The position numbers and the translations under genes are program-made. Shown here one piece after another: positions 1 through 64,000 of a stretch of DNA of 64,000 bases. Under the pieces are notes generated by a model. It ran no database searches. It worked only from the letters and a program-made list of their open reading frames with translations, and was not told the DNA's origin. Every line of letters begins with the position of its first letter. The stretch's first letter is position 1. This stretch comes from Rathayibacter caricis DSM 15933 (GTDB lineage Bacteria; Actinomycetota; Actinomycetes; Actinomycetales; Microbacteriaceae): the NCBI RefSeq assembly GCF_003044275.1, contig NZ_PZPL01000001.1, forward strand, positions 1,922,001-1,986,000. The letters are read 5' to 3'.

Positions 1-432
1 GTGCATCCACCACGAGTAGCTGATGCCGACGAAGAGGTTCGCGAGGGTGCGCCCCGCGACGTCGTTGGCCTTGCCCGACTCGAACACCTGACGGTGCGAG
101 GCCTCGTGCGCGAGGAACGCGAACTGGGTGAGGACGATGCCGAGGGCGGCGGCCAGCAGGAGCTGGAACCAGGAGTCGCCCAGCAGGACGAAGCCGGTCA
201 CGATGCCGCCGAGGGCGAGCACCAGCACGGCGAACATCGTGTAGTAGAAGCCGGTTCTGCGACGGAGCAGGCCCGCGTCGCGGACGGTGCTGAGCAGGCC
301 GGAATACTCGGTGGTGGGGTTGATGCGGCCGTCGGCGCGCGGACGCGTCCGGACGACGCGAGAGACGGGCTTCGCCTCGCTGCCGCTCTGGGCGGTCGAG
401 CCGCCGTCGGACAGGGTGGTGGGAACGCTCAC
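1..432 (-). CDS. Fatty acid desaturase, N-terminal part (cut by window edge)
   Basis: This is the first 144 codons of a membrane di-iron fatty acid desaturase; the rest lies beyond base 1. The GTG start at 432 is preceded by a weak GAGG-type ribosome site. After about 45 soluble residues come hydrophobic segments (FYYTMFAVLVLALGGIV and LLLAAALGIVLTQFAFLA) and then the first histidine box HEASH (FLAHEASHRQVF), which in this family supplies iron ligands; the remaining boxes would be outside the window. The family introduces double bonds into acyl chains and acts in the cytoplasmic membrane. Family is clear; the position of desaturation cannot be told. Confidence 0.88.
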   Translation of the reverse strand, partial: MSVPTTLSDGGSTAQSGSEAKPVSRVVRTRPRADGRINPTTEYSGLLSTVRDAGLLRRRTGFYYTMFAVLVLALGGIVTGFVLLGDSWFQLLLAAALGIVLTQFAFLAHEASHRQVFESGKANDVAGRTLANLFVGISYSWWMH

Positions 433-701
433 GGGGTGCCTCGTTCTTTCGGGGCGGCCATCGGCGTCGACGGCCTCGTGGAGAGCGACCCCCGACTCGG
501 CCTCGTGAGGCACGGCCCGGTCCGCTCCTGGTTCACCACGCCGGTAGGGGCCGGTCGTGGCGTGCGGCGACCGGTTTCTTGGGCTACCTCTTCGAAGACT
601 ACGGGCAGGGGGTGCCCACCGCACCATGAGGATTGCCAGCCTTCGCGAACGGTACGACGGCGCGGCGGCCGCGATCGCGACCGCCGCGCCGATTCCGGCG
701 C

Positions 702-1439
702 TCAGGAACCGATCGAGTCCTGCGGGCGTCCGGACTTGAGCGCCGCGAGGCGCGCCTCGACCTCGGTCATCTCGCCGAGGTCCTCGAGCGACTCGAACTG
801 GGCGTCCAGGCTCGAGGAGGCCAGCTCCTCCGCACCGCGCACGCGGGCCTCCTCGCGGCGGATCTTCTGCTCGAAGCGGCTCACCTCGCTGGTCGGGTCC
901 ATGATGTCGATGCTCTTGATCGCGTCCTGGACCTGCGACTGCGCCTCGACGGTCTTCGAGCGGGCGATGAGCTCGTCACGCTTGGACGAGAGCTGGTTGA
1001 GCTTCTCGCGCATCTGGTTCAGGCCCGACTTGAGCTTGTCGACGACCTCGGTCTGCGAGGCGATCGTCGGCTCGGCGTCCTTCGCCTCCTTCTCGGACTG
1101 GATCTGGCGCTGCAGCGCGACCTTGGCCAGGGCGTCGAACTTGTCGGCGTCGCCGGTGCTGCTGGAGGTGCGCAGGTCGTCGGCCTTGCGGCTCGCCGCG
1201 AGCGCCTTGGCGCCCCACTCCTGCGCGTTGTCGACGTCCTCGCGGTAGTCGTCCTCGAGCAGGCGCAGGTTGCCGATGGTCTGCGCGATGGCGGCCTCGG
1301 CGTCGCGGATGCTCTCGGTGTAGTCGCGCACCATCTGGTCGAGCATCTTCTGCGGGTCCTCGGCCTGGTCGAGGAGCGCGTTGATGTTCGCCTTCGCGAG
1401 CTGCGCGATGCGTCCGAAGATGGACTGTCTCTGGGCCAT
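702..1439 (-). CDS. pspA: PspA/IM30 family membrane-stress protein
   Basis: A 245-residue all-helical protein with no signal or membrane segment. The N-terminus (MAQRQSIFGRIAQLAKANIN) is the typical amphipathic PspA start, followed by DQAEDPQKMLDQMVRDY and long heptad-rich coiled coil to about residue 215. PspA/IM30 proteins bind and stabilise stressed cytoplasmic membrane as ESCRT-III-like polymers. An AAGGAG ribosome site precedes the ATG. It lies 53 bases downstream of the TPM-domain gene on the same strand and is probably cotranscribed with it. Family assignment is firm; the partner system is inferred from position. Confidence 0.93.
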   Translation of the reverse strand: MAQRQSIFGRIAQLAKANINALLDQAEDPQKMLDQMVRDYTESIRDAEAAIAQTIGNLRLLEDDYREDVDNAQEWGAKALAASRKADDLRTSSSTGDADKFDALAKVALQRQIQSEKEAKDAEPTIASQTEVVDKLKSGLNQMREKLNQLSSKRDELIARSKTVEAQSQVQDAIKSIDIMDPTSEVSRFEQKIRREEARVRGAEELASSSLDAQFESLEDLGEMTEVEARLAALKSGRPQDSIGS

Positions 1440-1492
1440 GCTGTCTCTCCTTGCGTCGTGGGATGTCGTGTCGATCAGAGGTGTGAGAACTC

Positions 1493-3583
1493 TCAGAAGC
1501 GGCCGCCGCCGCCGCGGCGTCCGCCGCCGCCACGGGAGCCGCCGCCGAAGCCGCCGCCGCTCGAGCGGCGGGAGGAGCCGCCGAAGCCGCCGCCCGACGA
1601 GCCGCCGAAACCGCCGCCGAACCCGCCGGAGCGGTAGCCGGAGCGGCGCCCGCCGCCCAGCAGCGACTCGACGAGGATCCCGCCGAGGAACGCCCCGGTG
1701 GTGTTCCCGCCGTAAGGGCTGCCCACGGCGGTCGGCGACGCGTACCGGCTCGTGTCCGAGCGGGCCTGCTGCAGGGCGTCCTGGGCCAGTGCGGAGGCGC
1801 GCTGCGCCGAGGCCAGCGCCTCGCGCGGGTCGGTCGGCGCGATCTGCGCCGCGTACTCGGAGGCGCGGACCGCCTCCGTCAGCCGGGTGCGCGCGAGCGA
1901 GCCCACGGCCCCGCGCCGGGCGGCGATGAAGTCCTCGGCGGCCGAGACGCGGCTCCGCGCGGTCGTGAGCTCGGCCGCGAGGGCGGCGCGCTCGCGCTCC
2001 CGCTGGGCCTGGGCGTCGCGGTAGCCGCCGACGGCCGCGTCGATCACGGCGTCGGCCGACGAGAGGGTGGCGAACAGGGCCAGCGGATCGTGCGGGCGTA
2101 CAGCGGCAGCGCGCTCCACCTGAGCGAGGGACGCCTCCGTCTGTGCGATCGCGGCGCCCATGTTCTGCGCGAGGGCAGCGGTGGTGGGATCCGACGCGTC
2201 GGCCGAGGCGGCGAGCGTGCGGCCCTGGGCGACGTCGGCGCGGATCTCGGCGAGGCGCGCGGCGAGGGTCGCCTCGGCCTCGCGCAGGTCGGCGGCGCGG
2301 GTCGCGACCGCGTCGAGCAGGCCGGACGCCTGCTCCGCCGCCTGCTGCCCCGAGCGCAGCAGAACGGCCGCGCGCCCGGTGTCACCGGCGGTGAGGGCCT
2401 CGCGAGCGCCGTCGACGCCGTCACGGGCGAAGCGGAGTCGGTCCTCGGCCTGGTCGGCGTCGTCCTCGACGTCGTCGATCGCGGAGGGGGAGTAGGAGAC
2501 GGCGAGCTCGCCGAGGATCGCGCGCGTCGGCGCGATGCGGACCGCGACCGCCTCGATGCGCGCGGCGAGCTGTACCGCCACCTCCGGAGCGTTCTTCTCG
2601 AGGTCGCGCAGCTGCTCGAACGCCTCGGCCTTCTCGTCCAGCGCCTGCTCGGCGTCGGCGCAGAGCTGCAGGATCCGGGAGTAGCCGTCGCGGCGCTCCT
2701 GGTCGGTCTCGGGCTCGGCGTCGTCGAGGCGCTGCTGCAGCCCGAAGGCCTCGCCGAGGAGCCGCTTGGCGGTCACGAGCGCCTCGCGGAACGGCCCGGT
2801 CGCGTCCGAGCCGAACTGCGCCTCCGCGAAGCCGACCTCCTGCTCGCTGGTGCGCACGGCGTCGTCGGCGTGCACGAGAGCGGATCCGGCGCGGGTGGCG
2901 AGCTCGTCGATCGAGGCCTCGACGGCCTCCGCGGCCTTCCGGCGGCGCGAGCGGCGGACGAGGAGGAGGATCACGATGCCCAGGACCACGAGGACGGCGA
3001 GGACCGCGAGGACGATCGTCGCTCCGCGACCGAGGGACTCGCCGGCGGTCGGCGCGTCGAGGCGCTCGCCGATGCCGTCCGCCGCGGCCACCGCCGCTCC
3101 GGCCCAGTCGCCCTCGACGAGCTGCGGTTCGATGTCGTCGCTCTCGAGCGACGAGAGCTGCGCGTCGTCGAGCGCGAAGCCGTCGGCGACCGAGACCTGG
3201 TACTGGCGGGCGCCGACCGCGACCGCGAGGAGGACGTCGTCGTCGCCGAGCCCGTTCAGCTCCGCGGTCGCGTCGGCCCAGCGCTCGTCGCCCGAGACGC
3301 CGGTGAAGCTGTCGACGTACGCGACGAACAGCTGGACGCGGTGCTGCTCGTACAGGCGCGACGCGGCCTGCTCGATCTCCGCGGCCTCACCCGGTGCGAG
3401 GGCCCCGACGGAGTCGAGGACGGGGGAGGAGCCGAGGGTCGCCGGGTCCTCGGCGACCGCGGCGGGGGCCCCGGCGAGCACGGCGGCGGCGGCCACGAGC
3501 AGGGCCACGACCGTGCAGAGGAGCGGACGCCCGGCGGCGGAGCGCTCACGGACGTCGGACCGGTGGTTCGCTGTCGCGGTCAT
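1493..3583 (-). CDS. TPM-domain membrane protein with Gly/Ser-rich tail
   Basis: A 696-residue envelope protein. Order of parts: Sec signal peptide (about residues 1-45, ending AAVAED), an extracytoplasmic TPM domain (about 50-180; SVGALAPGEAAEIEQAASRL), one membrane helix (about 193-213, VLAVLAVLVVLGIVILLLV) and a basic stop-transfer RRSRRRK. A long alanine/glutamate-rich helical, coiled-coil-like region follows, then a tail of GGGFGG/SSGGG repeats ending GGRF. The ATG at 3583 is chosen because AAGGAG lies ten bases upstream and the signal peptide begins there; the longer open frame has no support. The downstream gene is pspA, so a membrane-integrity role is likely but inferred. Confidence 0.82.
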   Translation of the reverse strand: MTATANHRSDVRERSAAGRPLLCTVVALLVAAAAVLAGAPAAVAEDPATLGSSPVLDSVGALAPGEAAEIEQAASRLYEQHRVQLFVAYVDSFTGVSGDERWADATAELNGLGDDDVLLAVAVGARQYQVSVADGFALDDAQLSSLESDDIEPQLVEGDWAGAAVAAADGIGERLDAPTAGESLGRGATIVLAVLAVLVVLGIVILLLVRRSRRRKAAEAVEASIDELATRAGSALVHADDAVRTSEQEVGFAEAQFGSDATGPFREALVTAKRLLGEAFGLQQRLDDAEPETDQERRDGYSRILQLCADAEQALDEKAEAFEQLRDLEKNAPEVAVQLAARIEAVAVRIAPTRAILGELAVSYSPSAIDDVEDDADQAEDRLRFARDGVDGAREALTAGDTGRAAVLLRSGQQAAEQASGLLDAVATRAADLREAEATLAARLAEIRADVAQGRTLAASADASDPTTAALAQNMGAAIAQTEASLAQVERAAAVRPHDPLALFATLSSADAVIDAAVGGYRDAQAQRERERAALAAELTTARSRVSAAEDFIAARRGAVGSLARTRLTEAVRASEYAAQIAPTDPREALASAQRASALAQDALQQARSDTSRYASPTAVGSPYGGNTTGAFLGGILVESLLGGGRRSGYRSGGFGGGFGGSSGGGFGGSSRRSSGGGFGGGSRGGGGRRGGGGRF

Positions 3584-3785
3584 CGCGCACACTCCTTCGT
3601 CGTTCGCCTCCCGAGTGTAGACAGGGCGGTCGACGAGGAGCAGGGAGCGATCGCCGCGGAGCGCGTCCGCCGCCCGTGGCGGATGGGAGAACGCCGGGAG
3701 ACGGAATGCGCTCGTCACCGCCGCGGTTCCCCTCCGCGGTGCGACTGCTGGTCGCGCCCGCCCGACCCCTGACGAAAGGCCCTCC

Positions 3786-4862
3786 GTGGATCCCTTCTCC
3801 CCCCTCACCGCCGGTGACCTCGAACTCCCCAACCGCGTCGTCATGGCGCCGATGACGCGCCTGCGCGCCGACGAGAAGGGCGTCCCCGGCGCCCTCATCG
3901 CCGAGCACTACGCCCAGCGCGCGAGCCTGGGACTGATCATCAGCGAGGGAGTGTTCCCCAGCGCCGAGTCCAAGGGCTACGCCGGGCAGCCGGGCATCGA
4001 GACCGCCGAGCAGGCCGAGGGCTGGCGCGTCGTCGCCGACGCCGTGCACGCCGCCGGTGGCCGCATCGTCATGCAGATCATGAACGCGGGCCGTGTCTCG
4101 CACACCGCGATCACCGGCACCGACCGCATCGTCGCTCCCAGCGCCATCGCGATCGACGGAGAGGTCCGCGTCCCCGGCGACGACAAGGCCCGCTTCCCGG
4201 TGCCGCACGCGCTCACGACCGAAGAGCTCGCCGTCGTGCGCGACGAGTTCGTCGCCGCCGCCCGCCGCGCGGTCGACGCCGGCTTCGACGGCGTAGAGGT
4301 CCACTCGGCCAACGGCTACCTGCTGCACGAGTTCCTCTCGCCGGTCTCGAACGTGCGCACCGACGCCTACGGCGGGAGCCCCGCCGCGCGCGCCGCGTTC
4401 CCGATCGAGGTCACCCGCGCGATCGCCGACGAGATCGGCGCCGGCCGCGTCGGCATCCGCATCTCGCCGAGCCACAACATCCAGGACGTCCTCGAGACGG
4501 ACGCCGACGACGTGCGCGCCACCTACGAGGCCCTCGTCGACGGACTCGCGCCGCTCGGACTCTCCTACCTGAGCGTCCTGCACGCCGAGCCCGCGGGCGA
4601 GCTGGTGCAGGACCTCCGCTCGCGCTTCGGCGGCGTCCTGATCGCGAACAGCGGCTTCGGATCGCCGACCACGCGCGACGAGGTCCGCTCGCTGATCGCC
4701 GACGGCCACGCCGACGCCGTCGCGGTGGGCCGTCCGGTGATGGCCAACCCCGACCTCGTCGAGCGCTGGCAGGGCGGACACCCCGAGAACGAGCTCGACC
4801 AGGCCACCGTCTACGCGAGCGGCGCCGAGGGCTACACCGACTACGAGCGTCTCTCGGCGTAG
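3786..4862 (+). CDS. Old Yellow Enzyme family alkene reductase (NemA-like)
   Basis: A 358-residue soluble FMN TIM-barrel oxidoreductase of the N-ethylmaleimide reductase branch, which reduces activated C=C bonds with NAD(P)H. Visible family features are MAPMTRLR near residue 20, QIMNAGRVSH (about 97-106), the substrate-binding pair H173/N176 with Y178 in HSANGYLL, NVRTDAYGGS after residue 188, and the phosphate-binding end GHADAVAVGRPVMANPDL. The usual QIMHVGR reads QIMNAGR and the position after HSANGYLL is His-Glu rather than the common Asp-Gln. The GTG at 3786 follows an AAAGG ribosome site. Physiological substrate unknown. Confidence 0.92.
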   Translation: MDPFSPLTAGDLELPNRVVMAPMTRLRADEKGVPGALIAEHYAQRASLGLIISEGVFPSAESKGYAGQPGIETAEQAEGWRVVADAVHAAGGRIVMQIMNAGRVSHTAITGTDRIVAPSAIAIDGEVRVPGDDKARFPVPHALTTEELAVVRDEFVAAARRAVDAGFDGVEVHSANGYLLHEFLSPVSNVRTDAYGGSPAARAAFPIEVTRAIADEIGAGRVGIRISPSHNIQDVLETDADDVRATYEALVDGLAPLGLSYLSVLHAEPAGELVQDLRSRFGGVLIANSGFGSPTTRDEVRSLIADGHADAVAVGRPVMANPDLVERWQGGHPENELDQATVYASGAEGYTDYERLSA

Positions 4863-4870
4863 TCGTACCG

Positions 4871-4914
4871 ACGACGAAGGCCCGCTCCCCGTGCAGGGGG
4901 CGGGCCTTCGTCGT
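4871..4914. terminator. Bidirectional hairpin terminator
   Basis: Nearly perfect inverted repeat (ACGACGAAGGCCCG...CGGGCCTTCGTCGT) with a short GTGCA loop between the convergent Old Yellow Enzyme gene and the 4923-5087 gene. The stem is about 19 bp with one bulge. Confidence 0.85.
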
Positions 4915-4922
4915 GTCCGGGA

Positions 4923-5087
4923 TCAGCCCCGGTGCTTGAGCTCGTCCTCGATCGCTGCGTCCTCCTCGGGGGAGAGCTCCTGCTCCACGTCCTCGGGGCC
5001 GGCGGTCTCGCCGATCCGGCCCTCGCCGAGCGCGCGGATCGACTCGATGTCGTCGGACAGCGAGGCGTCGTCCGGGGAGCCGCTCAC
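4923..5087 (-). CDS. Small acidic protein, unknown function (54 aa)
   Basis: A 54-residue, strongly acidic soluble ORF reading from GTG at 5087 (SGSPDDASLSDDIESIRALG... ending EDELKHRG). Its start overlaps the stop of the upstream 80-residue gene by four bases (GTGA), the same coupling seen at several other gene pairs here, and the gene ends just before a hairpin terminator. That arrangement is the main evidence that it is real. No domain was recognised. It is probably translationally coupled to its partner and may work with it. Confidence 0.7.
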   Translation of the reverse strand: MSGSPDDASLSDDIESIRALGEGRIGETAGPEDVEQELSPEEDAAIEDELKHRG

Positions 5088-5326
5088 GAGCCCGACTCGA
5101 TCTCTCCGGCCGAGACGGCCTCGGCGTACTTGCGGAGGTCCGGCCCGGGCTCGAAGTCGATGAAGCGGTCCTTCAGCCGGGCGTTGAGCTCGGCGAAGAC
5201 GTCCTCCCAGGGCTCGCCCTTCTTGCTCTGGGCGAGGTCGAGCACCGCCTCGCGGAGGACACGGTCCGAGTCCTCGAGGATCTTGCTGCGGGCTTCATCG
5301 TTCCAGCGGATGTCCTGTGCGTCCAT
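5084..5326 (-). CDS. Conserved-looking small protein, unknown function (80 aa)
   Basis: An 80-residue soluble protein (MDAQDIRWNDEARSKILEDS...) rich in charged residues and predicted helical, with a KDRFIDFEPGPDLRKYAE segment near the C-terminus. No catalytic motif was seen. The ATG at 5326 sits exactly seven bases after the last base of a TACGGT hexamer on the minus strand, so transcript and coding start probably coincide. It overlaps the following 54-residue gene by GTGA. Function not known. Confidence 0.75.
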   Translation of the reverse strand: MDAQDIRWNDEARSKILEDSDRVLREAVLDLAQSKKGEPWEDVFAELNARLKDRFIDFEPGPDLRKYAEAVSAGEIESGS

Positions 5327-5332
5327 GCTCCG

Positions 5333-5338
5333 ACCGTA
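5333..5338 (-). promoter_or_regulatory. -10 hexamer TACGGT, leaderless geometry
   Basis: Read on the minus strand, TACGGT ends seven bases before the A of the ATG at 5326, so the +1 base would be the start codon itself. No ribosome site lies between them. Confidence 0.55.
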
Positions 5339-5372
5339 GGCGGGGGTGCGGGGGCGACGCAGGGACTTGCGG

Positions 5373-5402
5373 AGCGCGGATCGGAGGCGTAGGCGCCGCC
5401 TC
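5373..5402. repeat. 30-bp direct repeat, copy 1
   Basis: A 30-base sequence beginning AGCGCGGATCGGAGGCGTAG is identical to 6189-6218. In this copy the right half of the palindrome is not complete, so it is a half-hairpin. The two copies have the same orientation and flank the 58-aa ORF and the GNAT gene. Confidence 0.8.
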
Positions 5403-5478
5403 AGGCCCGGCAGTGCGGATCAGGTCCCGTCTGGACCGACGTCGCCCGCCACACTTCGCCAGGGGACTCGGCTCCGCC

Positions 5479-5484
5479 TACCAT
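5479..5484 (+). promoter_or_regulatory. -10 hexamer TACCAT, leaderless geometry
   Basis: TACCAT ends eight bases before the A of the ATG at 5492, with no ribosome site between. It supports the small ORF that starts there. Confidence 0.5.
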
Positions 5485-5491
5485 TGACGGC

Positions 5492-5668
5492 ATGGCTTCG
5501 CCTCCTCTCGCCCCTCCGCTTCCGCGGGACTCCGCGGATGAGGGGGACGATGGCCTGACGGACCGCGAGCGGGACGCGTCGGCTGCTCGCTACCGAGCGG
5601 GCGCGGGCTCGCCGGTCCTCACGTCGGCCGAGCGGCGTGCTCTCGCCGCCTGGCGCCGACGCCGCTAG
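5492..5668 (+). CDS. Small basic protein, unknown function (58 aa)
   Basis: A 58-codon ORF (MASPPLAPPLPRDSADEGDD ... LTSAERRALAAWRRRR). The N-terminal half is proline- and acid-rich, and the C-terminal half is a strongly basic helix. It ends eight bases before the GNAT gene and has a TACCAT hexamer at leaderless distance from its ATG. No family was recognised. It could be a genuine leader gene of the GNAT operon or a chance ORF; the promoter geometry tips it towards real. Confidence 0.5.
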   Translation: MASPPLAPPLPRDSADEGDDGLTDRERDASAARYRAGAGSPVLTSAERRALAAWRRRR

Positions 5669-5676
5669 AGCGCGGA

Positions 5677-6165
5677 GTGGCCGTTCCGGCGGAGTGGATT
5701 CACCTGCCCGCCCTCCAGCGATTCATCTGCGCGCGCCCGGAACGAGCCGAGTTCCGAGGTGGTCGGCGCTCGTACCATCCGACTCCGTGGGCGTTGGACG
5801 TCCAATCGCACCTCAGATCGTTGCGGCTCCCTCTTCCTCCCTCGGAATCCCTCCTCGTGGACCTGGACGAGCAGGGGGAGGTGATCGCGGCGTGCCACTC
5901 CGGCTACGACAGCGACGGTGACGTTCTCCTGGTGTTCGCGATCGGAGTCCGCCCCGACCATCAGGGCGCCGGTCTCGCGATGAACCTACTCAGTCAGGTC
6001 ATCGGCTCCGTCGGTCCCGGGAGACCTGATCTCGTCGCCCGGATCGACGTCCGCAACGCACGGAGTCAACGCCTCTTCGCCGGGGCCGGTTTCGAGGACA
6101 CGGGTGCTCGATCCGGCGACGACCTCGCGCTCTGGGCGAGATCGTCGTCCGATCCGCTCGGCTAG
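5677..6165 (+). CDS. GNAT family N-acetyltransferase
   Basis: A 162-residue cytoplasmic protein with a single Gcn5-type acetyltransferase fold. The acetyl-CoA pyrophosphate-binding motif is VRPDHQGAGLAMNLLSQ (about residues 92-108), preceded by the beta-4 strand DVLLVFAIGV. A typical C-terminal segment, RNARSQRLFAGAGFEDTG, follows. The start is taken as GTG at 5677, eight bases after the 58-aa ORF; the ribosome site is weak. Substrate cannot be told from sequence. The gene and its small neighbour are enclosed by two copies of a 30-bp direct repeat. Confidence 0.82.
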   Translation: MAVPAEWIHLPALQRFICARPERAEFRGGRRSYHPTPWALDVQSHLRSLRLPLPPSESLLVDLDEQGEVIAACHSGYDSDGDVLLVFAIGVRPDHQGAGLAMNLLSQVIGSVGPGRPDLVARIDVRNARSQRLFAGAGFEDTGARSGDDLALWARSSSDPLG

Positions 6166-6188
6166 CGCGTTCTTCGTGCGGACCGCAC

Positions 6189-6218
6189 AGCGCGGATCGG
6201 AGGCGTAGGCGCCGCCTC
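6189..6218. repeat. 30-bp direct repeat, copy 2
   Basis: Identical over 30 bases to 5373-5402 and in the same orientation. Here it continues into a complete palindrome, the terminator at 6190-6228. Confidence 0.8.
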
Positions 6219-6228
6219 CGATCCGCGC
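6190..6228. terminator. Bidirectional hairpin terminator
   Basis: Perfect 15-bp stem (6190-6204 with 6214-6228; GCGCGGATCGGAGGC and its complement) and a nine-base loop, between the convergent GNAT and luciferase-like genes. Confidence 0.85.
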
Positions 6229-6231
6229 CGT

Positions 6232-7224
6232 TCACGCCAGGGCGGGCAGGACCTCGCGCTCGAACAGCTCGATCCCCGAGCGGTCGTAGGCCGCGTCCGG
6301 GAAGTAGAAGATGCCGTAGTCCATGCCGCGCGCGGCCATGTCGGCCAGGCGGTCGACGATCTGCGCGGGGGTGCCGACGGCGAGCGCGTCGGGGGAGCGG
6401 TACTCCGCCACGAAGGACGCGGCGCCCTCGGCACCGAGGAACGGGGTCACGCGCTCCTCCAGCCGCTGCAGGCCCTTCTCGACGTCGGCCTCGGTCTCGC
6501 CGATCATCACGTTGTAGTTGGCGCTGCGGGTGATCGCCGAGAAGTCGGTGCCGAGCCGCTCGCAGTGCGCTCGGAGCACCGCGCTCTTGTGGTCGAACGC
6601 CTCGGCGGCGCCCGCGAAGTTCGTGTACTGCGCGTACTGGGCCGCGATCCGCAGCGTGACCTTCTCGCCACCGCCGGCGACCCAGAGCGGGATCCCGCCC
6701 TCCTGCAGCGGCAGCGGGCGGTTGATCGCGCCGTCGACCGTGTAGTACCGCCCGTCGAGCGTCGCGGAGCCGGTGGTCCAGGCCTGGCGCATGATCTGCA
6801 CGCCCTCGTCGAGGCGGCCGAGCCGCTCGGCGATGCGCGGGAACCCGTAGCCGTACGCGCGCCACTCGTGCTCGTACCAGCCGCCGCCGATGCCCATCTC
6901 GACCCGGCCGCCCGAGACCACGTCGACGGTCGTCGCGATCTTGGCGAGGTGCATCGGGTTCCGGTACGACATGCACGTGCACATCTGGCCGAGGCGCACG
7001 CGGGAGGTCGTCGCCGCGAACGCTGCCATGAGCGTCCACGCCTCATGGGTCGCCTCGTCGGTCGGCACGGGGACGGTGTGGAAGTGGTCGTACACCCAGA
7101 TCGACTCCCAGGCGCCGGAGTCGGCGTGCCGGGCGAGGTCGTTCATGGTGCGCCACTGGTCGGCGGGGTCGATGCCGACGAGGTCGTGGCGCCAGCCCTG
7201 GGGGATGAAGAGTCCGAATCGCAT
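6232..7224 (-). CDS. LLM-class (luciferase-like) F420-dependent oxidoreductase
   Basis: A 330-residue TIM-barrel oxidoreductase of the bacterial luciferase-like superfamily. It opens MRFGLFIPQGW, the usual first strand, and carries the conserved SIWVYDHF near residue 40, RVRLGQMCTCMSYRNPMHLAK (about 93-113), the DVVSGGRVEMGIGGGWYEHE segment (about 119-138) and IPLWVAGGGEKVTLRIAAQYA (about 180-200). In actinobacteria these enzymes normally use reduced coenzyme F420, but the sequence alone does not exclude FMN. ATG 7224 is supported by a TAGGGT hexamer eight bases upstream. Substrate unknown. Confidence 0.88.
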   Translation of the reverse strand: MRFGLFIPQGWRHDLVGIDPADQWRTMNDLARHADSGAWESIWVYDHFHTVPVPTDEATHEAWTLMAAFAATTSRVRLGQMCTCMSYRNPMHLAKIATTVDVVSGGRVEMGIGGGWYEHEWRAYGYGFPRIAERLGRLDEGVQIMRQAWTTGSATLDGRYYTVDGAINRPLPLQEGGIPLWVAGGGEKVTLRIAAQYAQYTNFAGAAEAFDHKSAVLRAHCERLGTDFSAITRSANYNVMIGETEADVEKGLQRLEERVTPFLGAEGAASFVAEYRSPDALAVGTPAQIVDRLADMAARGMDYGIFYFPDAAYDRSGIELFEREVLPALA

Positions 7225-7231
7225 GCCGCCG

Positions 7232-7237
7232 ACCCTA
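7232..7237 (-). promoter_or_regulatory. -10 hexamer TAGGGT, leaderless geometry
   Basis: On the minus strand TAGGGT ends eight bases before the A of the ATG at 7224, with no ribosome site between them. Confidence 0.55.
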
Positions 7238-7279
7238 GGGCGGCCCGGGCGAGAGGTCGAGGGGGTGCGGGGGCTCCAG

Positions 7280-7285
7280 TACGCT
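7280..7285 (+). promoter_or_regulatory. -10 hexamer TACGCT near start codon
   Basis: TACGCT ends nine bases before the ATG at 7294, giving an mRNA with at most two untranslated bases. It lies back to back with the TAGGGT hexamer of the divergent luciferase-like gene, so one 55-base gap serves both genes. Confidence 0.5.
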
Positions 7286-7293
7286 TCCCAGCG

Positions 7294-8100
7294 ATGCTGA
7301 CCGACACCCTCGACCTGGGCCTCCCGATCATCCTGCTCATGGTGCTCGCTGCCTTCGCCGCAGGCTGGATCGACGCGGTGGTCGGCGGTGGCGGACTGCT
7401 CCAGCTGCCCGCGCTGCTCCTGGTGCCCGGCATCTCGCCCGTGCAGGCGCTGGCGACCAACAAGCTCGCGTCGATCTTCGGCACCACGACCAGCGCGATC
7501 ACGTTCTTCCGGCGGGCGAGGCCCGACCTGCGCACCGCACTGCCGATGGCGGCCGTCGCCCTCGCGGGCAGCTACGGAGGCGCGACGCTCGCGGGGCTGC
7601 TGCCCTCCTCCGTCTTCAAGCCGATCATCGTCGTCGCGCTGATCGTGGTCGCCGTCGTCACGATCGCGCGCCCGACGATGGGCAGCGTCACCGCGCTCAA
7701 GCACGCGGGGCGGCGGCACCTCGTGACCGCGGCGGTGCTCGGACTCGTGATCGGCTTCTACGACGGCCTGATCGGCCCCGGCACCGGCACGTTCCTGATC
7801 ATCGCCCTGATCACGGCGCTCGGCTACGACTTCCTGCTCGCGAGCGCGAAGGCGAAGATCGTGAACGTGGCGACGAACCTCGGGGCGCTGCTCTACTTCA
7901 TCCCCGGCGGGCACGTCGTCTGGGTGCTGGGCCTGTTCATGGGCCTCGCGAACGTGGCGGGTGCCTACCTGGGCTCGCGGATGGCGGTGGCCAAGGGGAG
8001 CCGCTTCATCCGGATCGCGTTCCTCGCGGTGGTCGGCGCACTCATCCTGAAGCTCGGGTTCGACGTGTGGACCGAGAACCTGGCGCCGCTGCTGGGCTGA
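7294..8100 (+). CDS. TSUP family (TauE/SafE) anion exporter
   Basis: A 268-residue polytopic membrane protein with about eight hydrophobic segments. Two homologous halves carry the family's glycine-rich motifs: AGWIDAVVGGGGLLQLPALL near the N-terminus and GFYDGLIGPGTGTFLII in the middle. SAKAKIVNVATNLGAL and a final LAVVGALILKLGFDVW also match the family. TSUP proteins move sulfite, sulfonates or related small anions across the cytoplasmic membrane. The transported ion here is not predictable and no sulfur-metabolism gene is adjacent. Confidence 0.88.
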   Translation: MLTDTLDLGLPIILLMVLAAFAAGWIDAVVGGGGLLQLPALLLVPGISPVQALATNKLASIFGTTTSAITFFRRARPDLRTALPMAAVALAGSYGGATLAGLLPSSVFKPIIVVALIVVAVVTIARPTMGSVTALKHAGRRHLVTAAVLGLVIGFYDGLIGPGTGTFLIIALITALGYDFLLASAKAKIVNVATNLGALLYFIPGGHVVWVLGLFMGLANVAGAYLGSRMAVAKGSRFIRIAFLAVVGALILKLGFDVWTENLAPLLG

Positions 8101-8153
8101 GGACCGGGCTCAGGATCCGGGACCCCGGCAAGGACCGGTGCCCGGTTGAGGCG

Positions 8154-8223
8154 GCAGAACCTCAGCCGGGAGGGCTCGTCAGCCGCGATGGTGCGCGACG
8201 AGTCGTTCCGGCTGAGGTTCTGC
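8154..8223. terminator. Large bidirectional hairpin between convergent genes
   Basis: A perfect 16-bp inverted repeat (8154-8169 GCAGAACCTCAGCCGG with 8208-8223) encloses a second, inner 6-bp stem (CTCGTC 8175-8180 with GACGAG 8197-8202). It sits between the TSUP gene and the convergent citrate-type transporter. Confidence 0.8.
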
Positions 8224-8240
8224 GGAAGGGCTGCGGCGGA

Positions 8241-9713
8241 TCAGCCGAAGGGGATCGCTCCGACCAGGACGCCGACCGCCAGCATCACCAGCGAGACGAT
8301 CACCGCGCGCCACAGCACCTTGCGGTGGTGGTCGCCGAGGTTGACCGCGGCGAGCGAGACGAGCAGCAGGATCGCGGGGACCAGCGGGCTCTGCAGGTGG
8401 ACCGGCTGGCCGGTGATGGAGGCGCGGGCCATCTCGACCGGGTCGATGCCGTAGTTCGCGGCGCTCTCGGCGAGCACCGGGAGGATGCCGTAGTAGAACG
8501 CGTCGTTCGACATGAAGAAGGTCATCGGGATGCTCAGCACACCGGTGATGACGGCGAGGAACGGGCCCAGCGCCGGCGGGATCACATCGACGACCCACTC
8601 GGCCATCGCGTCGACCATGCCGGTGCCGTTCAGGACGCCGATGAGCACGCCCGCGGCGAGGACCATCGAGACGACGCCGACGATGCTCGGCGCGTGCTTC
8701 ACGATCTCGGACGCCTGGTCCTTCATCTTCGGGAAGTTGATCAGCAGCGCGACCGCGGAGCCGACCATGAAGACGTAGGGCAGCGGCAGGATGTCGGCGA
8801 CCAGCAGCGTCATGACGATCAGGGTGAGCGCGAGGTTCACCCAGATCAGCTTCGGACGCAGGGTCTCGCGCTCAGGGTCGAGCATGGTGTCGGCCATCGC
8901 GGTGTCGGCGTCGTCGGCCTGGACGCGGGCGGCGACGGCGACCTGGGCGCCGCGCAGCGACTCCGGCCCGCGGAGGAACGAGAACTTCTCGCGGGCGACG
9001 GTGCGGATGCCTCCGGTCAGGGCGGCGAGGCCGCCGGTGCGCGGGGCGCGGCCGGCGCCGACGAGCTCGCGCTCCACCATCGGCTCGGCGAGGGCCAGCG
9101 AGCCGAGGCGGCGGCGCTCGCCGAGTCCGAGGAACCAGGCGAAGACGAGCGTGACGGCGAGGCCCACCGCGAGGGAGGGGAGCATCGGCACGAAGATCTC
9201 GCTCGGCGAGACCTGCAGGGCTGCGGCGGCGCGGACGGTCGGACCGCCCCACGGCACGATGTTGAGCGTGCCGTTCGCGAGGCCGGCGACGCAGGTCAGC
9301 ACGACCGGGTTCATCCCCAGGCGGAGGTAGATCGGCAGCATCGCCGCGGTGGTCACGATGAAGGTGGTCGATCCGTCGCCGTCGAGCGAGACGGCTCCGG
9401 CCAGCAGCGCCGTGCCGAGGACGACCTTCGCCGGGTCGTCGCCCAGTGCGCGGACGATGAAGCGGATCAGCGGGTCGAAGAGCCCGACATCGATCATGAT
9501 GCCGAAGTACATGATCGCGAACATCAGCAGGGCGGCCGTGGGGGCGAGGCTGCCGATGGCCTCGATGACCATGTCGCCGATGCCCAGACCCGCGCCGGCG
9601 AAGAGGCCGAAGATCGTGGGGACGACGATCAGCGCGACCATGGGCGTGAGCTTCTTGGTCATGATCAGGGCCATGAAGGCCAGGATCATCGTGAATCCGA
9701 GTACTACCAACAC
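8241..9713 (-). CDS. CitMHS family citrate:metal/H+ symporter
   Basis: A 490-residue membrane protein with about 11-12 hydrophobic segments of the CitMHS family, which import citrate complexed with Mg2+ or Ca2+. Characteristic stretches are KKLTPMVALIVVPTIFGL, SLDGDGSTTFIVTTAAMLPI, the re-entrant-type GTLNIVPWGGPTVRAA, and MTFFMSNDAFYYGILPVLAE in the second half. The GTG at 9713 follows AAGGAG. A sensor kinase and response regulator of the CitA/CitB type are transcribed divergently from the same intergenic region, the usual arrangement for citrate-induced uptake. Metal specificity is not predictable. Confidence 0.9.
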   Translation of the reverse strand: MLVVLGFTMILAFMALIMTKKLTPMVALIVVPTIFGLFAGAGLGIGDMVIEAIGSLAPTAALLMFAIMYFGIMIDVGLFDPLIRFIVRALGDDPAKVVLGTALLAGAVSLDGDGSTTFIVTTAAMLPIYLRLGMNPVVLTCVAGLANGTLNIVPWGGPTVRAAAALQVSPSEIFVPMLPSLAVGLAVTLVFAWFLGLGERRRLGSLALAEPMVERELVGAGRAPRTGGLAALTGGIRTVAREKFSFLRGPESLRGAQVAVAARVQADDADTAMADTMLDPERETLRPKLIWVNLALTLIVMTLLVADILPLPYVFMVGSAVALLINFPKMKDQASEIVKHAPSIVGVVSMVLAAGVLIGVLNGTGMVDAMAEWVVDVIPPALGPFLAVITGVLSIPMTFFMSNDAFYYGILPVLAESAANYGIDPVEMARASITGQPVHLQSPLVPAILLLVSLAAVNLGDHHRKVLWRAVIVSLVMLAVGVLVGAIPFG

Positions 9714-9829
9714 TGCTGACTCCTTCGTCGTCGTGCGTCCTGCTGCCCGTCGCGAGCGGCGCTGTCCGGGTCCTGAGAACCCTAGGGAGGCCCGGCCCCG
9801 CCGTCCGGGTATCGCTCATAAGCGCGCGA

Positions 9830-9865
9830 TCTGCGCATAGTGTGGGTTCTGCGCATTCTGCGCAG
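9830..9865. promoter_or_regulatory. Three direct repeats TCTGCGCA, candidate operator
   Basis: TCTGCGCA occurs at 9830-9837, 9848-9855 and 9857-9864, with start-to-start distances of 18 and 9 bases. The last two lie next to the ribosome site of the sensor kinase gene. Phased direct repeats are the kind of site a CitB-type regulator could bind, but this is inference. Confidence 0.4.
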
Positions 9866-9877
9866 GGAGGAGGCCGC

Positions 9878-11557
9878 ATGCGCTTCGCGACCCACGTGCT
9901 CGTGCTGCAGCTCGCGACCGTCTCGGCCGCCGTCCTCGTCTGCGCCGGCCTCGTCACCGCGCTCAGCGTGCAGCAGCTGCGCGGCGAGGCGGAGGAGACC
10001 GCGCTCGCCATCGCCCGCACCGTCGCCGAGGATCCCGACGTGCGCGCGGCCGTCGGCGACTACTCCGCCGACCCCGGCACGCCCGACGCGGTCGGCCTGC
10101 GGACGGGACCCCTCGAGGACCTCGCGGCCGGAGTGGAGGAGCGCACCGGCGCGCTCTTCGTGGTGATCACCGACGACCAGGGCATCCGGCTCGCCCACCC
10201 CGACCCCGACCGGCTGGGCGAGGTCGTCTCGACCAGCGCGACCGAGGCGCTCGCCGGACGCGAGAGCGTCTCGTGGGGCACCGGCACGCTGGGGGAGTCG
10301 GCGCGGGCGAAGGTGCCCGTCTTCGCTCCCGGCGGCGGCGGCGGGGTCGTCGGCGAGGTGAGCATCGGCTTCGCGCGCTCGAGCGTCTTCGACGACCTGC
10401 CCACCGCGCTGCTGGGCGTCCTCGCCGCGGCGGTCGCGGGGCTGGTGCTCGCCGCGGTCGCTTCCGTGTTCATCCGGCGCCGGCTGCTGCGGCTGACGCT
10501 GGGCCTGGCTCCGGAGGAGCTGACCGCGCTCGTGCAGGACCAGGCGGCCGTGCTCGACGGGGTCGACGAGGGCGTCCTCGCCTTCGACCGCGACGGACGG
10601 GTCGGCGTCTGCAACGCGCGCGCCGCCGCGATCCTCGGATCGGACGATCCGTCCGGGCATGCGCTGCAGGGGCTGACCCTGGCCGAGCTCGAGCTGCCGA
10701 CCCCGCTGGCCGACGCGATCACCGCCGCGCTGCGCTCGCCCGAGCGGGCCCGGTCGGCGGGAGCGGAGGGGTTCGTCGTGCACTCGCGCATCGTCTACGT
10801 CGACATCCGCCGGGTGACCCGCGGAGACCGCGACCTCGGCGTCGTCGTCGTGCTGCGCGACCGGACCGACGTCGCGGCTCTCAGCCGCCGCCTGGACGCG
10901 GTCGGCTCGATGACGAACGCGCTGCGCGTGCAGCGGCACGAGTTCGCCAACCGCCTGCACGTCGTGGCGGGCCTGCTCGACGCCGGTCGGACGGAGTCGG
11001 CGCGCGACTACCTCGACGAGGTGCTGACCCGCGGGCCGCTGAAGTACCCCGTGCAGCACGCCGACCGGCTGCAGGAGCCGTACCTCCAGGCGCTCGTGGG
11101 CGCGAAGGGGATCGAGGCGGCCGAGCGCGGCGTGCTGCTGACCCTGGGCGACGAGACGCTCGTGCGCGGCGTCGTCGTGGAGCCGGAGGACGTCGCGACA
11201 GTGGTCGGCAACCTGGTCGACAACGCGGTGCGGGCGGCCGCACTCGGCGCCCGCGACGTGCGCTTCGTCGAGGTCGAGCTGCTGGACGACGGGGACACGC
11301 TGTTCGTGACGGTCGCCGACTCCGGCGACGGGGTCGCGGATCCGGACACCCTGTTCGAGCGCGGCCCCGCGGAGGAGGACGGGGACGACGACCGCGTGCA
11401 CGGCCGCGGCTTCGGGCTGCCGCTCTGCCGCGAGGTGGCGGCGCGGCGCGGAGGAGCGGTGTGGCTGGCCGACGCGGGCGGCGGCTCGGCGGGAGCGGTG
11501 CTCTGCGCGCGGCTGCCTGGCGCGGTCCGTCCGCCCGACACGGAGGAGGAGCGATGA
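9878..11557 (+). CDS. CitA/DcuS-like sensor histidine kinase
   Basis: A 559-residue membrane sensor. An N-terminal helix (about 5-27) and a second near 170-193 enclose an extracytoplasmic PAS/sCache-like ligand domain (DPDVRAAVGDY, GALFVVITDDQGIRLAHPDP). A cytoplasmic PAS (about 210-325; DGVDEGVLAFDRDGRVGVCN) follows, then the dimerisation box RHEFANRLHVVAGLL with phospho-acceptor H354. The ATPase domain has NLVDNAVRAA (N box), DSGDGV and GRGFGLPLC (G boxes). The ATG at 9878 is preferred over an upstream GTG because GGGAGGAGG stands just before it. It overlaps the regulator gene by ATGA. It probably senses citrate or another tricarboxylate for the divergent transporter. Confidence 0.92.
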   Translation: MRFATHVLVLQLATVSAAVLVCAGLVTALSVQQLRGEAEETALAIARTVAEDPDVRAAVGDYSADPGTPDAVGLRTGPLEDLAAGVEERTGALFVVITDDQGIRLAHPDPDRLGEVVSTSATEALAGRESVSWGTGTLGESARAKVPVFAPGGGGGVVGEVSIGFARSSVFDDLPTALLGVLAAAVAGLVLAAVASVFIRRRLLRLTLGLAPEELTALVQDQAAVLDGVDEGVLAFDRDGRVGVCNARAAAILGSDDPSGHALQGLTLAELELPTPLADAITAALRSPERARSAGAEGFVVHSRIVYVDIRRVTRGDRDLGVVVVLRDRTDVAALSRRLDAVGSMTNALRVQRHEFANRLHVVAGLLDAGRTESARDYLDEVLTRGPLKYPVQHADRLQEPYLQALVGAKGIEAAERGVLLTLGDETLVRGVVVEPEDVATVVGNLVDNAVRAAALGARDVRFVEVELLDDGDTLFVTVADSGDGVADPDTLFERGPAEEDGDDDRVHGRGFGLPLCREVAARRGGAVWLADAGGGSAGAVLCARLPGAVRPPDTEEER

Positions 11558-12219
11558 CAGACCCGCAGGAGCGCACGGTGCTCGTCGTGGACGACGACTT
11601 CCGCGTGGCGCAGCTGCACGCCGACCTGGTCGACGGGCGCCAGGGGCTGCGGGCCCTTCCGCCGGTGCACACCGCGCGGGCGGCGCGGGCGGCGGTGCTC
11701 GACTCCGCTCCGGATCTGCTGCTGCTCGACGTGCACCTGCCGGACCAGAGCGGCATCGCGCTGCTTCGTGAGCTCGACACCGACGCGTTCGTCGTGAGCG
11801 CCGCCTCGGACGGGGCGACCGTGCGACGGGCGCTGCACGCCGGCGCGCTCGGCTACCTGATCAAGCCGTTCGACGCGCGGCTGCTGGGCGAGCGGCTCGA
11901 CGCGTACGTGCGGTTCCGCAACGTGCTGCGCGAGGACCGCGCGGCCGACCAGGAGGCGGTGGAGCGGGCGCTGCGGATCCTGCACTCGGGCGATGCGGCG
12001 GCGGCCGGGCCCTCGAGGTCGGCCACGGAGCAGCTCGTGCTGGCGCGGCTCACGGAGTCGGCCTCCGAGCTCTCGGCGCTGGAGGTCGCCGAGCGCGCGG
12101 GCATCTCGCGGGCGACGGCCCAGCGCTACCTCTCGGGGCTCGCCGGCCGCGGGCTGGTCGAGATGACCCTGAGCTACGGCAGCACCGGCCGTCCCGAGCA
12201 CCGGTACCGCGCGAAATGA
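11554..12219 (+). CDS. CitB/DcuR-like response regulator
   Basis: A 221-residue protein with a receiver domain (about residues 1-125) and a C-terminal DNA-binding part. LLLLDVHLPDQSG carries phospho-acceptor D59, preceded by the acidic VVDDDF and followed by LIKPFDARLL with the conserved lysine. The C-terminal SALEVAERAGISRATAQRYL is the winged-helix reading head typical of CitB-type regulators. Its ATG overlaps the kinase stop by four bases, so the two are translated together. Likely target is the intergenic region between kinase and citrate transporter. Confidence 0.92.
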   Translation: MTDPQERTVLVVDDDFRVAQLHADLVDGRQGLRALPPVHTARAARAAVLDSAPDLLLLDVHLPDQSGIALLRELDTDAFVVSAASDGATVRRALHAGALGYLIKPFDARLLGERLDAYVRFRNVLREDRAADQEAVERALRILHSGDAAAAGPSRSATEQLVLARLTESASELSALEVAERAGISRATAQRYLSGLAGRGLVEMTLSYGSTGRPEHRYRAK

Positions 12220-12230
12220 GTTCAGAGAGA

Positions 12231-12282
12231 AGGCTGGGACGCGGTTCCGGAGCGACATCGTCTCGCAACGGCATCCCAGCCT
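12231..12282. terminator. Hairpin between convergent genes
   Basis: A 9-bp inverted repeat, AGGCTGGGA (12231-12239) with TCCCAGCCT (12274-12282), between the response regulator and the convergent TerC-type gene. The stem is short and the loop long. Confidence 0.55.
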
Positions 12283-12298
12283 GAGCTGTGCGGACCGT

Positions 12299-13315
12299 TC
12301 AGTGCCCTGCGTTCGCTTCGGTCTCGACGCGGCGGCGCTCGGCGGCCTCCTTCGCCATGCGGCGGCCCTTCGGGCTCACCAGCGACGCGATGACCGTGAC
12401 GGTCAGCACTCCGATGATCACGCTCAGCGAGAGGCCGGTGCCGATCTCGAAGACCTCCACGTGCTCGCCGTTGTTGATGAACGGCAGCGTGTTCTCGTGG
12501 AGCGCGTGCAGGATCAGCTTCACGCCGATGAAGGCGAGGATCGCGGCGAGGCCGTAGCTGAGGTAGACCAGGCGGTCGAGCAGGCCGTCGATCAGGAAGT
12601 ACAGCTGGCGCAGACCCAGCAGCGAGAACGCCGTCGCCGTGAAGACCAGGAAGACGTCGTTGGTCAGGCCGAAGATGGCGGGGACGCTGTCGAGGGCGAA
12701 CAGGATGTCCGTGCCGCCGATCGCGGCCATGACCAGGAGCATCGGCGTGAGGACGCGCTTGCCGTCGACGGTCGTGTAGAACTTGTCGCCGTCGTAGGTG
12801 TCGCTCGTCTTGAAGACGCGCTTGGCGAGGCGGACCATGATGTTGTCGCCCGAGTGCTCGTCGCCCGGCTTCACCAGGTTGAACGCGGTCAGCAGCAGGA
12901 TGAGGCCGAACGCGTAGAAGACCCACGCGAACGAGTTGATCAGCGCGGCGCCGAGGAAGATGAATCCGGTCCTGGCGATCAGGGCGAAGACGATGCCGAA
13001 GAGCAGCACCTTCTGCTGGTCGGCCCGGGGCACCTTGAAGCTCGCCATGATGATCAGGAAGACGAACAGGTTGTCGACCGAGAGCGCCTTCTCGGTGATG
13101 TAGCCCGCGAAGTACTCGGATCCGGGAGTCGGCCCGCCGAAGACGAGCACGCCGAGGCCGAAGAGCACCGCGATGCCGACGTACAGGGCCGACCACACCG
13201 CCGACTCCTTCAGCGTGGGCTCATGTGCCTTGCGCACATGGAAGAAGAAGTCGAAGAGCAGGAGCAGGACGATGAAGACGATCGTCAGGGTCCAGATCAG
13301 GGGCGATACGGTCAT
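12299..13315 (-). CDS. TerC/Alx family membrane protein
   Basis: A 338-residue membrane protein with about nine hydrophobic segments. Family signatures are GYITEKALSVDNLFVFLIIM (about 92-112) with its acidic pair, and GGTDILFALDSVPAIFGLT (about 198-216); such acidic residues inside the membrane bind metal in the family. A cytoplasmic loop around residues 155-185 is charged. Relatives (Alx, MeeY/MeeF, TerC) export Mn2+ or work with secretion machinery in metal loading and tellurite resistance. No ter genes are adjacent. A 194-base gap precedes it; no yybP-ykoY aptamer was recognised there. Confidence 0.9.
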   Translation of the reverse strand: MTVSPLIWTLTIVFIVLLLLFDFFFHVRKAHEPTLKESAVWSALYVGIAVLFGLGVLVFGGPTPGSEYFAGYITEKALSVDNLFVFLIIMASFKVPRADQQKVLLFGIVFALIARTGFIFLGAALINSFAWVFYAFGLILLLTAFNLVKPGDEHSGDNIMVRLAKRVFKTSDTYDGDKFYTTVDGKRVLTPMLLVMAAIGGTDILFALDSVPAIFGLTNDVFLVFTATAFSLLGLRQLYFLIDGLLDRLVYLSYGLAAILAFIGVKLILHALHENTLPFINNGEHVEVFEIGTGLSLSVIIGVLTVTVIASLVSPKGRRMAKEAAERRRVETEANAGH

Positions 13316-13497
13316 CAGTGGGGGAGGCCTCGCTCGTGAAGGGGTGGGGGACGGTCGTCGGGGGGTCCGAGCGCCGGCGACGGGGTCGGGCAGGTGAGAA
13401 CGCTAGCGATCCGTCGACGCCGGGCCGGCTGGTGCGACCCGATCATGAGCATCCTCTCAGTTCCCGGGCCCGCCGTCGCGTCCAGCGGCCGGTGGGC

Positions 13498-13503
13498 CAC
13501 ACT
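13498..13503 (+). promoter_or_regulatory. Weak -10 hexamer CACACT, leaderless geometry
   Basis: CACACT ends exactly seven bases before the A of the ATG at 13510. The hexamer is a poorer match than its counterparts at other genes, but the spacing is the same. Confidence 0.35.
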
Positions 13504-13509
13504 GGTGCC

Positions 13510-14394
13510 ATGCCGGACACCGCGGTCGACAAGACCTTCGACGACGCCTACGGGGTGACCATCCACTACCGCTGGTGGTCGCACCCCGCTCCGCGCGCGC
13601 TGGTGCAGATCGCGCACGGCGTGGGCGAGCACTCGGGCCGCTACGTCGAGCTCGCCGAGGCGCTCGTCGCCGCGGGCTACGCGGTGGCGGCCGACGACCA
13701 CCGCGGGCACGGGCGCACCGGCCTCCAGCAGCACGGCGGCGACGCGTCGCAGCTCGGCCGTCTGGGCCCCGGCGGGCTCCGCGCGACGGAGGAGGCGGTG
13801 AACCGGCTCACGCGCGAGCTCGCCGCCGAGAACGCCGGCCTCCCGATCGTGCTGCTGGGCCACTCCTGGGGCTCGCTGATGGCGCAGCGGATCGTCGACC
13901 ACCACTCCTCCGACTACGCCGCCCTGGTGCTCAGCGGCACCGCCTACCGGCTGCCGTTCTTCATGAACGGCGGCGACCTCACCAAGCGCCACCGGCAGCC
14001 CGGGGGGCTGGGGCTCGAGTGGCTGTCGCGCGATCCGGCGGTCTGGCAGCTGTTCCACGACGACCAGCTGACTTTCACGGACCCGCTCGCGAAGCGGATC
14101 GGGATCGCGGAGACCCTGCGACTGGTCGGCCGCCCCGCGCGCCGCATCGCTCCTCCGCTGCCGTTGCTCATCGTCATCGGCGCCGAGGACACGCTCGGCG
14201 GCGAGCGGTCGGTGCGGGCGCTGGCCCGGGCCTACCGGCGCCGGTCGGGCTTCACCGACGTCTCGGTGCGGGTGTACCCGGAGGCGCGGCACGAGCTGTT
14301 CCAGGAGCTGAACCGCGTCGAGGTCACGGCCGATCTGGTCGCGTGGCTGGACGAGAGATTCGACTCCCGGCCCGCGCGGCCCGCTCCGGCCTAG
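13510..14394 (+). CDS. Alpha/beta hydrolase, monoacylglycerol-lipase-like
   Basis: A 294-residue soluble hydrolase of the lysophospholipase/monoacylglycerol lipase group. It shows the oxyanion-side motif IAHGVGEHSGRYVELAEAL near residue 34, DDHRGHGRTG near residue 63, and the nucleophile elbow GHSWGS (serine about residue 120). The acidic residue is probably in VIGAEDTLGG, and the histidine in PEARHELFQELNR near residue 265. It likely cleaves glycerol or other carboxyl esters in the cytoplasm. The stop TAG overlaps the -10 hexamer of the following lipoate ligase gene. Confidence 0.88.
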   Translation: MPDTAVDKTFDDAYGVTIHYRWWSHPAPRALVQIAHGVGEHSGRYVELAEALVAAGYAVAADDHRGHGRTGLQQHGGDASQLGRLGPGGLRATEEAVNRLTRELAAENAGLPIVLLGHSWGSLMAQRIVDHHSSDYAALVLSGTAYRLPFFMNGGDLTKRHRQPGGLGLEWLSRDPAVWQLFHDDQLTFTDPLAKRIGIAETLRLVGRPARRIAPPLPLLIVIGAEDTLGGERSVRALARAYRRRSGFTDVSVRVYPEARHELFQELNRVEVTADLVAWLDERFDSRPARPAPA

Positions 14395-14397
14395 GCT
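14392..14397 (+). promoter_or_regulatory. -10 hexamer TAGGCT, leaderless geometry
   Basis: TAGGCT ends exactly seven bases before the A of the ATG at 14404. Its first three bases are also the stop codon of the upstream hydrolase gene. Confidence 0.6.
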
Positions 14398-14403
14398 GGC
14401 CCC

Positions 14404-15453
14404 ATGCATGGCGAGTACAAGGTCCCCGGCGGAAAACTCGTGGTCGTCGACCTGGAGGTGGTCGACGGCAGGTTCGCAGACTTCCGCCTCGCGGGCGACT
14501 TCTTCCTCGAGCCCGACACGGCGCTCGACGACATCGACCGCGCGGTCGTGGGGCTGCCGGAGGAGAGCGACGCCAAGACGATCGCCGCGGCGATCCGGGC
14601 GGCGCTGCCGAGCGATGCCGTGCTGCTGGGCTTCACGCCCGAGGCGGTCGCGGTCGCGATCCGCCGCTCGCTGCAGAAGGCGACGAGCTGGCGCGACTAC
14701 GACTGGCGGATCGTGCATGCGAAGGCCGTCTCGCCGGCGCTGCACCTCGCGCTCGACGAGGTCCTGACGGCCGCCGTCGGCGAGGGCCGGCGCGAACCGA
14801 CGCTGCGGATCTGGGAGTGGGACCAGCCCGCCGTCGTCATCGGCAGCTTCCAGTCGCTGCGCAACGAGGTCGACCTCGAGAACGCCGAGAAGTACGGCGT
14901 CGAAGTGGTCCGGCGCATCTCGGGCGGCGGCGCGATGTTCATGGAGGCGGGCAGCGTCGTCACCTACTCGATCTACGTGCCCGGCGACCTGGTGCAGGGG
15001 CTGACCTTCGCCGACTCCTACGCGTTCCTGGACGAGTGGACGATCAGCGCGCTGCAGTCGCTCGGCATCGACGCGGTCTACCAGCCGCTCAACGACATCA
15101 CCTCGCCCTCGGGCAAGATCGGCGGAGCCGCGCAGAAGCGGCTGGGCTCCGGAGCAGTGCTGCACCACGTGACCATGAGCTACGACATCGACGCCGAGAA
15201 GATGGTGCAGGTGCTGCGGATCGGCCGCGAGAAGCTGTCCGACAAGGGCATCGCCTCCGCCGTGAAGCGCGTCGACCCGCTGCGCAGCCAGACCGGGCTC
15301 AGCCGCGCCGAGATCATCGAGCGGATGAAGGACACCTTCGTGCGCCTGCACGGCGGGACGCCGGGCGACCTCACCGACGCGGAGTACGCGGAGGCCGAGG
15401 AGCTGGTGCGGACGAAGTACTCGACGCAGGAGTGGCTGCGCCGGGTGCCGTGA
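14404..15453 (+). CDS. Lipoate-protein ligase A family protein with accessory domain at the N-terminus
   Basis: A 349-residue protein with two parts. Residues about 1-90 (KVPGGKLVVVDLEVVDGRFA ... FRLAGDFFLEPD) resemble the small LplA accessory domain that is normally C-terminal. Residues about 100-345 form the catalytic ligase/transferase fold with RIWEWDQPAVVIGSFQS, VVRRISGGGAMFMEAGSVVT and SPSGKIGGAAQKR, whose lysine sits at the lipoyl-AMP site. LplA enzymes activate lipoate with ATP and attach it to E2 and GcvH domains. The order accessory-catalytic is the reverse of the usual bacterial enzyme. TAGGCT at leaderless distance supports the ATG. Specificity for lipoate over octanoate is not proven. 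Confidence 0.85.
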   Translation: MHGEYKVPGGKLVVVDLEVVDGRFADFRLAGDFFLEPDTALDDIDRAVVGLPEESDAKTIAAAIRAALPSDAVLLGFTPEAVAVAIRRSLQKATSWRDYDWRIVHAKAVSPALHLALDEVLTAAVGEGRREPTLRIWEWDQPAVVIGSFQSLRNEVDLENAEKYGVEVVRRISGGGAMFMEAGSVVTYSIYVPGDLVQGLTFADSYAFLDEWTISALQSLGIDAVYQPLNDITSPSGKIGGAAQKRLGSGAVLHHVTMSYDIDAEKMVQVLRIGREKLSDKGIASAVKRVDPLRSQTGLSRAEIIERMKDTFVRLHGGTPGDLTDAEYAEAEELVRTKYSTQEWLRRVP

Positions 15454-15496
15454 TGCCGCCGGGGCGCTGAGGTCGCCGGGACGATGCGCGGCGCGC

Positions 15497-15781
15497 TCAG
15501 CTCGCGAGCAGCTCCTGGTAGTCGGGGTGCTCGGCGATGAACTCCGCGACGAACGGGCATGCCGGCACGATGCGCGAGCCGAAGCGCTCGTGCGCGTCGT
15601 CCAGGGCCGCCTCGACCAGGCGGTCACCGAGCCCCTCGTGCCGGTGCTCGGGGGCGATCTCGGTGTGGAGGAACACCACGTCGGACCCGCGCAGCGCGTA
15701 GTCGGCGAGCCCGACGTTCTCGCCGTCGACCCACAGCGTGTACCGGGACTCGGTCGCGTCGTGACGCACTTCTGAGATCAT
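15497..15781 (-). CDS. Small GNAT (YidJ/GTL3B-like) N-acetyltransferase
   Basis: A compact 94-residue GNAT-like protein of the short-form family. It has the acetyl-CoA-binding segment TEIAPEHRHEGLGDRLVEAA (about 40-59), preceded by the strand SDVVFLHTE, and the characteristic ACPFVAEFIAEHPDYQELL near the end. The family is widespread, cytoplasmic and of mostly unknown substrate. A TAGAGT hexamer at exact leaderless distance supports the ATG at 15781. It is convergent with the lipoate ligase gene. Confidence 0.88.
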   Translation of the reverse strand: MISEVRHDATESRYTLWVDGENVGLADYALRGSDVVFLHTEIAPEHRHEGLGDRLVEAALDDAHERFGSRIVPACPFVAEFIAEHPDYQELLAS

Positions 15782-15787
15782 CGCGTC

Positions 15788-15793
15788 ACTCTA
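15788..15793 (-). promoter_or_regulatory. -10 hexamer TAGAGT, leaderless geometry
   Basis: On the minus strand TAGAGT ends exactly seven bases before the A of the ATG at 15781. Confidence 0.6.
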
Positions 15794-15867
15794 CGCCGGA
15801 GGCCGTCGGGAGCCCTTCAGCCCCGGATCGGAGCCCTGGGCGTGTCGGCGGAGGCGCCCCGCACTGG

Positions 15868-15873
15868 CAGAAT
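15868..15873 (+). promoter_or_regulatory. -10 hexamer CAGAAT, leaderless geometry
   Basis: CAGAAT ends exactly seven bases before the A of the ATG at 15880 of the methyltransferase gene, with no ribosome site between. Confidence 0.5.
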
Positions 15874-15879
15874 CACAGG

Positions 15880-16746
15880 ATGCCCCTCCCGATCGCGGAC
15901 GGCGTCCCCGAGCTGCGGAGCGCGGTGATCCACGCCGACAACCTCGACGTCCTGCCGCAGCTGGCCGACGGGTCGTTCACGGTCGTCTACCTCGATCCGC
16001 CGTTCAACACGGGGCGTGCGCAGGTGCGCACCTCGACCACGTCGGTGCGCTCGGCGACCGGCACGATCGCCGGGTTCAAGGGCCGCAGCTACGAGCGGAT
16101 CCGCGGCGACCTGCTGCAGTACGACGACCGGTTCGACGACTACTGGTCGTTCCTGGAGCCGCGACTGGCCGAGGCCTGGCGACTCTTGGCCGACGACGGC
16201 ACCCTCTACCTCCACCTCGACTACCGAGAGGCGCACTACGCGAAGGTGCTGCTCGACGCGCTCTTCGGCCGCGAGTGCTTCCTCAACGAGATCATCTGGG
16301 CCTACGACTACGGGGCGAAGGCCACCCGCCGCTGGCCGACGAAGCACGACACGATCCTCGTGTACGTGAAGGATCCGCGCGGCTACCACTTCGACTCCGT
16401 CGCGGTGGACCGCGAGCCGTACATGGCGCCCGGCCTCGTGACGCCTGAGAAGGCCGAGCGCGGCAAGCGGCCGACCGACGTGTGGTGGCACACGATCGTG
16501 TCGCCGACGGGGCGCGAGAAGACGGGGTACCCGACGCAGAAGCCGGAGGGGGTGCTGCGGCGCATCGTGCAGGCGTCGAGCCGCGAGGGCGACGCGGTGC
16601 TCGACTTCTTCGCGGGCTCCGGGACGACGGGCGCGGTGGCGCACGCGCTCGGGCGCCGCTTCGTGCTCATCGACTCGCACGCCGACGCGGTGGCCGTGAT
16701 GCGCCGGCGCTTCGCGTCGCTGGATCCGGCGCCGCTCTTCCTCTGA
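15880..16746 (+). CDS. Orphan DNA methyltransferase (beta-class, N4-cytosine or N6-adenine)
   Basis: A 288-residue DNA amino-methyltransferase. The catalytic motif IV is DPPFNTG (from residue 39), followed by target-recognition sequence. The S-adenosylmethionine site is at the C-terminal side: TQKPEGVLRRIV (motif X-like) and DFFAGSGTTGAVAHALGRRF (motif I). The order IV...X/I places it in the beta class, which includes CcrM and many N4/N6 enzymes. No specificity subunit or clear cognate restriction enzyme adjoins it. The next gene is a frameshifted DUF559 nuclease-like gene behind a palindrome, which does not make an obvious restriction pair. Recognition sequence unknown. Confidence 0.9.
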   Translation: MPLPIADGVPELRSAVIHADNLDVLPQLADGSFTVVYLDPPFNTGRAQVRTSTTSVRSATGTIAGFKGRSYERIRGDLLQYDDRFDDYWSFLEPRLAEAWRLLADDGTLYLHLDYREAHYAKVLLDALFGRECFLNEIIWAYDYGAKATRRWPTKHDTILVYVKDPRGYHFDSVAVDREPYMAPGLVTPEKAERGKRPTDVWWHTIVSPTGREKTGYPTQKPEGVLRRIVQASSREGDAVLDFFAGSGTTGAVAHALGRRFVLIDSHADAVAVMRRRFASLDPAPLFL

Positions 16747-16765
16747 CGCCCGCGGGGGCTCTGCC

Positions 16766-16821
16766 CGCTTCTCCAGAAGTTGCGGTGATCGCGCGCGCTT
16801 ACCGCAACTTCTGGAGAAGCG
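16766..16821. repeat. Palindromic repeat family A, copy 1
   Basis: Perfect inverted repeat with 21-bp arms (16766-16786 and 16801-16821; right arm contains ACCGCAACTTCTGGAGAAGC) around a 14-base GC-rich loop. It lies between the methyltransferase stop and the DUF559-type pseudogene; four relatives lie on the other side of that gene. Confidence 0.92.
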
Positions 16822-16910
16822 CGGGGCGGGAGGGTCCTCCACAGGCGCCGGATCCCTCGTCCACCTGTGGAGAGCCGTCAGCGGGCGGCGAGCGGGGCGA
16901 TCCTGTCGCC

Positions 16911-17823
16911 ATGCATCAGAGCGACAACCCTCTCGGAGCCTTCTCCCGTGCGTCCGCGATCGAGAGGGGGTGGACCGAGGATCGCATCCGGCACCGTGCA
17001 CTCTCTCGTCCGTTCCACGGCGTCCGCACCGTGGTCGCGCCGCGCACCCACCTGCAGCGCGCTCAGGCGTACGTCCCTCGCCTGCGGGACGGCCGGTTCT
17101 TCTCGCACCTGACAGCGGCGGTGCTGTACGACGTCCCGCTGCCCACCCTCGCCGCCGAGGACGACCCGGTGCACGTCGCCGTCTTCTCTCCTGCCAGGCC
17201 CCCGCGGTGCCGCGGTGTCGTCGGCCACGCGCTGAACGGCGGGCGCTTCTCCGTGACGACTCGGCGAGGTCTCCCCGTCACGGATGCGGTGTCGACGTGG
17301 CTCCTGCTCGGCACGGTCCTGGCGTACCGGGAGCTCGTCGTCGCGACGGACCACCTCCTGTTCGTCCCCCGCTACCGCAGTGACGACCCCGACCGTCCGT
17401 TCGCGCGTCGCGCCGACCTCGAGGCCGCTCTCGCGGACTTCCACGGTGCCGGCGCGCGCGCTGCGCACTGCTCTCTCGCGAGCGTCGGACGCGGCGGCAT
17501 CCCGTCCCGAGACCGGCCTGCGGTTGATGATCGTCGAAGCGGGCCTTCCGGAGCCCGAGCTGAACGTCCCCATCCGCGTGGGCTCGAAGCTGCTCACCGT
17601 CGGAGATCTGGTGTTCGCCCGATGGAAGGTGCTCGTCGAGTACGACGGGGAGCAGCATCGCACCAGCGACGCGCAGTTCGCCCGGGACCGGGAGCGGCTG
17701 CTCGCCCTCCAGCTGGCCGGGTGGATCATCGTCCCCATCCGTGCCGAGGGCCTGCGCCAGGGGAGCGCCCGGACGATCGCCGAGATCCGCGCGGCGCTCC
17801 ACGCGCACGGCTGGCGCGGCTGA
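16911..17823 (+). pseudogene. DUF559 nuclease-type protein with AbiEi-like N-terminus, frameshifted
   Basis: The reading frame from ATG 16911 encodes the N-terminal part (MHQSDNPLGAFSRASAIERG, then HRALSRPFHGVRTVVAPRTH) and runs intact to ADFHGAGARA. The family signature then continues one frame over, from ARALRTALSRASDAAAS to the stop at 17823. It includes GDLVFARWKVLVEYDGEQH with the E-x-D-G-x-x-H pattern of Vsr/PD-(D/E)XK-like DUF559 nucleases. The frame changes inside an alternating GC run at about 17450-17461, so a one-base gain or two-base loss is likely. If not a sequencing error the gene is dead. It is bracketed by family A palindromes. A homologous, intact gene lies at 33825-34718. 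Confidence 0.8.
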
Positions 17824-17930
17824 GCCCCGGATGCGGTCGGCACGGCGCTGCTCGCACTGCCTCACCGCGACGTCCGGGGAGGAGTGACGGGTCACGACTA
17901 CCGGCAGGCAGGCGACGCCCGCGGCCGCGT

Positions 17931-17984
17931 CGCTTCCGCACAAGTTGCGGGAAGTGCGAGCAATCACCGCAACTTCTGGATAAC
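17931..17984. repeat. Palindromic repeat family A, copy 2
   Basis: Left arm CGCTTCCGCACAAGTTGCGG, right arm ending ACCGCAACTTCTGGATAACG. The right arm matches copy 1 closely; the left arm has drifted. It lies about 110 bases downstream of the DUF559 pseudogene. Confidence 0.85.
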
Positions 17985-18002
17985 GACGATGGGGGTCGGT
18001 CC

Positions 18003-18033
18003 GAAGGAGGAGGAGGAGGAGGAGGAGGAGGGG
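18003..18033 (+). repeat. Polypurine AGG/GGA trinucleotide tract
   Basis: An uninterrupted run of about 30 purines, mostly AGG units (about nine), between family A copies 2 and 3. Such tracts are prone to slippage and can form triplex or G-rich structures. Confidence 0.85.
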
Positions 18034-18148
18034 CTGGGGCGGTGGATGCGCAGACGTTGTGGCATGCGTGAGGAGCTACCGCCGCTCCTCACGTGCGGTA
18101 ATCGATTTCTGCTCCGGGACAAGGAGGTGGCCGCCGGATCCACTTCGA

Positions 18149-18200
18149 TTCCGCAGAAGTTGCGGGAAGCGCGAGGGTTCACCGCAAACTCTGGAGAAGG
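18149..18200. repeat. Palindromic repeat family A, copy 3
   Basis: Left arm TTCCGCAGAAGTTGCGGGAA and right arm ACCGCAAACTCTGGAGAAGG. The right arm shows two changes against copy 1 (AACTTCTGG reads AAACTCTGG). Confidence 0.85.
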
Positions 18201-18233
18201 GCGGGGCTCGGTAGTGCGACGGCGAGTGGGCCT

Positions 18234-18300
18234 GAGATGCAGCGCTTCCGCAGTAGTTGTGGGAAGCGCGAGCGTTCACCGCAACTTCTGGAGAAGCGCG
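18234..18300. repeat. Palindromic repeat family A, copy 4
   Basis: A 67-base unit beginning GAGATGCAGCGCTTCCGCAG and ending CTTCTGGAGAAGCGCG. It is nearly identical to copy 5 (differences at about four positions), which points to a recent tandem-type duplication with 114-base spacing. Confidence 0.9.
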
Positions 18301-18347
18301 TTGGGAGAAGTGCGAGGGGTCTGGGGGGAGGGAAGGTCAGTGGGCTG

Positions 18348-18414
18348 GAGATGCAGCGCTTCCGCAGTAGTTGCGGTAAGCGCGAGCGTTCACCGCAACT
18401 TTTGGAGAAGCGCG
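18348..18414. repeat. Palindromic repeat family A, copy 5
   Basis: A 67-base unit almost identical to copy 4 (TTGTGGGAAG there, TTGCGGTAAG here; CTTCTGG there, CTTTTGG here). It ends about 30 bases before the stop of the LacI-family gene and could also act as its terminator. Confidence 0.9.
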
Positions 18415-18445
18415 GGAGGGTGGGGGGGGGCGGGGGCGGCCGGCG

Positions 18446-19474
18446 TCAGGAGCTGGCGCGGACGACCAGCTCGGTGGGCATCAGGGTGCGGTGCTCCACC
18501 GGGAGGCCCTCGATGCGGGCGACCAGCAGCTCGGCCATGCGGGCGCCCAGCTCGACAGGCATCTGGCGGACGGTGCTCAGGGCGGGCGCGGCGGTGCGGG
18601 CGAACATGTCGTCGTCGAAGCCGACGACGGCGACGTCGTCCGGGATGCGCCGGCCGGCCGCCCGCAGCGCCTCGTACGCGCCGACGGCCATCTGGTCGTT
18701 GGCGGCGAAGAGGCCGTCGATCGAGGGGTCGCGCTCGAGCAGTCGGCGCATCGCCTCGCGGCCGCTGTCGGGCGAGAAGTCGCCCCACTCGACGAGCGAG
18801 TCGTCCAGACCCGCGTCGGCGAGGGTGCGGCGCCAGCCGACGAGCCGGTCGACGCCCGGGGGCATGTCGGCGGGGCCGGCGATGGTGGCGAGGCGGCGGC
18901 GTCCGCGCTCGACGAGGTGCGCGGTCGCGGCGGCCGCCCCCTCCGCGTTGTCGACGTCGACGAAGTACGAGCCGCGCTCCTCCGGCGACAGCGGGCGGCC
19001 GCCGAAGACGATCGGGAGCGAGTTGGCGAGAGCCGCGTAGGAGTGGTCGCCCGAGTGGTGCGAGACGACGAGTGCGCCGTCGACGTTGCCGCCCAGGAGG
19101 TAGCGGCGGGTCTTCTCGCCGTTGGTCTCGGACGCGATCAGCATCGACAGGGTGTAGTCGGTGTCGGCCAGGCGCATCGCCGCGCCCTGCACGATCGAGG
19201 CGAAGAACGGGTCGGCGAAGACGCGCGCCGTCGACTCCGGGACGATCAGCGCGATCGACTGCGTGCGCCGCGACGCCAGCATCCGGGCGGCGCGGTTGGG
19301 CACGTAGTCGAGCTCGCCGATCGCCTTCTCGACCGCGGCGACGATGTCGGCGGCCACCTGCGGGGCGCCGTTGACGACCCGCGAGACGGTCGCGCGCGAC
19401 ACTCCGGCGCGCGCCGCGACCATCTCGAGGGTGGGGGAGCGCCCCGCCTCGCGGCCGATCGATCCGTCGGCCAC
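18446..19474 (-). CDS. LacI-family transcriptional regulator (CebR-like)
   Basis: A 342-residue repressor. The N-terminal helix-turn-helix is PTLEMVAARAGVSRATVSRV (about residues 14-33), with the hinge helix YVPNRAARMLASRRTQSIAL. The sugar-binding domain follows to the end (SLPIVFGGRPL, LFAANDQMAVGAYEALRAAG, VAVVGFDDDMFARTAAPALS). It starts with GTG three bases after the stop of the GH1 beta-glucosidase gene and is probably in one operon with it. A GGAGCGCTC-centred palindrome like the CebR operator lies upstream of that operon and suggests autoregulation released by cellobiose or a similar beta-glucoside. Confidence 0.9.
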   Translation of the reverse strand: MADGSIGREAGRSPTLEMVAARAGVSRATVSRVVNGAPQVAADIVAAVEKAIGELDYVPNRAARMLASRRTQSIALIVPESTARVFADPFFASIVQGAAMRLADTDYTLSMLIASETNGEKTRRYLLGGNVDGALVVSHHSGDHSYAALANSLPIVFGGRPLSPEERGSYFVDVDNAEGAAAATAHLVERGRRRLATIAGPADMPPGVDRLVGWRRTLADAGLDDSLVEWGDFSPDSGREAMRRLLERDPSIDGLFAANDQMAVGAYEALRAAGRRIPDDVAVVGFDDDMFARTAAPALSTVRQMPVELGARMAELLVARIEGLPVEHRTLMPTELVVRASS

Positions 19475-19477
19475 CGG

Positions 19478-20953
19478 TCAGTCCAGGAGCGACGCGGCAG
19501 AGCCGCCGAGCAGGCGCGAGTAGACGAGGCCGGAGTCCTTGATCGTGCGCTCCTGGGACTCGTAGTCGACGCGGACGATGCCGAAGCGCTTCTCGTAGCC
19601 CCACGCCCACTCGTAGTTGTCGAGCAGCGACCAGACGAAGTAGCCGCGGACGTCGGCGCCCTGGTCGATCGCGTCGGCGACCTTCTCGACGTGGTCGAGG
19701 ACGTACTGGGTGCGGTCGACGTCGTGCACGCGGCCGTCCTCGACGACGTCGTCGTACGCGGCTCCGTTCTCGGTGACGTAGAGCGGAGGGAGGTTCTCGT
19801 ACTCCAGGCCCAGGCGGGTGAGCAGGTAGCGCAGTCCGTCGGGGTGCACCTCCCAGTCCATCGCCGTGCGCGGCAGGCCGCGGCTGGGGAAGGTGATGAA
19901 CTCCGACCCCACGAACGGGGAGGCCGTCTCGCGGTCGGTCGCGACGGCGAAGTCCTCGGTGCCGGCGGGGAGCGCGTGACCCGAGACGTTGTCGTCGTGG
20001 TAGTGGTTCACGCCGAGGAAGTCGAGCGGCAGCGAGATGAGGTCGAGGTCGCCGTCGACGATCAGCTCGTCGAGTCCGAGTCCGGCGACGTCCTCGAGCA
20101 GGTCCTCGGGGTACTCGCCGCGCAGCAGCGGGTCGAGGAAGATGCGGTTCTGCAGCGCGTCGAAGCGGCGGGCGGCGTCGAGGTCGACCTCGTCCTCGGG
20201 GTCGTCGGGGACGGCGTTGGAGAGGTTGAGCGTGATGCCGAGGTTCTGCGCGCCGAGCTGACGCAGCGTCGAGACGGCGAGGCCGTGCGCGAGGTGGGTG
20301 TGGTGGACCGCCGCGAGCGCGGCCTGCGGCGAGATCACTCCGGGGGCGTGCACGCCCGCACCGTAGGAGAGCAGCGTCGAGCAGAACGGCTCGTTGAACG
20401 TCGTCCAGTGCTGGACGCGGTCGCCGAGGCTCTCGTAGACGGCCTCGGCGTAGTCGCGGAAGCGCTCGGCGGTGTCGCGGTTCGTCCAGCCGCCGGTCTC
20501 CTCCACGGCCTGCGGGAGGTCCCAGTGGTAGAGCGTCAGCCAGGGCAGGATCCCGGCGCCCAGCAGCTCGTCGACCAGGCGCGAGTAGAAGTCGAGTCCC
20601 TCGGCGTTGACGGAGCGGTCGCCCGGCTTCACCCGCGACCAGCTGACCGAGAAGCGGTACGAGCCCAGGCCCAGCTCCTTCATCAGCTGCACGTCGGCGG
20701 GCATGCGGTGGTAGTGGTCGACGGCGACCTCGGGGGTGTCGCCCTTCGCGACGGCGCCGGGGACGCGCGAGAACGCATCCCAGATGCTGTCCTCCTTGCC
20801 GCCCTCGTGGCCGGCGCCCTCGATCTGGGCGGCGGCCGTCGCGGAGCCCCACAGGAATCCGACCGGCCAGTCGCGCACGGCGAGGCGCTCGGCCCGGAGG
20901 TTCTGCTCAGCGAGGCTCGGCGTCTCGGTGGCGGGGGTGCGGGCAACGCTCAT
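19478..20953 (-). CDS. GH1 beta-glucosidase
   Basis: A 491-residue cytoplasmic glycoside hydrolase family 1 TIM barrel with no signal peptide. The acid/base glutamate is E188 in TFNEP and the nucleophile is E395 in YVTENGAAYDD. GFLWGSATAAAQIEGA near the N-terminus, FSVSWSRVKP and YFVWSLLDNYEWAWGYEKRF are all family hallmarks. It hydrolyses beta-linked disaccharides such as cellobiose after uptake. AAGGAG precedes the ATG. It forms an operon with the LacI-type regulator gene. Exact preference (glucoside, fucoside, mannoside) is not readable from sequence. Confidence 0.95.
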   Translation of the reverse strand: MSVARTPATETPSLAEQNLRAERLAVRDWPVGFLWGSATAAAQIEGAGHEGGKEDSIWDAFSRVPGAVAKGDTPEVAVDHYHRMPADVQLMKELGLGSYRFSVSWSRVKPGDRSVNAEGLDFYSRLVDELLGAGILPWLTLYHWDLPQAVEETGGWTNRDTAERFRDYAEAVYESLGDRVQHWTTFNEPFCSTLLSYGAGVHAPGVISPQAALAAVHHTHLAHGLAVSTLRQLGAQNLGITLNLSNAVPDDPEDEVDLDAARRFDALQNRIFLDPLLRGEYPEDLLEDVAGLGLDELIVDGDLDLISLPLDFLGVNHYHDDNVSGHALPAGTEDFAVATDRETASPFVGSEFITFPSRGLPRTAMDWEVHPDGLRYLLTRLGLEYENLPPLYVTENGAAYDDVVEDGRVHDVDRTQYVLDHVEKVADAIDQGADVRGYFVWSLLDNYEWAWGYEKRFGIVRVDYESQERTIKDSGLVYSRLLGGSAASLLD

Positions 20954-20994
20954 GGGCGACTCCTTCGGCTGGTACGGCCATCCTACGACCTTCG

Positions 20995-21008
20995 ATGGAG
21001 CGCTCTCT
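20995..21008. promoter_or_regulatory. CebR-like palindromic operator
   Basis: ATGGAGCGCTCTCT matches 10 of 14 bases of the actinobacterial CebR site TGGGAGCGCTCCCA, centred on GAGCGCTC. It is 42-55 bases upstream of the beta-glucosidase start. A similar site lies before the sugar importer operon at 44086-44099. Confidence 0.55.
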
Positions 21009-21058
21009 CGCCGCCGTACCGGCGCCGCGCCGAGATCTCGGGGCGGCGCCGGAGCGGT

Positions 21059-22885
21059 TCAGCTCCGCCGGTTGTCGGGCGCGGTCGGAGTCGTGCGGAC
21101 GGAGTCGGTCCGCACGTCGGGCTCGATGCTGCCGGCGGCGAGATCCGCGCCCGCCCGGGCGGCGAGCTGCGGGTCGGTCCGGCGGAGCTCCTCGGCGCGC
21201 TCCTCGTCGGCGGCGAGGTCGTGCGCCTCCTGCATCGCCGACTTCGCGCGCAGCGGCGGCGTCTTGAGGAACCACGACAGCACGAAGGCGAGCAGGACCA
21301 CTCCGAGGGCGACCGAGAAGACGGTCACGGTGGCGTCGTTGAAGCCGGTCAGGAACGGCGCCGACAGCGCGCGGTCGGCGGTGTTCAGGAACGAGGTGTC
21401 GCCGTCGAGAGCCGAGCCGATCGCCGAAGTGTCCTGCGACTGCAGGAGGCCGAGGATCTTCTCGTTCGCGGGATCGGCCAGGACCGCCGGGTCGGCGAGA
21501 GCGGCCTGCAGATCGGAGGCGATCGCCGGCTTCTGGAAGGCGCCCGCGATCGTGTCGGGGATGCGGGTGAACAGCACCGAGAAGATCACCGCGGTGCCCA
21601 GGGTGCCGCCGATCTGCCGGAAGAACGTCGAGGCGCTCGTCGCGACTCCCATGTTCGCCACGTCGACCGAGTTCTGCGAGGCGAGGGTGAGCGTCTGCAT
21701 CATCTGGCCGAGTCCGAGTCCCAGCAGCAGCATGCCGCCCATCATGAACAGGACCGGCTTGTCGATCGAGACGAAGGTGAAATAGAAGAACGCGGCCGAC
21801 ATCAGGAACGTGCCGACGATGGGGAACGCCCGGTAGCGCCCGGTGCGCGAGATGATCTGGCCCGACACGATCGAGGCGATCATGAGGCCGAGGATCATCG
21901 GGAGCATCAGGAAGCCCGACTCCGTGGGAGTCGCTCCGTTCACCAGCTGCAGGTAGAGCGGGATCGTCATCATGCCGCCGAACATGCCGAAGCCGACGAG
22001 GACGCCCAGCACGGTGGCCATCGAGAAGGTCGGCGAGCGGAAGAGCTTCAGCGGGATCAGCGCGTCGTCGCCCATCATCCGCTCGGCCGCGATGAAGCCG
22101 ACGATCCCCAGGACGCCGACGATGTAGCAGACCCACGCGATCGGGGAGCTCCAGCCCCACTCGCGCCCCTGCTCCGCGATCAGCAGGAGGGGGCCGGCCG
22201 CGACGATGACGAGGGCCGCGCCCCACCAGTCGATGCGGATCGAGCGGGTGCCCGCGGGCTTGGGCAGGTGCAGGAAGCGGAGCACGATGACGAGCGCCAC
22301 GGCGCCGATCGGCAGGTTGATCAGGAACACCCAGCGCCAGCCGGTGATGAACAGGATCTCGGGTGTGCCGGCGAGCAGGCCGCCGATCAGCGGGCCGACG
22401 ACGCTCGAGATGCCGAAGACGGCGAGGAAGTAGCCCTGGTACTTGGCGCGCTCGCGCGGCGGGAGGATGTCGCCCATGACGGTCAGGGCGAGCGACATGA
22501 GGCCGCCGGCGCCCAGTCCCTGCACGGCGCGGAAGCCGGCGAGGCCGAGCATCGAGGTCGCGAACCCGGCCAGGAGGGAGCCGATCAGGAACAGGACGAT
22601 CGCGATCAGGTAGAGCGGGCGCCGGCCGAAGATGTCGGAGAGCTTGCCGTAGATCGGGGTCGCGATGGTCGAGACGATCAGGTAGGCGGTGGTGACCCAG
22701 GCCTGCTGCGACAGTCCGTCGAGGTCGTCGGCGATCGTGCGCATCGAGGTGCCCACGATCGTCTGGTCGAGCGAGGACAGGAACATCCCCGCCATCAGTC
22801 CGAAGATCACGAAGAGGATCTGGCGGTGCGACATGACCGCGCCGGAGGGCGTCGGTGCGGTCGGTCGTGAAGCGGAGTCGGCCAT
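21059..22885 (-). CDS. MFS multidrug exporter, DHA2 (14-TM) type
   Basis: A 608-residue membrane protein. The first half has the DHA2 hallmarks FLSSLDQTIVGTSMRTIADD (motif D1 region, residues about 36-55), YGKLSDIFGRRPLYL (motif A) and the antiporter motif C GISSVVGPLIGGLL. About 14 hydrophobic segments are visible. A roughly 90-residue extracytoplasmic-type loop (ADPAVLADPANEKILG ... GDTSFLNTADRALS) precedes the last helix, and the C-terminal tail is charged. It probably exports drugs or metabolites with protons. No adjacent regulator gene is present, yet a 23-bp palindrome stands upstream. Confidence 0.92.
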   Translation of the reverse strand: MADSASRPTAPTPSGAVMSHRQILFVIFGLMAGMFLSSLDQTIVGTSMRTIADDLDGLSQQAWVTTAYLIVSTIATPIYGKLSDIFGRRPLYLIAIVLFLIGSLLAGFATSMLGLAGFRAVQGLGAGGLMSLALTVMGDILPPRERAKYQGYFLAVFGISSVVGPLIGGLLAGTPEILFITGWRWVFLINLPIGAVALVIVLRFLHLPKPAGTRSIRIDWWGAALVIVAAGPLLLIAEQGREWGWSSPIAWVCYIVGVLGIVGFIAAERMMGDDALIPLKLFRSPTFSMATVLGVLVGFGMFGGMMTIPLYLQLVNGATPTESGFLMLPMILGLMIASIVSGQIISRTGRYRAFPIVGTFLMSAAFFYFTFVSIDKPVLFMMGGMLLLGLGLGQMMQTLTLASQNSVDVANMGVATSASTFFRQIGGTLGTAVIFSVLFTRIPDTIAGAFQKPAIASDLQAALADPAVLADPANEKILGLLQSQDTSAIGSALDGDTSFLNTADRALSAPFLTGFNDATVTVFSVALGVVLLAFVLSWFLKTPPLRAKSAMQEAHDLAADEERAEELRRTDPQLAARAGADLAAGSIEPDVRTDSVRTTPTAPDNRRS

Positions 22886-22935
22886 GGGTGTCCCCTCGTC
22901 AGGCGGGCGCCTTCAGGGCACGGCGGACCGCCGCG

Positions 22936-22958
22936 AACGTTGCGTGCTGCGCAAAGTT
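22936..22958. promoter_or_regulatory. 23-bp palindrome upstream of exporter, TetR-type operator candidate
   Basis: Half-sites AACGTTGCG (22936-22944) and CGCAAAGTT (22950-22958) are complementary at 8 of 9 positions across a 5-base centre. The site is 51-73 bases upstream of the exporter start. Its form suits a TetR-family dimer, but no such gene adjoins. Confidence 0.5.
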
Positions 22959-23029
22959 ACACCGGGAGCCGACGCGCCTCCAGAGCCCGCGGCGAGCCTG
23001 AACGGGATCTCAGGAGGCGCGCGCGGGCG

Positions 23030-24574
23030 TCACTCCGATGCGGCGGCGGGCTCCTCGGTCCAGCCAGCCTCGCGGAGCGCGGCTCGGGCTTCGGCTCGGG
23101 CGGAGTAGGGCGTGCGGACGCCCTGGATGTCGCGGTAGTTCTGGTGCCCCGGGCCCGCCCAGAGGATCGAGTCGCCCTCCTCGGCGAGCGAGACGGCGAC
23201 GCGGATCGCGCGCTTGGGGTCGTCGACCTCGTGGATCTCCCCGTTGGGACGCGCGGCGCGGGCGGCCTCGACGAGAGTGCGGCGGATGGAGGCCGGGTCC
23301 TCGAAGCGCGGGTGGTGATCGGTGACGACGAGCACGTCGCTGCCGGAGACGGCGGCCTCGGCCATCGCGGGCCGCTTCAGCGTGTCGCGGTCGCCGTCGG
23401 CGCCGAACACCATGATCACGCGGCCGCGGGTCACTCCGCGGACCGCCTCGAGCGTGTGCTGGAAGGCGTCGGCGCTGTGTCCGAAGTCGACGTAGACGGT
23501 CGGGCCGCGCTCGCCCGAGACGCGCTCGGTGCGACCGGGGAGCGAGACGTCGACTCCGCCGTCGCGGTGCAGAGCGGCGCGGATCTCGCCGAGCGGCCGG
23601 CCCGACTCGACCAGCATGACGATGGCGAGGGCCGCATTGGCCGCCATGTGGGCGCCGATGATCGGCACCGAGGTGGTGATCGCCCGCGACTCGCGGTTCT
23701 GGATGCGGAAGCCGGTGCGGCCGAACTCCTGCTCGAGGATCGTCACCGTCCAGTCGGCGTCGACGTCCGGGAGCGAGGTGATGGTCGTCACGGGAATGCC
23801 GGCCGTGTCGCGGATGCGGGCGCCGGCGGGGGAGTCGAGCGAGACGACGGCGCGTCGGGCCCGGTCCGGCTGGAAGAGCTGCGCCTTCTGGGAGAAGTAC
23901 GTCTCCATGTCGCCGTAGTCGTCGAGGTGGTCGTGGCTGAGGTTCGTGAATCCCGCGACGTCGAAGACGACCCCGTCGACGCGGTGGCGGGTGAGCGCCT
24001 GAGCGCTGACCTCGATCGCCGCGGCTCCCACGCCGTCCTCGTGCATGCGGGCGAGCAGCGCGTGCAGCTCGGTCGCCTCGGGGGTGGTGAGGCCGCTCGT
24101 GATCGAGGTGTCGCCGATGTGGCGCTCCGCGGTCGAGCTGAGGCCCGGGACCACGCCGAGCTGGCGGAGGATCCCCTCGATCATGTGCACGGTCGAGGTC
24201 TTGCCGTTGGTGCCGGTGACGCCGAAGAGCACCGGCGCGCGCTCGGCCGTGCCGTACACGGCGGCGGCGACGGCGCCCAGGCGCGAGCGCGGGTCGTCGA
24301 CGACCAGCACCGGCAGGCCCGTGGCGCGGGCGAGCTCCGCCCCGGCCTCATCGGTCATCACCGCGGAGGCGCCGCGCTCGCGGGCCTCGCCGACGAACTC
24401 GGCGCCGTGCCGGTTCACTCCGGCGAGTGCGACGAAGAGGTCGCCGGGCTCGACGTCGGACGCGGTCAGCACGACTCCGGTGACCTCGGCGTCGGCCGGA
24501 TCGTCGGCCGGGATCTCGAGAGTGCGCGCGAGGGCCGCGAGAGGGACCGCGGGGGCGAGGCGGGGTCGGAGCAT
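23030..24574 (-). CDS. MurE-like Mur ligase, divergent active site
   Basis: A 514-residue ATP-dependent Mur ligase in three domains. The N-terminal UDP-binding domain includes LTASDVEPGDLFVAL, the central domain carries the P-loop GTNGKTS (121-127) and probable carbamylated K230 (YFSQKAQLF), and the C-terminal domain binds the amino acid. MurE normally adds the third stem residue to UDP-MurNAc-L-Ala-D-Glu. The residues that grip meso-diaminopimelate are changed: DNPR reads DHHPR (419-423), GKGHE reads GPGHQ (474-478), and the usual DYAHTPD reads DFGHSAD. It is not in a dcw cluster. It may add another residue or serve a side role. Confidence 0.85.
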   Translation of the reverse strand: MLRPRLAPAVPLAALARTLEIPADDPADAEVTGVVLTASDVEPGDLFVALAGVNRHGAEFVGEARERGASAVMTDEAGAELARATGLPVLVVDDPRSRLGAVAAAVYGTAERAPVLFGVTGTNGKTSTVHMIEGILRQLGVVPGLSSTAERHIGDTSITSGLTTPEATELHALLARMHEDGVGAAAIEVSAQALTRHRVDGVVFDVAGFTNLSHDHLDDYGDMETYFSQKAQLFQPDRARRAVVSLDSPAGARIRDTAGIPVTTITSLPDVDADWTVTILEQEFGRTGFRIQNRESRAITTSVPIIGAHMAANAALAIVMLVESGRPLGEIRAALHRDGGVDVSLPGRTERVSGERGPTVYVDFGHSADAFQHTLEAVRGVTRGRVIMVFGADGDRDTLKRPAMAEAAVSGSDVLVVTDHHPRFEDPASIRRTLVEAARAARPNGEIHEVDDPKRAIRVAVSLAEEGDSILWAGPGHQNYRDIQGVRTPYSARAEARAALREAGWTEEPAAASE

Positions 24575-24671
24575 GGGGTCCTTTCGTCGCCGGGATCGTC
24601 GGTGCGGAGCCGAGGGGGCGGACTCGCGCGATCGCCGGTGCTGTCACCCACGCTAGGGGAGTCGAGCAGGT

Positions 24672-24690
24672 GAATCCTTGAAGGATATTC
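24672..24690. promoter_or_regulatory. Imperfect palindrome in divergent promoter
   Basis: GAATCCTTGAAGGATATTC is a quasi-palindrome in an otherwise GC-rich gap between the divergent MurE-like and VanY-type genes. It is about 60 bases before the VanY-type -10 hexamer. Role unproven. Confidence 0.3.
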
Positions 24691-24751
24691 GAGGCGGGCC
24701 CGAAGATCCGGTCGCCGGGCGGTCGTCGGGAGACCTCGACGGACCCGCGTC

Positions 24752-24757
24752 TAGGCT
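24752..24757 (+). promoter_or_regulatory. -10 hexamer TAGGCT, leaderless geometry
   Basis: TAGGCT ends exactly seven bases before the A of the ATG at 24764. A GGAGG lies between, but it is too close to the ATG to work well as a ribosome site. Confidence 0.55.
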
Positions 24758-24763
24758 CGGAGG

Positions 24764-25654
24764 ATGACGTCGAGCGAGAACGAGACCCCCGGCGGACGTC
24801 CTGTGCGCCGGCGCGCACTGGTCATCGGAGGAGTCGCGGTCGCCGCGGGGGCGACAGCGTTCGGCGTCGGCGCGGCGATCGGAGCCGGTCGAGGAGCGTC
24901 GGCACCGACAGCGGGGGCGACCACTCCCACGACCCCGACGCCCACTCCGACTCCTCCTCCCTCGGCCACGGCGACCCCCGAGCCGGTCCCGACCGCCACG
25001 GAGGAGCCCGCGCCCACCCCGACGCCCGGCATCGACCTGTCGGCGAACTCCGTCGACGACGCGGCGAGCCCGTGGGTGGTCGTCAACAAGCTGCGGACGC
25101 TGAACCCGGTCGACTACGTTCCCGCCGATCTCGTCTACCCGGACGTCCGCTACGTCAACCGCCAGCCGATGCGGCAGGCGACGGCCGACGCGCTCGTCGC
25201 GATGGTCGCGGCCGCGTCGACGGAGGCGGGACTCGCGCTCGCCGTGCAGAGCGCGTACCGCTCCTACGAGACCCAGGTCAGCGTCTACGCGGGCTGGGTG
25301 TCGACCCGCGGTCAGGCCGGAGCCGATGCGACGAGCGCGCGGCCCGGGCACAGCGAGCACCAGACGGGCTGGGCCGTCGACGTGGTCGGCGCGTCCGGGG
25401 CCTGCGCGCTGGAGATCTGCTGGGGGGACACCCCGGAGGGGGTCTGGGTGGGGGAGAACGCGCACCGCTTCGGGTTCCTCGTCCGGTACAAGGCGCAGAA
25501 CACTCCGATCACCGGGTACGAGTCCGAGCCGTACCACCTGCGGTACGTCGGGACGGAGCTCGCGCAGCACCTGCGTGACACGGGGGTCGAGACGCTGGAG
25601 CGCCTGTTCGGACTTCCGGATGCGCCCGATTACGCGCCCGGTTCGGTTTCCTAG
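24764..25654 (+). CDS. Anchored D-alanyl-D-alanine carboxypeptidase, M15/VanY type
   Basis: A 296-residue exported protein. A membrane anchor or uncleaved signal lies at about residues 18-42 (ALVIGGVAVAAGATAFGVGA), then comes a Pro/Thr/Ala-rich spacer of about 45 residues. The M15B peptidase domain has SARPGHSEHQTGWAVDV with its zinc His and Asp ligands, and SEPYHLRYVG with the third ligand. Such enzymes trim the terminal D-Ala from peptidoglycan stem peptides outside the membrane. It is divergent from the MurE-like gene, which also fits cell-wall metabolism. Nothing nearby indicates glycopeptide resistance. Confidence 0.92.
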   Translation: MTSSENETPGGRPVRRRALVIGGVAVAAGATAFGVGAAIGAGRGASAPTAGATTPTTPTPTPTPPPSATATPEPVPTATEEPAPTPTPGIDLSANSVDDAASPWVVVNKLRTLNPVDYVPADLVYPDVRYVNRQPMRQATADALVAMVAAASTEAGLALAVQSAYRSYETQVSVYAGWVSTRGQAGADATSARPGHSEHQTGWAVDVVGASGACALEICWGDTPEGVWVGENAHRFGFLVRYKAQNTPITGYESEPYHLRYVGTELAQHLRDTGVETLERLFGLPDAPDYAPGSVS

Positions 25655-25704
25655 GCGCTCTAGCGATCACATCCGGGCGTCCGGCGACGTGACACGCGCC
25701 GCTC

Positions 25705-25720
25705 GTTACCGTACTGTTAC
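25705..25720. promoter_or_regulatory. MtrA-like box (two GTTAC repeats, 6-base spacer)
   Basis: GTTAC at 25705-25709 and 25716-25720; read on the other strand this is GTAAC-N6-GTAAC, the direct-repeat form of the actinobacterial MtrA site. It lies about 46 bases upstream of the TTGACA of the amidase promoter. MtrA is known to control cell-wall hydrolase genes. Confidence 0.55.
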
Positions 25721-25765
25721 CCGGAGCGTTTCCGGACGACCCCCTCGTCCGAGCGCGACAGCCCC

Positions 25766-25793
25766 TTGACAGGGCCACCCCCCCCTGTAGATC
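25766..25793 (+). promoter_or_regulatory. Sigma-70-type promoter for the amidase gene
   Basis: TTGACA at 25766-25771, a 16-base spacer and TAGATC at 25788-25793. A transcript from here would have an untranslated leader of about 38 bases before the GTG at 25838. Confidence 0.5.
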
Positions 25794-25837
25794 AGTGCGT
25801 CACCGTGCCGTCGCATCCCGAACCGTGAGATACCTCT

Positions 25838-27268
25838 GTGCCCCCCAGCTCCACCCGTTCCACCCCGACTCCGTCCCCCGCCACCCCCGAGGTCGTCGCT
25901 CCCGCCGCGACCGTCGCGCCCCTGACCCGCCGCGAGGCCAGGGAGCGGGAGGGCCGCATCCGCCCCGCCGTCCCGGCGGCCCCCGCGCAGGACCCGCGCT
26001 CGGTCCGCCCCTCCGCCGCCGTGCCGCCGCACCCCGTCGCCGAGACCGTCTTCGTCTCGCGTCGCGACCGTCGCGCCTCCGAGGGCCACCGCCAGCACCG
26101 ACCGCGCGTCGAGCCCACCCGTCGCGGCTCCGCGTTCCTCCGGCCCACGCGCCGCCACCTCGTGCTCGCGATGTCCGGCGGCCTCGTCGTCGTGGCCGTC
26201 GCCGCGGGGGCGAGCCTGACCATCGGCGGATCGGGCTCGTCCGAGTCCGCCTCGGCCAGCGCCTCGGGGACCGCGGCTCGGACCGCCGTCCCCACCACCG
26301 TCGCCGTGCTCCCGGCCACGACCGCCTCCGCCCGCGTCGTGCTGAGCGGCGTGTCGACCACCACCGGCACCGTCGCCGGGGGGACCGCCGTCACGCTCCA
26401 GGGCTCGAACCTCGACTCGGTCGCCTCGGTGCGCTTCGGCGAGGCCGAGGGCAGCGTCGCCGTCGAGAACCCCGATCGGATCACGGTCATCGCCCCGCCC
26501 GCCTCCGGTGAGGTCGAGGGCGTCGTGCCGGTCGCGTTCTTCGACGCGAGCGGCGCGCCGATCACCTTCGACGCCGTGACCGACGCCGCCGCGGCGGTCA
26601 CGACCGACGGCACGCCCGTCGCGCAGCCGGCCATCGCGACGACGGCGCCCGAGCCGCTCCTCGCCGACCCCGCCGCGGACCTCGGTTCGCCGACGCCCGA
26701 GCCGACCGCCACCGCGACAGCGACCGGTGTGCTCGCGACGACCAAGGTCGTCGCGTCGGCCATCACCTTCGCCTACACGCCGGACCCCACGATCGAGGCC
26801 GCGAAGGCCGCCGCAGCGCTCGACGCCAGTCGTCTGGCCTCGCAGCTCGACTACGTCGAGACCTACTGGAACGAGTACAACTCGGCGCAGTACGGAGTCA
26901 TCGGCGGCAACGACTGCGTCAACTTCGCCTCGCAGTCCCTCATCGCCCGTGGCTGGAGCATGGACTCCGAGTGGAGCTTCTCGGCCGGCGGCGGGTACAG
27001 CTCGGCCTGGGCGTCCTCGACGGCGTTCAACTCCTACCTCGCCGCGCACCCCGAGCGCGCGACGCCCCTGGCGAACGACCAGCGCGACCAGGTCGAGGTC
27101 GGCGACGTCGTCCAGTTCGACTGGGACGGGTCGGGCGACTGGGACCACACCGGCATCGTCACGAGCGTGGACGGCGACACGGTCCTCTACGCCTCGCACA
27201 CCGTGGACAACTTCGACCAGGACATCGACTCGGCCTCGGCCGGTCGGATCATGTTCTGGAGCATCTGA
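25838..27268 (+). CDS. Membrane-anchored amidase-domain protein with IPT/TIG domain
   Basis: A 476-residue envelope protein. About 105 basic, proline-rich cytoplasmic residues are followed by one membrane helix (about 106-130, LVLAMSGGLVVVAVAAGAS). Then come an IPT/TIG-like beta domain (about 155-232; GTVAGGTAVTLQGSNLDSVA), a Thr/Ala/Pro linker, and a C-terminal putative amidase domain with NDCVNFASQSLIARGW and WDHTGIVTSVDGD, giving the Cys and His expected of this papain-like fold. It probably hydrolyses or rearranges cell-wall peptides. An MtrA-like box upstream agrees with that. Start is GTG; no strong ribosome site is seen. Confidence 0.85.
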   Translation: MPPSSTRSTPTPSPATPEVVAPAATVAPLTRREAREREGRIRPAVPAAPAQDPRSVRPSAAVPPHPVAETVFVSRRDRRASEGHRQHRPRVEPTRRGSAFLRPTRRHLVLAMSGGLVVVAVAAGASLTIGGSGSSESASASASGTAARTAVPTTVAVLPATTASARVVLSGVSTTTGTVAGGTAVTLQGSNLDSVASVRFGEAEGSVAVENPDRITVIAPPASGEVEGVVPVAFFDASGAPITFDAVTDAAAAVTTDGTPVAQPAIATTAPEPLLADPAADLGSPTPEPTATATATGVLATTKVVASAITFAYTPDPTIEAAKAAAALDASRLASQLDYVETYWNEYNSAQYGVIGGNDCVNFASQSLIARGWSMDSEWSFSAGGGYSSAWASSTAFNSYLAAHPERATPLANDQRDQVEVGDVVQFDWDGSGDWDHTGIVTSVDGDTVLYASHTVDNFDQDIDSASAGRIMFWSI

Positions 27269-27272
27269 ACGA

Positions 27273-27310
27273 CGGAGGGCCGCCACCGCCTGAGCGGTGA
27301 CGGCCCTCCG
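27273..27310. terminator. Bidirectional hairpin terminator
   Basis: A 17-bp stem with one mismatch (CGGAGGGCCGCCACCGC with GCGGTGACGGCCCTCCG) and a 4-base loop, between the convergent amidase and CsbD genes. Confidence 0.85.
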
Positions 27311-27323
27311 GGGCTCGAGAGAG

Positions 27324-27497
27324 TCAGTTCTTGAAGACGTCCTTGACGTCCTCGCCGACCTTCTTGGTGTGGGCCTTCGTCTGATCGGCCTGGCCCTCGG
27401 CCTCGAGGCGCTCGTTGTCGGTCAGCTTGCCGACCGCCTCCTTCGCCTTTCCGACCAGGTTCTCAGCGGCGTTGCGGATCTTGTCGTCAGCACCCAT
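27324..27497 (-). CDS. CsbD family stress-response protein
   Basis: A 57-residue protein matching CsbD in size and pattern: MGADDKIRNAAENLVGKAKE, then AVGKLTDNERLEAEGQADQ, ending KVGEDVKDVFKN. CsbD proteins are small, hydrophilic, helical and induced by general stress in many bacteria; their molecular role is unsettled. GGGAGC-type sequence lies before the ATG. The gene follows the Asp23 operon in the same direction after an 86-base gap, so it may be read from that operon or from its own promoter. Confidence 0.9.
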   Translation of the reverse strand: MGADDKIRNAAENLVGKAKEAVGKLTDNERLEAEGQADQTKAHTKKVGEDVKDVFKN

Positions 27498-27583
27498 CAG
27501 GGGCTCCCTTCGTTCTGTTCTCGGATCCTCCGGCGAAGGCCGCTGGAGGGGTGGTGCAGCGAGCGCCGGAGGCGCTGCGCGGG

Positions 27584-28210
27584 TCAGGAGACGCGGTCCT
27601 CTTTCGAGAAGCCGGCGCGGGCGCTCGAGGCGACCTCGAGCACGACCGGCAGGCGGGCGCCGAGGAGCCGGTCGAGGCTCTCGACCTCCTCGTGGACCGC
27701 GTCGACCACGGTGCGGGGCGAGACGCCCGACCGGGGGAGGACGCGCACCTTCAGCGCGGTCGTCGAGCCGTGCTCGTACGCCGACACCGTCACGTCCAGC
27801 AGGTCGCCGCGGCCGGCGAGCGCGTTCTCGAGGACGTCCTCGGCGAAGCCCGTGCCGAACTCCACGGCACCGGCGGGGCCGCCGTCGGCCGACGACTCGT
27901 CGCGCAGGACCGTGCCGGTGCGGCCACGGCCGTGGGCGAGGGCGAGCACCAGGGCGAGCACGATGCCCACCAGGCACACGCCGACGATCGCGTAGAGCGG
28001 CCAGAGGACGGCGGCATCGCTCCAGGCGGTGCCGTCCTCGGGCGAGATCCGCGAGACGAGCGACGCCCCCTGGTCGGATCCGAACGCCGAGACGGCGTCG
28101 CGCACGGGCTGCGACACGGCGACCAGGACGAGCCCTGCGGTGACGGCCGCGAGCACGAGGCCCACCACGAGCAGGACGAGGCGGTTGAGGAAGCGGTTGC
28201 TCGTGGTCAT
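27584..28210 (-). CDS. Membrane protein of Asp23 operon, AmaP-like
   Basis: A 208-residue protein with two membrane helices near the N-terminus (about 9-31, LVLLVVGLVLAAVTAGLVLV, and about 70-92, WPLYAIVGVCLVGIVLALVL). A cytoplasmic Asp23-like alpha/beta part follows (about 115-200; VTVSAYEHGSTTALKVRVLP). The two-helix hairpin plus C-terminal domain resembles AmaP, the membrane anchor of Asp23 in firmicutes. It is last of five tightly packed genes and overlaps its upstream neighbour by one base (TGATG). Role as anchor is inferred from layout and position. Confidence 0.72.
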   Translation of the reverse strand: MTTSNRFLNRLVLLVVGLVLAAVTAGLVLVAVSQPVRDAVSAFGSDQGASLVSRISPEDGTAWSDAAVLWPLYAIVGVCLVGIVLALVLALAHGRGRTGTVLRDESSADGGPAGAVEFGTGFAEDVLENALAGRGDLLDVTVSAYEHGSTTALKVRVLPRSGVSPRTVVDAVHEEVESLDRLLGARLPVVLEVASSARAGFSKEDRVS

Positions 28211-28809
28211 CAGATCCTCCCGGAGTCGGCGATGCGGACGGAGGCGCGGGTGGCGGGCTGCGGAGCGATGCGCTCCAGCTCCTCGTCGAGGGCCTTCTGC
28301 ACCGCGTCGCGATCGACGCCGATGCCGGAGGCGGGCGTGATCGAGACGACCGCGGTGCGGCGGCCGATCGAGGCGCTGGTGTCCTCGCGGCGCGACCGCG
28401 CGATCGTCCGGGCCGAGCGGGCGAGCGCCGAGGCGATCACTCCGTCGTCGACCACGACCGCGAGGCGGTCGTCGGCGATCGTGTGCCGAGCGCGAGCACC
28501 GGGGGCGAGGGCCAGGACGAGCAGGATCAGCGCGAGCAGACCCGTGCCGACGGCGATGCCGATGAGCGCGCCGGTGGCGAGCTCCCCGACTCCGACGAGC
28601 GCGGCGAGCAGATCGGACGGCGCGATCAGCAGCGGAGTCGCGCCGAGGACGGCGAGCACCGCCTCGGTGCCGACGTACGCCGCGATCAGCGCGATCACGG
28701 TGAGGACCACGATCTCGGCGGCCGAGCGCGACCGGTGGGTCTCGCGCCGCAGGAAGCGGCCGTACCGGGCGTCGGGGGCGGCGTCGCGGGGGGACGATGC
28801 GGGGCTCAT
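28210..28809 (-). CDS. DUF6286-type membrane protein of Asp23 operon
   Basis: A 199-residue protein with a basic N-terminus and two hydrophobic helices (about 35-57, VVLTVIALIAAYVGTEAVLA, and about 75-100). A C-terminal soluble domain follows (about 110-199; DDRLAVVVDDGVIASALARS and RRTAVVSITPASGIGVDRDA). That domain again looks like an Asp23-type fold. The gene overlaps the preceding gene by ATGA and the following one by one base. Function unknown; the operon suggests it anchors or regulates Asp23-like scaffolds at the membrane. Confidence 0.72.
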   Translation of the reverse strand: MSPASSPRDAAPDARYGRFLRRETHRSRSAAEIVVLTVIALIAAYVGTEAVLAVLGATPLLIAPSDLLAALVGVGELATGALIGIAVGTGLLALILLVLALAPGARARHTIADDRLAVVVDDGVIASALARSARTIARSRREDTSASIGRRTAVVSITPASGIGVDRDAVQKALDEELERIAPQPATRASVRIADSGRI

Positions 28810-29177
28810 GCGACTCTCCTCGTGCTACGGGTCCGGGTGCCGGTGACGCGCACGTCGACGCGGGTGACGGTGCGGCCGGTGAGCGCCTGCATCCGTGCGG
28901 CGATGCGGGCGCGGTCGCGGTGGAGGCGGTCGAGCAGGTTCCCGCCGTCGGCTCCGGGAGCCGAGACGGGATCGGGATCGACGACGACCGGAGTGGTGAC
29001 GGCGAGCGCGAGGCCGCCGCGGTCGTCCGACAGGCGGACGCGGATCGCCGAGACCTCCACGCCGAGCTCCTCGTGCACGACGGCGAGCGCGGCGCGCTCG
29101 ATCGAGCGGACGCTGACGGTGACGGTCCCCGCCACCGGCGCACCGGTGGCGGGCCGCGACTGCAGGTCGGTGGTCAT
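28806..29177 (-). CDS. Asp23/Gls24-like protein (123 aa)
   Basis: A 123-residue soluble protein (VAGTVTVSVRSIERAALAVV, then VSAIRVRLSDDRGGLALAVT, ending GRTVTRVDVRVTGTR). The alternating strand/helix pattern resembles a shortened Asp23 domain. It lies nine bases after the DUF2273-type gene and overlaps the next gene by ATGA, so it is part of the same transcript. No enzymatic motif was seen. Assignment rests on context as much as on sequence. Confidence 0.65.
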   Translation of the reverse strand: MTTDLQSRPATGAPVAGTVTVSVRSIERAALAVVHEELGVEVSAIRVRLSDDRGGLALAVTTPVVVDPDPVSAPGADGGNLLDRLHRDRARIAARMQALTGRTVTRVDVRVTGTRTRSTRRVA

Positions 29178-29186
29178 GCGGTGCTC

Positions 29187-29408
29187 CTAGCGGGAGGTCG
29201 TGCGGCCGCGGAACACGTCCACGAGGCTGCGCACGTCGAGCGATCCGTCGAGCATCCGTGCGATCAGGACGCCCAGCGCCATGAAGACGGCGGTGAGGAC
29301 GAAGCCCCAGAAGCCGAAGAGCAGGGCGGCGAACGCGAGGATCGCGCCGACGACCACGCCGAGGACGGTGCTGCGGTTCGAGGCGGCGGGGGGAGTGGGG
29401 ACGCTCAT
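29187..29408 (-). CDS. Small DUF2273-type membrane protein
   Basis: A 73-residue protein with one long or two closely spaced hydrophobic helices (about 14-50; VVVGAILAFAALLFGFWGFV) and a short charged C-terminus ending DVFRGRTTSR. Proteins of this size and shape regularly accompany Asp23 genes. Its ATG overlaps the stop of the Asp23 gene (ATGA). It may tether the scaffold to the membrane. Confidence 0.75.
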   Translation of the reverse strand: MSVPTPPAASNRSTVLGVVVGAILAFAALLFGFWGFVLTAVFMALGVLIARMLDGSLDVRSLVDVFRGRTTSR

Positions 29409-29872
29409 CGGACGCGGCTCTCGGTCTCGGCGGAGTCGTCGTCCCCGGGGATGTGCACGTCGACGATCGCGACGTTGATCTCGGCGACAGCCATGCCCAC
29501 GAGCTCGGTGATGGCCTCGGCGACGGCGTCGCGCACGCGGTCGGCGACGGTCTGCATCGGCACCGGGTAGGCGACGACGAGGGTGACGTCGACCGCGACC
29601 TGGGTCTCGCCGACCTCGACGCGCACGCCCTGGCCGTGGTCGTTGGCGCCGACGGCGGAGCGGATCGCTCCGAACGCGCGGGCCGCGTTGTTGCCCAGGG
29701 CGAAGACGCCGGGGACCTCGCGGGCCGCGATGCCGGCGACCTTTGCGATCACGGCGTCGTCGATGACCGTGCGGCCCTGGGCGGTGCCGGAGACGGCGCC
29801 TCCGAGGCTCGTCACGGTGTCGACGGAGGTGTCGACGCGGGGGGTGGAGGGGGTGCGAGTGCTGTCGCTCAT
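29405..29872 (-). CDS. Asp23/Gls24 family envelope stress protein
   Basis: A 155-residue Asp23 domain protein, first gene of the minus-strand operon. Family features are TVIDDAVIAKVAGIAAREVP (about 34-53), GVFALGNNAARAF, VEVGETQVAVDVTLVVAYPV and VAEAITELVGMAVAEINVAI followed by VDVHIP. Asp23 proteins form abundant membrane-proximal scaffolds linked to cell-wall stress. The operon is divergent from a second one led by an ECF sigma factor that also encodes Asp23-like proteins, so the two sets may be controlled together. Confidence 0.92.
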   Translation of the reverse strand: MSDSTRTPSTPRVDTSVDTVTSLGGAVSGTAQGRTVIDDAVIAKVAGIAAREVPGVFALGNNAARAFGAIRSAVGANDHGQGVRVEVGETQVAVDVTLVVAYPVPMQTVADRVRDAVAEAITELVGMAVAEINVAIVDVHIPGDDDSAETESRVR

Positions 29873-30016
29873 GATGTCTCCTGTACGTGTCGTCGGCCGC
29901 GGGAGCGCGGTCGGGGATCGGGGGCCCGGTCGGATCGACTTCGCAGTCTTGCTCGTCCGGGCTGTGCTTACATGAGTCAGACGGAGCCCGGAGGGCGATC
30001 GTCACGGTCCGGATCG

Positions 30017-30026
30017 GGAAATTTCC
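30017..30026. promoter_or_regulatory. GGAAATTTCC palindrome between divergent Asp23 operons
   Basis: A perfect 10-base palindrome in the 212-base gap. It presents GGAAA, the core of many ECF -35 elements, on both strands. No clear -10 partner was fixed, so a role as shared ECF promoter is only a suggestion. Confidence 0.3.
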
Positions 30027-30084
30027 TGACCGTTGCCTGATAGTCGTCCGGCACGGTGCCGACGGTCGGAGGAGAGAGGGCGCC

Positions 30085-30633
30085 ATGCCGGGTCTGGAGT
30101 CGGCGAGCGATGCGCTCCTCGCCGAGCGCTCGGCCGAGGGTGACGTCCGGGCCTTCGAGGTCCTGGTCAAGCGGCACCAGTCGATCCTCCGCGCGTACGC
30201 GTGGCGGCTGACGGGCTCGCAGGCCGATGCCTCCGACGCCGTGCAGAACGCGCTCATCACCGTGTGGGCCCAGCTGCCCCAGCTGAAGGAGCCGGCGAGC
30301 GTGCGCAGCTGGATGATGCGGATCGTCAGCCGATCCAGCGTCGACCTGATGCGCCAGCGCCGCCCCGCCGACGACGTCGACGCCGTCGAGCACCCCGCCG
30401 CGAAGGAGCCGGGGCCCTTCGAGGCCGCCGAGCGCTCCGACGCGATGAAGGCGCTCGCCGCAGCACTGGCCGAACTGCCGGAGTCCCAGCGCCAGTGCTG
30501 GCTGCTCCGCGAGGTGGGCGGCGAGTCCTACGGTGAGATCGCCGAGCACCTCGGACTCACTCCGACCGCCGTGCGCGGCAAGCTCGCGCGAGCCCGCGAG
30601 TCGCTCGTCGTGGCGATGGAGGACTGGCGATGA
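30085..30633 (+). CDS. ECF-type RNA polymerase sigma factor
   Basis: A 182-residue sigma-70 family protein. Region 2 covers about residues 20-90 (FEVLVKRHQSILRAYAWRLT, DAVQNALITVWAQLPQLKEP), and region 4 about 120-178 (LPESQRQCWLLREVGGESYG, IAEHLGLTPTAVRGKLARAR). Region 3 is absent, as in ECF sigmas. The ATG at 30085 has GGAGAGAGG upstream. It overlaps by ATGA with a gene in the usual anti-sigma position that instead carries an Asp23 domain. It likely directs envelope-stress genes including this locus. Confidence 0.9.
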   Translation: MPGLESASDALLAERSAEGDVRAFEVLVKRHQSILRAYAWRLTGSQADASDAVQNALITVWAQLPQLKEPASVRSWMMRIVSRSSVDLMRQRRPADDVDAVEHPAAKEPGPFEAAERSDAMKALAAALAELPESQRQCWLLREVGGESYGEIAEHLGLTPTAVRGKLARARESLVVAMEDWR

Positions 30634-31328
30634 AGGACGTCCCCGATGAAGGAGCAGGCCCCATGAACGCCGACGACAGGCCGGAGGTGCCGGGGGACCG
30701 GCCGGCCGGACCCGAGCGCAGCGACGCGCTCGAGGTCGTGCCCGTCGAGGCGGCGCCGCTCGACGGCGCAGCCGAGGAGCGCACGATCGACGACCTCAGC
30801 GACTACCTCGACCGTGGACGCCTCCCCTACGACCCCGCGATCGAGGAGTCGCCCGAGCACCGCAGGACGCTCCAGGCGCTCGAGCGGGTGCGCGCTCTGT
30901 CGGGCGCGTTGATCGACGACGACGCCGAGCGCCTGCCCGCTCCGGAGGAGAGCTGGTTCGGCTCGATCCTCACCCAGGTGCGGCGGGAGGCGCGCGCCGG
31001 TCGCGACATCCCGCTGGCGAGCCCCGAACCGGACGTCGAGCTGACGATCACCGAGGGCGCGGTGCGCGGCCTCGTCCGGGAGGCGGGCGACAGCGTCCCC
31101 GGCGTGCTGGTCGGCCGCTGCCGGCTGGTCGGCGACGTCGGCGACCCCGAGGCCGAGATCGCGATCGAGGTCACGATCTCGGTGTTCTGGGGCGTGCCGA
31201 TCGCCGACGCGGCCCAGCAGGTGCGCGAGCGGATCCACTCGCGACTGCTCACCCAGACCGAGCTGAGCATCTCGACGATCGACGTCCGCGTCGAGGACGT
31301 CTACATCCCCGGAACGGAGGGGTCGTGA
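30630..31328 (+). CDS. Asp23-domain protein with anti-sigma-like N-terminus
   Basis: A 232-residue soluble protein. About 50 low-complexity acidic residues are followed by a helical segment, DDLSDYLDRGRLPYDPAIEE then SPEHRRTLQALERVRALSGA (about 53-92). This resembles the sigma-binding helices of zinc anti-sigma factors, but without the HxxxCxxC zinc ligands. A full Asp23 domain follows (about 130-232; VELTITEGAVRGLVREAGDS ... VEVTISVFWGVPIADAAQQV). It overlaps the sigma gene by ATGA. I infer a cytoplasmic anti-sigma or sensor role; the sequence directly shows only the Asp23 domain and the position. Confidence 0.75.
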   Translation: MKDVPDEGAGPMNADDRPEVPGDRPAGPERSDALEVVPVEAAPLDGAAEERTIDDLSDYLDRGRLPYDPAIEESPEHRRTLQALERVRALSGALIDDDAERLPAPEESWFGSILTQVRREARAGRDIPLASPEPDVELTITEGAVRGLVREAGDSVPGVLVGRCRLVGDVGDPEAEIAIEVTISVFWGVPIADAAQQVRERIHSRLLTQTELSISTIDVRVEDVYIPGTEGS

Positions 31329-31720
31329 GCACGGCGGGCGGCGTGGTCGCCCCGCAGTCGGAGAGCCCCTCGTCCGTGCTCACCGCGCTCGTGCGCGCCG
31401 TTCCCGGAGTGGCGATGGTCGTGCCGGCGCGGGCCGAGGCACGCGACGTGCTCGCCCACGCGGCGACGGCGCTCGCTCCCTCGCCGATCCCGCTGCTCCC
31501 CGGCTCCCTGGGCACCGCCTCGGGCGGCACGCTCGCGGAGCCGGTGCTGGTGCGGATAGCGCCCGACGGGATCGTCGTCTCGATCGACATCGGAGTGGCT
31601 GCCGACGCGTCCGCACCGGGCGTGGCCCGGGCCGTGGGCGCCGTGGCGCGGGAGTGGTGCGAGCAGGAGCACCCGGAGCGCCGCGCGCGGATCGCGGTGC
31701 GGATCGCGGCGGTCGACTAG
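31325..31720 (+). CDS. Asp23-like protein, degenerate (131 aa)
   Basis: A 131-residue protein starting with GTG that overlaps the preceding stop (GTGA). The C-terminal half (VRIAPDGIVVSIDIGVAADA, then PGVARAVGAVAREW and ARIAVRIAAVD) follows the strand-helix-strand pattern of Asp23 domains. The N-terminal half (SVLTALVRAVPGVAMVVPAR) would supply the first helix and strand. No membrane segment. Third gene of the sigma factor operon. Assignment as an Asp23 relative is tentative. Confidence 0.65.
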   Translation: MSTAGGVVAPQSESPSSVLTALVRAVPGVAMVVPARAEARDVLAHAATALAPSPIPLLPGSLGTASGGTLAEPVLVRIAPDGIVVSIDIGVAADASAPGVARAVGAVAREWCEQEHPERRARIAVRIAAVD

Positions 31721-31780
31721 ACCCGGGGATCGCCGTCGTCGGCTCGGGTCGGCGATCGCTCGGCCAGGACCGGCGCGCGC

Positions 31781-32710
31781 TCAGCCCTGATCGGCGAGGA
31801 ACGACTCCGTCTCGGCGGCGGTCGGGGCCGAGACGGCCGCACCCGCGCGCGTGACCGAGACGGCCGCCGCCGCGCCGGCCCATCGGACCAGGGGCAGCAG
31901 CGCCTCCGGACCGGCGAGGTCGACGGCGCTCGCCGCCAACCGGGCCGAGAAGGCGCCGCAGAAGGTGTCGCCGGCTCCCGTCGTGTCGACGGCGCGGACG
32001 CGGAACGCAGGGGCGTGCAGCGGTTCGCGACCGCGCACGGCGACGACCACTCCGTCGGAGCCGAGCGTGACGAGGACGAGCGGCACGAGCGCCGTCAGCG
32101 CCGCGGCCAGGGCGGTGTCGTCCGCCGCCTCGAGGCCGCGCGCGCTCCCGAGCTCCCGTGCCTCGTGCTCGTTGACGATCAGCACGTCGAGTGCCGCGAG
32201 CAGCTCGTCCGGCAGCGGCCCGATCGGTGCGGCGTTCAGGATCGTGACGACCCCGGCGGCGCGCGCCGCGCGGGCGGCGGCGAGCACCGTCTCCTGCGGC
32301 ACCTCGAGCTGGAGCAGCAGAGCGGAGGCGCCCGCGACGACCTCCTCCTCCGCGCCGGTCAGCCCCGTGAACGCGGCGTTCGCTCCGGAGTCGACGACGA
32401 TCGCGTTCTCGCCCGCGTCGTCGACCGTGATCTGCGCGGTGCCCGTCCGCTGCTCGACGCGGCGGGCGTGCAGCTCGAGCGGCTCGCGGGAGAGGACTCC
32501 GGCGAGCTCGTCGCCCGCCGCATCGCGCCCGAGGCTCGTGACGAACGCGGTCCCCGCGGCGGTCCGGGCCGCGGCCACCGCCTGGTTCAGGCCCTTGCCG
32601 CCCGGGAACGTGCGGTAGTCCGAAGCCAGCACCGTCTCACCGGGAGCCGGGATGCGGGCGACGCGGTGGACGTGGTCGAGGTTGGCGCTTCCGAGGACGA
32701 CGAGGGGCAT
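31781..32710 (-). CDS. rbsK: Ribokinase (PfkB family)
   Basis: A 309-residue PfkB-family sugar kinase closest to ribokinase. It opens MPLVVLGSANLDHVHRVARI and has the ribose-binding PGGKGLNQAVAAAR (about 36-49), NEHEARELG in the middle and the anion-hole/catalytic DTTGAGDTFCGAF (about 243-255). It phosphorylates D-ribose at O5 with ATP in the cytoplasm. No ribose transporter adjoins, so another pentose or nucleoside-derived ribose is possible. TAACGT eight bases before the ATG suggests a near-leaderless transcript. It is divergent from the aldo/keto reductase. Confidence 0.9.
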   Translation of the reverse strand: MPLVVLGSANLDHVHRVARIPAPGETVLASDYRTFPGGKGLNQAVAAARTAAGTAFVTSLGRDAAGDELAGVLSREPLELHARRVEQRTGTAQITVDDAGENAIVVDSGANAAFTGLTGAEEEVVAGASALLLQLEVPQETVLAAARAARAAGVVTILNAAPIGPLPDELLAALDVLIVNEHEARELGSARGLEAADDTALAAALTALVPLVLVTLGSDGVVVAVRGREPLHAPAFRVRAVDTTGAGDTFCGAFSARLAASAVDLAGPEALLPLVRWAGAAAAVSVTRAGAAVSAPTAAETESFLADQG

Positions 32711-32717
32711 GCCCTCG

Positions 32718-32723
32718 ACGTTA
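32718..32723 (-). promoter_or_regulatory. -10 hexamer TAACGT, leaderless geometry
   Basis: On the minus strand TAACGT ends eight bases before the A of the ATG at 32710. It faces the TACGGT hexamer of the divergent aldo/keto reductase gene across 39 bases. Confidence 0.55.
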
Positions 32724-32762
32724 GGGCACGCGCAAGGGGCTCCGCGCGACGCGGCCCGCGCC

Positions 32763-32768
32763 TACGGT
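32763..32768 (+). promoter_or_regulatory. -10 hexamer TACGGT, leaderless geometry
   Basis: TACGGT ends exactly seven bases before the A of the ATG at 32775. Confidence 0.6.
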
Positions 32769-32774
32769 GGAGGC

Positions 32775-33761
32775 ATGGACACTCGAACTCTCGGACGCAC
32801 AGGTGCGCCCGTCTCCGTCGTCGGCCTCGGAACCTGGCAGCTCGGTGCCGACTGGGGTGACGTCGCCGAGAACGACGCCCTCGCGATCCTCGACGCCGCC
32901 GTGGAGTCGGGGGTGACCCTTTTCGACACCGCCGACGTGTACGGCGACGGCCGCAGCGAGCGCACGATCGGCTCCTACCTCGCCGCGCATCCCGACTCCG
33001 GGGTGTTCGTCGCGACCAAGATGGGCCGCCGCGTCGACCAGGTGCCCGAGAACTACGTGCTCGACAACTTCCGCGCCTGGACCGACCGCTCGCGCAAGAA
33101 CCTCGGCGTCGACACCCTCGACCTCGTGCAGCTGCACTGCCCGCCCACCTCCGTCTACTCCGACGACGTCGTCTTCGACGCGCTCGACACCCTCGTCTCC
33201 GAGGGCGCGATCGCGAACTACGGCGTCTCGGTCGAGCGCACGGAGGAGGCGCTCACCGCGATCGCGCGGCCGAACGTCGCGAGCGTGCAGATCATCCTGA
33301 ACGCGTTCCGCCTGAAGCCGCTCGACGCGGTGCTGCCCGCCGCCCGCGAAGCCGGAGTGGGGATCCTCGCCCGCGTGCCGCTCGCCTCGGGACTGCTGAG
33401 CGGCCGGTACACGACCGAGACGACCTTCGCGGCCGACGACCACCGCAACTACAACCGCGACGGCTCCGCGTTCGATGTCGGCGAGACGTTCTCGGGCGTC
33501 GACTTCGCCACCGGAGTCGAGGCCGCGCAGGAGTTCTCGCGCCTCGCCGCTGACCACGGCCTCGCCCCCGCGGCCGCCGCGCTCGCCTGGATCATCCAGC
33601 AGGACGGCGTCACCTCGGTGATCCCCGGCGCCCGCTCGCCCGAGCAGGCCCGCGCGAACGCGACCGCCGCCGACGCGGCTCCGCTCGGCCCCGCGTTCAT
33701 GGAGGCCGTCAACGCCCTCTACGACACCCACTTCCGCCCCGCCGTCCACCCCCGCTGGTAG
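32775..33761 (+). CDS. Aldo/keto reductase
   Basis: A 328-residue NADPH-dependent TIM-barrel oxidoreductase. Catalytic residues are visible as D and Y in FDTADVYGDG (about 51-60), K in VATKMGRR (about 80-87) and H in LVQLHCPPTS (about 115-124). The C-terminal GVTSVIPGARSPEQARANAT is the cofactor-phosphate site. It resembles the YajO/YhdN-like group acting on small carbonyls or sugars. It is divergently transcribed from ribokinase and convergent with a DUF559 nuclease gene, whose first palindrome begins eleven bases after its stop. Confidence 0.9.
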   Translation: MDTRTLGRTGAPVSVVGLGTWQLGADWGDVAENDALAILDAAVESGVTLFDTADVYGDGRSERTIGSYLAAHPDSGVFVATKMGRRVDQVPENYVLDNFRAWTDRSRKNLGVDTLDLVQLHCPPTSVYSDDVVFDALDTLVSEGAIANYGVSVERTEEALTAIARPNVASVQIILNAFRLKPLDAVLPAAREAGVGILARVPLASGLLSGRYTTETTFAADDHRNYNRDGSAFDVGETFSGVDFATGVEAAQEFSRLAADHGLAPAAAALAWIIQQDGVTSVIPGARSPEQARANATAADAAPLGPAFMEAVNALYDTHFRPAVHPRW

Positions 33762-33771
33762 CCCGATCGCC

Positions 33772-33826
33772 GAGGTGCCCGAGAACGTCGCTGTTCCTGA
33801 GGGAAGCGAGCATTCTCGGGCACCTC
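33772..33826. repeat. Palindromic repeat family B, copy 1
   Basis: Outer arms GAGGTGCCCGAGAAC (33772-33786) and TTCTCGGGCACCTC (33813-33826), with a partly paired interior. The last two bases lie inside the stop codon of the DUF559 gene at 33825-33827. The same outer arms reappear on the other side of that gene at 34756-34810. Confidence 0.92.
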
Positions 33827-34718
33827 AGGGCTGAAGGGCCTGCTTGACCTGCGCGACGACGGAGGAGAGATCGGCGAGGTCGTCGCCGGTGAGCTCGATC
33901 ACGTGCCAGCCGGCAGCGCGGAGTCGCCCCATCCGGGCGCGGTCCCTGCGCCACCGGCCGCGCTCGACCCGGTGATAGTCGCCGTGGTACTCGATGACCA
34001 CCCTCGCCCAGGCGATGCAGAGATCGACGCGGCCGAGGAACGCACCGTCCGCTGACCTGATCTCGACGTTCGCCTCCACTCCGCGGACCCCCGCTCGCAC
34101 CAGCGCGACGCGGACGATCGACTCCGGCCGCGATTCCGCCCGCGCGTCGAGGAGGTCGAGGGCGAGACGGAGCAGCCCGACTCCGCGGCGCCCCGGGGAG
34201 GAGGCGACCGCGGCGGTCAGTCCCTCACGAGTCACGAGCCTCTCGCGGAGGAGGAAGTCGCCGACCGCGACGAGATCCCCCAGGTCGAGCAGCGCGCCGA
34301 GATCGCACCAGGTGCGTGCCGGGCTCGTGAGGGCGCCGCGCCTGCCCTGGACGACGTCGCCCGGCCGGAAGGTCAGCTTGCGCCCGGCTGTGCCGGCTGC
34401 GTGCGGAGCGCGGCGGGGAGCCTCCACCGCGATGTCGAGATCGGACCGGTGCTCCCACTCGGGAGGCAACGGCGCTCCCCACAACAGCGCGGCGGTCGGC
34501 CCGCAGACCACGGTGCCCGGTCCGAGGCGGTGGAGGAGTGCGGCGCACCGGTCGCCGAGAGTGGACGACGGCACGGCCGTTCGGATCCCGTAGGTCGGAC
34601 GCGCGAGCCTGGGCCCGCGCAGCACCCCGGGCGTCACCCCCGCGGCTCTCGCCTCCGCGACGCTGAACGCTCCTCGCGGCCATTGCTGCTCCTGCACCCC
34701 GACACTCTGGCGCTCCAT
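33825..34718 (-). CDS. DUF559 nuclease-type protein with AbiEi-like N-terminus (intact)
   Basis: A 297-residue protein. The N-terminal part (RGAFSVAEARAAGVTPGVLR ... VVCGPTAALLWGAPLP) resembles the winged-helix region of AbiEi-type antitoxins. The C-terminal part is a Vsr/PD-(D/E)XK-like DUF559 domain with E199, D232 (GRVDLCIAWA), E243 and H249 (VVIEYHGDYH), and ends GWHVIELTGDDLADL. All residues expected for metal-dependent DNA cleavage are present. It is bracketed by two palindromes with identical 14-bp outer arms. A frameshifted relative sits at 16911-17823, also among palindromes. Function in the cell is not established for this family. ATG 34718 is a few bases from a weak CACGCT hexamer. 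Confidence 0.8.
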   Translation of the reverse strand: MERQSVGVQEQQWPRGAFSVAEARAAGVTPGVLRGPRLARPTYGIRTAVPSSTLGDRCAALLHRLGPGTVVCGPTAALLWGAPLPPEWEHRSDLDIAVEAPRRAPHAAGTAGRKLTFRPGDVVQGRRGALTSPARTWCDLGALLDLGDLVAVGDFLLRERLVTREGLTAAVASSPGRRGVGLLRLALDLLDARAESRPESIVRVALVRAGVRGVEANVEIRSADGAFLGRVDLCIAWARVVIEYHGDYHRVERGRWRRDRARMGRLRAAGWHVIELTGDDLADLSSVVAQVKQALQP

Positions 34719-34755
34719 CGGCTAGCGTGCGCCGTTCTGTCCACAGGGGGCAGAC

Positions 34756-34810
34756 GAGGTGCCCGAGAATGCATCGGATCCGTCGGATCCAGTGCGTTCT
34801 CGGGCACCTC
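34756..34810. repeat. Palindromic repeat family B, copy 2
   Basis: Outer arms GAGGTGCCCGAGAA (34756-34769) and TTCTCGGGCACCTC (34797-34810) are identical to copy 1. The interior differs and contains its own stem (CGGATCCG with CGGATCC). It lies between the start of the DUF559 gene and the end of the phosphoglucomutase gene. Confidence 0.92.
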
Positions 34811-34820
34811 GGGGAGCAGG

Positions 34821-36443
34821 CTAGGAGTCGAGGGCGGCGTCGACGATGGTGCGGGCCTCGGCCTGCACCTCGTGGAGGTGGTCGAGGCCGCGGAAGGACT
34901 CGGCGTAGATTTTGTAGACGTCCTCGGTGCCGGACGGGCGCGCGGCGAACCACGCGTTCTCGGTGACGACCTTCACGCCTCCGACGCCCGCGCCGTTGCC
35001 CGGGGCCTTCGAGAGCTTCGCGACGATCTCCTCGCCAGCCAGCGTGGTGGCCGAGATGGCGTCTCCGTCGAGCTTGCCGAGCGCCGCCTTCTGCGCCTTG
35101 GTGGCGACGGCGTCGACGCGCTCGTAGACCGGGTCGCCGAAGCGCTCGGTCAGCTCGCGGTAGAGCGCCGACGGGCTCTTGCCGGTCACGGCGATGATCT
35201 CGGAGGCGAGCAGCGCGAGCAGGATCCCGTCCTTGTCGGTGGTCCACACGGTGCCGTCGAAGCGGAGGAACGACGCGCCCGCCGACTCCTCGCCGCCGAA
35301 GCCGACCGAGCCGTCGACGAGGCCCGGGACGAACCACTTGAAGCCGACCGGCACCTCCCAGAGGCGGCGGCCGAGCGACTCGGCGACGCGGTCGATGATC
35401 GAGGAGGAGACCAGCGTCTTGCCGATCGCCGCGTCCTCGCGCCAGCCGGAGCGGTGCGTGTACAGGTACTGGATGGCGACGGCCAGGTAGTGGTTGGGGT
35501 TCATCAGCCCGCCGTCGGGGGTGACGATGCCGTGGCGGTCGGCGTCGGCGTCGTTGCCGGTGAGCACGTCGTAGTCGCCGGAGCGGGCGACGACGGAGGC
35601 CATCGCGCTCGGGGAGGACGGGTCCATCCGGATCTTGCCGTCCCAGTCGAGGGTCATGAAGCCCCAGGCCGGGTCGACCTCGCCGTTGACGACGGTCAGG
35701 TCGAGCTCGTACATCTCGGCGATCAGCTGCCAGTAGTGCACGGAGGCGCCGCCCAGCGGATCGGCGCCGATGCGCACTCCCGCCTTCTTGATCGCGTCGA
35801 TGTCGATGATGTTCTTCAGGTCCGCCACGTAGTGGGTGCGGAAGTCGTACGTCTCGACGGCCGAGGGCTCGGCCGACTTCACGCCGCGGTTGCCGTCGGC
35901 GATCAGCTCGTTGGCGCGGTCCGCGATCCAGGTGGTGGCGTCGGAGTCGGCCGGTCCGCCGTGCGGCGGGTTGTACTTGAAGCCGCCGTCGCGGGGCGGG
36001 TTGTGCGACGGGGTGACGACGATGCCGTCGGCCTCGTCGGTGTGCGCCGGGTCGTTGTTCCAGCGGAGGATCGCGTGGCTCAGCGCCGGGGTGGGCACGA
36101 AGTCGTCGAACTCGTCGACGAGCACGCGCACCTGGTTCGCGACGAGCACCTCGAGGGCGGTCGTCAGCGCAGGGCGCGAGAGGCCGTGGGTATCGGCGCC
36201 GATGAAGAGCGGACCGGTGATGCCCTGCTCCGTCCGGTACTCGACGATCGCCTGCGTCACCGCAGCGATGTGGTCCTCGTTGAAGGCGGTGTCGAACGAG
36301 GATCCGCGGTGCCCCGAGGTGCCGAAGACCACCTTCTGGAGCGGGTCGGACACGTCCGGCTTGTTGTCGTAGTAGGCCCTCACGAGGGCTTCGACGTCGA
36401 TGAGATCGGAGGCCTGTGCCGGCTTCCCTGCGCGATCGGTCAT
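34821..36443 (-). CDS. pgm: Phosphoglucomutase (alpha-D-glucose phosphate-specific)
   Basis: A 540-residue cytoplasmic enzyme interconverting glucose-1-phosphate and glucose-6-phosphate. It has FGTSGHRGSSFDTAFNEDHI near residue 40, the phosphoserine loop VTPSHNPPRDGGFKYNPPHG (about 140-160), the metal site TGNDADADRHGIVTPDGG (about 298-315), the sugar loop GFGGEESAGASF and the phosphate site ARPSGTEDVYKIYAES near the end. ATG 36443 is preferred over the in-frame ATG nine bases earlier because a CACTAT hexamer ends eight bases upstream of it. Length matches the bacterial Pgm family. Confidence 0.95.
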   Translation of the reverse strand: MTDRAGKPAQASDLIDVEALVRAYYDNKPDVSDPLQKVVFGTSGHRGSSFDTAFNEDHIAAVTQAIVEYRTEQGITGPLFIGADTHGLSRPALTTALEVLVANQVRVLVDEFDDFVPTPALSHAILRWNNDPAHTDEADGIVVTPSHNPPRDGGFKYNPPHGGPADSDATTWIADRANELIADGNRGVKSAEPSAVETYDFRTHYVADLKNIIDIDAIKKAGVRIGADPLGGASVHYWQLIAEMYELDLTVVNGEVDPAWGFMTLDWDGKIRMDPSSPSAMASVVARSGDYDVLTGNDADADRHGIVTPDGGLMNPNHYLAVAIQYLYTHRSGWREDAAIGKTLVSSSIIDRVAESLGRRLWEVPVGFKWFVPGLVDGSVGFGGEESAGASFLRFDGTVWTTDKDGILLALLASEIIAVTGKSPSALYRELTERFGDPVYERVDAVATKAQKAALGKLDGDAISATTLAGEEIVAKLSKAPGNGAGVGGVKVVTENAWFAARPSGTEDVYKIYAESFRGLDHLHEVQAEARTIVDAALDS

Positions 36444-36450
36444 GGGGTCC

Positions 36451-36456
36451 ATAGTG
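36451..36456 (-). promoter_or_regulatory. -10 hexamer CACTAT, leaderless geometry
   Basis: On the minus strand CACTAT ends eight bases before the A of the ATG at 36443. It overlaps the alternative upstream ATG and so argues against it. Confidence 0.5.
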
Positions 36457-36485
36457 GCAGCCCGCCCGGGCCCGCGATACCGCCT

Positions 36486-36509
36486 GGACAGCCGGTGGCT
36501 AGGCTGTCC
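36486..36509. promoter_or_regulatory. Inverted repeat over the pheA promoter
   Basis: GGACAGCC (36486-36493) and GGCTGTCC (36502-36509) are perfect complements around an 8-base centre. The right arm overlaps the -10 hexamer TAGGCT (36500-36505) that ends eight bases before the ATG at 36513. It is either an operator or coincidence with promoter sequence. Confidence 0.45.
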
Positions 36510-36512
36510 GCC

Positions 36513-37472
36513 ATGCCCGACAGCGCCTCCGAGTCCCGTGTCTACAGCTATCTCGGGCCCTCCGGCACGTTCACCGAGGCGGCGCTCGCGCAGGTCCCGG
36601 AGGCACGCGGCCAGCACTGGCGCAGCGTCGCGAACGTGGGCGAGGCGCTGGGCGATCTGGTCTCGGGCCGGAGTCACGGCGCGGTCATCGCGATCGAGAA
36701 CTCGGTCGAGGGCGGAGTGACGGCCACGCAGGACGCGCTGGCGCGGATCCCGGGGCTGCGCATCGTGGGCGAGTACCTGGTGCCCGTCTCGTTCATCCTG
36801 GTGGCGCGGCCGGGGACGCGGCTGGGCGACGTGCGGACCGTGGCCGCGCATCCGGTCGCCTACGGCCAGTGCCGGCAGTGGCTCGACGCCGAGCTGCCCA
36901 GCCACGAGTACCTGCCCGCGTCCAGCAACGTGCAGGCGACGGTGGACCTGCTCGCCGGGTCTCCCGCGGACGCCGCCATCGCTCCTCCGGGGATCGTCGC
37001 GCACCACGCGGTCGACGTGCTGGCCGAGCGGATCGGCGACAACCCGAACGCCGTCACGCGGTTCGTGCACGTCTCGCGCACGACGCTCCTGCCCGAGCCG
37101 ACGGGCGCGGACAAGACGAGCATCATCGCGGAGCTGCCGGCGGACGAGCCGGGCGCGCTGCTCGAGATGCTCGAGCAGTTCGCGACCCGCGGAGTGAACC
37201 TGAGCATGATCCAGTCGCGGCCGATCGGAGACGCCCTCGGCCGCTACCGGTTCGTGCTGGATCTCGACGGGCACGTGGCCGACGAGCGCGTCGCGGACGC
37301 CCTGCTCGGGCTCCGGCGGTTCAGCCCGGGGGTGATCTTCCTGGGTTCCTACCCCCGGGCGGATCGCCGTCCGGTCTCGTACGTGCGACGCTACGACGAC
37401 GAGGTGTTCATCGAGGCGCGGGACTGGCTGCGCGGACTCCTCACCGCGGAGCCGGAGGTCGACGATGACTGA
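36513..37472 (+). CDS. pheA: Prephenate dehydratase
   Basis: A 319-residue monofunctional prephenate dehydratase for phenylalanine synthesis. The N-terminal periplasmic-binding-protein-like domain starts YSYLGPSGTFTEAALAQVPE and contains AVIAIENSVEGGVTATQDAL (about 54-73); ATG 36513 gives the normal start. A C-terminal ACT domain (about 205-285; ELPADEPGALLEMLEQFATR, then GVNLSMIQSRPIGDALGRYR) is the phenylalanine feedback site. TAGGCT lies at leaderless distance before the ATG. It overlaps the following membrane protein gene by eight bases. Confidence 0.94.
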   Translation: MPDSASESRVYSYLGPSGTFTEAALAQVPEARGQHWRSVANVGEALGDLVSGRSHGAVIAIENSVEGGVTATQDALARIPGLRIVGEYLVPVSFILVARPGTRLGDVRTVAAHPVAYGQCRQWLDAELPSHEYLPASSNVQATVDLLAGSPADAAIAPPGIVAHHAVDVLAERIGDNPNAVTRFVHVSRTTLLPEPTGADKTSIIAELPADEPGALLEMLEQFATRGVNLSMIQSRPIGDALGRYRFVLDLDGHVADERVADALLGLRRFSPGVIFLGSYPRADRRPVSYVRRYDDEVFIEARDWLRGLLTAEPEVDDD

Positions 37473-38124
37473 CAGGGACGGGCAGGACCCGGACACGAGC
37501 ACGACGGGCGGGCGGGTGCGCGAGCGCGGCGGGCGCGAGCGCATGGACCCGCGCTACGACCCCGCCTTCCAGCGGGGCTTCGCCGGGGGAGTGGACCGGG
37601 TGCGCGGCGACGACCGCGCGTTCGCCCGACCGGGGGCAGGGCCGCGTCCGACCGGTGCGCGCTCGGCGCCGCTGCCGCGCATCGCCGAGGTCGCCGACAG
37701 CCGGCGCGCGCGCCGGGAGGCCGCCGGGTCCGCGCGGCCCGAGGAGGCGGTGCGCCTGCCCTCCGAGGCCCGGCAGCCCGCGCAGGACGTCGAGCCGGAG
37801 GCTCCGTCCGCCCCGGTGATCGCGTCCGAGCCCGACGCCCCGCTGCTGCGGAACCCCTGGCTCCTGGTGCTGCTGCTCGCGGGACTCGCCGGGACCGCGC
37901 TGGGGTTCGCGATCCTCTCGATCGGCTACTCCTCGCCGCCCGCCCCCTACTACGGCGACTCCGACACCCCGTCGCCGGAGTGGATCCAGCGGCAGATCCT
38001 CTATTACGCGTCGATCCCGCTGCTGGGGTCGCTGCCGTTCTCGCTGCTGATCGCGATCGGGGTCGCAGCGCTGCGCTGGCGCGGGCGTCCGGCCCCGCGC
38101 GAGGAGGAGCAGGCGGAGGACTGA
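37465..38124 (+). CDS. Two-helix membrane protein, unknown function
   Basis: A 219-residue protein. About 125 charged, arginine- and proline-rich, probably disordered cytoplasmic residues (MTDRDGQDPDTSTTGGRVRE..., DPRYDPAFQRGFAGGVDRVR) are followed by two membrane helices (about 130-155, WLLVLLLAGLAGTALGFAIL, and about 178-203, IPLLGSLPFSLLIAIGVAAL). A short loop rich in Pro and Tyr separates them, and the tail is acidic. It overlaps pheA by eight bases. No family was recognised. Confidence 0.78.
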   Translation: MTDRDGQDPDTSTTGGRVRERGGRERMDPRYDPAFQRGFAGGVDRVRGDDRAFARPGAGPRPTGARSAPLPRIAEVADSRRARREAAGSARPEEAVRLPSEARQPAQDVEPEAPSAPVIASEPDAPLLRNPWLLVLLLAGLAGTALGFAILSIGYSSPPAPYYGDSDTPSPEWIQRQILYYASIPLLGSLPFSLLIAIGVAALRWRGRPAPREEEQAED

Positions 38125-38139
38125 GGCCCGCTCCCGCGC

Positions 38140-39255
38140 TCAGACCCCCGAGGCTCCGAACAGCAGTCCGAGCAGGTAGGTGACGAGCGCCGCTCCGTAG
38201 CCGATGCCGAGCTGGCGCAGCGCCCGGGCGAGCGGGGGCGCGCCCGACAGCAGCCCCACGATCGCGCCGGTCGCCAGCAGGGCGAGGCCGACGAGGACCG
38301 CGGCGAGGATCACGGCGGCGATCCCGGACAGGCCCAGGAGGTAGGGCAGCACGGGGATGATCGCGCCCGACGCGAAGAAGCAGAAGCTCGAGAGCGCGGC
38401 GCCCATGCCCGTGCCGATCGACTCGTGCTCGTCGATCGACGGATCGGCCTTCGGGCCGCCGATGGTGATCGGCGACGTAGCCGCGACTCCGCCGCGCAGC
38501 CCCGTGAAGACGTGCTCGGCGCGGGCGTTCGCCTCGGCCTCGGTCATGCCGCGCGCGCGGTAGACGAGGGCGAGCTCGTTCGCGTCGACGTCGAGGTCGG
38601 GGACGAGGCGGTTGGTGTCGAGGTCGGGGGAGGAGGCGCTCAGCAGCTCGCGCTGCGAGCGCACCGAGACGAACTCGCCCGCGCCCATCGAGAGCGCGCC
38701 GGCGAGCAGCCCCGCGAGGCCGGTGAACAGCACGACGCTGGTGGCCACTCCGCTCGCCCCGACGCCCAGCACGAGGGCGAGGTTCGAGACGAGGCCGTCG
38801 TTGGCGCCGAAGACCGCGGCGCGGAAGGTCCCGGAGAGGCGGGTGCGGCCGCGCTCGGCGAGTCCCCGCACGACCTCGCCGTGGATCCGCTCGTCGGCCG
38901 CCATGGCCTCGGTCGCGTCGTCGTCGTCGGCGTAGGGGGAGCGGGCCTCGGCGCGCTGGACGAGCGCGAGCACGAAGACCGAGCCGAAGCGGCGGGTGAG
39001 GAAGCCCAGCACGCGCGTGCGCAGATCCGGTCGCGGCGACGGCTCCGCGGCGGAGCCGAGCAGTCCGCGCCAGTGCTCCTCGTGCCGGCCCTCGGCGGCG
39101 GCGAGGGCGAGCAGGATCTCGCGCTCCTCGCCCGAGCGGCGGCCCGCGAGATCGCGGTAGGTGGCGGCCTCGGCGAGCTCGTCGGCGAGGTAGCGGCGCC
39201 AGCGGCGGATCTGCGCGGGGCTGGGGGGAGCGGGGTCCTGGACGGTGTCCACCAT
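38140..39255 (-). CDS. Ferritin-like/VIT1 (CCC1) fusion, MbfA-like iron exporter
   Basis: A 371-residue protein. The N-terminal domain (about 1-145) is ferritin/rubrerythrin-like with carboxylate ligands in LADELAEAATYRDLAGRRSG, AAAEGRHEEHWRGLLG and AADERIHGEVVRGLAE. The C-terminal VIT1/CCC1 domain has five hydrophobic segments (FRAAVFGANDGLVSNLALVL ... GLLAGALSMGAGEFVSVRSQ, then the last three after residue 280). This matches membrane-bound ferritin A-type proteins, which export iron under iron or peroxide stress. The ATG follows AGGAG. Neighbours do not add evidence. Confidence 0.9.
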   Translation of the reverse strand: MVDTVQDPAPPSPAQIRRWRRYLADELAEAATYRDLAGRRSGEEREILLALAAAEGRHEEHWRGLLGSAAEPSPRPDLRTRVLGFLTRRFGSVFVLALVQRAEARSPYADDDDATEAMAADERIHGEVVRGLAERGRTRLSGTFRAAVFGANDGLVSNLALVLGVGASGVATSVVLFTGLAGLLAGALSMGAGEFVSVRSQRELLSASSPDLDTNRLVPDLDVDANELALVYRARGMTEAEANARAEHVFTGLRGGVAATSPITIGGPKADPSIDEHESIGTGMGAALSSFCFFASGAIIPVLPYLLGLSGIAAVILAAVLVGLALLATGAIVGLLSGAPPLARALRQLGIGYGAALVTYLLGLLFGASGV

Positions 39256-39369
39256 GGGATCTCCTGGGTTCGGGCCCGCCGACCCGCGCGAGAGGGACCG
39301 GTCAGGACGTGCGTCGACTGACCGAAGGTCTCGTTCGCCCGGGTCCGTGCGGATCCGGGTGGAGCGCCG

Positions 39370-39389
39370 GGTCCGGATCGTTCCGGACC
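39370..39389. terminator. Hairpin downstream of the ROK regulator gene
   Basis: GGTCCGGA-TCGT-TCCGGACC, a perfect 8-bp stem with a 4-base loop about 45 bases after the ROK gene stop. It could equally be an operator of the following iron-exporter gene. Confidence 0.5.
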
Positions 39390-39433
39390 AGCATGTCGAC
39401 GCGCCTCGTCGCCTGCCGAGCAGGCGGTGGGAA

Positions 39434-40657
39434 CTACTCCCCTTCGCGTGGACCACCGTAGCCGAGATCGGCGCCGATCGGGCCGGATCGCTCGAGAGGG
39501 CGTCGTGCGGGACCGCGCGGCGAGAGGGCGCGCTGCAGCACCAGGGCGGCGGCGCCGACCGCGGCCGCGTCGGCGACGTGGGCCGACAGCAGTACGCGCG
39601 ACCCCGGATGCTCGTCGGCGAAGCGGGCGCGCAGGACGGCCAGGTGCCGGGAGCCGGCCACCGCGAAGGCGGGTCCGGCGAGCACGACGGAGTCGAGGTC
39701 GAGCAGATCCGCGAGCGCCACGGCGACGTCGGCGAGCTCGTGGGCGGCGGCGTCGACCACGGCAGCGGACGCGGGGTCCCCGCGGACGGCGGCGGTCGCG
39801 ATCACGGCGGCGTCGGCGAACGCGTCGCCCGAGAGGCCGGGGAGTCTCGCCGCGCGCGCTCCCGCGGCGATGCCGGGCAGTCCGACGCGCTCGGCGACGG
39901 GGGCGGAGCCGCGGGGCCCGAAGCGGTCGAGTCGGCCCGCTCCCGCTCCGGAGCCGCGGTGCAGGGCGCCGTCGAGGACGAGGCCGGCGCGGATCCCGCC
40001 GGCGAGGTACAGCGTGCAGTGCGCGCCCGCCGCCGGGAACGTCCCGGCCCAGAACTCGCCGACGGCGGCGGCCGAGGCGTCGTCGTCGAGCAGCACGGGC
40101 AGCGCGCAGGCCTCCTCGAGCAGCGAGCGCAGCCCGGCGGCCGCCCACTCCGCGCCCTGCGGGCCGGGCAGGCCGACGACGCGCTCGCCCGAGCGGTCGA
40201 CGCCGCCCGGAGTGACGACGCCGACGCCGACGACCCGCTCGCGCTCGACGCCGAGCGCCTCGATCAGGAGGTCGATCCGCTCGGCGAAGCCGCGCACGAA
40301 CGACTCCGGGCCCTCGTCGAGGACGCCGCGGGTGCGGAGCCTCCCGACGACGGATCCGGCGAGATCCGCCACGATCGCGGTGGTCGAGTCGGCCTCGAGC
40401 TGCAGGCCGAGGGCGACGCGCGCGGACGGCACGAGGGCGAGGAGCTCTCGCGGCTTGCCGCCCGTCGACTCCGAGCGGCCCGCGTCCGCGACGAGCCCGT
40501 CGGCGAGCAGCTGCCGGACGAGGATCGACACGGTCGCCTGCGTCAGCCCGGTGACCTGGGCGAGCTCGACCCGGCTGATCGGACCGCGGGCGCGCACGAG
40601 ATCCAGCAGGACCCCGCGGCTCGTCGCGGGGGAGCGGGGCGCTCGCGTGGTCGCCAT
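39434..40657 (-). CDS. ROK-family transcriptional repressor
   Basis: A 407-residue regulator. The N-terminal winged helix-turn-helix (about 12-75; SRVELAQVTGLTQATVSILV) is followed by a ROK sugar-kinase-like domain (about 80-395; GLQLEADSTTAIVADLAGSV, VLLDDDASAAAVGEFWAG, HCTLYLAGGIRAGLVLDG). The usual ROK zinc motif CxCGxxGC is not evident. It is divergent from the beta-mannosidase gene across a 98-base gap holding two palindromes, so it most likely represses that gene and itself and responds to a sugar. GGAGG precedes the ATG. Confidence 0.9.
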   Translation of the reverse strand: MATTRAPRSPATSRGVLLDLVRARGPISRVELAQVTGLTQATVSILVRQLLADGLVADAGRSESTGGKPRELLALVPSARVALGLQLEADSTTAIVADLAGSVVGRLRTRGVLDEGPESFVRGFAERIDLLIEALGVERERVVGVGVVTPGGVDRSGERVVGLPGPQGAEWAAAGLRSLLEEACALPVLLDDDASAAAVGEFWAGTFPAAGAHCTLYLAGGIRAGLVLDGALHRGSGAGAGRLDRFGPRGSAPVAERVGLPGIAAGARAARLPGLSGDAFADAAVIATAAVRGDPASAAVVDAAAHELADVAVALADLLDLDSVVLAGPAFAVAGSRHLAVLRARFADEHPGSRVLLSAHVADAAAVGAAALVLQRALSPRGPARRPLERSGPIGADLGYGGPREGE

Positions 40658-40692
40658 CGGCGCCTCCGTTCTGCTCGTGCGTCCCTTGACGG

Positions 40693-40719
40693 TACTTCGT
40701 TAAGTCGTCTAAGAAAGTA
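40693..40719. promoter_or_regulatory. 27-bp imperfect palindrome, ROK operator candidate
   Basis: TACTTCGTTA (40693-40702) and TAAGAAAGTA (40710-40719) are complementary at 8 of 10 positions across a 7-base centre. It is an AT-rich island in GC-rich DNA between the ROK gene and the mannosidase gene. Confidence 0.6.
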
Positions 40720-40734
40720 TCCGACACCGGATAC
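40717..40734. promoter_or_regulatory. Second palindrome before the mannosidase gene
   Basis: GTATCCG-ACAC-CGGATAC, perfect 7-bp arms, 22-39 bases upstream of the ATG at 40756 and abutting the first palindrome. Likely a second operator or a 5'-leader hairpin. Confidence 0.55.
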
Positions 40735-40755
40735 GACAACCGAGGCGAGGAAGCC

Positions 40756-43197
40756 ATGACCGTCATCCCCCTGCACGAGAACTGGACACTGCGAGCCCTG
40801 GAGGGCCCGGAGGCGCCCGAGCGGCCGACGGGGGAGGTGGCGGCGACCGTGCCCGGCTGCGTGCACACCGACCTCCTCGCCGCGGGGCTGATCCCCGATC
40901 CCTTCGACGGCGGCAACGAGTCACGGCTGTCCTGGATCGGGCGGACGGCCTGGGTCTACGAGACCCGCTTCGCCTGGTCCGACGACGGCTCCGAGCGGTA
41001 CGACCTCGTCGCCGAGGGGCTGGACACGGTGGCGACCCTGCGCCTGAACGGCGACGAGATCGGGCGCACGGAGAACCAGCACCGGTCGTACCGCTTCGAC
41101 GTGCGGGAGTCCCTGGTCGAGGGGGAGAACCTGCTCTCGATCGAGTTCGCGGCCCCGGTCGACGAGGCCGAGCGCCGCTCGATCGAGCACGGCCCGCGCC
41201 CGCACGTGAACCACCACCCCTACAACGCGCTGCGCAAGACCGCGAGCAACTTCGGCTGGGACTGGGGCATCGACGTCGCCACCAGTGGCATCTGGCGGCC
41301 GATCGGCCTCGAGAGCTGGTCGGGCGTGCGGATCGCCGCCGTGCGTCCGCTCGTCGACGTCGACGGGACCGACGGCGTGCTGAGCGCGCACGTCGACCTC
41401 GAGTGGGCCGGCGCCTCCTCGGCCGAGGTGTCGGTCGCGGCGGGCGGAGCGGAGACGGCGACCACCGTGGACGCGGGCACGGCCGAGGCGGTGCTCGCGC
41501 TGCGGGTGCCGGATGTCGACGTCTGGTGGCCGCGCGGCTACGGCGAGCAGCCCCTCTACGACGTGGGCGTCGCGGCGGGCGACGAGTCGGTCTGGACGGG
41601 ACGGGTGGGCTTCCGCACCGTGCGAGTCGACACCACTCCGGACGAGGACGGCTCGCCCTACCGCGTCGAGGTGAACGGCCGGACGGTGCAGATCCGCGGG
41701 GCCAACTGGATCCCGGACCACGCGTTCGTCACCGAGGTCGACCGCGACAGGTACGCGCGGCGGATCGCCGACGCGACCGAGGCGAACATGAACCTGCTGC
41801 GCGTCTGGGGCGGCGGGATCTACGAGTCGCACGACTTCTACGACCTCTGCGACGAGCAGGGCGTGCTGGTCTGGCAGGACTTCCTCTTCGCCTGCGCGGC
41901 CTACGCCGAGGAGGAGTGGCTCGCCGTCGAGGTCGAGCCGGAGGCGCGCGAGGCGGTCACCCGGCTCAGCGCGCACCCGTCGCTGATCATCTGGAACGGC
42001 AACAACGAGAACATCGTCGGCTACACCGACTGGGGCTGGCGCACCCGGCTCGCGGGCGCGACCTGGGGCAACGCCTACTACCGGCGCCTGCTCCCGGGGA
42101 TCCTCGCCGAGCTCGACCCGACGCGGTTCTACTCGCCGGGCAGCCCGTACTCGTTCGACGACTACCTGCACCCCAACGATCCGGCCAACGGCACCGTGCA
42201 CATCTGGGACGTCTGGAACACGCGCGACTACACCGGCTACGCCGACTGGCGCCCGCGGTTCGTCTCGGAGTTCGGCTTCCAGGGCCCGCCCGCCTGGTCG
42301 ACGCTCACGAGCGTCGTGCACGACGAGCCGCTCGAGCCCTACGGCGAGCAGATGCTGGTGCACCAGAAGGCGCACGAGGGCAACCTCAAGCTCGAGCGCG
42401 GACTCGCCGGTCACCTGCCCACACCGGTCTCGATCGAGGACTGGCACTGGGCGACCCAGCTGAACCAGGCGGCCGCGCTGCGCTTCGGCATCGAGCACTT
42501 CCGCTCGCTGTCGCCGCTGAACACCGGAGTCGTGGTGTGGCAGCTGAACGACGACTGGCCGGTCGTCTCGTGGGCGGCCGTCGACTTCCACGAGCACCGG
42601 AAGCCCCTCTGGTTCGCGCTCCGGGCGGCGTACGCGCCCCGGCTCGCGACCATCCAGCCCCGCGACGGCGGGCCGGCCGCGGTGCTGCTGAACGACACGG
42701 ACGAGGCGTGGAGCGGCTCCGTCGTCGCCCGGCGCCTGCAGCTGGACGGCACGGTGCTCGCGGAGGAGCGCTGGGACGCGGCGGTTCCGGCGCGCGGCGA
42801 GGCGACGACTCCGCTGCCCGCCGCGATCACGGCGTTCGGCGACGTGGCCGGAGAGATCGTCAGCGTGCAGCCGGAGGGATGGACGCGCGCGCTGCTGCAC
42901 CCGGCCGAGGTCGTCGACCAGGCTCTCGACCCGTCGCCGCTCGAGGCCTCGGCCGAGCGGTCCGGCGCCGACGTCGTCGTCACGGTCACGGCCCGCTCCC
43001 TGGCGCGAGACGTCACCCTGCTCGTCGACCGCGTCGACGCCGGCGCCCGGGTGGACGAGGGCCTCGTCACCCTGCTGGCGGGGGAGTCCGCGCGCTTCAC
43101 GATCTCGGGTGCCGCGGCCGACGCGGATCCGGACGCGTTCCTCGATCCGCTGGTCGTGCGCCACGCCGGCGGGCTGCACGCGGCGGTGCCGGCCTGA
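40756..43197 (+). CDS. GH2 beta-mannosidase
   Basis: An 813-residue cytoplasmic glycoside hydrolase family 2 enzyme of the mannosidase subgroup. A sugar-binding jelly-roll domain (about 1-170; PGCVHTDLLAAGLIPDPFDG, FGWDWGIDVATSGIWRPIGL) and an Ig-like domain are followed by the TIM barrel. The acid/base is E418 in WNGNNEN and the nucleophile E505 in SEFGFQ. It removes terminal beta-D-mannose from mannooligosaccharides. No signal peptide, so substrates must be imported, consistent with the ABC genes downstream. It is divergent from the ROK repressor and runs into an HTH-less LacI-type gene (CTGA junction). Confidence 0.94.
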   Translation: MTVIPLHENWTLRALEGPEAPERPTGEVAATVPGCVHTDLLAAGLIPDPFDGGNESRLSWIGRTAWVYETRFAWSDDGSERYDLVAEGLDTVATLRLNGDEIGRTENQHRSYRFDVRESLVEGENLLSIEFAAPVDEAERRSIEHGPRPHVNHHPYNALRKTASNFGWDWGIDVATSGIWRPIGLESWSGVRIAAVRPLVDVDGTDGVLSAHVDLEWAGASSAEVSVAAGGAETATTVDAGTAEAVLALRVPDVDVWWPRGYGEQPLYDVGVAAGDESVWTGRVGFRTVRVDTTPDEDGSPYRVEVNGRTVQIRGANWIPDHAFVTEVDRDRYARRIADATEANMNLLRVWGGGIYESHDFYDLCDEQGVLVWQDFLFACAAYAEEEWLAVEVEPEAREAVTRLSAHPSLIIWNGNNENIVGYTDWGWRTRLAGATWGNAYYRRLLPGILAELDPTRFYSPGSPYSFDDYLHPNDPANGTVHIWDVWNTRDYTGYADWRPRFVSEFGFQGPPAWSTLTSVVHDEPLEPYGEQMLVHQKAHEGNLKLERGLAGHLPTPVSIEDWHWATQLNQAAALRFGIEHFRSLSPLNTGVVVWQLNDDWPVVSWAAVDFHEHRKPLWFALRAAYAPRLATIQPRDGGPAAVLLNDTDEAWSGSVVARRLQLDGTVLAEERWDAAVPARGEATTPLPAAITAFGDVAGEIVSVQPEGWTRALLHPAEVVDQALDPSPLEASAERSGADVVVTVTARSLARDVTLLVDRVDAGARVDEGLVTLLAGESARFTISGAAADADPDAFLDPLVVRHAGGLHAAVPA

Positions 43198-44051
43198 GCG
43201 CCGGCGGGGCGGCGCGCCTCCCGATCGTCGGGATCGTCGTGCGCCGCCCTCCGCGCGAGCACGGCGGCGATCCGTTCTTCGCCGAGCTGGTCGCCGGGAT
43301 GGAGGACGTCCTGGTGCCGGAAGGCGGGGGCGTGCTGCTGCAGGTCGCGCACGACCAGGCCGCGGAAATCGCGGTCCTCGCGCGCTGGGCCGCGCATCCG
43401 CGCGTCGCCGGAGCGGTGCTCGGCGACCCCGTCGAGGACGATCCGCGGCCGGAGCGGGCGCGGGAGCTCGGGCTGCCCGTCGTCGTGCTCGGCGGGCGGG
43501 CGGCGGGCGGCACGGTCCCGTCGATCCCCGTCGACAACGCGACGCCGATGCTCGAGGCGATGGCGGCGCTCGTCGCGCTCGGGCACCGGCGGATCGGGCG
43601 GGTGTCGGGCCCGTTCCGGCTCGGCCACACCCGGGAGCGCGGCGAGGCGTTCGAGCGGGGGCTGCGGGTGGCCGGTCTGTCGGGCCGCTCGGTCGAGAGC
43701 GACTACTCCGCCCGCTCGGGGGAGGCCGCGACCCGGGCGCTCCTCGCCGACGACGAGCGCCCGACCGCGATCGTGTTCGACAACGATCTGGCGGCTCTCG
43801 GCGGGCTGGCCGCCGCACGGGCCCTCGGAGTCGCCGTGCCGCGCGAGCTCTCGCTGCTCGCCTGGGACGACTCTGAGCTGTGCCGCCTGGCCGACCCTCC
43901 GCTCTCGGTGATGAGCCGCGACGTGCACGGCCTGGGCGTGCTCACGGCCGAGGCGCTGCTCGCCGTGATCGACGGGGCTCTGCCGCCCGAGCGCTCGCCG
44001 GAGCGCCCGCGACTCGTGATGCGCGGCACCACCGCGCCCCGCCGGGGCTGA
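43194..44051 (+). CDS. LacI-type sugar-binding protein lacking the DNA-binding domain
   Basis: About 285 residues in a frame open from well before the mannosidase stop. From LPIVGIVVRRPPREHGGDPF to the end it is a complete LacI/PurR effector domain (VPSIPVDNATPMLEAMAALV, TAIVFDNDLAALGGLAAARA, LSLLAWDDSELCRLADPPLS). No helix-turn-helix precedes it, because that space is occupied by the mannosidase. No ATG, GTG or TTG stands at the natural beginning. A CTG overlaps the mannosidase stop (CTGA) as ATGA does elsewhere, and the next start, GTG at 43239, would remove the first beta-strand. I place the start at the CTG with low certainty. Possible sugar sensor partnering another regulator. Confidence 0.7.
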   Translation: MSAGGAARLPIVGIVVRRPPREHGGDPFFAELVAGMEDVLVPEGGGVLLQVAHDQAAEIAVLARWAAHPRVAGAVLGDPVEDDPRPERARELGLPVVVLGGRAAGGTVPSIPVDNATPMLEAMAALVALGHRRIGRVSGPFRLGHTRERGEAFERGLRVAGLSGRSVESDYSARSGEAATRALLADDERPTAIVFDNDLAALGGLAAARALGVAVPRELSLLAWDDSELCRLADPPLSVMSRDVHGLGVLTAEALLAVIDGALPPERSPERPRLVMRGTTAPRRG

Positions 44052-44085
44052 TCCCCGTCGTCCCGCGGCGGTCGTCGTGTGCGGG

Positions 44086-44099
44086 GAAGAGCGCTCTCA
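44086..44099. promoter_or_regulatory. CebR-like palindromic operator before importer operon
   Basis: GAAGAGCGCTCTCA contains the perfect palindrome AGAGCGCTCT and matches 10 of 14 bases of TGGGAGCGCTCCCA. It lies 20 bases upstream of the TTGACC promoter element of the solute-binding protein gene. It resembles the site at 20995-21008. Confidence 0.5.
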
Positions 44100-44118
44100 C
44101 GAGTTGCTCCCGAATCTG

Positions 44119-44146
44119 TTGACCACTTAGTTCAGTCATGTAACAA
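44119..44146 (+). promoter_or_regulatory. Promoter of the ABC importer operon
   Basis: TTGACC at 44119-44124, 16-base spacer, TAACAA at 44141-44146. The leader before the ATG at 44225 would be about 70 bases. The spacer is AT-rich (ACTTAGTTCAGT) and may hold a further operator. Confidence 0.5.
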
Positions 44147-44224
44147 TGCTCGGGCGGCGCTCGCCGCACACAGCTCCGTCACCGTCGACAGCCCTGCGTT
44201 GCCGACGCCAGGAAAGGATCAACG

Positions 44225-45919
44225 ATGTTCCTTCGCGTTCGAGAAGGCCGACGCCTGCGCGTCCTCGCCGCTGCCGCCGCCACCGCGGCGTCCGCCCTCC
44301 TGCTCTCCGGCTGCACCGGGGGAGCGAGCTCCTCCGGCACCTCGTCGGCCGACACCCTCGTCGCCTACACCGGTCAGGCAGGCGACTACCAGATCAACTT
44401 CAACCCGTACTCGCCCTCCAAGATCGGCGGGCTCGGCACCATCTACGAATCGCTGTTCTTCGTCACGAACATCAACTCCGACCCCTACGTGCCGCTGCTG
44501 GGCACCGAGTACACCTGGAACGCCGAGGGCACGCAGCTCGACGTGACGCTGCGCGACGACGTGACCTGGAGCGACGGAGAGGCGTTCACCGCCGAGGACG
44601 TCGTCTTCACCTTCGAGATGCTGGTCGAGAACCCGTCGCTGAACACCGGCGGCTTCGACGGCGTCGTCACGGCGACCGACGACACCCACGTGAGCATCAC
44701 CTGGGACCACCCGGCCTTCGTCACCGGCCCCACGGTCCTCGGCCGCACGCCGATCGTCCCCGAGCACCTCTGGGCCGACGTCGACCCGGTGACCGACGTC
44801 GTCGCGGAGCCGGTCGGCACCGGCCCCTACCTCCTCGCCGACTTCAAGGCGCAGGCCTTCACCCTCGGCGTCAACGAGGACTACTGGGACGGCGCCCCCG
44901 CCGTGAAGGCGATCCGCTTCCTGTCGCTCTCGGGCAACACCGCCGGAGTCGACGCCCTCGCCGCCGGCACCATCGACTGGCAGACCGGTCCGGTGCCGGA
45001 CATCGAGAACGTCGCGAAGAACTACCCCGGCTACGAGGCCATCACGGTCCCGCAGAACCAGGTCGCCCTGCTCAGCTGCGCGAACGTCGACCTCGGCTGC
45101 GTCGGCCCGCAGACCGACCCGGCCGTCCGCCAGGCGATCTACTACGCGCTCAACCGCGACCAGATCAACTCCCTCGCCTTCCAGAACACCGCCAGCGAGG
45201 TCTCGCCGACCTTCGTGCTGACGGAGTCGCAGGCCGAGTCGATCTCGACCGCGGTCACCGAGCCGGTCGCGCCCAGCTCGCCGGACCTCGACCGCGCGAC
45301 GGCGCTCCTCGAGGAGGCCGGCTACGCGAAGGGCGGCGACGGGATCTACGCCAAGGACGGCGTGCCGCTGAAGCTGACCATCGAGGTCGTCACCGGCTGG
45401 ACCGACTACATCACCGCGATCGACACGATGGCCCAGCAGCTCGGCGACGCCGGCATCGCGGTCACCGCGTCGCAGTCCTCGTGGAACGAGTGGACCGATA
45501 AGAAGAGCAAGGGCAACTACCAGCTCGCGATCGACTCGCTCGGCCAGGGCCCCGCCTCCGACCCGTACTACCTCTACAACAACTTCTTCACCACGGCGAA
45601 CACCGCTCCCGTCGGCGAGGCTGCTCCGATCAACGTGGCCCGCTACAGCGACCCCGAGGTCGACGCGGCCGTCGAGGCCCTGACCGCCACCAGCCCGGAC
45701 GACACCGCCGCCCGCCAGGCGCAGTTCGACATCATCCAGGCGAAGATCGTCGCCGACATGCCCTACATCCCGGTCATGACCGGAGGCACCACCTCGGAGT
45801 ACAACGCCGCCAAGTTCGACGGCTGGCCCACCGAGGACGACCTGTACGCCTTCCCGGCGATCTGGGCGTCGCCGGACAACGCGCAGATCTTCAAGAACCT
45901 GACCCCCACCGGCGAGTGA
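44225..45919 (+). CDS. ABC importer solute-binding lipoprotein, family 5
   Basis: A 564-residue extracytoplasmic lipoprotein. The signal peptide ends in the lipobox LLLSGC (cysteine about residue 29). The mature part is a cluster C/family 5 binding protein (INFNPYSPSKIGGLGTIYES, WSDGEAFTAEDVVFTFEMLV, EPVGTGPYLLADFKAQAFTL, VRQAIYYALNRDQINSLAFQ). Family members bind peptides, but many in sugar loci bind cello- or mannooligosaccharides. Position next to mannosidase and galactosidase genes favours an oligosaccharide. AGGAAAGG lies before the ATG. It heads an operon of five importer genes. Confidence 0.92.
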   Translation: MFLRVREGRRLRVLAAAAATAASALLLSGCTGGASSSGTSSADTLVAYTGQAGDYQINFNPYSPSKIGGLGTIYESLFFVTNINSDPYVPLLGTEYTWNAEGTQLDVTLRDDVTWSDGEAFTAEDVVFTFEMLVENPSLNTGGFDGVVTATDDTHVSITWDHPAFVTGPTVLGRTPIVPEHLWADVDPVTDVVAEPVGTGPYLLADFKAQAFTLGVNEDYWDGAPAVKAIRFLSLSGNTAGVDALAAGTIDWQTGPVPDIENVAKNYPGYEAITVPQNQVALLSCANVDLGCVGPQTDPAVRQAIYYALNRDQINSLAFQNTASEVSPTFVLTESQAESISTAVTEPVAPSSPDLDRATALLEEAGYAKGGDGIYAKDGVPLKLTIEVVTGWTDYITAIDTMAQQLGDAGIAVTASQSSWNEWTDKKSKGNYQLAIDSLGQGPASDPYYLYNNFFTTANTAPVGEAAPINVARYSDPEVDAAVEALTATSPDDTAARQAQFDIIQAKIVADMPYIPVMTGGTTSEYNAAKFDGWPTEDDLYAFPAIWASPDNAQIFKNLTPTGE

Positions 45920-45926
45920 GCCGCGC

Positions 45927-46916
45927 GTGAACTACTACCTGCGCAAACTCGGGTTCTACCTGATCGCGCTGTGGGCGGCGCTGACGATCAACTTCGTCAT
46001 CCCTCGCCTGCTGCCCGGGAACCCGGTCGACATCCTGCTCGCCAAGCTGCAGCAGCGCGGCGGCATCGTCAGCGCCGAGACCCGCCAGGCCTACGAGCTG
46101 CTGCTCGGAGGGAACACCTCCGAGCCGCTGATCTCGCAGTACTGGAGCTACCTGGTCAACGTGTTCCGCGGCGACCTGGGCGTCTCGGTCTCGTACTTCC
46201 CCGCTCCGGTGAGCGAGGTCATCGGGACCTCGCTGCCCTGGACGATCGTGCTGGTGGGGGTGGCTACGGTCATCGCGACGGTGATCGGAGTCGCCCTCGG
46301 CGCGATCGTCGGCTGGAAGCCCGGGACCTGGCTCGACTCGCTCGTGCCGGCCACGACGCTCCTCGCCGCCGTGCCCTACTTCTGGCTCGCGCTGATCCTC
46401 GTCTACGTGTTCGCGACCACACTCCGGATGTTCCCCTCGCAGGGCGGCTACGACGTGGTGCTGGACCCGGGCTGGAACGGGGAGTTCCTGCTCTCGGCGA
46501 TCCAGTACGGACTGCTGCCCGCCGCGACGATCGTGATCGCGTCCCTCGGCGGCTGGCTGCTCGGGATGCGCAACATGATGGTGTCGACGCTGTCCGAGGA
46601 CTACATCCTCACCGCGCAGGCGAAGGGCCTCTCGCAGGGGAAGATCCTCCGCTCCTACGCGGCCCGCAACGCGGTGCTGCCCTCGGTGGCCGGCTTCGCG
46701 ATCTCGCTGGGCTTCGTGGTCTCGGGCTCGATCGTCACCGAGCAGGTGTTCTCGTACCCGGGCATCGGATCGAAGCTGCTCTCGGCGGTCACCAACAACG
46801 ACTACGCGCTGATGCAGGGGATCTTCCTCTTCATCACGCTGGCCGTGCTCGGCGCGAACCTCGTCGTCGACCTCTTCTACGGGATCATCGATCCCCGGAC
46901 CCGAGCGCGGAGCTGA
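45927..46916 (+). CDS. ABC importer permease, DppB type
   Basis: A 329-residue inner-membrane permease with six helices. It has the family's N-terminal RKLGFYLIALWAALTINFVI, a long extracytoplasmic loop after helix 1, and the coupling EAA-type loop (LSEDYILTAQAKGLSQGKIL, about 225-245). The end is FLFITLAVLGANLVVDLFYG followed by the typical IIDPRTRARS. Start is GTG, eight bases after the binding-protein stop. It pairs with the next permease to form the channel. Confidence 0.93.
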   Translation: MNYYLRKLGFYLIALWAALTINFVIPRLLPGNPVDILLAKLQQRGGIVSAETRQAYELLLGGNTSEPLISQYWSYLVNVFRGDLGVSVSYFPAPVSEVIGTSLPWTIVLVGVATVIATVIGVALGAIVGWKPGTWLDSLVPATTLLAAVPYFWLALILVYVFATTLRMFPSQGGYDVVLDPGWNGEFLLSAIQYGLLPAATIVIASLGGWLLGMRNMMVSTLSEDYILTAQAKGLSQGKILRSYAARNAVLPSVAGFAISLGFVVSGSIVTEQVFSYPGIGSKLLSAVTNNDYALMQGIFLFITLAVLGANLVVDLFYGIIDPRTRARS

Positions 46917-46921
46917 CGCCG

Positions 46922-47935
46922 ATGACGAACCTCGCCCCCTCCTCCGACACCGTCGTCGTCGACGCGACCGAGCAGCTCGCGACCGTCGAGGCCTCCAAGG
47001 GTCGGCCCCCGCGGCCGGCCTGGCGGATGATGCTGCCGACGCCCACTCCGTGGCTGATCATCGGGCTCGCCCTCGTGCTCGGCGTGGCCCTGTTCGGCCT
47101 CGTCGGACCGCTCCTCGTGAGCGACCCGACGACCATCCGCGACATCGGCCTGACCGGGCCATCGGCCGAGCACTGGCTCGGCACGACGCAGACCGGCCAG
47201 GACGTGCTCGCCCAGCTCGCCTTCGCCACCCGCGGCTCGCTCGAGATCGGCCTGATCGTGGGGATCCTCGCGACGGCCCTCTCGGCCTTCTTCGGGATCC
47301 TCGGCGCGTACCTCGGCGGCATCGTCGACGAGGCCTTCTCGCTCTTCTCGAACGTGTTCCTGGTGATCCCCGGCCTGCCGCTGGTGATCGTCATCTCGGG
47401 CTTCGTGCCCCAGGAGCAGCGCGGTCTCTGGACCATCGGCGTCGTGCTGGCCATCACGAGCTGGGCCGGATCCGCGCGGGTCCTGCGCGCGCAGACCCTG
47501 TCGATCCGGAGCCGCGACTACGTCTCGGCGTCGAAGGTCGCGGGGGAGCGGGCCTGGCGCGTGATCGCGGTCGAGATCCTGCCGAACCTGCTGCCGGTGC
47601 TCGCCTCGCAGTTCGTCTTCGCGGTGATCGCGGCGATCCTCGGCGAGGCGGGCCTGTCCTTCCTCGGCCTCGGCGCGTCCAACTCGTCGACGCTGGGCAC
47701 GATGCTCTTCTACGCGCAGAACGGCTTCGCCCTGCCGCTCGGAGCCTGGTGGTGGTTCGGCCCTCCCGGCCTGATCATCGCGCTGTTCGGCATGGGCCTG
47801 TCGCTGGTCAACTTCTCGATCGACGAGATCATCAACCCGCGGCTCAAGAACGTCCGTCTGCACGCCCGTCGCGCCCGCGCGGCGGCCAAGGCCGAGCGCT
47901 CGGGAGCCCGCACCGCGCGAAGGAGCGCCGCATGA
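46922..47935 (+). CDS. ABC importer permease, DppC type
   Basis: A 337-residue permease with six helices. The first helix (about 43-65, TPWLIIGLALVLGVALFGLV) is followed by HWLGTTQTGQDVLAQLAFAT, the usual DppC signature, and the EAA-type loop RSRDYVSASKVAGERAWRVI (about 197-217). A longer basic C-terminal tail (HARRARAAAKAERSGARTAR) is present. It starts five bases after the previous stop and overlaps the next gene by ATGA. Confidence 0.93.
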   Translation: MTNLAPSSDTVVVDATEQLATVEASKGRPPRPAWRMMLPTPTPWLIIGLALVLGVALFGLVGPLLVSDPTTIRDIGLTGPSAEHWLGTTQTGQDVLAQLAFATRGSLEIGLIVGILATALSAFFGILGAYLGGIVDEAFSLFSNVFLVIPGLPLVIVISGFVPQEQRGLWTIGVVLAITSWAGSARVLRAQTLSIRSRDYVSASKVAGERAWRVIAVEILPNLLPVLASQFVFAVIAAILGEAGLSFLGLGASNSSTLGTMLFYAQNGFALPLGAWWWFGPPGLIIALFGMGLSLVNFSIDEIINPRLKNVRLHARRARAAAKAERSGARTARRSAA

Positions 47936-48798
47936 CCCGCACCGTGCTCGAGGTCGAGGACCTCGGCGTCGTCTACGAGGTGGAGTCGCCCGTCACGGCG
48001 GTCCGCGGCGCCACCTTCCGCCTGGGCGAGGGCGAGATCCTGGGGCTCGCCGGAGAATCGGGCTGCGGCAAGACGACCCTCGCCTACGCGGTCAACCGGC
48101 TGCACAAGCCGCCGGCGCGCATCGCCTCGGGCCGGGTGGTGTTCCACGACCGCGACGGCACCTCCACCGATCTGCTCGAGCTGGGCGACGACGGGATGCG
48201 GGCCTTCCGCTGGTCGAAGCTCTCGATGGTGTTCCAGGGGGCGATGAACGCGCTCAACCCGGTCACCTCGGTGCGGGCGCAGCTCGACGACGTCCTGGTC
48301 GCGCACCGGCCGGGGCTGTCGCGGAAGGAGCGGAAGGAGCGCGCGGCCGACGTCCTGCGCCGCGTGGGCGTGGATCCGGTGCGGCTCACCTCGTACCCGC
48401 ACGAGCTCTCGGGCGGCATGCGGCAGCGGGTGATGATCGCGATGGCGATGATCCTCGAGCCGCAGGTGATGATCATGGACGAGCCGACGACCGCGCTCGA
48501 CGTGGTGGTCCAGCGCGACATCCTCCGCGAGATCGTGCGGCTGCGCGACGAGCTGGGCTTCGCCGTGATCTTCATCACGCACGACCTGCCGCTGCTGCTC
48601 GAGATCAGCGACCGCATCGCCGTGATGCTGCGCGGCGAGATCGTCGAGCTCGCGACGGCGGAGCAGATCTACCGCGCCCCCGAGCACCCCTACACCCGCA
48701 AGCTGCTCGGCTCGTTCCCGAGCCTGTCCGGCTCGCGCGGAGCCTTCATCCGCTCGGGGGAGCACCCCGACGCCGTTCTCGAGGAGGACATCGCATGA
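47932..48798 (+). CDS. ABC importer ATPase, DppD type
   Basis: A 288-residue ATP-binding subunit. Walker A is GESGCGKTT (about 41-49), Q-loop MVFQGAMNALNPV, signature LSGGMRQRV, Walker B VMIMDEPTTALD and the switch histidine FITHDLPL. The C-terminal HPYTRKLLGSFP is typical of oligopeptide/oligosaccharide-type ATPases, but the usual cysteine cluster of the Fe-S-binding versions is missing. Overlaps both neighbours by ATGA. Confidence 0.93.
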   Translation: MTRTVLEVEDLGVVYEVESPVTAVRGATFRLGEGEILGLAGESGCGKTTLAYAVNRLHKPPARIASGRVVFHDRDGTSTDLLELGDDGMRAFRWSKLSMVFQGAMNALNPVTSVRAQLDDVLVAHRPGLSRKERKERAADVLRRVGVDPVRLTSYPHELSGGMRQRVMIAMAMILEPQVMIMDEPTTALDVVVQRDILREIVRLRDELGFAVIFITHDLPLLLEISDRIAVMLRGEIVELATAEQIYRAPEHPYTRKLLGSFPSLSGSRGAFIRSGEHPDAVLEEDIA

Positions 48799-49700
48799 CC
48801 AGCGTCAGCGTCACCGATCTGGTGAAGGACTTCAGCATCCGCAAGGGGCTGCGCCGCGAGGCGTTCCGGGCGGTCGACCACGTCTCGTTCGACCTCGTCC
48901 CGGGGCGCACCGTCGCCCTGGTCGGCGAGTCCGGATCGGGGAAGTCGACCATCGCGCGGATCCTCGCGCGGCTCGAGAAGCCCACGTCCGGCTCCGTCGA
49001 CGTGACCCTCGACGACCGCACGCCCGTGCAGGGCTCGGTCTACCGGCGGCACGTGCAGATGGTGTTCCAGGACCCCTTCGCCTCGCTGAACCCGTTCCAC
49101 TCGCTCGAGCACCACATCGCGCGGCCGCTGCGGATCCACCACCGCACCCGCACGGCGGTCGAGACCCACGAGCGGGTGCTCGAGATGCTCCGGCGGGTGA
49201 ACCTCGAGCCGGCGGAGGAGTTCGCCCCGCGGCGCCCGCACGAGCTCTCGGGCGGGCAGCGGCAGCGCGTCGCCATCGCCCGGGCGCTCGCCCCGGGGGC
49301 GCAGGTCGTCATCGCCGACGAGCCGGTCTCGATGCTCGACGTGTCGATCCGCCTCGGCGTGCTCAACCTGCTCGGCCGGCTGCAGCGGGAGGACCGGCTG
49401 GCGGTCCTCTACATCACGCACGACCTGGCGACCGCGCGGCACTTCTCGGACGAGATCCTCGTGCTCTACCGCGGCCGCATCGTCGAGCGCGGGCCGGCGG
49501 ACGACGTGATCCTGAACCCGCAGCACGACTACACGCGGCTGCTCGCGCTCGCCGCCCCCGACCCCGAGCGGGTCGGCAAGGTGGTCGGCTCGGAGGAGGC
49601 GCCGGACCGGTCGCGGATCGACAACTCGGTCTGCTTCAACCACTTCACCGGCGAGTGGGAGCGGGCCGGCGATCGCGCGGCGGCCGTGGGAGCGCCGTGA
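48795..49700 (+). CDS. ABC importer ATPase, DppF type
   Basis: A 301-residue second ATPase. Walker A GESGSGKST (about 41-49), Q-loop MVFQDPFASLNPF, signature LSGGQRQRV, Walker B VVIADEPVSMLDV and ITHDLATARHF. The Walker B region reads ADEPVSMLD instead of the usual DEPTSALD, as in several sugar-linked homologues. It ends 28 bases before a ROK regulator gene with its own promoter. Heterodimer with the preceding ATPase is expected. Confidence 0.93.
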   Translation: MTSVSVTDLVKDFSIRKGLRREAFRAVDHVSFDLVPGRTVALVGESGSGKSTIARILARLEKPTSGSVDVTLDDRTPVQGSVYRRHVQMVFQDPFASLNPFHSLEHHIARPLRIHHRTRTAVETHERVLEMLRRVNLEPAEEFAPRRPHELSGGQRQRVAIARALAPGAQVVIADEPVSMLDVSIRLGVLNLLGRLQREDRLAVLYITHDLATARHFSDEILVLYRGRIVERGPADDVILNPQHDYTRLLALAAPDPERVGKVVGSEEAPDRSRIDNSVCFNHFTGEWERAGDRAAAVGAP

Positions 49701-49715
49701 GCACCTCCGACGGAC

Positions 49716-49721
49716 TACATT
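49716..49721 (+). promoter_or_regulatory. -10 hexamer TACATT, leaderless geometry
   Basis: TACATT ends eight bases before the A of the ATG at 49729 of the ROK regulator gene, so this gene has its own start site within the importer operon. Confidence 0.5.
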
Positions 49722-49728
49722 CGGCGAG

Positions 49729-50901
49729 ATGACGACTTCGCCGCTGACCGCGCCCGTGCCGGTCGTCCCCGCGGCGGCCCTGCGGATCGAGGACATGCCC
49801 GCGGCCACGCGCGCCACGCTCCTCGAGGTGCTGATCCACGGATCGCTGCCGCGGGCCGAGCTGGCGCGCCGGCTCGGGCTCTCGCGGGCCAGCCTCACCC
49901 GCATCGCGCGCACGCTCGTCGAGGCGGGGCTGCTCGCCGAGGGCGAGACCCGGCTGCGCGCGGCGACCGGGCGCCCCTCCGAGATGCTGCGGGTGCGCAG
50001 CTCCGCCCGCCGCTTCCTCGGCGTCAAGCTCACCGGCGACACCCTCTACGCGGTGGTCACCGACCTCGGCGCCGAGGTGACGGCGTCGACCGAGCACGCC
50101 CTGCGGAGCAGTGACGTGGCCGAGGTCGTGCGGCAGATCGCGGAGGCGGCGCACGAGCTCGCAGGGGACGGCGCTCCGCTCACCTCGATCGGCATCGCGA
50201 TCGCGGGCCGCGTGCGCCAGAACCCGGGCGGCGCCGTCGTCGAGCACTCGGCGTTCCTCGACTGGCACCACGTCGAGCTGGCCCGGCTGGTGCGCGAGGC
50301 CACCGGGCTCGCGTGCTCGGTCGAGAACGACGTGCAGGCGCTGACGGCGGCCGAGCACTGGTTCGGCGCCGGCGCCGGCCTCGAGTCGATGGCGCTGGTC
50401 ACGGTGGGCACCGGCATCGGCTGCGGGCTGGTCGTGAACGGCCGCCTGGTCGAGGGCGGCCACAGCCGTCCGGGCCAGGTCAGCCACACGATCGTCGATC
50501 CGGAGGGGGAGCTCTGCGCGCACGGGCACCGCGGCTGCGCGTCGACGATGCTCGTGAACGAGGCGGTGGTCGCCGCGTCCGGCCGCCCCGACGCGACCTA
50601 CGAGGACGTGGTCGGGGCCGCCCGCGACGGCGATCCGGAGGCGCTGCGCGCGTTCGAGCGCGCCGGCCGGGCGCTCGGCGTGATCATCGCCGAGGTCGCG
50701 AACCTCGTCGACCCCGAGAAGGTGGTCGTCAGCGGCGACGGCATCGCCGTCGTCGCCTTCGCGGAGGCGTCGATCCGCGCCGGGATCGCGGAGCGCCTCG
50801 AGCGCGAGGCCGTGCCGGTCGAGCTCGACGTGCGCACCTGGGACTTCTCGGAGTGGGCCCGCGCGGGCGCCGCCCTGGCGGTCCGCAGCCTGCTCGCCTG
50901 A
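49729..50901 (+). CDS. ROK-family transcriptional regulator (second)
   Basis: A 390-residue ROK regulator. Winged helix-turn-helix at about 22-80 (GSLPRAELARRLGLSRASLT), then ROK domain (about 85-388; FLGVKLTGDTLYAVVTDLGA, CSVENDVQALTAAEHWFGAG, LVTVGTGIGCGLVVNGRLVE). The zinc motif CxHGHxGC is present as CAHGHRGC near residue 263, and the phosphate-type VGTGIGCG loop is intact. It probably controls the importer or the downstream GH42/GH36 operon and senses a monosaccharide. It lies between the two transcription units. Confidence 0.92.
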   Translation: MTTSPLTAPVPVVPAAALRIEDMPAATRATLLEVLIHGSLPRAELARRLGLSRASLTRIARTLVEAGLLAEGETRLRAATGRPSEMLRVRSSARRFLGVKLTGDTLYAVVTDLGAEVTASTEHALRSSDVAEVVRQIAEAAHELAGDGAPLTSIGIAIAGRVRQNPGGAVVEHSAFLDWHHVELARLVREATGLACSVENDVQALTAAEHWFGAGAGLESMALVTVGTGIGCGLVVNGRLVEGGHSRPGQVSHTIVDPEGELCAHGHRGCASTMLVNEAVVAASGRPDATYEDVVGAARDGDPEALRAFERAGRALGVIIAEVANLVDPEKVVVSGDGIAVVAFAEASIRAGIAERLEREAVPVELDVRTWDFSEWARAGAALAVRSLLA

Positions 50902-50956
50902 CGCGCGGCCGCCCTGCTGATCGGGGAGACCCAGACCTACCCTGCTGGTGCCGGGG

Positions 50957-50993
50957 GTCTCGATACGCCGCTGCGCGGCTACTCGACCAGCAG
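50957..50993. repeat. Intergenic repeat family C, copy 1 (inverted)
   Basis: TCTCGATACGCCGCTGCGCG followed by GCTACTCGACCAGCAG. It is in opposite orientation to copies 2 and 3 and contains a small internal stem. Confidence 0.85.
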
Positions 50994-51005
50994 GGGCGTG
51001 CGCCT

Positions 51006-51049
51006 CCTTCGCTGATCGAGTAGCCCGCGGAGGGGGCGTATCGAGATCC
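51006..51049. repeat. Intergenic repeat family C, copy 2
   Basis: CCTTCGCTGATCGAGTAGCC then CGCGGAGGGGGCGTATCGAGATCC. With copy 1 it forms a large inverted pair. Repeats of this type are scattered between genes in related actinobacteria, to my knowledge. Confidence 0.88.
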
Positions 51050-51065
51050 CCCTCCGCCCGTGGTG

Positions 51066-51109
51066 CCTTCGCTGATCGAGTAGCCCGCGCAGCGGGCGTA
51101 TCGAGATCC
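51066..51109. repeat. Intergenic repeat family C, copy 3
   Basis: Same 44-base unit as copy 2, exactly 60 bases further on, with an intact GCCCGC-GCA-GCGGGC stem in the middle. It ends 21 bases before the CTTTGT palindrome of the GH42 promoter. Confidence 0.88.
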
Positions 51110-51129
51110 ACCCCCACCCCCACCCCGCC

Positions 51130-51152
51130 CTTTGTTGCACCGCTTGACAAAG
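51130..51152. promoter_or_regulatory. Palindrome over the -35 of the GH42 operon
   Basis: CTTTGT (51130-51135) and ACAAAG (51147-51152) are perfect complements across 11 bases and overlap the TTGACA at 51144-51149. Position fits a repressor site, possibly for the upstream ROK regulator. Confidence 0.5.
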
Positions 51153-51173
51153 CCCGCCGGCGACCGGGATGCT
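51144..51173 (+). promoter_or_regulatory. Promoter of the GH42-GH36 operon, leaderless geometry
   Basis: TTGACA (51144-51149), 18-base spacer and GATGCT (51168-51173). The hexamer ends exactly seven bases before the G of the GTG at 51180. Confidence 0.55.
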
Positions 51174-51179
51174 CGCAGG

Positions 51180-53210
51180 GTGACCAGCGTCGATCCCCGG
51201 ACCCACCGCGCCCCCGTCCTGCCCCGGTTCGCCTTCGGCGGCGACTACAACCCCGAGCAGTGGCCCCGGGAGGTGTGGCGCGAGGACGTCCGGCTGATGC
51301 AGGAGGCGGGCGTCTCGATGGTGACTCTCGGCGTCTTCTCCTGGGGTCTCGTCGAGACCGCCGAGGGCGTCTTCGACTGGGAGTGGCTCGACGAGATCGT
51401 GGGCCTGCTGCACGAGGGCGGCATCGCAATCGACCTCGCGACCCCGACCGCGGCGCCGCCGAGCTGGCTGCTCGCCGCGCACCCCGAGATCCTGCCGGTC
51501 GACGCGGATCTGGTGCCGATCCACCCCGGCGGCCGCCTGGGCTGGTGCCCCAGCTCGGCCGTCTTCCGCTCCCACGCCCTCCGCATCGCCGGCGCGCTGG
51601 CCGAGCGCTACGGCCGCCACCCCGCGGTCGCCCTCTGGCACGTCTCGAACGAGCTCGGCGGAGGCAACCGGCACTGCTGGTGCGACGAGTCCGCCACGGC
51701 CTTCCGCCGCTGGCTCCGCGACCGCTACGGCACCCTCGACGCCCTGAACGCGAGCTGGGGCACCGCGTTCTGGGGCCACCGCTACTCCGACTTCGAGCAG
51801 ATCCTCCCGCCGCGGGGATCGCGGGCGATGCACAATCCCGGTCTCCAGCTCGACTTCGACCGCTTCTCCTCGGACGAGCTGCTGGCGCACTACCTCGCCG
51901 AGAAGAAGGTGCTGCGCGCGGCCGGTGTCGAGACTCCCATCACCACCAACTTCATGGTCGGCCAGGGCCCCGACGTCGTCGACTACGCGCGCTGGGCGCC
52001 GCACTGCGACATCGTCGTGAACGACCACTACACGACCGGAGCCGATCCCCGCCGCGAGCAGGACCTCGCCTTCTCGGCCGATCGGATGCGCGGGTTGACC
52101 GAGGACCGCGCGCCGTGGCTCCTGCTCGAGCACTCGACCGGAGCGGCGAGCTGGCAGCCGCGCAACCGCGCGAAGGACCCGGGCGAGATCCTGCGCAACA
52201 GCCTCGCGCACATCGCGCGCGGCTCCGACGGCGCGATGTTCTTCCAGTGGCGCGCGTCGACGGCGGGCGCCGAGCAGTTCCACTCCGCGATGCTGCCGCA
52301 CGCCGGCACCGGCACGAAGATCTGGCGGGAGGTCGTCGAGCTCGGTGGCGTGCTGCAGCGCCTCGAGCCGGTGCTCGGCACGCGGGTCGAGCCCGCCCGC
52401 GTGGCGCTCTTGCACGACGACGAGGCGGGCTGGGCGTTCTCGTCCGGGCTGAAGCCGCACAACCGGCTCCGCTGGGCCGAGCAGGCCAGGGCCTGGCACC
52501 GCGTGCTCTTCGACCGCACCGTGCTGGTCGACATCGTCCCGCCGTGGCGCGACATCTCGGCCTACTCCCTCGTGGTGGTGCCGGCGCTGTTCCTCGTCTC
52601 GGACGAAACGGTCGCGGCGCTGACGGCGTTCGCCGAGGCGGGCGGCACGGTGATCGTCACTCCGCTCTCGGGCATCGTCGACCCCGCGAACCGCGTGCGC
52701 ACGGGGCTCGCTCCCGGCGCCTTCTCGGCGCTGCTCGGTGCCGGCTCCGAGGAGTTCGGCCCGCTGCAGGAGGGCGAGTCCTTCGAGCTCGACACCGGCT
52801 GGCGGGGAGCGGAGTGGACCGAGCGCGTCCACGCCGTCGACGCGGAGGTCGTGGCCCGCTACCGCGGCGGGGTCCTCGACGCACTCCCCGCCGTGACCCG
52901 TCGCCGGGTCGGCGCGGGCGAGGCCTGGTACGTGTCGGCGCTCCTCGACGACGACGGGATCGGCGGTCTGCTCGACCTGCTCGATCCCGCCCTGACCGCC
53001 CCGGTGCTCGATGCGCCGCGGGGCGTGGAGGCGGTGCGGCGGGAGGGGCCCGCCGGCCGCTTCCTGTTCCTCCTCAACCACACCGACGAGGCGGTGACCG
53101 TGGAGGCGAGCGGACGCGACCTCGTCTCGGGCGACGAGGCCGACGGCTCCGTCGGGATCCCGGCCGGCGGCGTGCGCGTCCTCGCCCTGCGCGACGGGAG
53201 TCTCGCATGA
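51180..53210 (+). CDS. GH42 beta-galactosidase
   Basis: A 676-residue cytoplasmic enzyme of glycoside hydrolase family 42. The TIM barrel begins FAFGGDYNPEQWPREVWRED. Acid/base E158 lies in LWHVSNELGG and nucleophile E317 in LLLEHSTGAASW. Cysteines C123, C166 and C168 correspond to part of the structural zinc site; the fourth is not evident. A beta-galactosidase trimerisation domain (about 390-600) and a small C-terminal beta domain follow. It releases beta-linked galactose from short oligosaccharides. GTG start follows a promoter at leaderless distance. ATGA overlap links it to the GH36 gene. Confidence 0.94.
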   Translation: MTSVDPRTHRAPVLPRFAFGGDYNPEQWPREVWREDVRLMQEAGVSMVTLGVFSWGLVETAEGVFDWEWLDEIVGLLHEGGIAIDLATPTAAPPSWLLAAHPEILPVDADLVPIHPGGRLGWCPSSAVFRSHALRIAGALAERYGRHPAVALWHVSNELGGGNRHCWCDESATAFRRWLRDRYGTLDALNASWGTAFWGHRYSDFEQILPPRGSRAMHNPGLQLDFDRFSSDELLAHYLAEKKVLRAAGVETPITTNFMVGQGPDVVDYARWAPHCDIVVNDHYTTGADPRREQDLAFSADRMRGLTEDRAPWLLLEHSTGAASWQPRNRAKDPGEILRNSLAHIARGSDGAMFFQWRASTAGAEQFHSAMLPHAGTGTKIWREVVELGGVLQRLEPVLGTRVEPARVALLHDDEAGWAFSSGLKPHNRLRWAEQARAWHRVLFDRTVLVDIVPPWRDISAYSLVVVPALFLVSDETVAALTAFAEAGGTVIVTPLSGIVDPANRVRTGLAPGAFSALLGAGSEEFGPLQEGESFELDTGWRGAEWTERVHAVDAEVVARYRGGVLDALPAVTRRRVGAGEAWYVSALLDDDGIGGLLDLLDPALTAPVLDAPRGVEAVRREGPAGRFLFLLNHTDEAVTVEASGRDLVSGDEADGSVGIPAGGVRVLALRDGSLA

Positions 53211-55324
53211 GCGTCCGGATGCTCCGAGCGGCCGGGACAGCGCTGATCGTCGCCCTCCGCGACGAGGGGCTGCCCGAGATCCTGCACTGGGGCCGCGACC
53301 CCGGGCCGGTCGACGCCGAGGCGCTCGCCGCGCTGGACGCCGCGTCCGTTCGGCAGGTCCCCTCCAGCGCCCTGGACGCCCCGTGGCCGCAGACGATCCT
53401 GCCGGGGGAGCAGGACGGTTGGCAGGGCCGGCCGGGTCTCGCCGGGCACATCGCCGGCGAGCCGCTGCTGCCCTCCTGGCGGGTCGTGTCGCTCGAGAGC
53501 GACGAGCGCTGCCTCGTGCTCGAGGCCGTCGCCGACGAGCTCGCGCTCTCGTCCTCCTTCCACTTCGACGACGCCGGGGTGCTCGTCGTCGTGCACGCCC
53601 TCGCGAACCGCGGCGAGCGCGTCCTCGAGCCCTCGATCCTCGAGGCGACCCTGCCGCTGGACGCGCGGGCCGTCGAGTTCCTCGACCTCTCGGGCCGCTG
53701 GACCCGCGAGCGCTCGCCCCAGCGCCGCCCCGTCTCGCACGGCAGCATCGTGCGGGAGTCGCGGCGCGGCCGCACGGGGCACGACGCCCCGACACTCGCG
53801 ATCGCGGGCACCGCCGGCTTCGGCGACCGCAGCGGCGAGGTGTGGGGCGTGCACCTGGCGTGGAGCAGCGACTCCGTGCACCGCGTCGACCGGCTGCCGG
53901 AGGGGCGCGGCGCGCTCGGCGCCGGCGAGCTGCTGCGGGCCGGCGAGATCGCCCTCGGCCCCGGCGAGCGCTTCGAGGCCTCGGCCGCGCACTTCGTCTG
54001 GAGCGACGCCGGACTCGACGGCCTCTCGCGGCGGCTGCACGCCTCCCTCCGCGCCCGCCCCTCGCACCCGAGCACCCAGCGGCCCGTCCACCTCAACACC
54101 TGGGAGGCCGTCTACTTCCGGCACGACCTGCCGACCCTGATCCGCCTGGCCGATGCGGCCGCCGAGATCGGAGTCGAGCGCTTCGTCCTCGACGACGGCT
54201 GGTTCGACGGGCGGCGCGACGACTCCGCGGGCCTGGGCGACTGGACGGTCGACGCGGAGGTGTGGCCCGAGGGTCTGCACCCGCTCGTCGAGCACGTGCG
54301 CGGCGCCGGGATGCAGTTCGGGCTGTGGGTGGAGCCCGAGATGGTGAGCCCCGGCTCGAGGCTCGCCCGCGAGCACCCCGACTGGCTGCTCGAGTCGCCG
54401 CGCCGAGCGCGGAGCTGGCGCAACCAGCACGTGCTCGACGTCGCGCGTCCGGAGGTGTCGGCGCTGCTGCTCGAGCGGCTCTCGGCCCTGGTCGAGGAGT
54501 ACGCGATCGACTACCTCAAGTGGGACCACAACCGCGATCTGCTCGAGGCGGTCCACGCGGGACGGGCGGGGGCGGATGCGCAGACCCGCGCGGTCTACGC
54601 CCTGCTCGACGCGCTGCGGGAGCGGCACCCCGGGCTCGAGATCGAGTCCTGCGCCTCCGGAGGCGGTCGCGTCGACCTCGGGATCCTCGCGCGGACCGAC
54701 CGGGTATGGGCGTCCGACACCAACGATCCGCTCGAGCGACTGCGGATCCAGCGCTGGACCGAGCTGCTGCTGCCGCCCGAGCTGATCGGCAGCCACGTCG
54801 GCCCCGAGCGGGCGCACACCACCGGGCGGACAGCCGAGCTCGCGTTCCGCATGGCGACCACGCTGTTCTCCTCGCCCGGCATCGAGACCGACATCACCGG
54901 CTGCAGTGCCCAGGAGCGGACAGCGCTCGCCGCGTGGATCCGCTTCTACAAGCGCATCCGGCCGCTCCTCGCGACGGCCGAGCTCGTGCACGGCGACACG
55001 GCCGACGACGGCTCCGAGCTCACCGGAGCCGTCTCGCCCGACCGCCGGTACGCCGTCTACCGACTGGCGCGCTCGAGCACCGGAGAGGACGCGGTGCCTC
55101 CGGCCACCCGGCTCGTCGGGCTCGACCCGTCGCTGCGCTACCGGGTGCGGGTGGTCGACGAGCTCGCTCCCGAGCGCTTCCTCGACGCGGTGCCCCCGGA
55201 GTGGACGCGCCGCGGCGAGGTCGTGCTCCCGGGCTCGCTGCTCGCCGAGGTGGGCCTGCGGACCCCGCTGCTCGCGCCGTCCTCCGCCCTCGTGCTCGAG
55301 GTGGAGGCTCTCGATGGGCTCTGA
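53207..55324 (+). CDS. GH36 alpha-galactosidase
   Basis: A 705-residue cytoplasmic GH36 enzyme. An N-terminal beta-supersandwich (about 1-290) is followed by the barrel with VHLNTWEAVYFRHDLPTLIR, DDGWFDGRRDD, FGLWVEPEMVSPGSRLA, nucleophile D440 in YLKWDHNRD and acid/base D504 in SDTNDPLERLRIQRW. CASGGGRVDLGIL supplies the family's substrate-binding segment. It removes alpha-1,6-galactose, for example from galactomannan side chains or raffinose sugars. It overlaps GH42 by four bases and the next oxidase gene by eleven, so all three share one transcript. Confidence 0.95.
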   Translation: MSVRMLRAAGTALIVALRDEGLPEILHWGRDPGPVDAEALAALDAASVRQVPSSALDAPWPQTILPGEQDGWQGRPGLAGHIAGEPLLPSWRVVSLESDERCLVLEAVADELALSSSFHFDDAGVLVVVHALANRGERVLEPSILEATLPLDARAVEFLDLSGRWTRERSPQRRPVSHGSIVRESRRGRTGHDAPTLAIAGTAGFGDRSGEVWGVHLAWSSDSVHRVDRLPEGRGALGAGELLRAGEIALGPGERFEASAAHFVWSDAGLDGLSRRLHASLRARPSHPSTQRPVHLNTWEAVYFRHDLPTLIRLADAAAEIGVERFVLDDGWFDGRRDDSAGLGDWTVDAEVWPEGLHPLVEHVRGAGMQFGLWVEPEMVSPGSRLAREHPDWLLESPRRARSWRNQHVLDVARPEVSALLLERLSALVEEYAIDYLKWDHNRDLLEAVHAGRAGADAQTRAVYALLDALRERHPGLEIESCASGGGRVDLGILARTDRVWASDTNDPLERLRIQRWTELLLPPELIGSHVGPERAHTTGRTAELAFRMATTLFSSPGIETDITGCSAQERTALAAWIRFYKRIRPLLATAELVHGDTADDGSELTGAVSPDRRYAVYRLARSSTGEDAVPPATRLVGLDPSLRYRVRVVDELAPERFLDAVPPEWTRRGEVVLPGSLLAEVGLRTPLLAPSSALVLEVEALDGL

Positions 55325-56378
55325 CACCGCGGTGCGGCTCGCCGCCGAGCTCGAGGAGCGCGCCCGCGAGCTGCTGCCCTGGTTCGTCGCCGAGTACTAC
55401 GGGGCGGTCGCGGGAGGGGCGCTCGAGCGCGACGCCGACCTCGCGGCCTGGGACGCGGTGCGCTTCCGCCCCGCCGCCCTGCACGGAGAGCCCGACGCCT
55501 CGATCGCCACGACCGTCCTCGGCACCCCGATCGCCGGCCCGGTGATGATCGCGCCGATGGCGCAGCAGGTGGCGGCCGACCCGCGCGGCGAGGTCGCGAC
55601 GGCGGAGGCGGCGGCCGGCGCCGGCACGCTGCTGGGCGTCTCGACCAACACGGCCGTGCCCTTCGAGCGCGTCACCGCCGAGGGCGCGCCCTGGTGGTTC
55701 CAGGTCTACCTCCTCGCCGACCGCGACGTGACCCGCGCCCTCGTCGAGCGGGCCGCCGCCGCGGGCGCCCGCGCGCTGATGCTCACCGTCGAGACGCCGG
55801 TGCTCCGGGAGGAGCGACCGGGGACCGAGCCGCTCAGCTGGCCCGACGTGCCCGGCCGAGCGCGCCTGGGAAACCTGACGGCCGCCGAGCGCGAGCGGGT
55901 GCTGCACCGCCCGGTCCCGCATCCGGGGCTGGCCGACATCGGGTGGCTCGCCGAGGTCTCCGGACTCCCCGTCGTCGTGAAGGGCGTGCTGCGCGGCGAC
56001 GACGCCCGCCGCGCGGTCGACGCGGGCGCCTCCGGGGTCGTCGTCTCGACGCACGGGGGCCGGCGGATGGACGGCTCGATCACCGCCGTCGCCGCTCTCG
56101 CCGAGGTGGTCGAGGCGGTCGGCCGAGACGTCGAGGTCTTCGCGGACAGCGGCGTGCGCTCCGGGAGGCACGTGCTCGCGGCACTCGCGCTCGGCGCCCG
56201 CGCGGTGTTCGTCGGCCGCCCGGTGATGTGGGCGCTCGCCGCGGGAGGGGCGGACGAGGTCGTCCGCTACCTCGCGGTCCTCGACGCCGAGTTCCGCACG
56301 ATGCTGCGGCAGTCGGGCGCCGCGTCGATCAGGGATCTCGGCGGACTCGCCGTGCCGCCGCCCGAGTGGCGGCGCTGA
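55314..56378 (+). CDS. FMN-dependent alpha-hydroxy-acid oxidase/dehydrogenase
   Basis: A 354-residue FMN TIM-barrel enzyme of the lactate oxidase/glycolate oxidase family. FRPAALHGEPDASIATTVLG and PVMIAPMAQQVAADPRGEVA start the barrel. The flavin lysine lies in PVVVKGVLRGDDA, the catalytic histidine in VSTHGGRRMDGS and the phosphate site in VFADSGVRSGRHVLAALALG, then VFVGRPVMWAL. It oxidises a 2-hydroxy acid to a 2-oxo acid. The ATG lies inside the GH36 gene (11-base overlap). Its place in a sugar operon is unexpected; the substrate could be a sugar-derived hydroxy acid. It lacks the long insertion of some lactate monooxygenases. Confidence 0.88.
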   Translation: MGSDTAVRLAAELEERARELLPWFVAEYYGAVAGGALERDADLAAWDAVRFRPAALHGEPDASIATTVLGTPIAGPVMIAPMAQQVAADPRGEVATAEAAAGAGTLLGVSTNTAVPFERVTAEGAPWWFQVYLLADRDVTRALVERAAAAGARALMLTVETPVLREERPGTEPLSWPDVPGRARLGNLTAAERERVLHRPVPHPGLADIGWLAEVSGLPVVVKGVLRGDDARRAVDAGASGVVVSTHGGRRMDGSITAVAALAEVVEAVGRDVEVFADSGVRSGRHVLAALALGARAVFVGRPVMWALAAGGADEVVRYLAVLDAEFRTMLRQSGAASIRDLGGLAVPPPEWRR

Positions 56379-56385
56379 CTCCGGC

Positions 56386-57357
56386 TCAGCGCTCCGACAC
56401 CCGCACGAGCAGCGAGCCCGGATCCACCCGGATCCGCACGGCCGAGGCCAGCCCGAAGCCGTCGCCGTCCAGCTGGATCTCCTGCGGCTCCTCGACCCGG
56501 ATGCGCACGTCCTCGCCCTTGAGGTAGATCACGTCACGGGCGTCCTCGCGCAGGTCGATGAGCTTGCGGCCCGCGGCGGAGCGGCGCAGCACGCCGTTCT
56601 CCCACGTGATCGTGTTCCACACCTTGAGCCAGCCCAGCGGGCCGCGCGGCCGCAGCGCCACGATGTCGAGCACTCCGTCGTCCGGCTCCGCGTCCGGGAT
56701 CAGCAGGATCCCGCCGGGCAGCACCCCGCAGTTCCCGACCATGACCGAGTGCACCGAGACCGTGCGCGACGCCGCGCCGTCGATCGAGTAGCGCAGCTTC
56801 ACCGGCTGGAGCTCGGCCAGCGCGCGGACGCCGCCGTCGACGTACGCGAGCCAGCCCACCGCCTTCTTCAGCGCTGTGTTGGTCTTCGCGATCATCTTCG
56901 CGTCGATGCCGAGGCCCGCCATCACCAGGAACACGTTCTCGACCCGCTCGCCGTCCGGGCGCTCGAGCTCGACCACGCCGGTGTCGATCCGGCGCTCGCC
57001 GCCGCCGAACGCGACCCGCACCGCCTCCTCGAAGCCGAGGGGCAGGCCGAGGTTCCGCACGAGCAGGTTGCCCGTCCCGAACGGCAGCACGGCGAGGGCG
57101 GTGCCGGAGCCGCGCAGCCCCTCCGCGACCGAGCGCACCGTGCCGTCGCCTCCCGCGGCGAGCACGACGTCGACCCCGGAGGCGGTCGCCGCGCGGGCCT
57201 GCGTCGCTCCGGGCTCCGACGGGGTCGTCTCGAACCAGACGGTGGGCGCCCAGCCGTGCTCCTGCTCGGCCGTCGCCACGAGGTGCCGCAGCCGCGCCTG
57301 GTCGCCCTTCGAGGGGTTCACGACGACCGCCGCGCGCCTGGATCCGGTCTCCGTCAT
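56386..57357 (-). CDS. Diacylglycerol/lipid kinase (DagK/YegS family)
   Basis: A 323-residue cytoplasmic lipid kinase. The ATP-binding N-terminal domain has RAAVVVNPSKGDQARLRHLV and AAGGDGTVRSVAEGLRGSGT (about 68-87), then LPFGTGNLLVRNLGLPLG. The C-terminal beta domain contains NCGVLPGGILLIPDAEPDDG, the typical lipid-binding segment. Such enzymes phosphorylate diacylglycerol or related lipids. The TACCGT hexamer at exact leaderless distance supports ATG 57357. It ends seven bases from the convergent oxidase gene. Confidence 0.92.
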   Translation of the reverse strand: MTETGSRRAAVVVNPSKGDQARLRHLVATAEQEHGWAPTVWFETTPSEPGATQARAATASGVDVVLAAGGDGTVRSVAEGLRGSGTALAVLPFGTGNLLVRNLGLPLGFEEAVRVAFGGGERRIDTGVVELERPDGERVENVFLVMAGLGIDAKMIAKTNTALKKAVGWLAYVDGGVRALAELQPVKLRYSIDGAASRTVSVHSVMVGNCGVLPGGILLIPDAEPDDGVLDIVALRPRGPLGWLKVWNTITWENGVLRRSAAGRKLIDLREDARDVIYLKGEDVRIRVEEPQEIQLDGDGFGLASAVRIRVDPGSLLVRVSER

Positions 57358-57363
57358 GGAGGA

Positions 57364-57369
57364 ACGGTA
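57364..57369 (-). promoter_or_regulatory. -10 hexamer TACCGT, leaderless geometry
   Basis: On the minus strand TACCGT ends exactly seven bases before the A of the ATG at 57357. Confidence 0.55.
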
Positions 57370-57400
57370 GCGGGCGGCGGCGTCGCTCCGGCTGGGAGGG

Positions 57401-58201
57401 CTACACCCCGGCGGTGGTGCGGGCGCGACGGGCGCGCTGGCGGTCGTGCTCGGCGCCGAGCAGCGCCCGCGTCTGCGGCGTCCCGAGGAGCTCGATCAGC
57501 ACGTCGACCTCCTCCTCGAGGCGCTCGGCGTGCACGAGCGGATCGGTGCGCAGCAGCCGCTTCGTCGCGGCGGCCACGTGGGCGGGACGCGCGGCCAGGG
57601 CGCTGACGCGCTCGTCGATCCGACCCGCGAGATCGGCGCGCGGCACGATCTCGGTGACGAGCTGCCACTCCAGCGCCTCGATCGCTCGGACCGGACGCCC
57701 GGAGAGGGTGAAGTCGAGCGCGCGGCGGCGGCCGATCGTCCGGGGGAGCGAGACCGTCACTCCGCAGTCGGGGACGAGCCCCACGTCGCCGTAGGCGCTG
57801 AGGAACACCGCGCCCGGAGTCGCGACGACGATGTCGGCCGCGAGGGCGAACGCGATGCCGGCGCCGGCCGTCATCCCGTCGACGGCGCAGACCACGACGG
57901 CGTCCGTCTGCTCCAGCACGCGGAAGACCTCGGCCGACACCGTGGCCAGCTCGCGGAGGTAGAGCTCGGGCTCGGCGGCCCCCATGATCGCCGAGACGTC
58001 GCCGCCGGTGCAGAACGCGCGACCGGCAGCCTCGATCACGATCACCGTGCAGTCGGGATCGGCGTCGAGCTCGAGGACCGTCTCGAGCAGCAGCGAGGCG
58101 AAGCCGAGGTCGATCGAGTTGAGGGCGCCCGGGCGGTTCAGCACGACGCGGGCGATCGGGCCGTCGCGGGCGACGAGGACGGGAGCGGTCGGGTCGGTCA
58201 T
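57401..58201 (-). CDS. Enoyl-CoA hydratase/isomerase family protein
   Basis: A 266-residue crotonase-fold protein. LNRPGALNSIDLGFASLLLE near residue 20, the first oxyanion segment GRAFCTGGDVSAI (about 66-78) and the second VDGMTAGAGIAFALAADIVV (about 116-135) are present. The residues for water addition in true hydratases are not obvious: the segment after the second motif reads VFLSAYGDVGLVPDCG, with Asp in the usual acidic position. Isomerase or other crotonase activity is therefore possible. ATG 58201 is preferred over an in-frame upstream start because the domain begins directly after it. Confidence 0.88.
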   Translation of the reverse strand: MTDPTAPVLVARDGPIARVVLNRPGALNSIDLGFASLLLETVLELDADPDCTVIVIEAAGRAFCTGGDVSAIMGAAEPELYLRELATVSAEVFRVLEQTDAVVVCAVDGMTAGAGIAFALAADIVVATPGAVFLSAYGDVGLVPDCGVTVSLPRTIGRRRALDFTLSGRPVRAIEALEWQLVTEIVPRADLAGRIDERVSALAARPAHVAAATKRLLRTDPLVHAERLEEEVDVLIELLGTPQTRALLGAEHDRQRARRARTTAGV

Positions 58202-58323
58202 GCGGCGGTTCCGTTCGGGGGCGGGGCGGGGGAGGGGACTCACAAGATTCGCAGCACTGCCCCCGATCGGATGGCACTGCTCGGTCGATCCCCAGGTGGG
58301 GAGGGCACGATGCGCGCCCCGGC

Positions 58324-58329
58324 TAAACT
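58324..58329 (+). promoter_or_regulatory. -10 hexamer TAAACT, leaderless geometry
   Basis: TAAACT ends exactly seven bases before the G of the GTG at 58336 of serS. No T-box-like leader could fit. Confidence 0.6.
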
Positions 58330-58335
58330 GCCGGG

Positions 58336-59607
58336 GTGATTGATCCCGTACTTCTCCGCGAGAACCCGGACGTCCTCAAGCGCTCGCAGGAGGCGCGCGG
58401 CGACTCCGTCGAGCTCGTCGACGAGGCTCTCGAGGCCGACCGCGTACGGCGCGCGGCGATCACCGAGGCCGAGCGGCTGCGCGCCGAGCAGAACGCCTTC
58501 GGCAAGACCGTCGCGAAGGCCCCGAAGGACGAGAAGGCCGCCCTCGTGCAGGAGGCGCAGCGTCTCGCCGCGGGCGCCAAGCAGGCCCAGCAGGAGGCGG
58601 CGGAGGCGGATGAGCGCTTCACCTCGCTCGTGAAGCGCATCGCCAACCCGATCATCGAGGGCGTGCCCGCCGGTGGTGAGGAGGCGTTCGAGCTCGTCAA
58701 GACGGTCGGCGAGCGCCCCGTGTTCGATTTCGAGCCGCGCGACCACCTCGAGATCGGCGAGCTCCTCGACGGCATCGACATGCAGCGCGGCGCGAAGGTC
58801 AGCGGCGCCCGCTTCTACTTCCTCAAGGGCCTCGTCGCCCGCCTCGAGATCGCCCTGATGAACCTCGGCCTCGAGCGTGCGCTCGAGGCCGGGTTCACCC
58901 CGCTGATCACCCCCACGCTGGTGCGACCCGAGATCATGGACGGCACCGGGTTCCTCGGCGAGCACGACGACGAGGTCTACCGCCTGCGCGACGACGACCT
59001 CTACCTCACCGGCACCAGCGAGGTCGCGCTCGCCGGCTACCACAGCGACGAGATCCTCGACCTCGCCGGCGGAGCCAAGCGCTACGCCGGTTGGAGCACC
59101 TGCTACCGCCGCGAGGCCGGCTCGGGCGGTCGCGACACCCGCGGCATCATCCGCGTGCACCAGTTCAACAAGCTCGAGATGTTCGTCTACACGCTGCCCG
59201 AGGACGCGGAGGCCGAGCACGAGCGCCTCCTCTCCTACCAGGAGGGCATGCTGCAGAGCCTCGGCCTGCACTACCGCGTGATCGACACCGCCGCCGGCGA
59301 CCTCGGCCAGAGCGCCGCGCGCAAGTTCGACGTCGAAGCGTGGGTGCCCACCCAGGACGCCTACCGCGAGCTCACGTCGACCTCGAACTGCACCACCTTC
59401 CAGGCCCGCCGTCTCGACACCCGCTACCGCACCGAGTCCGGCAAGACCGCTCCTGTCGCGACCCTGAACGGCACTCTCGCGACCACCCGCTGGATCGTCG
59501 CCCTGCTCGAGACGCACCAGCGCGCCGACGGCTCGGTCGTGGTCCCGGAGGCGCTCCGCCCGCACCTCGGTGGCCTCGAGGTCCTCGAGCCGGTCGCCAC
59601 GGCATGA
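58336..59607 (+). CDS. serS: Seryl-tRNA synthetase
   Basis: A 423-residue class II aminoacyl-tRNA synthetase. The N-terminal long coiled coil that grips the tRNA-Ser variable arm covers about 30-100 ([20 protein letters not shown]...). The catalytic core has motif 1 around [20 protein letters not shown], motif 2 [20 protein letters not shown] with HQFNKLEMF after it, and motif 3 [18 protein letters not shown]. Start is GTG at leaderless distance from TAAACT. ATGA overlap joins it to a HAD phosphatase, and a tRNA-Ser gene follows within a kilobase. Confidence 0.97.
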
Positions 59608-60419
59608 GCGCCGCCTCCGGTCGTCGCCTCGTCGCGCTCGACATCGACGGCACCGTCATGCACGAGGACGGCACCATCACCGACGCCGTGATCGACGAGA
59701 TCCTGCGCGTCCAGCGCCAGGGCGACGAGGTCATGCTCGCCACGGGCCGCTCGCCCGCGTCGACGCTGCCCGTCGTGGCGCGCCTGGGCATCGCTCCGGA
59801 GTACGTGATCTGCTGCAACGGCGCGGTCACCCTGCGCCGCGACGAGGGCGTCGAGGGCGGCTACCGCCCCGAGATCGTCAAGACCTTCGACCCCACCGAG
59901 GTGCTGCAGAACATCTTCCGCTTCCTCCCCGAGGCGCACTACGCCGTCGAGGACGAGCACGGCGCCTTCTTCTACACCGAGGCGTTCCCGGGAGGCGCGG
60001 TGATGGGCGTCGAGACCACCCACGTCCCGTTCGAGGAGCTCCTGGGCCGCCTCTGCACCCGCGTCGTCGTCATCTCGCCCGAGACCGGCATCGAGGAGTT
60101 CTCCGGCCTCGTCGAGAAGATGGGCCTGCACCAGGTCAGCTACGCCATCGGCTGGACGGCGTGGCTCGACATCGCCCCCCACGGAGTGAACAAGTCGACC
60201 GCCCTCGAGGTCGTCCGCGAGGAGCTCGGCATCGAGCGCTCCGACGTCGTCGCCCTGGGCGACGGCCGCAACGACATCGAGATGCTCACCTGGGCCGCCG
60301 AGCACGGAGCCGGCCTGGCCATGGGTCAGGCGCCCGACGAGGTCCGCGCGGTCGCCTCGGCCGTCGTGCCCCCCGTCGAGGAGGACGGCGTCGCCGCCGC
60401 CCTCTCGACCCTGCGCTGA
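59604..60419 (+). CDS. HAD-family (Cof-type) phosphatase
   Basis: A 271-residue cytoplasmic HAD hydrolase of the Cof/IIB type. Motif I is [15 protein letters not shown] (nucleophile Asp about residue 13), motif [10 protein letters not shown], motif III lysine in [13 protein letters not shown] and motif [15 protein letters not shown]. The large cap domain lies between motifs II and III. Such enzymes remove phosphate from sugar phosphates or cofactors such as FMN. It overlaps serS by ATGA. Confidence 0.93.
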
Positions 60420-60466
60420 CCCGCGCCGTCCCGAACCGAGGTCGGGAGCGCCCGCCAGCGGCCCTC

Positions 60467-60483
60467 AGCGTCGCCGCGACGCT
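60467..60483. terminator. Hairpin after the HAD phosphatase gene
   Basis: AGCGTCG-CCG-CGACGCT, 7-bp perfect stem with 3-base loop, 48 bases after the stop. A larger imperfect inverted repeat (CGAACCGAGG ... CCTCGGTTCCG) surrounds it. Confidence 0.6.
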
Positions 60484-60532
60484 CACGCCCTCGGTTCCGA
60501 ACGCGGTCCCCGCCCGCGGGACGCCCGTCGGT

Positions 60533-60538
60533 TACCAT
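60533..60538 (+). promoter_or_regulatory. -10 hexamer TACCAT of the tRNA-Ser gene
   Basis: TACCAT stands 30 bases before the mature 5' end of the tRNA, leaving a short 5' leader for RNase P. Confidence 0.5.
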
Positions 60539-60568
60539 CGACTGTCGCGCCCCTCGGGAGCGCGGCCG

Positions 60569-60653
60569 GGAGGGCTGTCCGAGCGGCCGATGGAGCCAGT
60601 CTTGAAAACTGGTGGGCAGAGATGTCTCGTGGGTTCGAATCCCACGCCCTCCG
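60569..60653 (+). tRNA. tRNA-Ser (anticodon TGA)
   Basis: An 85-base class II tRNA. Acceptor arms GGAGGGC and GCCCTCC pair fully, with discriminator G at 60653. The anticodon loop is CTTGAAA with anticodon TGA, the T arm is GTGGG-TTCGAAT-CCCAC, and a long variable arm lies between them as expected for serine. CCA is not encoded. It reads UCA-type serine codons. It lies downstream of serS and its overlapping HAD gene. Confidence 0.97.
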
Positions 60654-60716
60654 CCGGATCACGCGGGAGCGCGACGTCCGCCACGGGAGCGCAGCCCGCG
60701 GCGGGACGCCCCGGCC

Positions 60717-61523
60717 CTACGCGCCGCAGCCTCCGATCGTGTAGTCGGAGAAGGCAGTCAGGGTGATGGCCGCCACCGTCTCCGTGGCGCTCGCGACCCG
60801 GAACCAGAGGGTGCGCCCCTCGGGTCCCGCCAGCGAGTAGAGGCCGTCGCCGGCGACCGGCGCCTCCTCGACGAGACCGGGGTAGGCGGCGAGGAGCTCC
60901 TCCCGGGTCGAACCGGTCGAGACGCCCTCCGCGGTACGGGGCAGTGCTCCTCCGAGCTGGACGCCCTCGTCGCTCGGGTAGTCGGCGACCTCGATGCCGT
61001 CCACGGCGCCCGCCTCGTCGGAGTCCACGCCGACGAACGAGCGGTCGTTGCCCGGCAGCTGCCGGTAGTCCGCCCGGCACTCCTCGACTCCGAAGTCGAA
61101 CGGCGCGAGGTCCGTCGTGTCCAGCGCGGCGGTCGCCGATGCCGTCGTGCCGCCGAACGCGATCGGGCCGACACCGTCGAAGCCGATGGTCCAGCTGCCG
61201 ACATCGGCGGCCGTCGGGGTCGGCGTGGGCTCCGGTTCCGGGGGCGGTGCCGGAACGGTCGTCGGAGTGGGAGTCGGCGTGGGAGTCGGGGTGACCGTCA
61301 CCGTCTCGACCGGAGCGGGTGCGGAGACCGGGCCGGGGAGGACGCCCGTCACCGCGAGGGCGACTCCGCCGCCCGAGACGAGCAGTGCGGCGACGACGAG
61401 GCCGATGAGCAGCGACGCGCGGCCGCGCAGCGACGGCCGGGCGCTCCCGGCGCGGGCGTTCTCGACGATCATCGCGCGGAAAGCGCGGTCGCGAGCGGGA
61501 TCGATGACGGGCTTGTCGTTCAT
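60717..61523 (-). CDS. Membrane protein paired with sigma factor, anti-sigma candidate
   Basis: A 268-residue protein with about 35 cytoplasmic residues (NDKPVIDPARDRAFRAMIVE NARAG split over the N-terminus), one membrane helix (about 38-60, SLLIGLVVAALLVSGGGVAL), a Thr/Pro-repeat spacer (TPTPTPTPT, PEPEPTPTPT) and a secreted domain of about 150 residues (GSWTIGFDGVGPIAFGGTTA ... FSDYTIGGCGA). It overlaps an ECF sigma gene by ATGA and stands where an anti-sigma would be. No zinc anti-sigma motif is visible. The extracellular domain could be a sensor. Role inferred from position. Confidence 0.72.
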   Translation of the reverse strand: MNDKPVIDPARDRAFRAMIVENARAGSARPSLRGRASLLIGLVVAALLVSGGGVALAVTGVLPGPVSAPAPVETVTVTPTPTPTPTPTTVPAPPPEPEPTPTPTAADVGSWTIGFDGVGPIAFGGTTASATAALDTTDLAPFDFGVEECRADYRQLPGNDRSFVGVDSDEAGAVDGIEVADYPSDEGVQLGGALPRTAEGVSTGSTREELLAAYPGLVEEAPVAGDGLYSLAGPEGRTLWFRVASATETVAAITLTAFSDYTIGGCGA

Positions 61524-62119
61524 CGGGCACCTCCATCGGTGGCGGCGTCGGCGGTGAGGTCGGCGATCAGGGCGGCGAGCTTCGCCTTGGAGCGGGAGAG
61601 GCGGGACTTCACGGTCCCGACGGGGACGCCGAGCACCGCGGCGGCCTCGGCGACGGGCATCTCGGCGACGACGCAGAGCGAGAGCACGTCCTGATCTCGC
61701 CGGGAGAGCCCGGCGAAGGCGTGGCGGATCGCCTCGCGGAGCGGCGCGTCGTCCATCCGCCGGTCCGAGTCGTCGGTGAACTCGCCGTACTCCTCGTGCA
61801 GGGGGAGCCGGCTCAGCGCGATCCGGTGCCGGCGACGCGAGCGGTCCACGTTGCGGGCGACGTTGTTCGTCGTGGCGAGCAGCCAGGGCAGCGGCGACCC
61901 GTCGACCAGACGGATGCCTGCGCGCTTGCGCCAGGCCTCCAGGAAGACGAGGGCGGCGATGTCCTCGGCGTCGTGCAGGGCGCCGGTATGCCGCAGCGCG
62001 TGCCAGAAGACGCGGTGCCGGAAGGTGTCGTAGAGCCGGCCGAAGCCGTCCGGGTCGCCCGCGAGCACGGAGGCCCAGCTGGACCCGGCGGTGTCCCGCG
62101 GCGGTGAGGAGGTGGTCAT
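61520..62119 (-). CDS. ECF-type RNA polymerase sigma factor (second)
   Basis: A 199-residue sigma-70 family protein. Region 2 at about 25-95 (FGRLYDTFRHRVFWHALRHT, DAEDIAALVFLEAWRKRAG, then PLPWLLATTNNVARNVDRSR) and region 4 at about 135-190 (LSRRDQDVLSLCVVAEMPVA, EAAAVLGVPVGTVKSRLSRS). It overlaps the membrane protein gene by ATGA. GGAACC, an ECF-type -35 element, lies 28-33 bases before the ATG, which would make the transcript leaderless and possibly autoregulated. Confidence 0.93.
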   Translation of the reverse strand: MTTSSPPRDTAGSSWASVLAGDPDGFGRLYDTFRHRVFWHALRHTGALHDAEDIAALVFLEAWRKRAGIRLVDGSPLPWLLATTNNVARNVDRSRRRHRIALSRLPLHEEYGEFTDDSDRRMDDAPLREAIRHAFAGLSRRDQDVLSLCVVAEMPVAEAAAVLGVPVGTVKSRLSRSKAKLAALIADLTADAATDGGAR

Positions 62120-62146
62120 GTCCAGGTATGTCCGTTCGCCGGGATC

Positions 62147-62152
62147 GGTTCC
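62147..62152 (-). promoter_or_regulatory. ECF-type -35 element GGAACC
   Basis: On the minus strand GGAACC is followed after 16 bases by CATACC, which would put +1 at or next to the ATG at 62119. The -35 match is good, the -10 uncertain. Confidence 0.4.
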
Positions 62153-62233
62153 ACGCTAGCGGCGTGTCGCGGTCCGCTGTCGCCCGTCGGGTCGCAGGAT
62201 CCCGCCTCCCCGACCGTTCCGGGGCCCGCCGGG

Positions 62234-62239
62234 TACTAT
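62234..62239 (+). promoter_or_regulatory. -10 hexamer TACTAT of the LCP gene
   Basis: TACTAT lies 86 bases before the ATG at 62325, giving a leader of about 80 bases that ends in a GGGAG ribosome site. No good -35 was found. Confidence 0.45.
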
Positions 62240-62324
62240 GTCCCGACGCGCACACGCCGGTGGCACCCCGCCCGGCTGCGGCGCGCAGGAATCAGGCAGC
62301 ACCCAGCACGCGAACGGGAGACGG

Positions 62325-63662
62325 ATGCTCAGGACGCGCCCTTCGACGGATCGATCCGCCGCGGACGAGTCGGCGCGGTCCCCGCGTCCGCACGTGCGGC
62401 ACGGTCGGCAGAAGCGGCACAGCGTCCCCCGCACCCTCGTGAAGGCCGCCGCCGCGGTCTCCGGAGTCGGCATCGCCGCCTCGATCTCCGTCGTCGCGAT
62501 CGCCGCGACCCTCCTCGTGCAGTCCGCGCAGCCCTCCGTCGACCTGCACCCCGTCGCCGCCGGGTCGAGCGTCGGGGCCGCCGGAGCGGCACCCGAGATC
62601 GGCGCCCTCGAGGGCGGCTTCAACGTCCTCGTCGTCGGCAGCGACTCCCGGCAGGGGCAGGGCGACGCCTATGGCGACCCCGACCAGGAGACGAGCGTCC
62701 TGAACGACGTGAACATGCTCCTGCACGTCTCCGCCGATCACACCAACGCCACGGTCGTCTCGTTCCCGCGCGACATGTACGTCGACATCCCCTCCTGCGT
62801 GAACGCGGCGACCGGCGAGACGATCCCCGAGCGGTCCGACACCAAGATCAACGAGGCGATGGGCAAGGACGTCAGCCTGGGCTGCGTCGCCGGAGTGGTC
62901 GAGGATCTCATGGGCGTCCGCGTCGACTACGGAGCGGTCGTGCAGTTCAACGGCGTCATCGAGATGTCGAACGCGGTCGGCGGGGTCGAGGTCTGCGTCG
63001 CCACCGAGATCGCCGATCCGTACACCAACACCTACCTCACGCCCGGCACCCACTCGCTGGAGGGCATGGCCGCGCTGCAGTTCCTCCGCAGCCGCCACGG
63101 GATCGGCGACGGCAGCGATCTGACCCGCATCAGCAACCAGCAGGTGTTCCTCTCCTCGCTGGTGCGCGAGATCAAGAGCGCCGACACCCTCCTGAACCCC
63201 GTCGCCCTCTACGGGCTCGCGAAGGCGGCGCTGGGCAACATGACGCTCTCGACCGAGTTCAACAACGTCAACACGATGGTGCAGATGGGCCTCGCCCTCA
63301 GCGACGTGGACCTCGCCGACGTGGTGTTCGCGCAGTACCCGACGGCCGAGACCTACGGCGGAGTCGTTCCCGAGCGCACCGCGGGCGACGTGCTCGCCAC
63401 CGCGCTGCAGACCGACCAGCCGATCGCGATCACCGGGGGCACCGGCGGCGGCGCCGTCGTCGAGGGAGCGCCCGCCGCTCCGGCGCCCGCGCAGTCCGAG
63501 ATCCCGGCGGGTCCCGCGACGGCCGAGCCGCTCGCGACGGCGGAGGCGACCCCGGGCACCCCGGTGCCGGCTCCCGCGGGCGAATCCAAGGTTGCGCTGC
63601 CAGACTCGGTGACCGGCCAGAGCGCCGACCAGCAGACCTGCTCGGTCGGATTCTTCGGCTGA
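62325..63662 (+). CDS. LytR-CpsA-Psr (LCP) family protein
   Basis: A 445-residue membrane-anchored protein. About 45 basic cytoplasmic residues and one helix (about 43-66, AAAAVSGVGIAASISVVAIA) precede the LCP domain (about 100-300). Signature residues are in FNVLVVGSDSRQGQGDAYGD, VSFPRDMYVDIPSC, DTKINEAMG, GALALQFLRSRH-like MAALQFLRSRHGIGDGSDLT and RISNQQVFLSSLV. LCP enzymes attach teichoic-acid-like or other glycopolymers to peptidoglycan. A Pro/Ala-rich C-terminal extension (about 400-430) and a final CSVGFFG follow. ATG 62325 has GGGAGACGG before it. A second LCP gene starts 106 bases downstream. Confidence 0.92.
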   Translation: MLRTRPSTDRSAADESARSPRPHVRHGRQKRHSVPRTLVKAAAAVSGVGIAASISVVAIAATLLVQSAQPSVDLHPVAAGSSVGAAGAAPEIGALEGGFNVLVVGSDSRQGQGDAYGDPDQETSVLNDVNMLLHVSADHTNATVVSFPRDMYVDIPSCVNAATGETIPERSDTKINEAMGKDVSLGCVAGVVEDLMGVRVDYGAVVQFNGVIEMSNAVGGVEVCVATEIADPYTNTYLTPGTHSLEGMAALQFLRSRHGIGDGSDLTRISNQQVFLSSLVREIKSADTLLNPVALYGLAKAALGNMTLSTEFNNVNTMVQMGLALSDVDLADVVFAQYPTAETYGGVVPERTAGDVLATALQTDQPIAITGGTGGGAVVEGAPAAPAPAQSEIPAGPATAEPLATAEATPGTPVPAPAGESKVALPDSVTGQSADQQTCSVGFFG

Positions 63663-63768
63663 GCCGAGGCGGGCCCGGTCCCCGGGAGACGCCCCTCCTC
63701 GAGCGCCCGACCGCCGGGGAGGAGCACGGAGCGACTCCCGCGGCGACACCGAGAGGGAGACCCATCCG

Positions 63769-64000
63769 ATGAGCGAAGCCCCGTCGCGCAGGACCGCCGC
63801 CCGCCACGGTCGGCTGCGCCCGCAGAGCGGTCTGCGCCGGCTCGGCCGGATCCTCGCCGCTTGCGTCGGCGTCGGCGTGCTCAGCACGGTCTGCATCATC
63901 GCGATCGCCGCGTCGATGATCGTCGCCAGCGCCCGTCCCTCCGTCGACCTGGAGGCCGGCAGTCCGGTCCCCGAGATCGGCGCGATCGAGGGCGGCGTCA
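63769..64000 (+). CDS. Second LCP family protein, N-terminal part (cut by window edge)
   Basis: The first 77 codons of a paralogue of the preceding gene. A basic N-terminus (SEAPSRRTAARHGRLRPQSG), one membrane helix (about 28-56, ILAACVGVGVLSTVCIIAIA) and RPSVDLEAGSPVPEIGAIEG repeat the architecture and even the wording of the upstream protein (QPSVDLHPVAAG, APEIGALEGG). GAGAGGGAGA precedes the ATG at 63769. Tandem duplication is likely. The catalytic domain lies outside the window. Confidence 0.85.
   Translation, partial: MSEAPSRRTAARHGRLRPQSGLRRLGRILAACVGVGVLSTVCIIAIAASMIVASARPSVDLEAGSPVPEIGAIEGGV

Follow-up and report, generated by a model that had tools for sequence, protein, structure and literature searches.

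The window analysed here, a 64,000-nucleotide stretch of the Rathayibacter caricis DSM 15933 genome (contig NZ_PZPL01000001.1, positions 1,922,001 to 1,986,000), contains two genes of the DUF559 nuclease type, nuclease A and nuclease B (Table 1). DUF559 is a little-studied family of unknown function, present in several copies per genome in the material studied here. The initial annotation had placed both genes between palindromes, and this was confirmed, as were the coordinates and the identity of the outer 14-bp arms of the two B copies (GAGGTGCCCGAGAA). A1 (arms of 28 nt, 93% complementarity) and the right B copy are the two highest-scoring palindromes of the window (22.0 and 18.9); the left B copy scores 11.3, and family A copies 2–5 are weaker palindromes than A1. 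Five palindromes with scores of at least 15 are present in the window, versus none in 11 of 12 dinucleotide shuffles and one in the remaining shuffle.

Table 1. Features of loci A and B (positions are those of the window).
Feature	Position	Strand	Remarks
A1 palindrome, 5′ of nuclease A	16766..16821	.	
Nuclease A	16911..17823	+	profile gives same architecture as nuclease B; frameshifted
Family A copy 2, 3′ of nuclease A	17932..17983	.	degenerate
Family A copy 3	18151..18203	.	degenerate
Family A copy 4	18247..18297	.	degenerate
Family A copy 5	18363..18414	.	
B palindrome, 3′ of nuclease B	33772..33826	.	overlaps nuclease stop codon
Nuclease B	33825..34718	-	AbiEi-like N-terminal part and Vsr/DUF559 nuclease, 297 aa, intact
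Leader element CCTGTGGACAG	34737..34747	-	between 5′ palindrome and start codon of nuclease B; variant of strand-specific CTGTGGANAA motif
B palindrome, 5′ of nuclease B	34756..34810	.	

The reading of nuclease A as frameshifted and of nuclease B as intact also stood: profile pieces of the former fall in two frames, the 3′ piece matching DUF559, and the latter occupies a single 297-aa frame with a DUF559 profile score of 22.0 bits. An intact relative of nuclease A (93.6% at the nucleotide level, open frame of 376 aa with no stops) is found in the sister genome G004. As locus A shows, palindromes can outlive the disruption of their nuclease. The genes directly beside the two nucleases encode an aldo/keto reductase, a phosphoglucomutase, a DNA methylase and LacI. 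Eight DUF559 matches are present in the whole genome. Both of those in the window have a palindrome scoring at least 14 no more than 1.5 kb from the domain match and the remaining six have none, which means that bracketing is not universal among DUF559 genes. Nor are the palindromes strictly “private”, as had been proposed: each nuclease has its own, but copies also occur elsewhere, with 53 genome-wide matches to family A arms (up to three mismatches) versus 19 for a reversed control, and one family B copy (C1:1370545-1370600) in addition to the window pair.

The predicted structure of the nuclease combines an AbiEi-like part, which makes up the N-terminal two thirds, with a Vsr/I-Bth0305I-type nuclease. 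In the model, the N-terminal part matches the AbiEi antitoxin fold by VIA-align, though with an rmsd of 5.5 Å; among the 50 Foldseek matches listed, none showed a fold for this part. The nuclease part has a Vsr-like PD-(D/E)XK fold, whose acidic residues are conserved and, like a His, invariant in sets of 22 and 55 sequences; the same active-site residues are kept in four aligned members of a branch that has no palindromes. The dN/dS values of 0.10–0.25 obtained for 11 nuclease pairs show that purifying selection acts on the protein. PADLOC returned just weak AbiEi matches for two of four nucleases, and assignment to a known defence protein was rejected on this basis. Plasmid or phage cargo was likewise rejected. 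Against 72,556 plasmid records, three nuclease queries, one from the palindrome-less branch (L107) and two bracketed ones, gave 1, 2 and 4 matches, all of them on Arthrobacter or Nonomuraea plasmids with a non-mobilizable typing; against 50,697 phage records, each query gave none. MTES_1575 has been named as a novel Vsr-type domain, with palindromes unmentioned in the available part of that paper (PMC3710099).

Across 15 Rathayibacter genomes, a matched pair of ca. 57-bp palindromes was found at 35 of 60 AbiEi/DUF559 nucleases versus 1 of 144 control genes (Fisher 5e-22). The family sample, with one genome per genus, gave 20/64 versus 0/212 (Fisher 1.5e-14), bringing the matched pairs of both samples to 55; in other orders, 9 of 23 loci had one (the class sample comprised 29 scanned loci, the best place of each genome). 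The similarity cut-off of 15 was chosen once the genus flank results had been seen. The control genes were 600–1300 bp long and were called with a simple purpose-made gene finder. Full-length genus nucleases were defined by a match of over 700 bp, five of them being broken or split genes; another 11 of the 71 genus places had shorter matches, and there the edge of the domain was taken as the start of the flanks. The 64 family matches (24 from the search and 40 fetched) were spread over 23 genomes, of which 14 had a matched pair, with 7 more long matches and weaker ones omitted. Orthologues of nuclease B have palindromes on both sides in 13 of 13 cases. When palindromes were left out of account and the left and right 350-bp flanks were simply compared, a similarity of at least 20 was observed for 40/60 nucleases versus 2/149 control genes. 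Matched flanking palindromes are thus far more frequent at these nucleases than at other genes, and chance placement was rejected from these control genes together with the dinucleotide shuffles. Twenty-five of the 60 genus nucleases have no matched pair; 12 of these lack a palindrome scoring at least 11 on either side, and flank similarity persists in 6 of the 25.

The palindromes have arms of 23, a spacer of 11 and a span of 57 bp, with the 5′ copy located a median of 113 bp before the start of the nuclease match. The exact CTGTGGANAA motif is present at 49 of 124 nucleases versus 0 of 294 control genes, a count that used the very genes that had supplied the k-mer table in which the motif was first noticed; the nuclease B copy, CCTGTGGACAG, is inexact. 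According to the available text of PMC7319586, autorepression by AbiEi and Rv2827c acts at their promoters by way of inverted repeats of 23 bp, laid out as 23-3-23 and 23-13-23, respectively, sizes that agree with the palindromes described here. Together with the AbiEi-like part of the predicted model, this favors an alternative, which we consider possible but rather unlikely, that the palindromes are autoregulatory AbiEi-type operators, their scattered copies a regulon or decoys, and that the nuclease acts elsewhere, for example, on invading DNA. The 5′ palindrome could simply be such an operator; however, the gene has a matched copy on its 3′ side as well, at a median of 33 bp past the match.

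One can see that the palindrome differs with the nuclease: the two flanks of the same gene match in 35/37 cases, versus 0/218 when flanks of two nucleases from the same genome are compared. For nuclease B, the best or tied best match of a flank was its own partner in just 11 of 26 cases. Copies of these palindromes are scattered between genes and concentrated in carriers of the nuclease. GGGTTG-type palindromes number 29 and 83 in their two carriers and are absent from the 13 other genomes. The 59-bp GCGAGATGCCACTT-type has 38–84 exact copies in five of nine carriers, 0–5 in the other four (G004, 0, with variant arms; G005, 1; G012, 2; G014, 5) and 0–9 in six genomes in which no such nuclease was seen (9 in G003), the carriers having been assigned solely from the locus comparisons. 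Copy numbers of both families include the flanking copies. The comparison of 59-bp copies used 29 of 30 distinct copies, the divergent L138 copy being omitted, and, since the outer arms were preset by the search pattern, only the inner stem and core are informative. In four other genera, 21 matches were retrieved from 200-kb samples of the own genome versus 3 from ca. 1 Mb of other genomes, and 10 of 14 units had at least one home-genome match. The palindromes are therefore not equally common where the gene is missing. Scattered copies track the cognate nuclease imperfectly, and the presence of the nuclease is not sufficient for many palindrome copies, because G004, G005, G012 and G014 hold few exact ones. 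The copies lie mostly just past stop codons, often in convergent gaps. Two family-4 copies are located in divergent, promoter-bearing gaps, as operators might be, but 30 of 34 family-4 rows (three of which repeat one copy) fall no more than 40 bp from the predicted 3′ end of a gene, which argues against this role.

The whole unit is inverted between G010 and G008; the unit of G000 and G004 is 72% identical inside flanks that are 96–97% identical, a cassette difference; and in Plantibacter, a flank switch and a two-gene block are both bounded by palindromes. All four rearrangements end at palindromes, and the inversion and the two Plantibacter cases would be unexpected for plain operators. The nuclease B site contains no nuclease in G009 but at least three palindromes with the exact arm of that genome's own nuclease (L143), and in G012, it contains one palindrome whose subtype is close to the one belonging to that genome's nuclease (L141). 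No inversion was found at locus A (11 relatives) or in group 4 (9 genomes); both are collinear in the genomes compared, and frequent movement of every unit was rejected. The one solo site that was followed carries a palindrome at an identical position in four closely related genomes, and others show a remnant or gap; no clean empty site flanked by a target duplication was found there.

The bracketing, the nuclease-specific palindromes and the carrier-biased scatter suggest an undescribed enzyme-and-repeat element in actinobacteria. The element is probably REPtron-like, with the order palindrome–leader–AbiEi/Vsr nuclease–palindrome and an enzyme unrelated to RAYT transposases. We give about even chances to the broader proposal of a class-wide actinomycete element whose AbiEi-type operator-binding domain and Vsr nuclease cut, duplicate and spread their own operator palindrome, an independent counterpart of RAYT/REP with many co-evolved specificities. 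Two protein molecules would bind the two ca. 23-bp arms via their AbiEi-like winged-helix parts, placing two Vsr-type nuclease domains on the palindrome. Rare cutting or nicking there may lead to recombination or copying repair, which would keep the flanks matched, seed palindrome copies in the gaps that follow genes and occasionally invert, swap or re-site the unit. For the most part, the unit is inherited in place. The initial suggestion that each nuclease may recognise, spread or be maintained with its own palindrome is supported, having survived both of the refuting comparisons that were named with it; its limits are the 25 nucleases without a pair, the few copies in some carriers and the 9 copies in one apparent non-carrier.

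It is improbable that the palindromes act at the RNA level, as transcribed hairpins that restrain the nuclease or are processed by it. The idea that the palindromes are simply terminators, or REPs mobilised by another enzyme with nuclease bracketing as a by-product, is slightly less probable still: the frequent position of copies just after stop codons would fit, but bracketing is specific to these nucleases and distinct for each, the scatter is genome-specific, the Y1/RAYT transposase profile (PF01797) matched none of the 15 genomes while being positive in 5 of 14 control genomes, and GTAG and CGTC tags are at chance level (1/110 and 13/110 palindromes versus 2.8% and 11.8% of random places). 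RAYT-driven and GTAG/CGTC-tagged REPs were rejected on the last two grounds.

The available text of PMC3733652 treats REP-like palindromes that have no dedicated mobilising enzyme as an open question. The pairing described here gives a partner to both such orphan palindromes and DUF559. Since the presumed site of each of the 55 nuclease/palindrome pairs can be read from its flanks, recognition, cleavage and spread are directly testable. If the nuclease does cut, the elements would parallel REPtrons by convergence and would supply compact nucleases with ca. 57-bp sites.

Among known systems, the AbiE type IV toxin–antitoxin shares the AbiEi-like fold with the N-terminal two thirds of the predicted model, but differs in that here, a nuclease is fused to it and palindromes lie on both sides and are scattered; no gene directly beside either window nuclease encodes the DUF1814 nucleotidyltransferase toxin. 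EDxHD/Vsr-type homing endonucleases, such as I-Bth0305I, interrupt their site in an intron or a conserved coding gene, whereas the units described here occupy the spaces between genes and are bordered on each side by a complete copy of the presumed site, a palindrome. The I-Bth0305I target is nearly 60 bp long, according to the available part of PMC3943268, as against the 57-bp span of the palindromes. Neither RAYT nor any nuclease was found to be mentioned in the text of RepRanger (PMC12306157). REPtrons (RAYT/TnpA-REP), as described in the accessible portions of PMC8266576 and PMC3116915, encode an HUH tyrosine (Y1) transposase rather than a DUF559 protein of AbiEi/Vsr type, and their palindromes measure 20–50 nt, compared with ca. 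57 bp here, where GTAG/CGTC tags are not above chance. With the element described here, they share a gene flanked by palindromes, cognate copies dispersed between genes (a single further one for window family B), tandem clusters, enzyme/palindrome co-evolution and a single-copy, mostly vertically inherited gene.

The arrangement that the initial annotation had described in the window, two nuclease genes (each with an AbiEi-like part and a Vsr/DUF559-type nuclease) flanked by palindromes of families A and B, is present as seen there (see table). Five palindromes scoring at least 15 were detected in the window, and at most one in each of 12 shuffled versions. Nuclease A, which is frameshifted, is followed at its 3′ side by four weaker family A copies, while the stop codon of the intact nuclease B is overlapped by a weaker B copy. 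Further strong palindromes lie away from both nuclease genes. Next to nuclease A lies a DNA N4/N6 methylase gene, which also adjoins the nuclease A relatives at each of the 11 loci compared. The same genome carries a second broken nuclease relative, L148.

Palindromes, nuclease genes and neighbouring features of the window and its genome
Feature	Position	Remark
Window in genome	G000:C1:1922001-1986000	
A1 (5′) palindrome of nuclease A	16766-16821	one of the window's two strongest palindromes
Right B palindrome	34755-34811	one of the window's two strongest palindromes
Further strong palindromes	4871-4914, 6190-6228, 8154-8223	scores 15-16.4
DNA N4/N6 methylase gene	15883-16746	adjoins nuclease A
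Leader element	34737-34747, 16836-16874	strand-specific
L148	G000:C1:3864232-3864973	near end of main contig

A protein search revealed nuclease relatives in all 15 Rathayibacter genomes. For 71 nuclease places we scanned 500 bp to the left and to the right, with a matched pair defined by a local similarity of at least 15. Matched pairs were found at 35 of the 71, all among the 60 places where the match exceeded 700 bp; of these 60, palindromes flanked 37 on both sides and 11 on one, and 12 had none. The controls, 144 genes taken from twenty 20-kb stretches, included 31 with at least one flanking palindrome, two with palindromes on both sides and one with a matched pair. Matched flanking palindromes are far commoner at nuclease genes than at control genes (35/60 vs 1/144). 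A test made without reference to palindromes agrees with this enrichment: the 350-bp left and right flanks were similar (at least 20) at 40 of 60 nucleases and at two of 149 control genes. Two-sided bracketing was observed in 13 of 13 cases for nuclease B and its 12 close relatives in the genus (53-73% identity).

One branch of DUF559 nucleases (L105-L107, L109-L111, L119, L120 and L123) has no matched palindromes; its active-site residues are the same (four aligned), and the branch may differ in function. The stretch from the 5′ palindrome to the start codon contains a leader element, CTGTGGANAA; it is present upstream of 49 of 124 nucleases vs none of 294 control genes, and also in the palindrome-less L109, L110 and L148. 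The reverse of CTGTGGANAA bears what we take to be a resemblance to a DnaA box.

The association extends beyond the genus. A family-wide sample, with 40 genera represented by one genome each, gave matches at E ≤ 1e-20 in 28 genomes. Of 64 long genes examined, 49 had at least one flanking palindrome, 23 had palindromes on both sides and 20 a matched pair, the matched pairs being spread over 14 of 23 genomes. The corresponding numbers for 212 control genes from four of these genera were 35, 1 and 0. A class-wide sample gave matches at E ≤ 1e-25 in 68 of 118 genomes; at 23 loci of other orders a palindrome was present at 20, on both sides at nine and matched at nine, and matched pairs occurred at one of three loci from the order's other families and one of three from the same family. 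We conclude that it is close to certain that the nuclease/palindrome association is real.

That each nuclease has a palindrome of its own, as initially proposed, also stands: the left and right flanks were alike for 35 of 37 nucleases (median 33), but none of 218 comparisons between different nucleases within one genome showed such likeness (median 6). For nuclease B orthologues the mean left-right similarity was 37.5 vs 21.1 across species; the own partner was the best or tied match for only 11 of 26 flanks, because close species share the palindrome.

Copies scattered through the genomes follow the cognate nuclease in part. The GGGTTG family fits this expectation: its two carriers have 29 and 83 copies, and 13 other genomes have none. 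The 59-bp GCGAGATGCCACTT family fits less well: five carriers of its nuclease contain 38, 80, 59, 81 and 84 exact copies, but four other carriers contain 0, 1, 2 and 5, and six genomes in which no such nuclease was seen contain 0, 1, 9, 0, 0 and 0. Extra B-type arms occur in several carriers of a B orthologue; an arm search found none in the two genomes that lack the orthologue, nor in G014, where the flanking arm is a variant. All these counts include flanking copies, and reversed-pattern controls gave zero for each. For 14 units from four other genera, palindrome searches gave 21 matches in 200-kb samples of the units' own genomes (10 of 14 units with a match) and three in roughly 1 Mb of the other genomes. 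All 34 family-4 rows in the loci examined (three repeat one copy) lie outside predicted genes, 30 of them no more than 40 bp from the 3′ end of a gene; two are in divergent gaps. In 29 copies compared, the asymmetric core CGACACGCCG and the outer arm were invariant, the latter as set by the search pattern, and the inner stem covaried (28 cells changed on both sides vs 11.5 in shuffles), which template switching could also produce. Another palindrome family, CCGGCTCGCGGAA / CGGCTCGTGGAAAC (L166 8768; right flank of L152), is repeated in several genomes, clustered in some, and adjoins a remote DUF559 gene in G007.

Several rearrangements end at palindromes; they are individual cases rather than a rate set against breakpoints in ordinary gaps. 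The B unit (palindrome-leader-nuclease-palindrome) occupies the gap between the aldo/keto reductase and phosphoglucomutase genes in 12 genomes, in the reductase direction in eight and the opposite in four. Between G010 and G008 the same unit (91%) is inverted within flanks 96-97% identical, with ends in palindromes. No inversion was found at locus A among 11 relatives or at group 4 among nine genomes. The B unit appears to have been replaced as a cassette between G000 (the window's genome) and G004, since the B genes are 72% identical within flanks 96-97% identical, whereas the nuclease at locus A is 93.6% identical; alternatively, the B genes diverged fast. No nuclease is present in the gap in G009; found there are at least three palindromes whose arm is that of L143, a nuclease of this same genome, and one palindrome of a related type. 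The gap in G012 contains a single palindrome, and its subtype is near that of L141, the nuclease of G012. The B-type units of Plantibacter and G009 have no adjoining reductase or phosphoglucomutase gene. In Plantibacter, collinearity of L329 with L331 (93.5%) starts 13 bp ahead of the left palindrome, and their left neighbours differ; L330 has, between two palindromes, a two-gene block absent from both. A GTATCGAGATCCACC...CTCGATACGCCC-arm repeat after the reductase gene in L094 (G008) and L287 (G005) is unlike the nuclease palindromes seen here.

The strongest rival explanation is that the palindromes are pure operators. Such a role accounts for the 5′ palindrome and for palindrome size; it does not, however, explain the copy on the 3′ side, those that follow stop codons or the rearrangements. 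We propose instead that two protein molecules would occupy the two palindrome arms, with their nuclease domains acting there; repair and recombination would then maintain the match between flanks, give rise to copies at other places and, at times, turn the unit round or exchange it. A mechanism of this form (arm binding, nuclease action, repair/recombination) seems to us moderately probable. Two further nucleases queried against plasmids and phages left this estimate, and that for the association, as they were.

None of the papers listed in our open-access searches, which cover few subscription papers, reports the nuclease-palindrome association; this does not prove that no such paper exists. 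A close known system is described in PMC8266576: in a REPtron, a TnpA-REP gene, mostly single-copy and housekeeping-like, stands beside REPs spread genome-wide. The nuclease units share the arrangement of a gene with its palindromes but differ from REPtrons in both the enzyme and the tag. In our reading, the nuclease unit would work like a REPtron but is not itself a REPtron.
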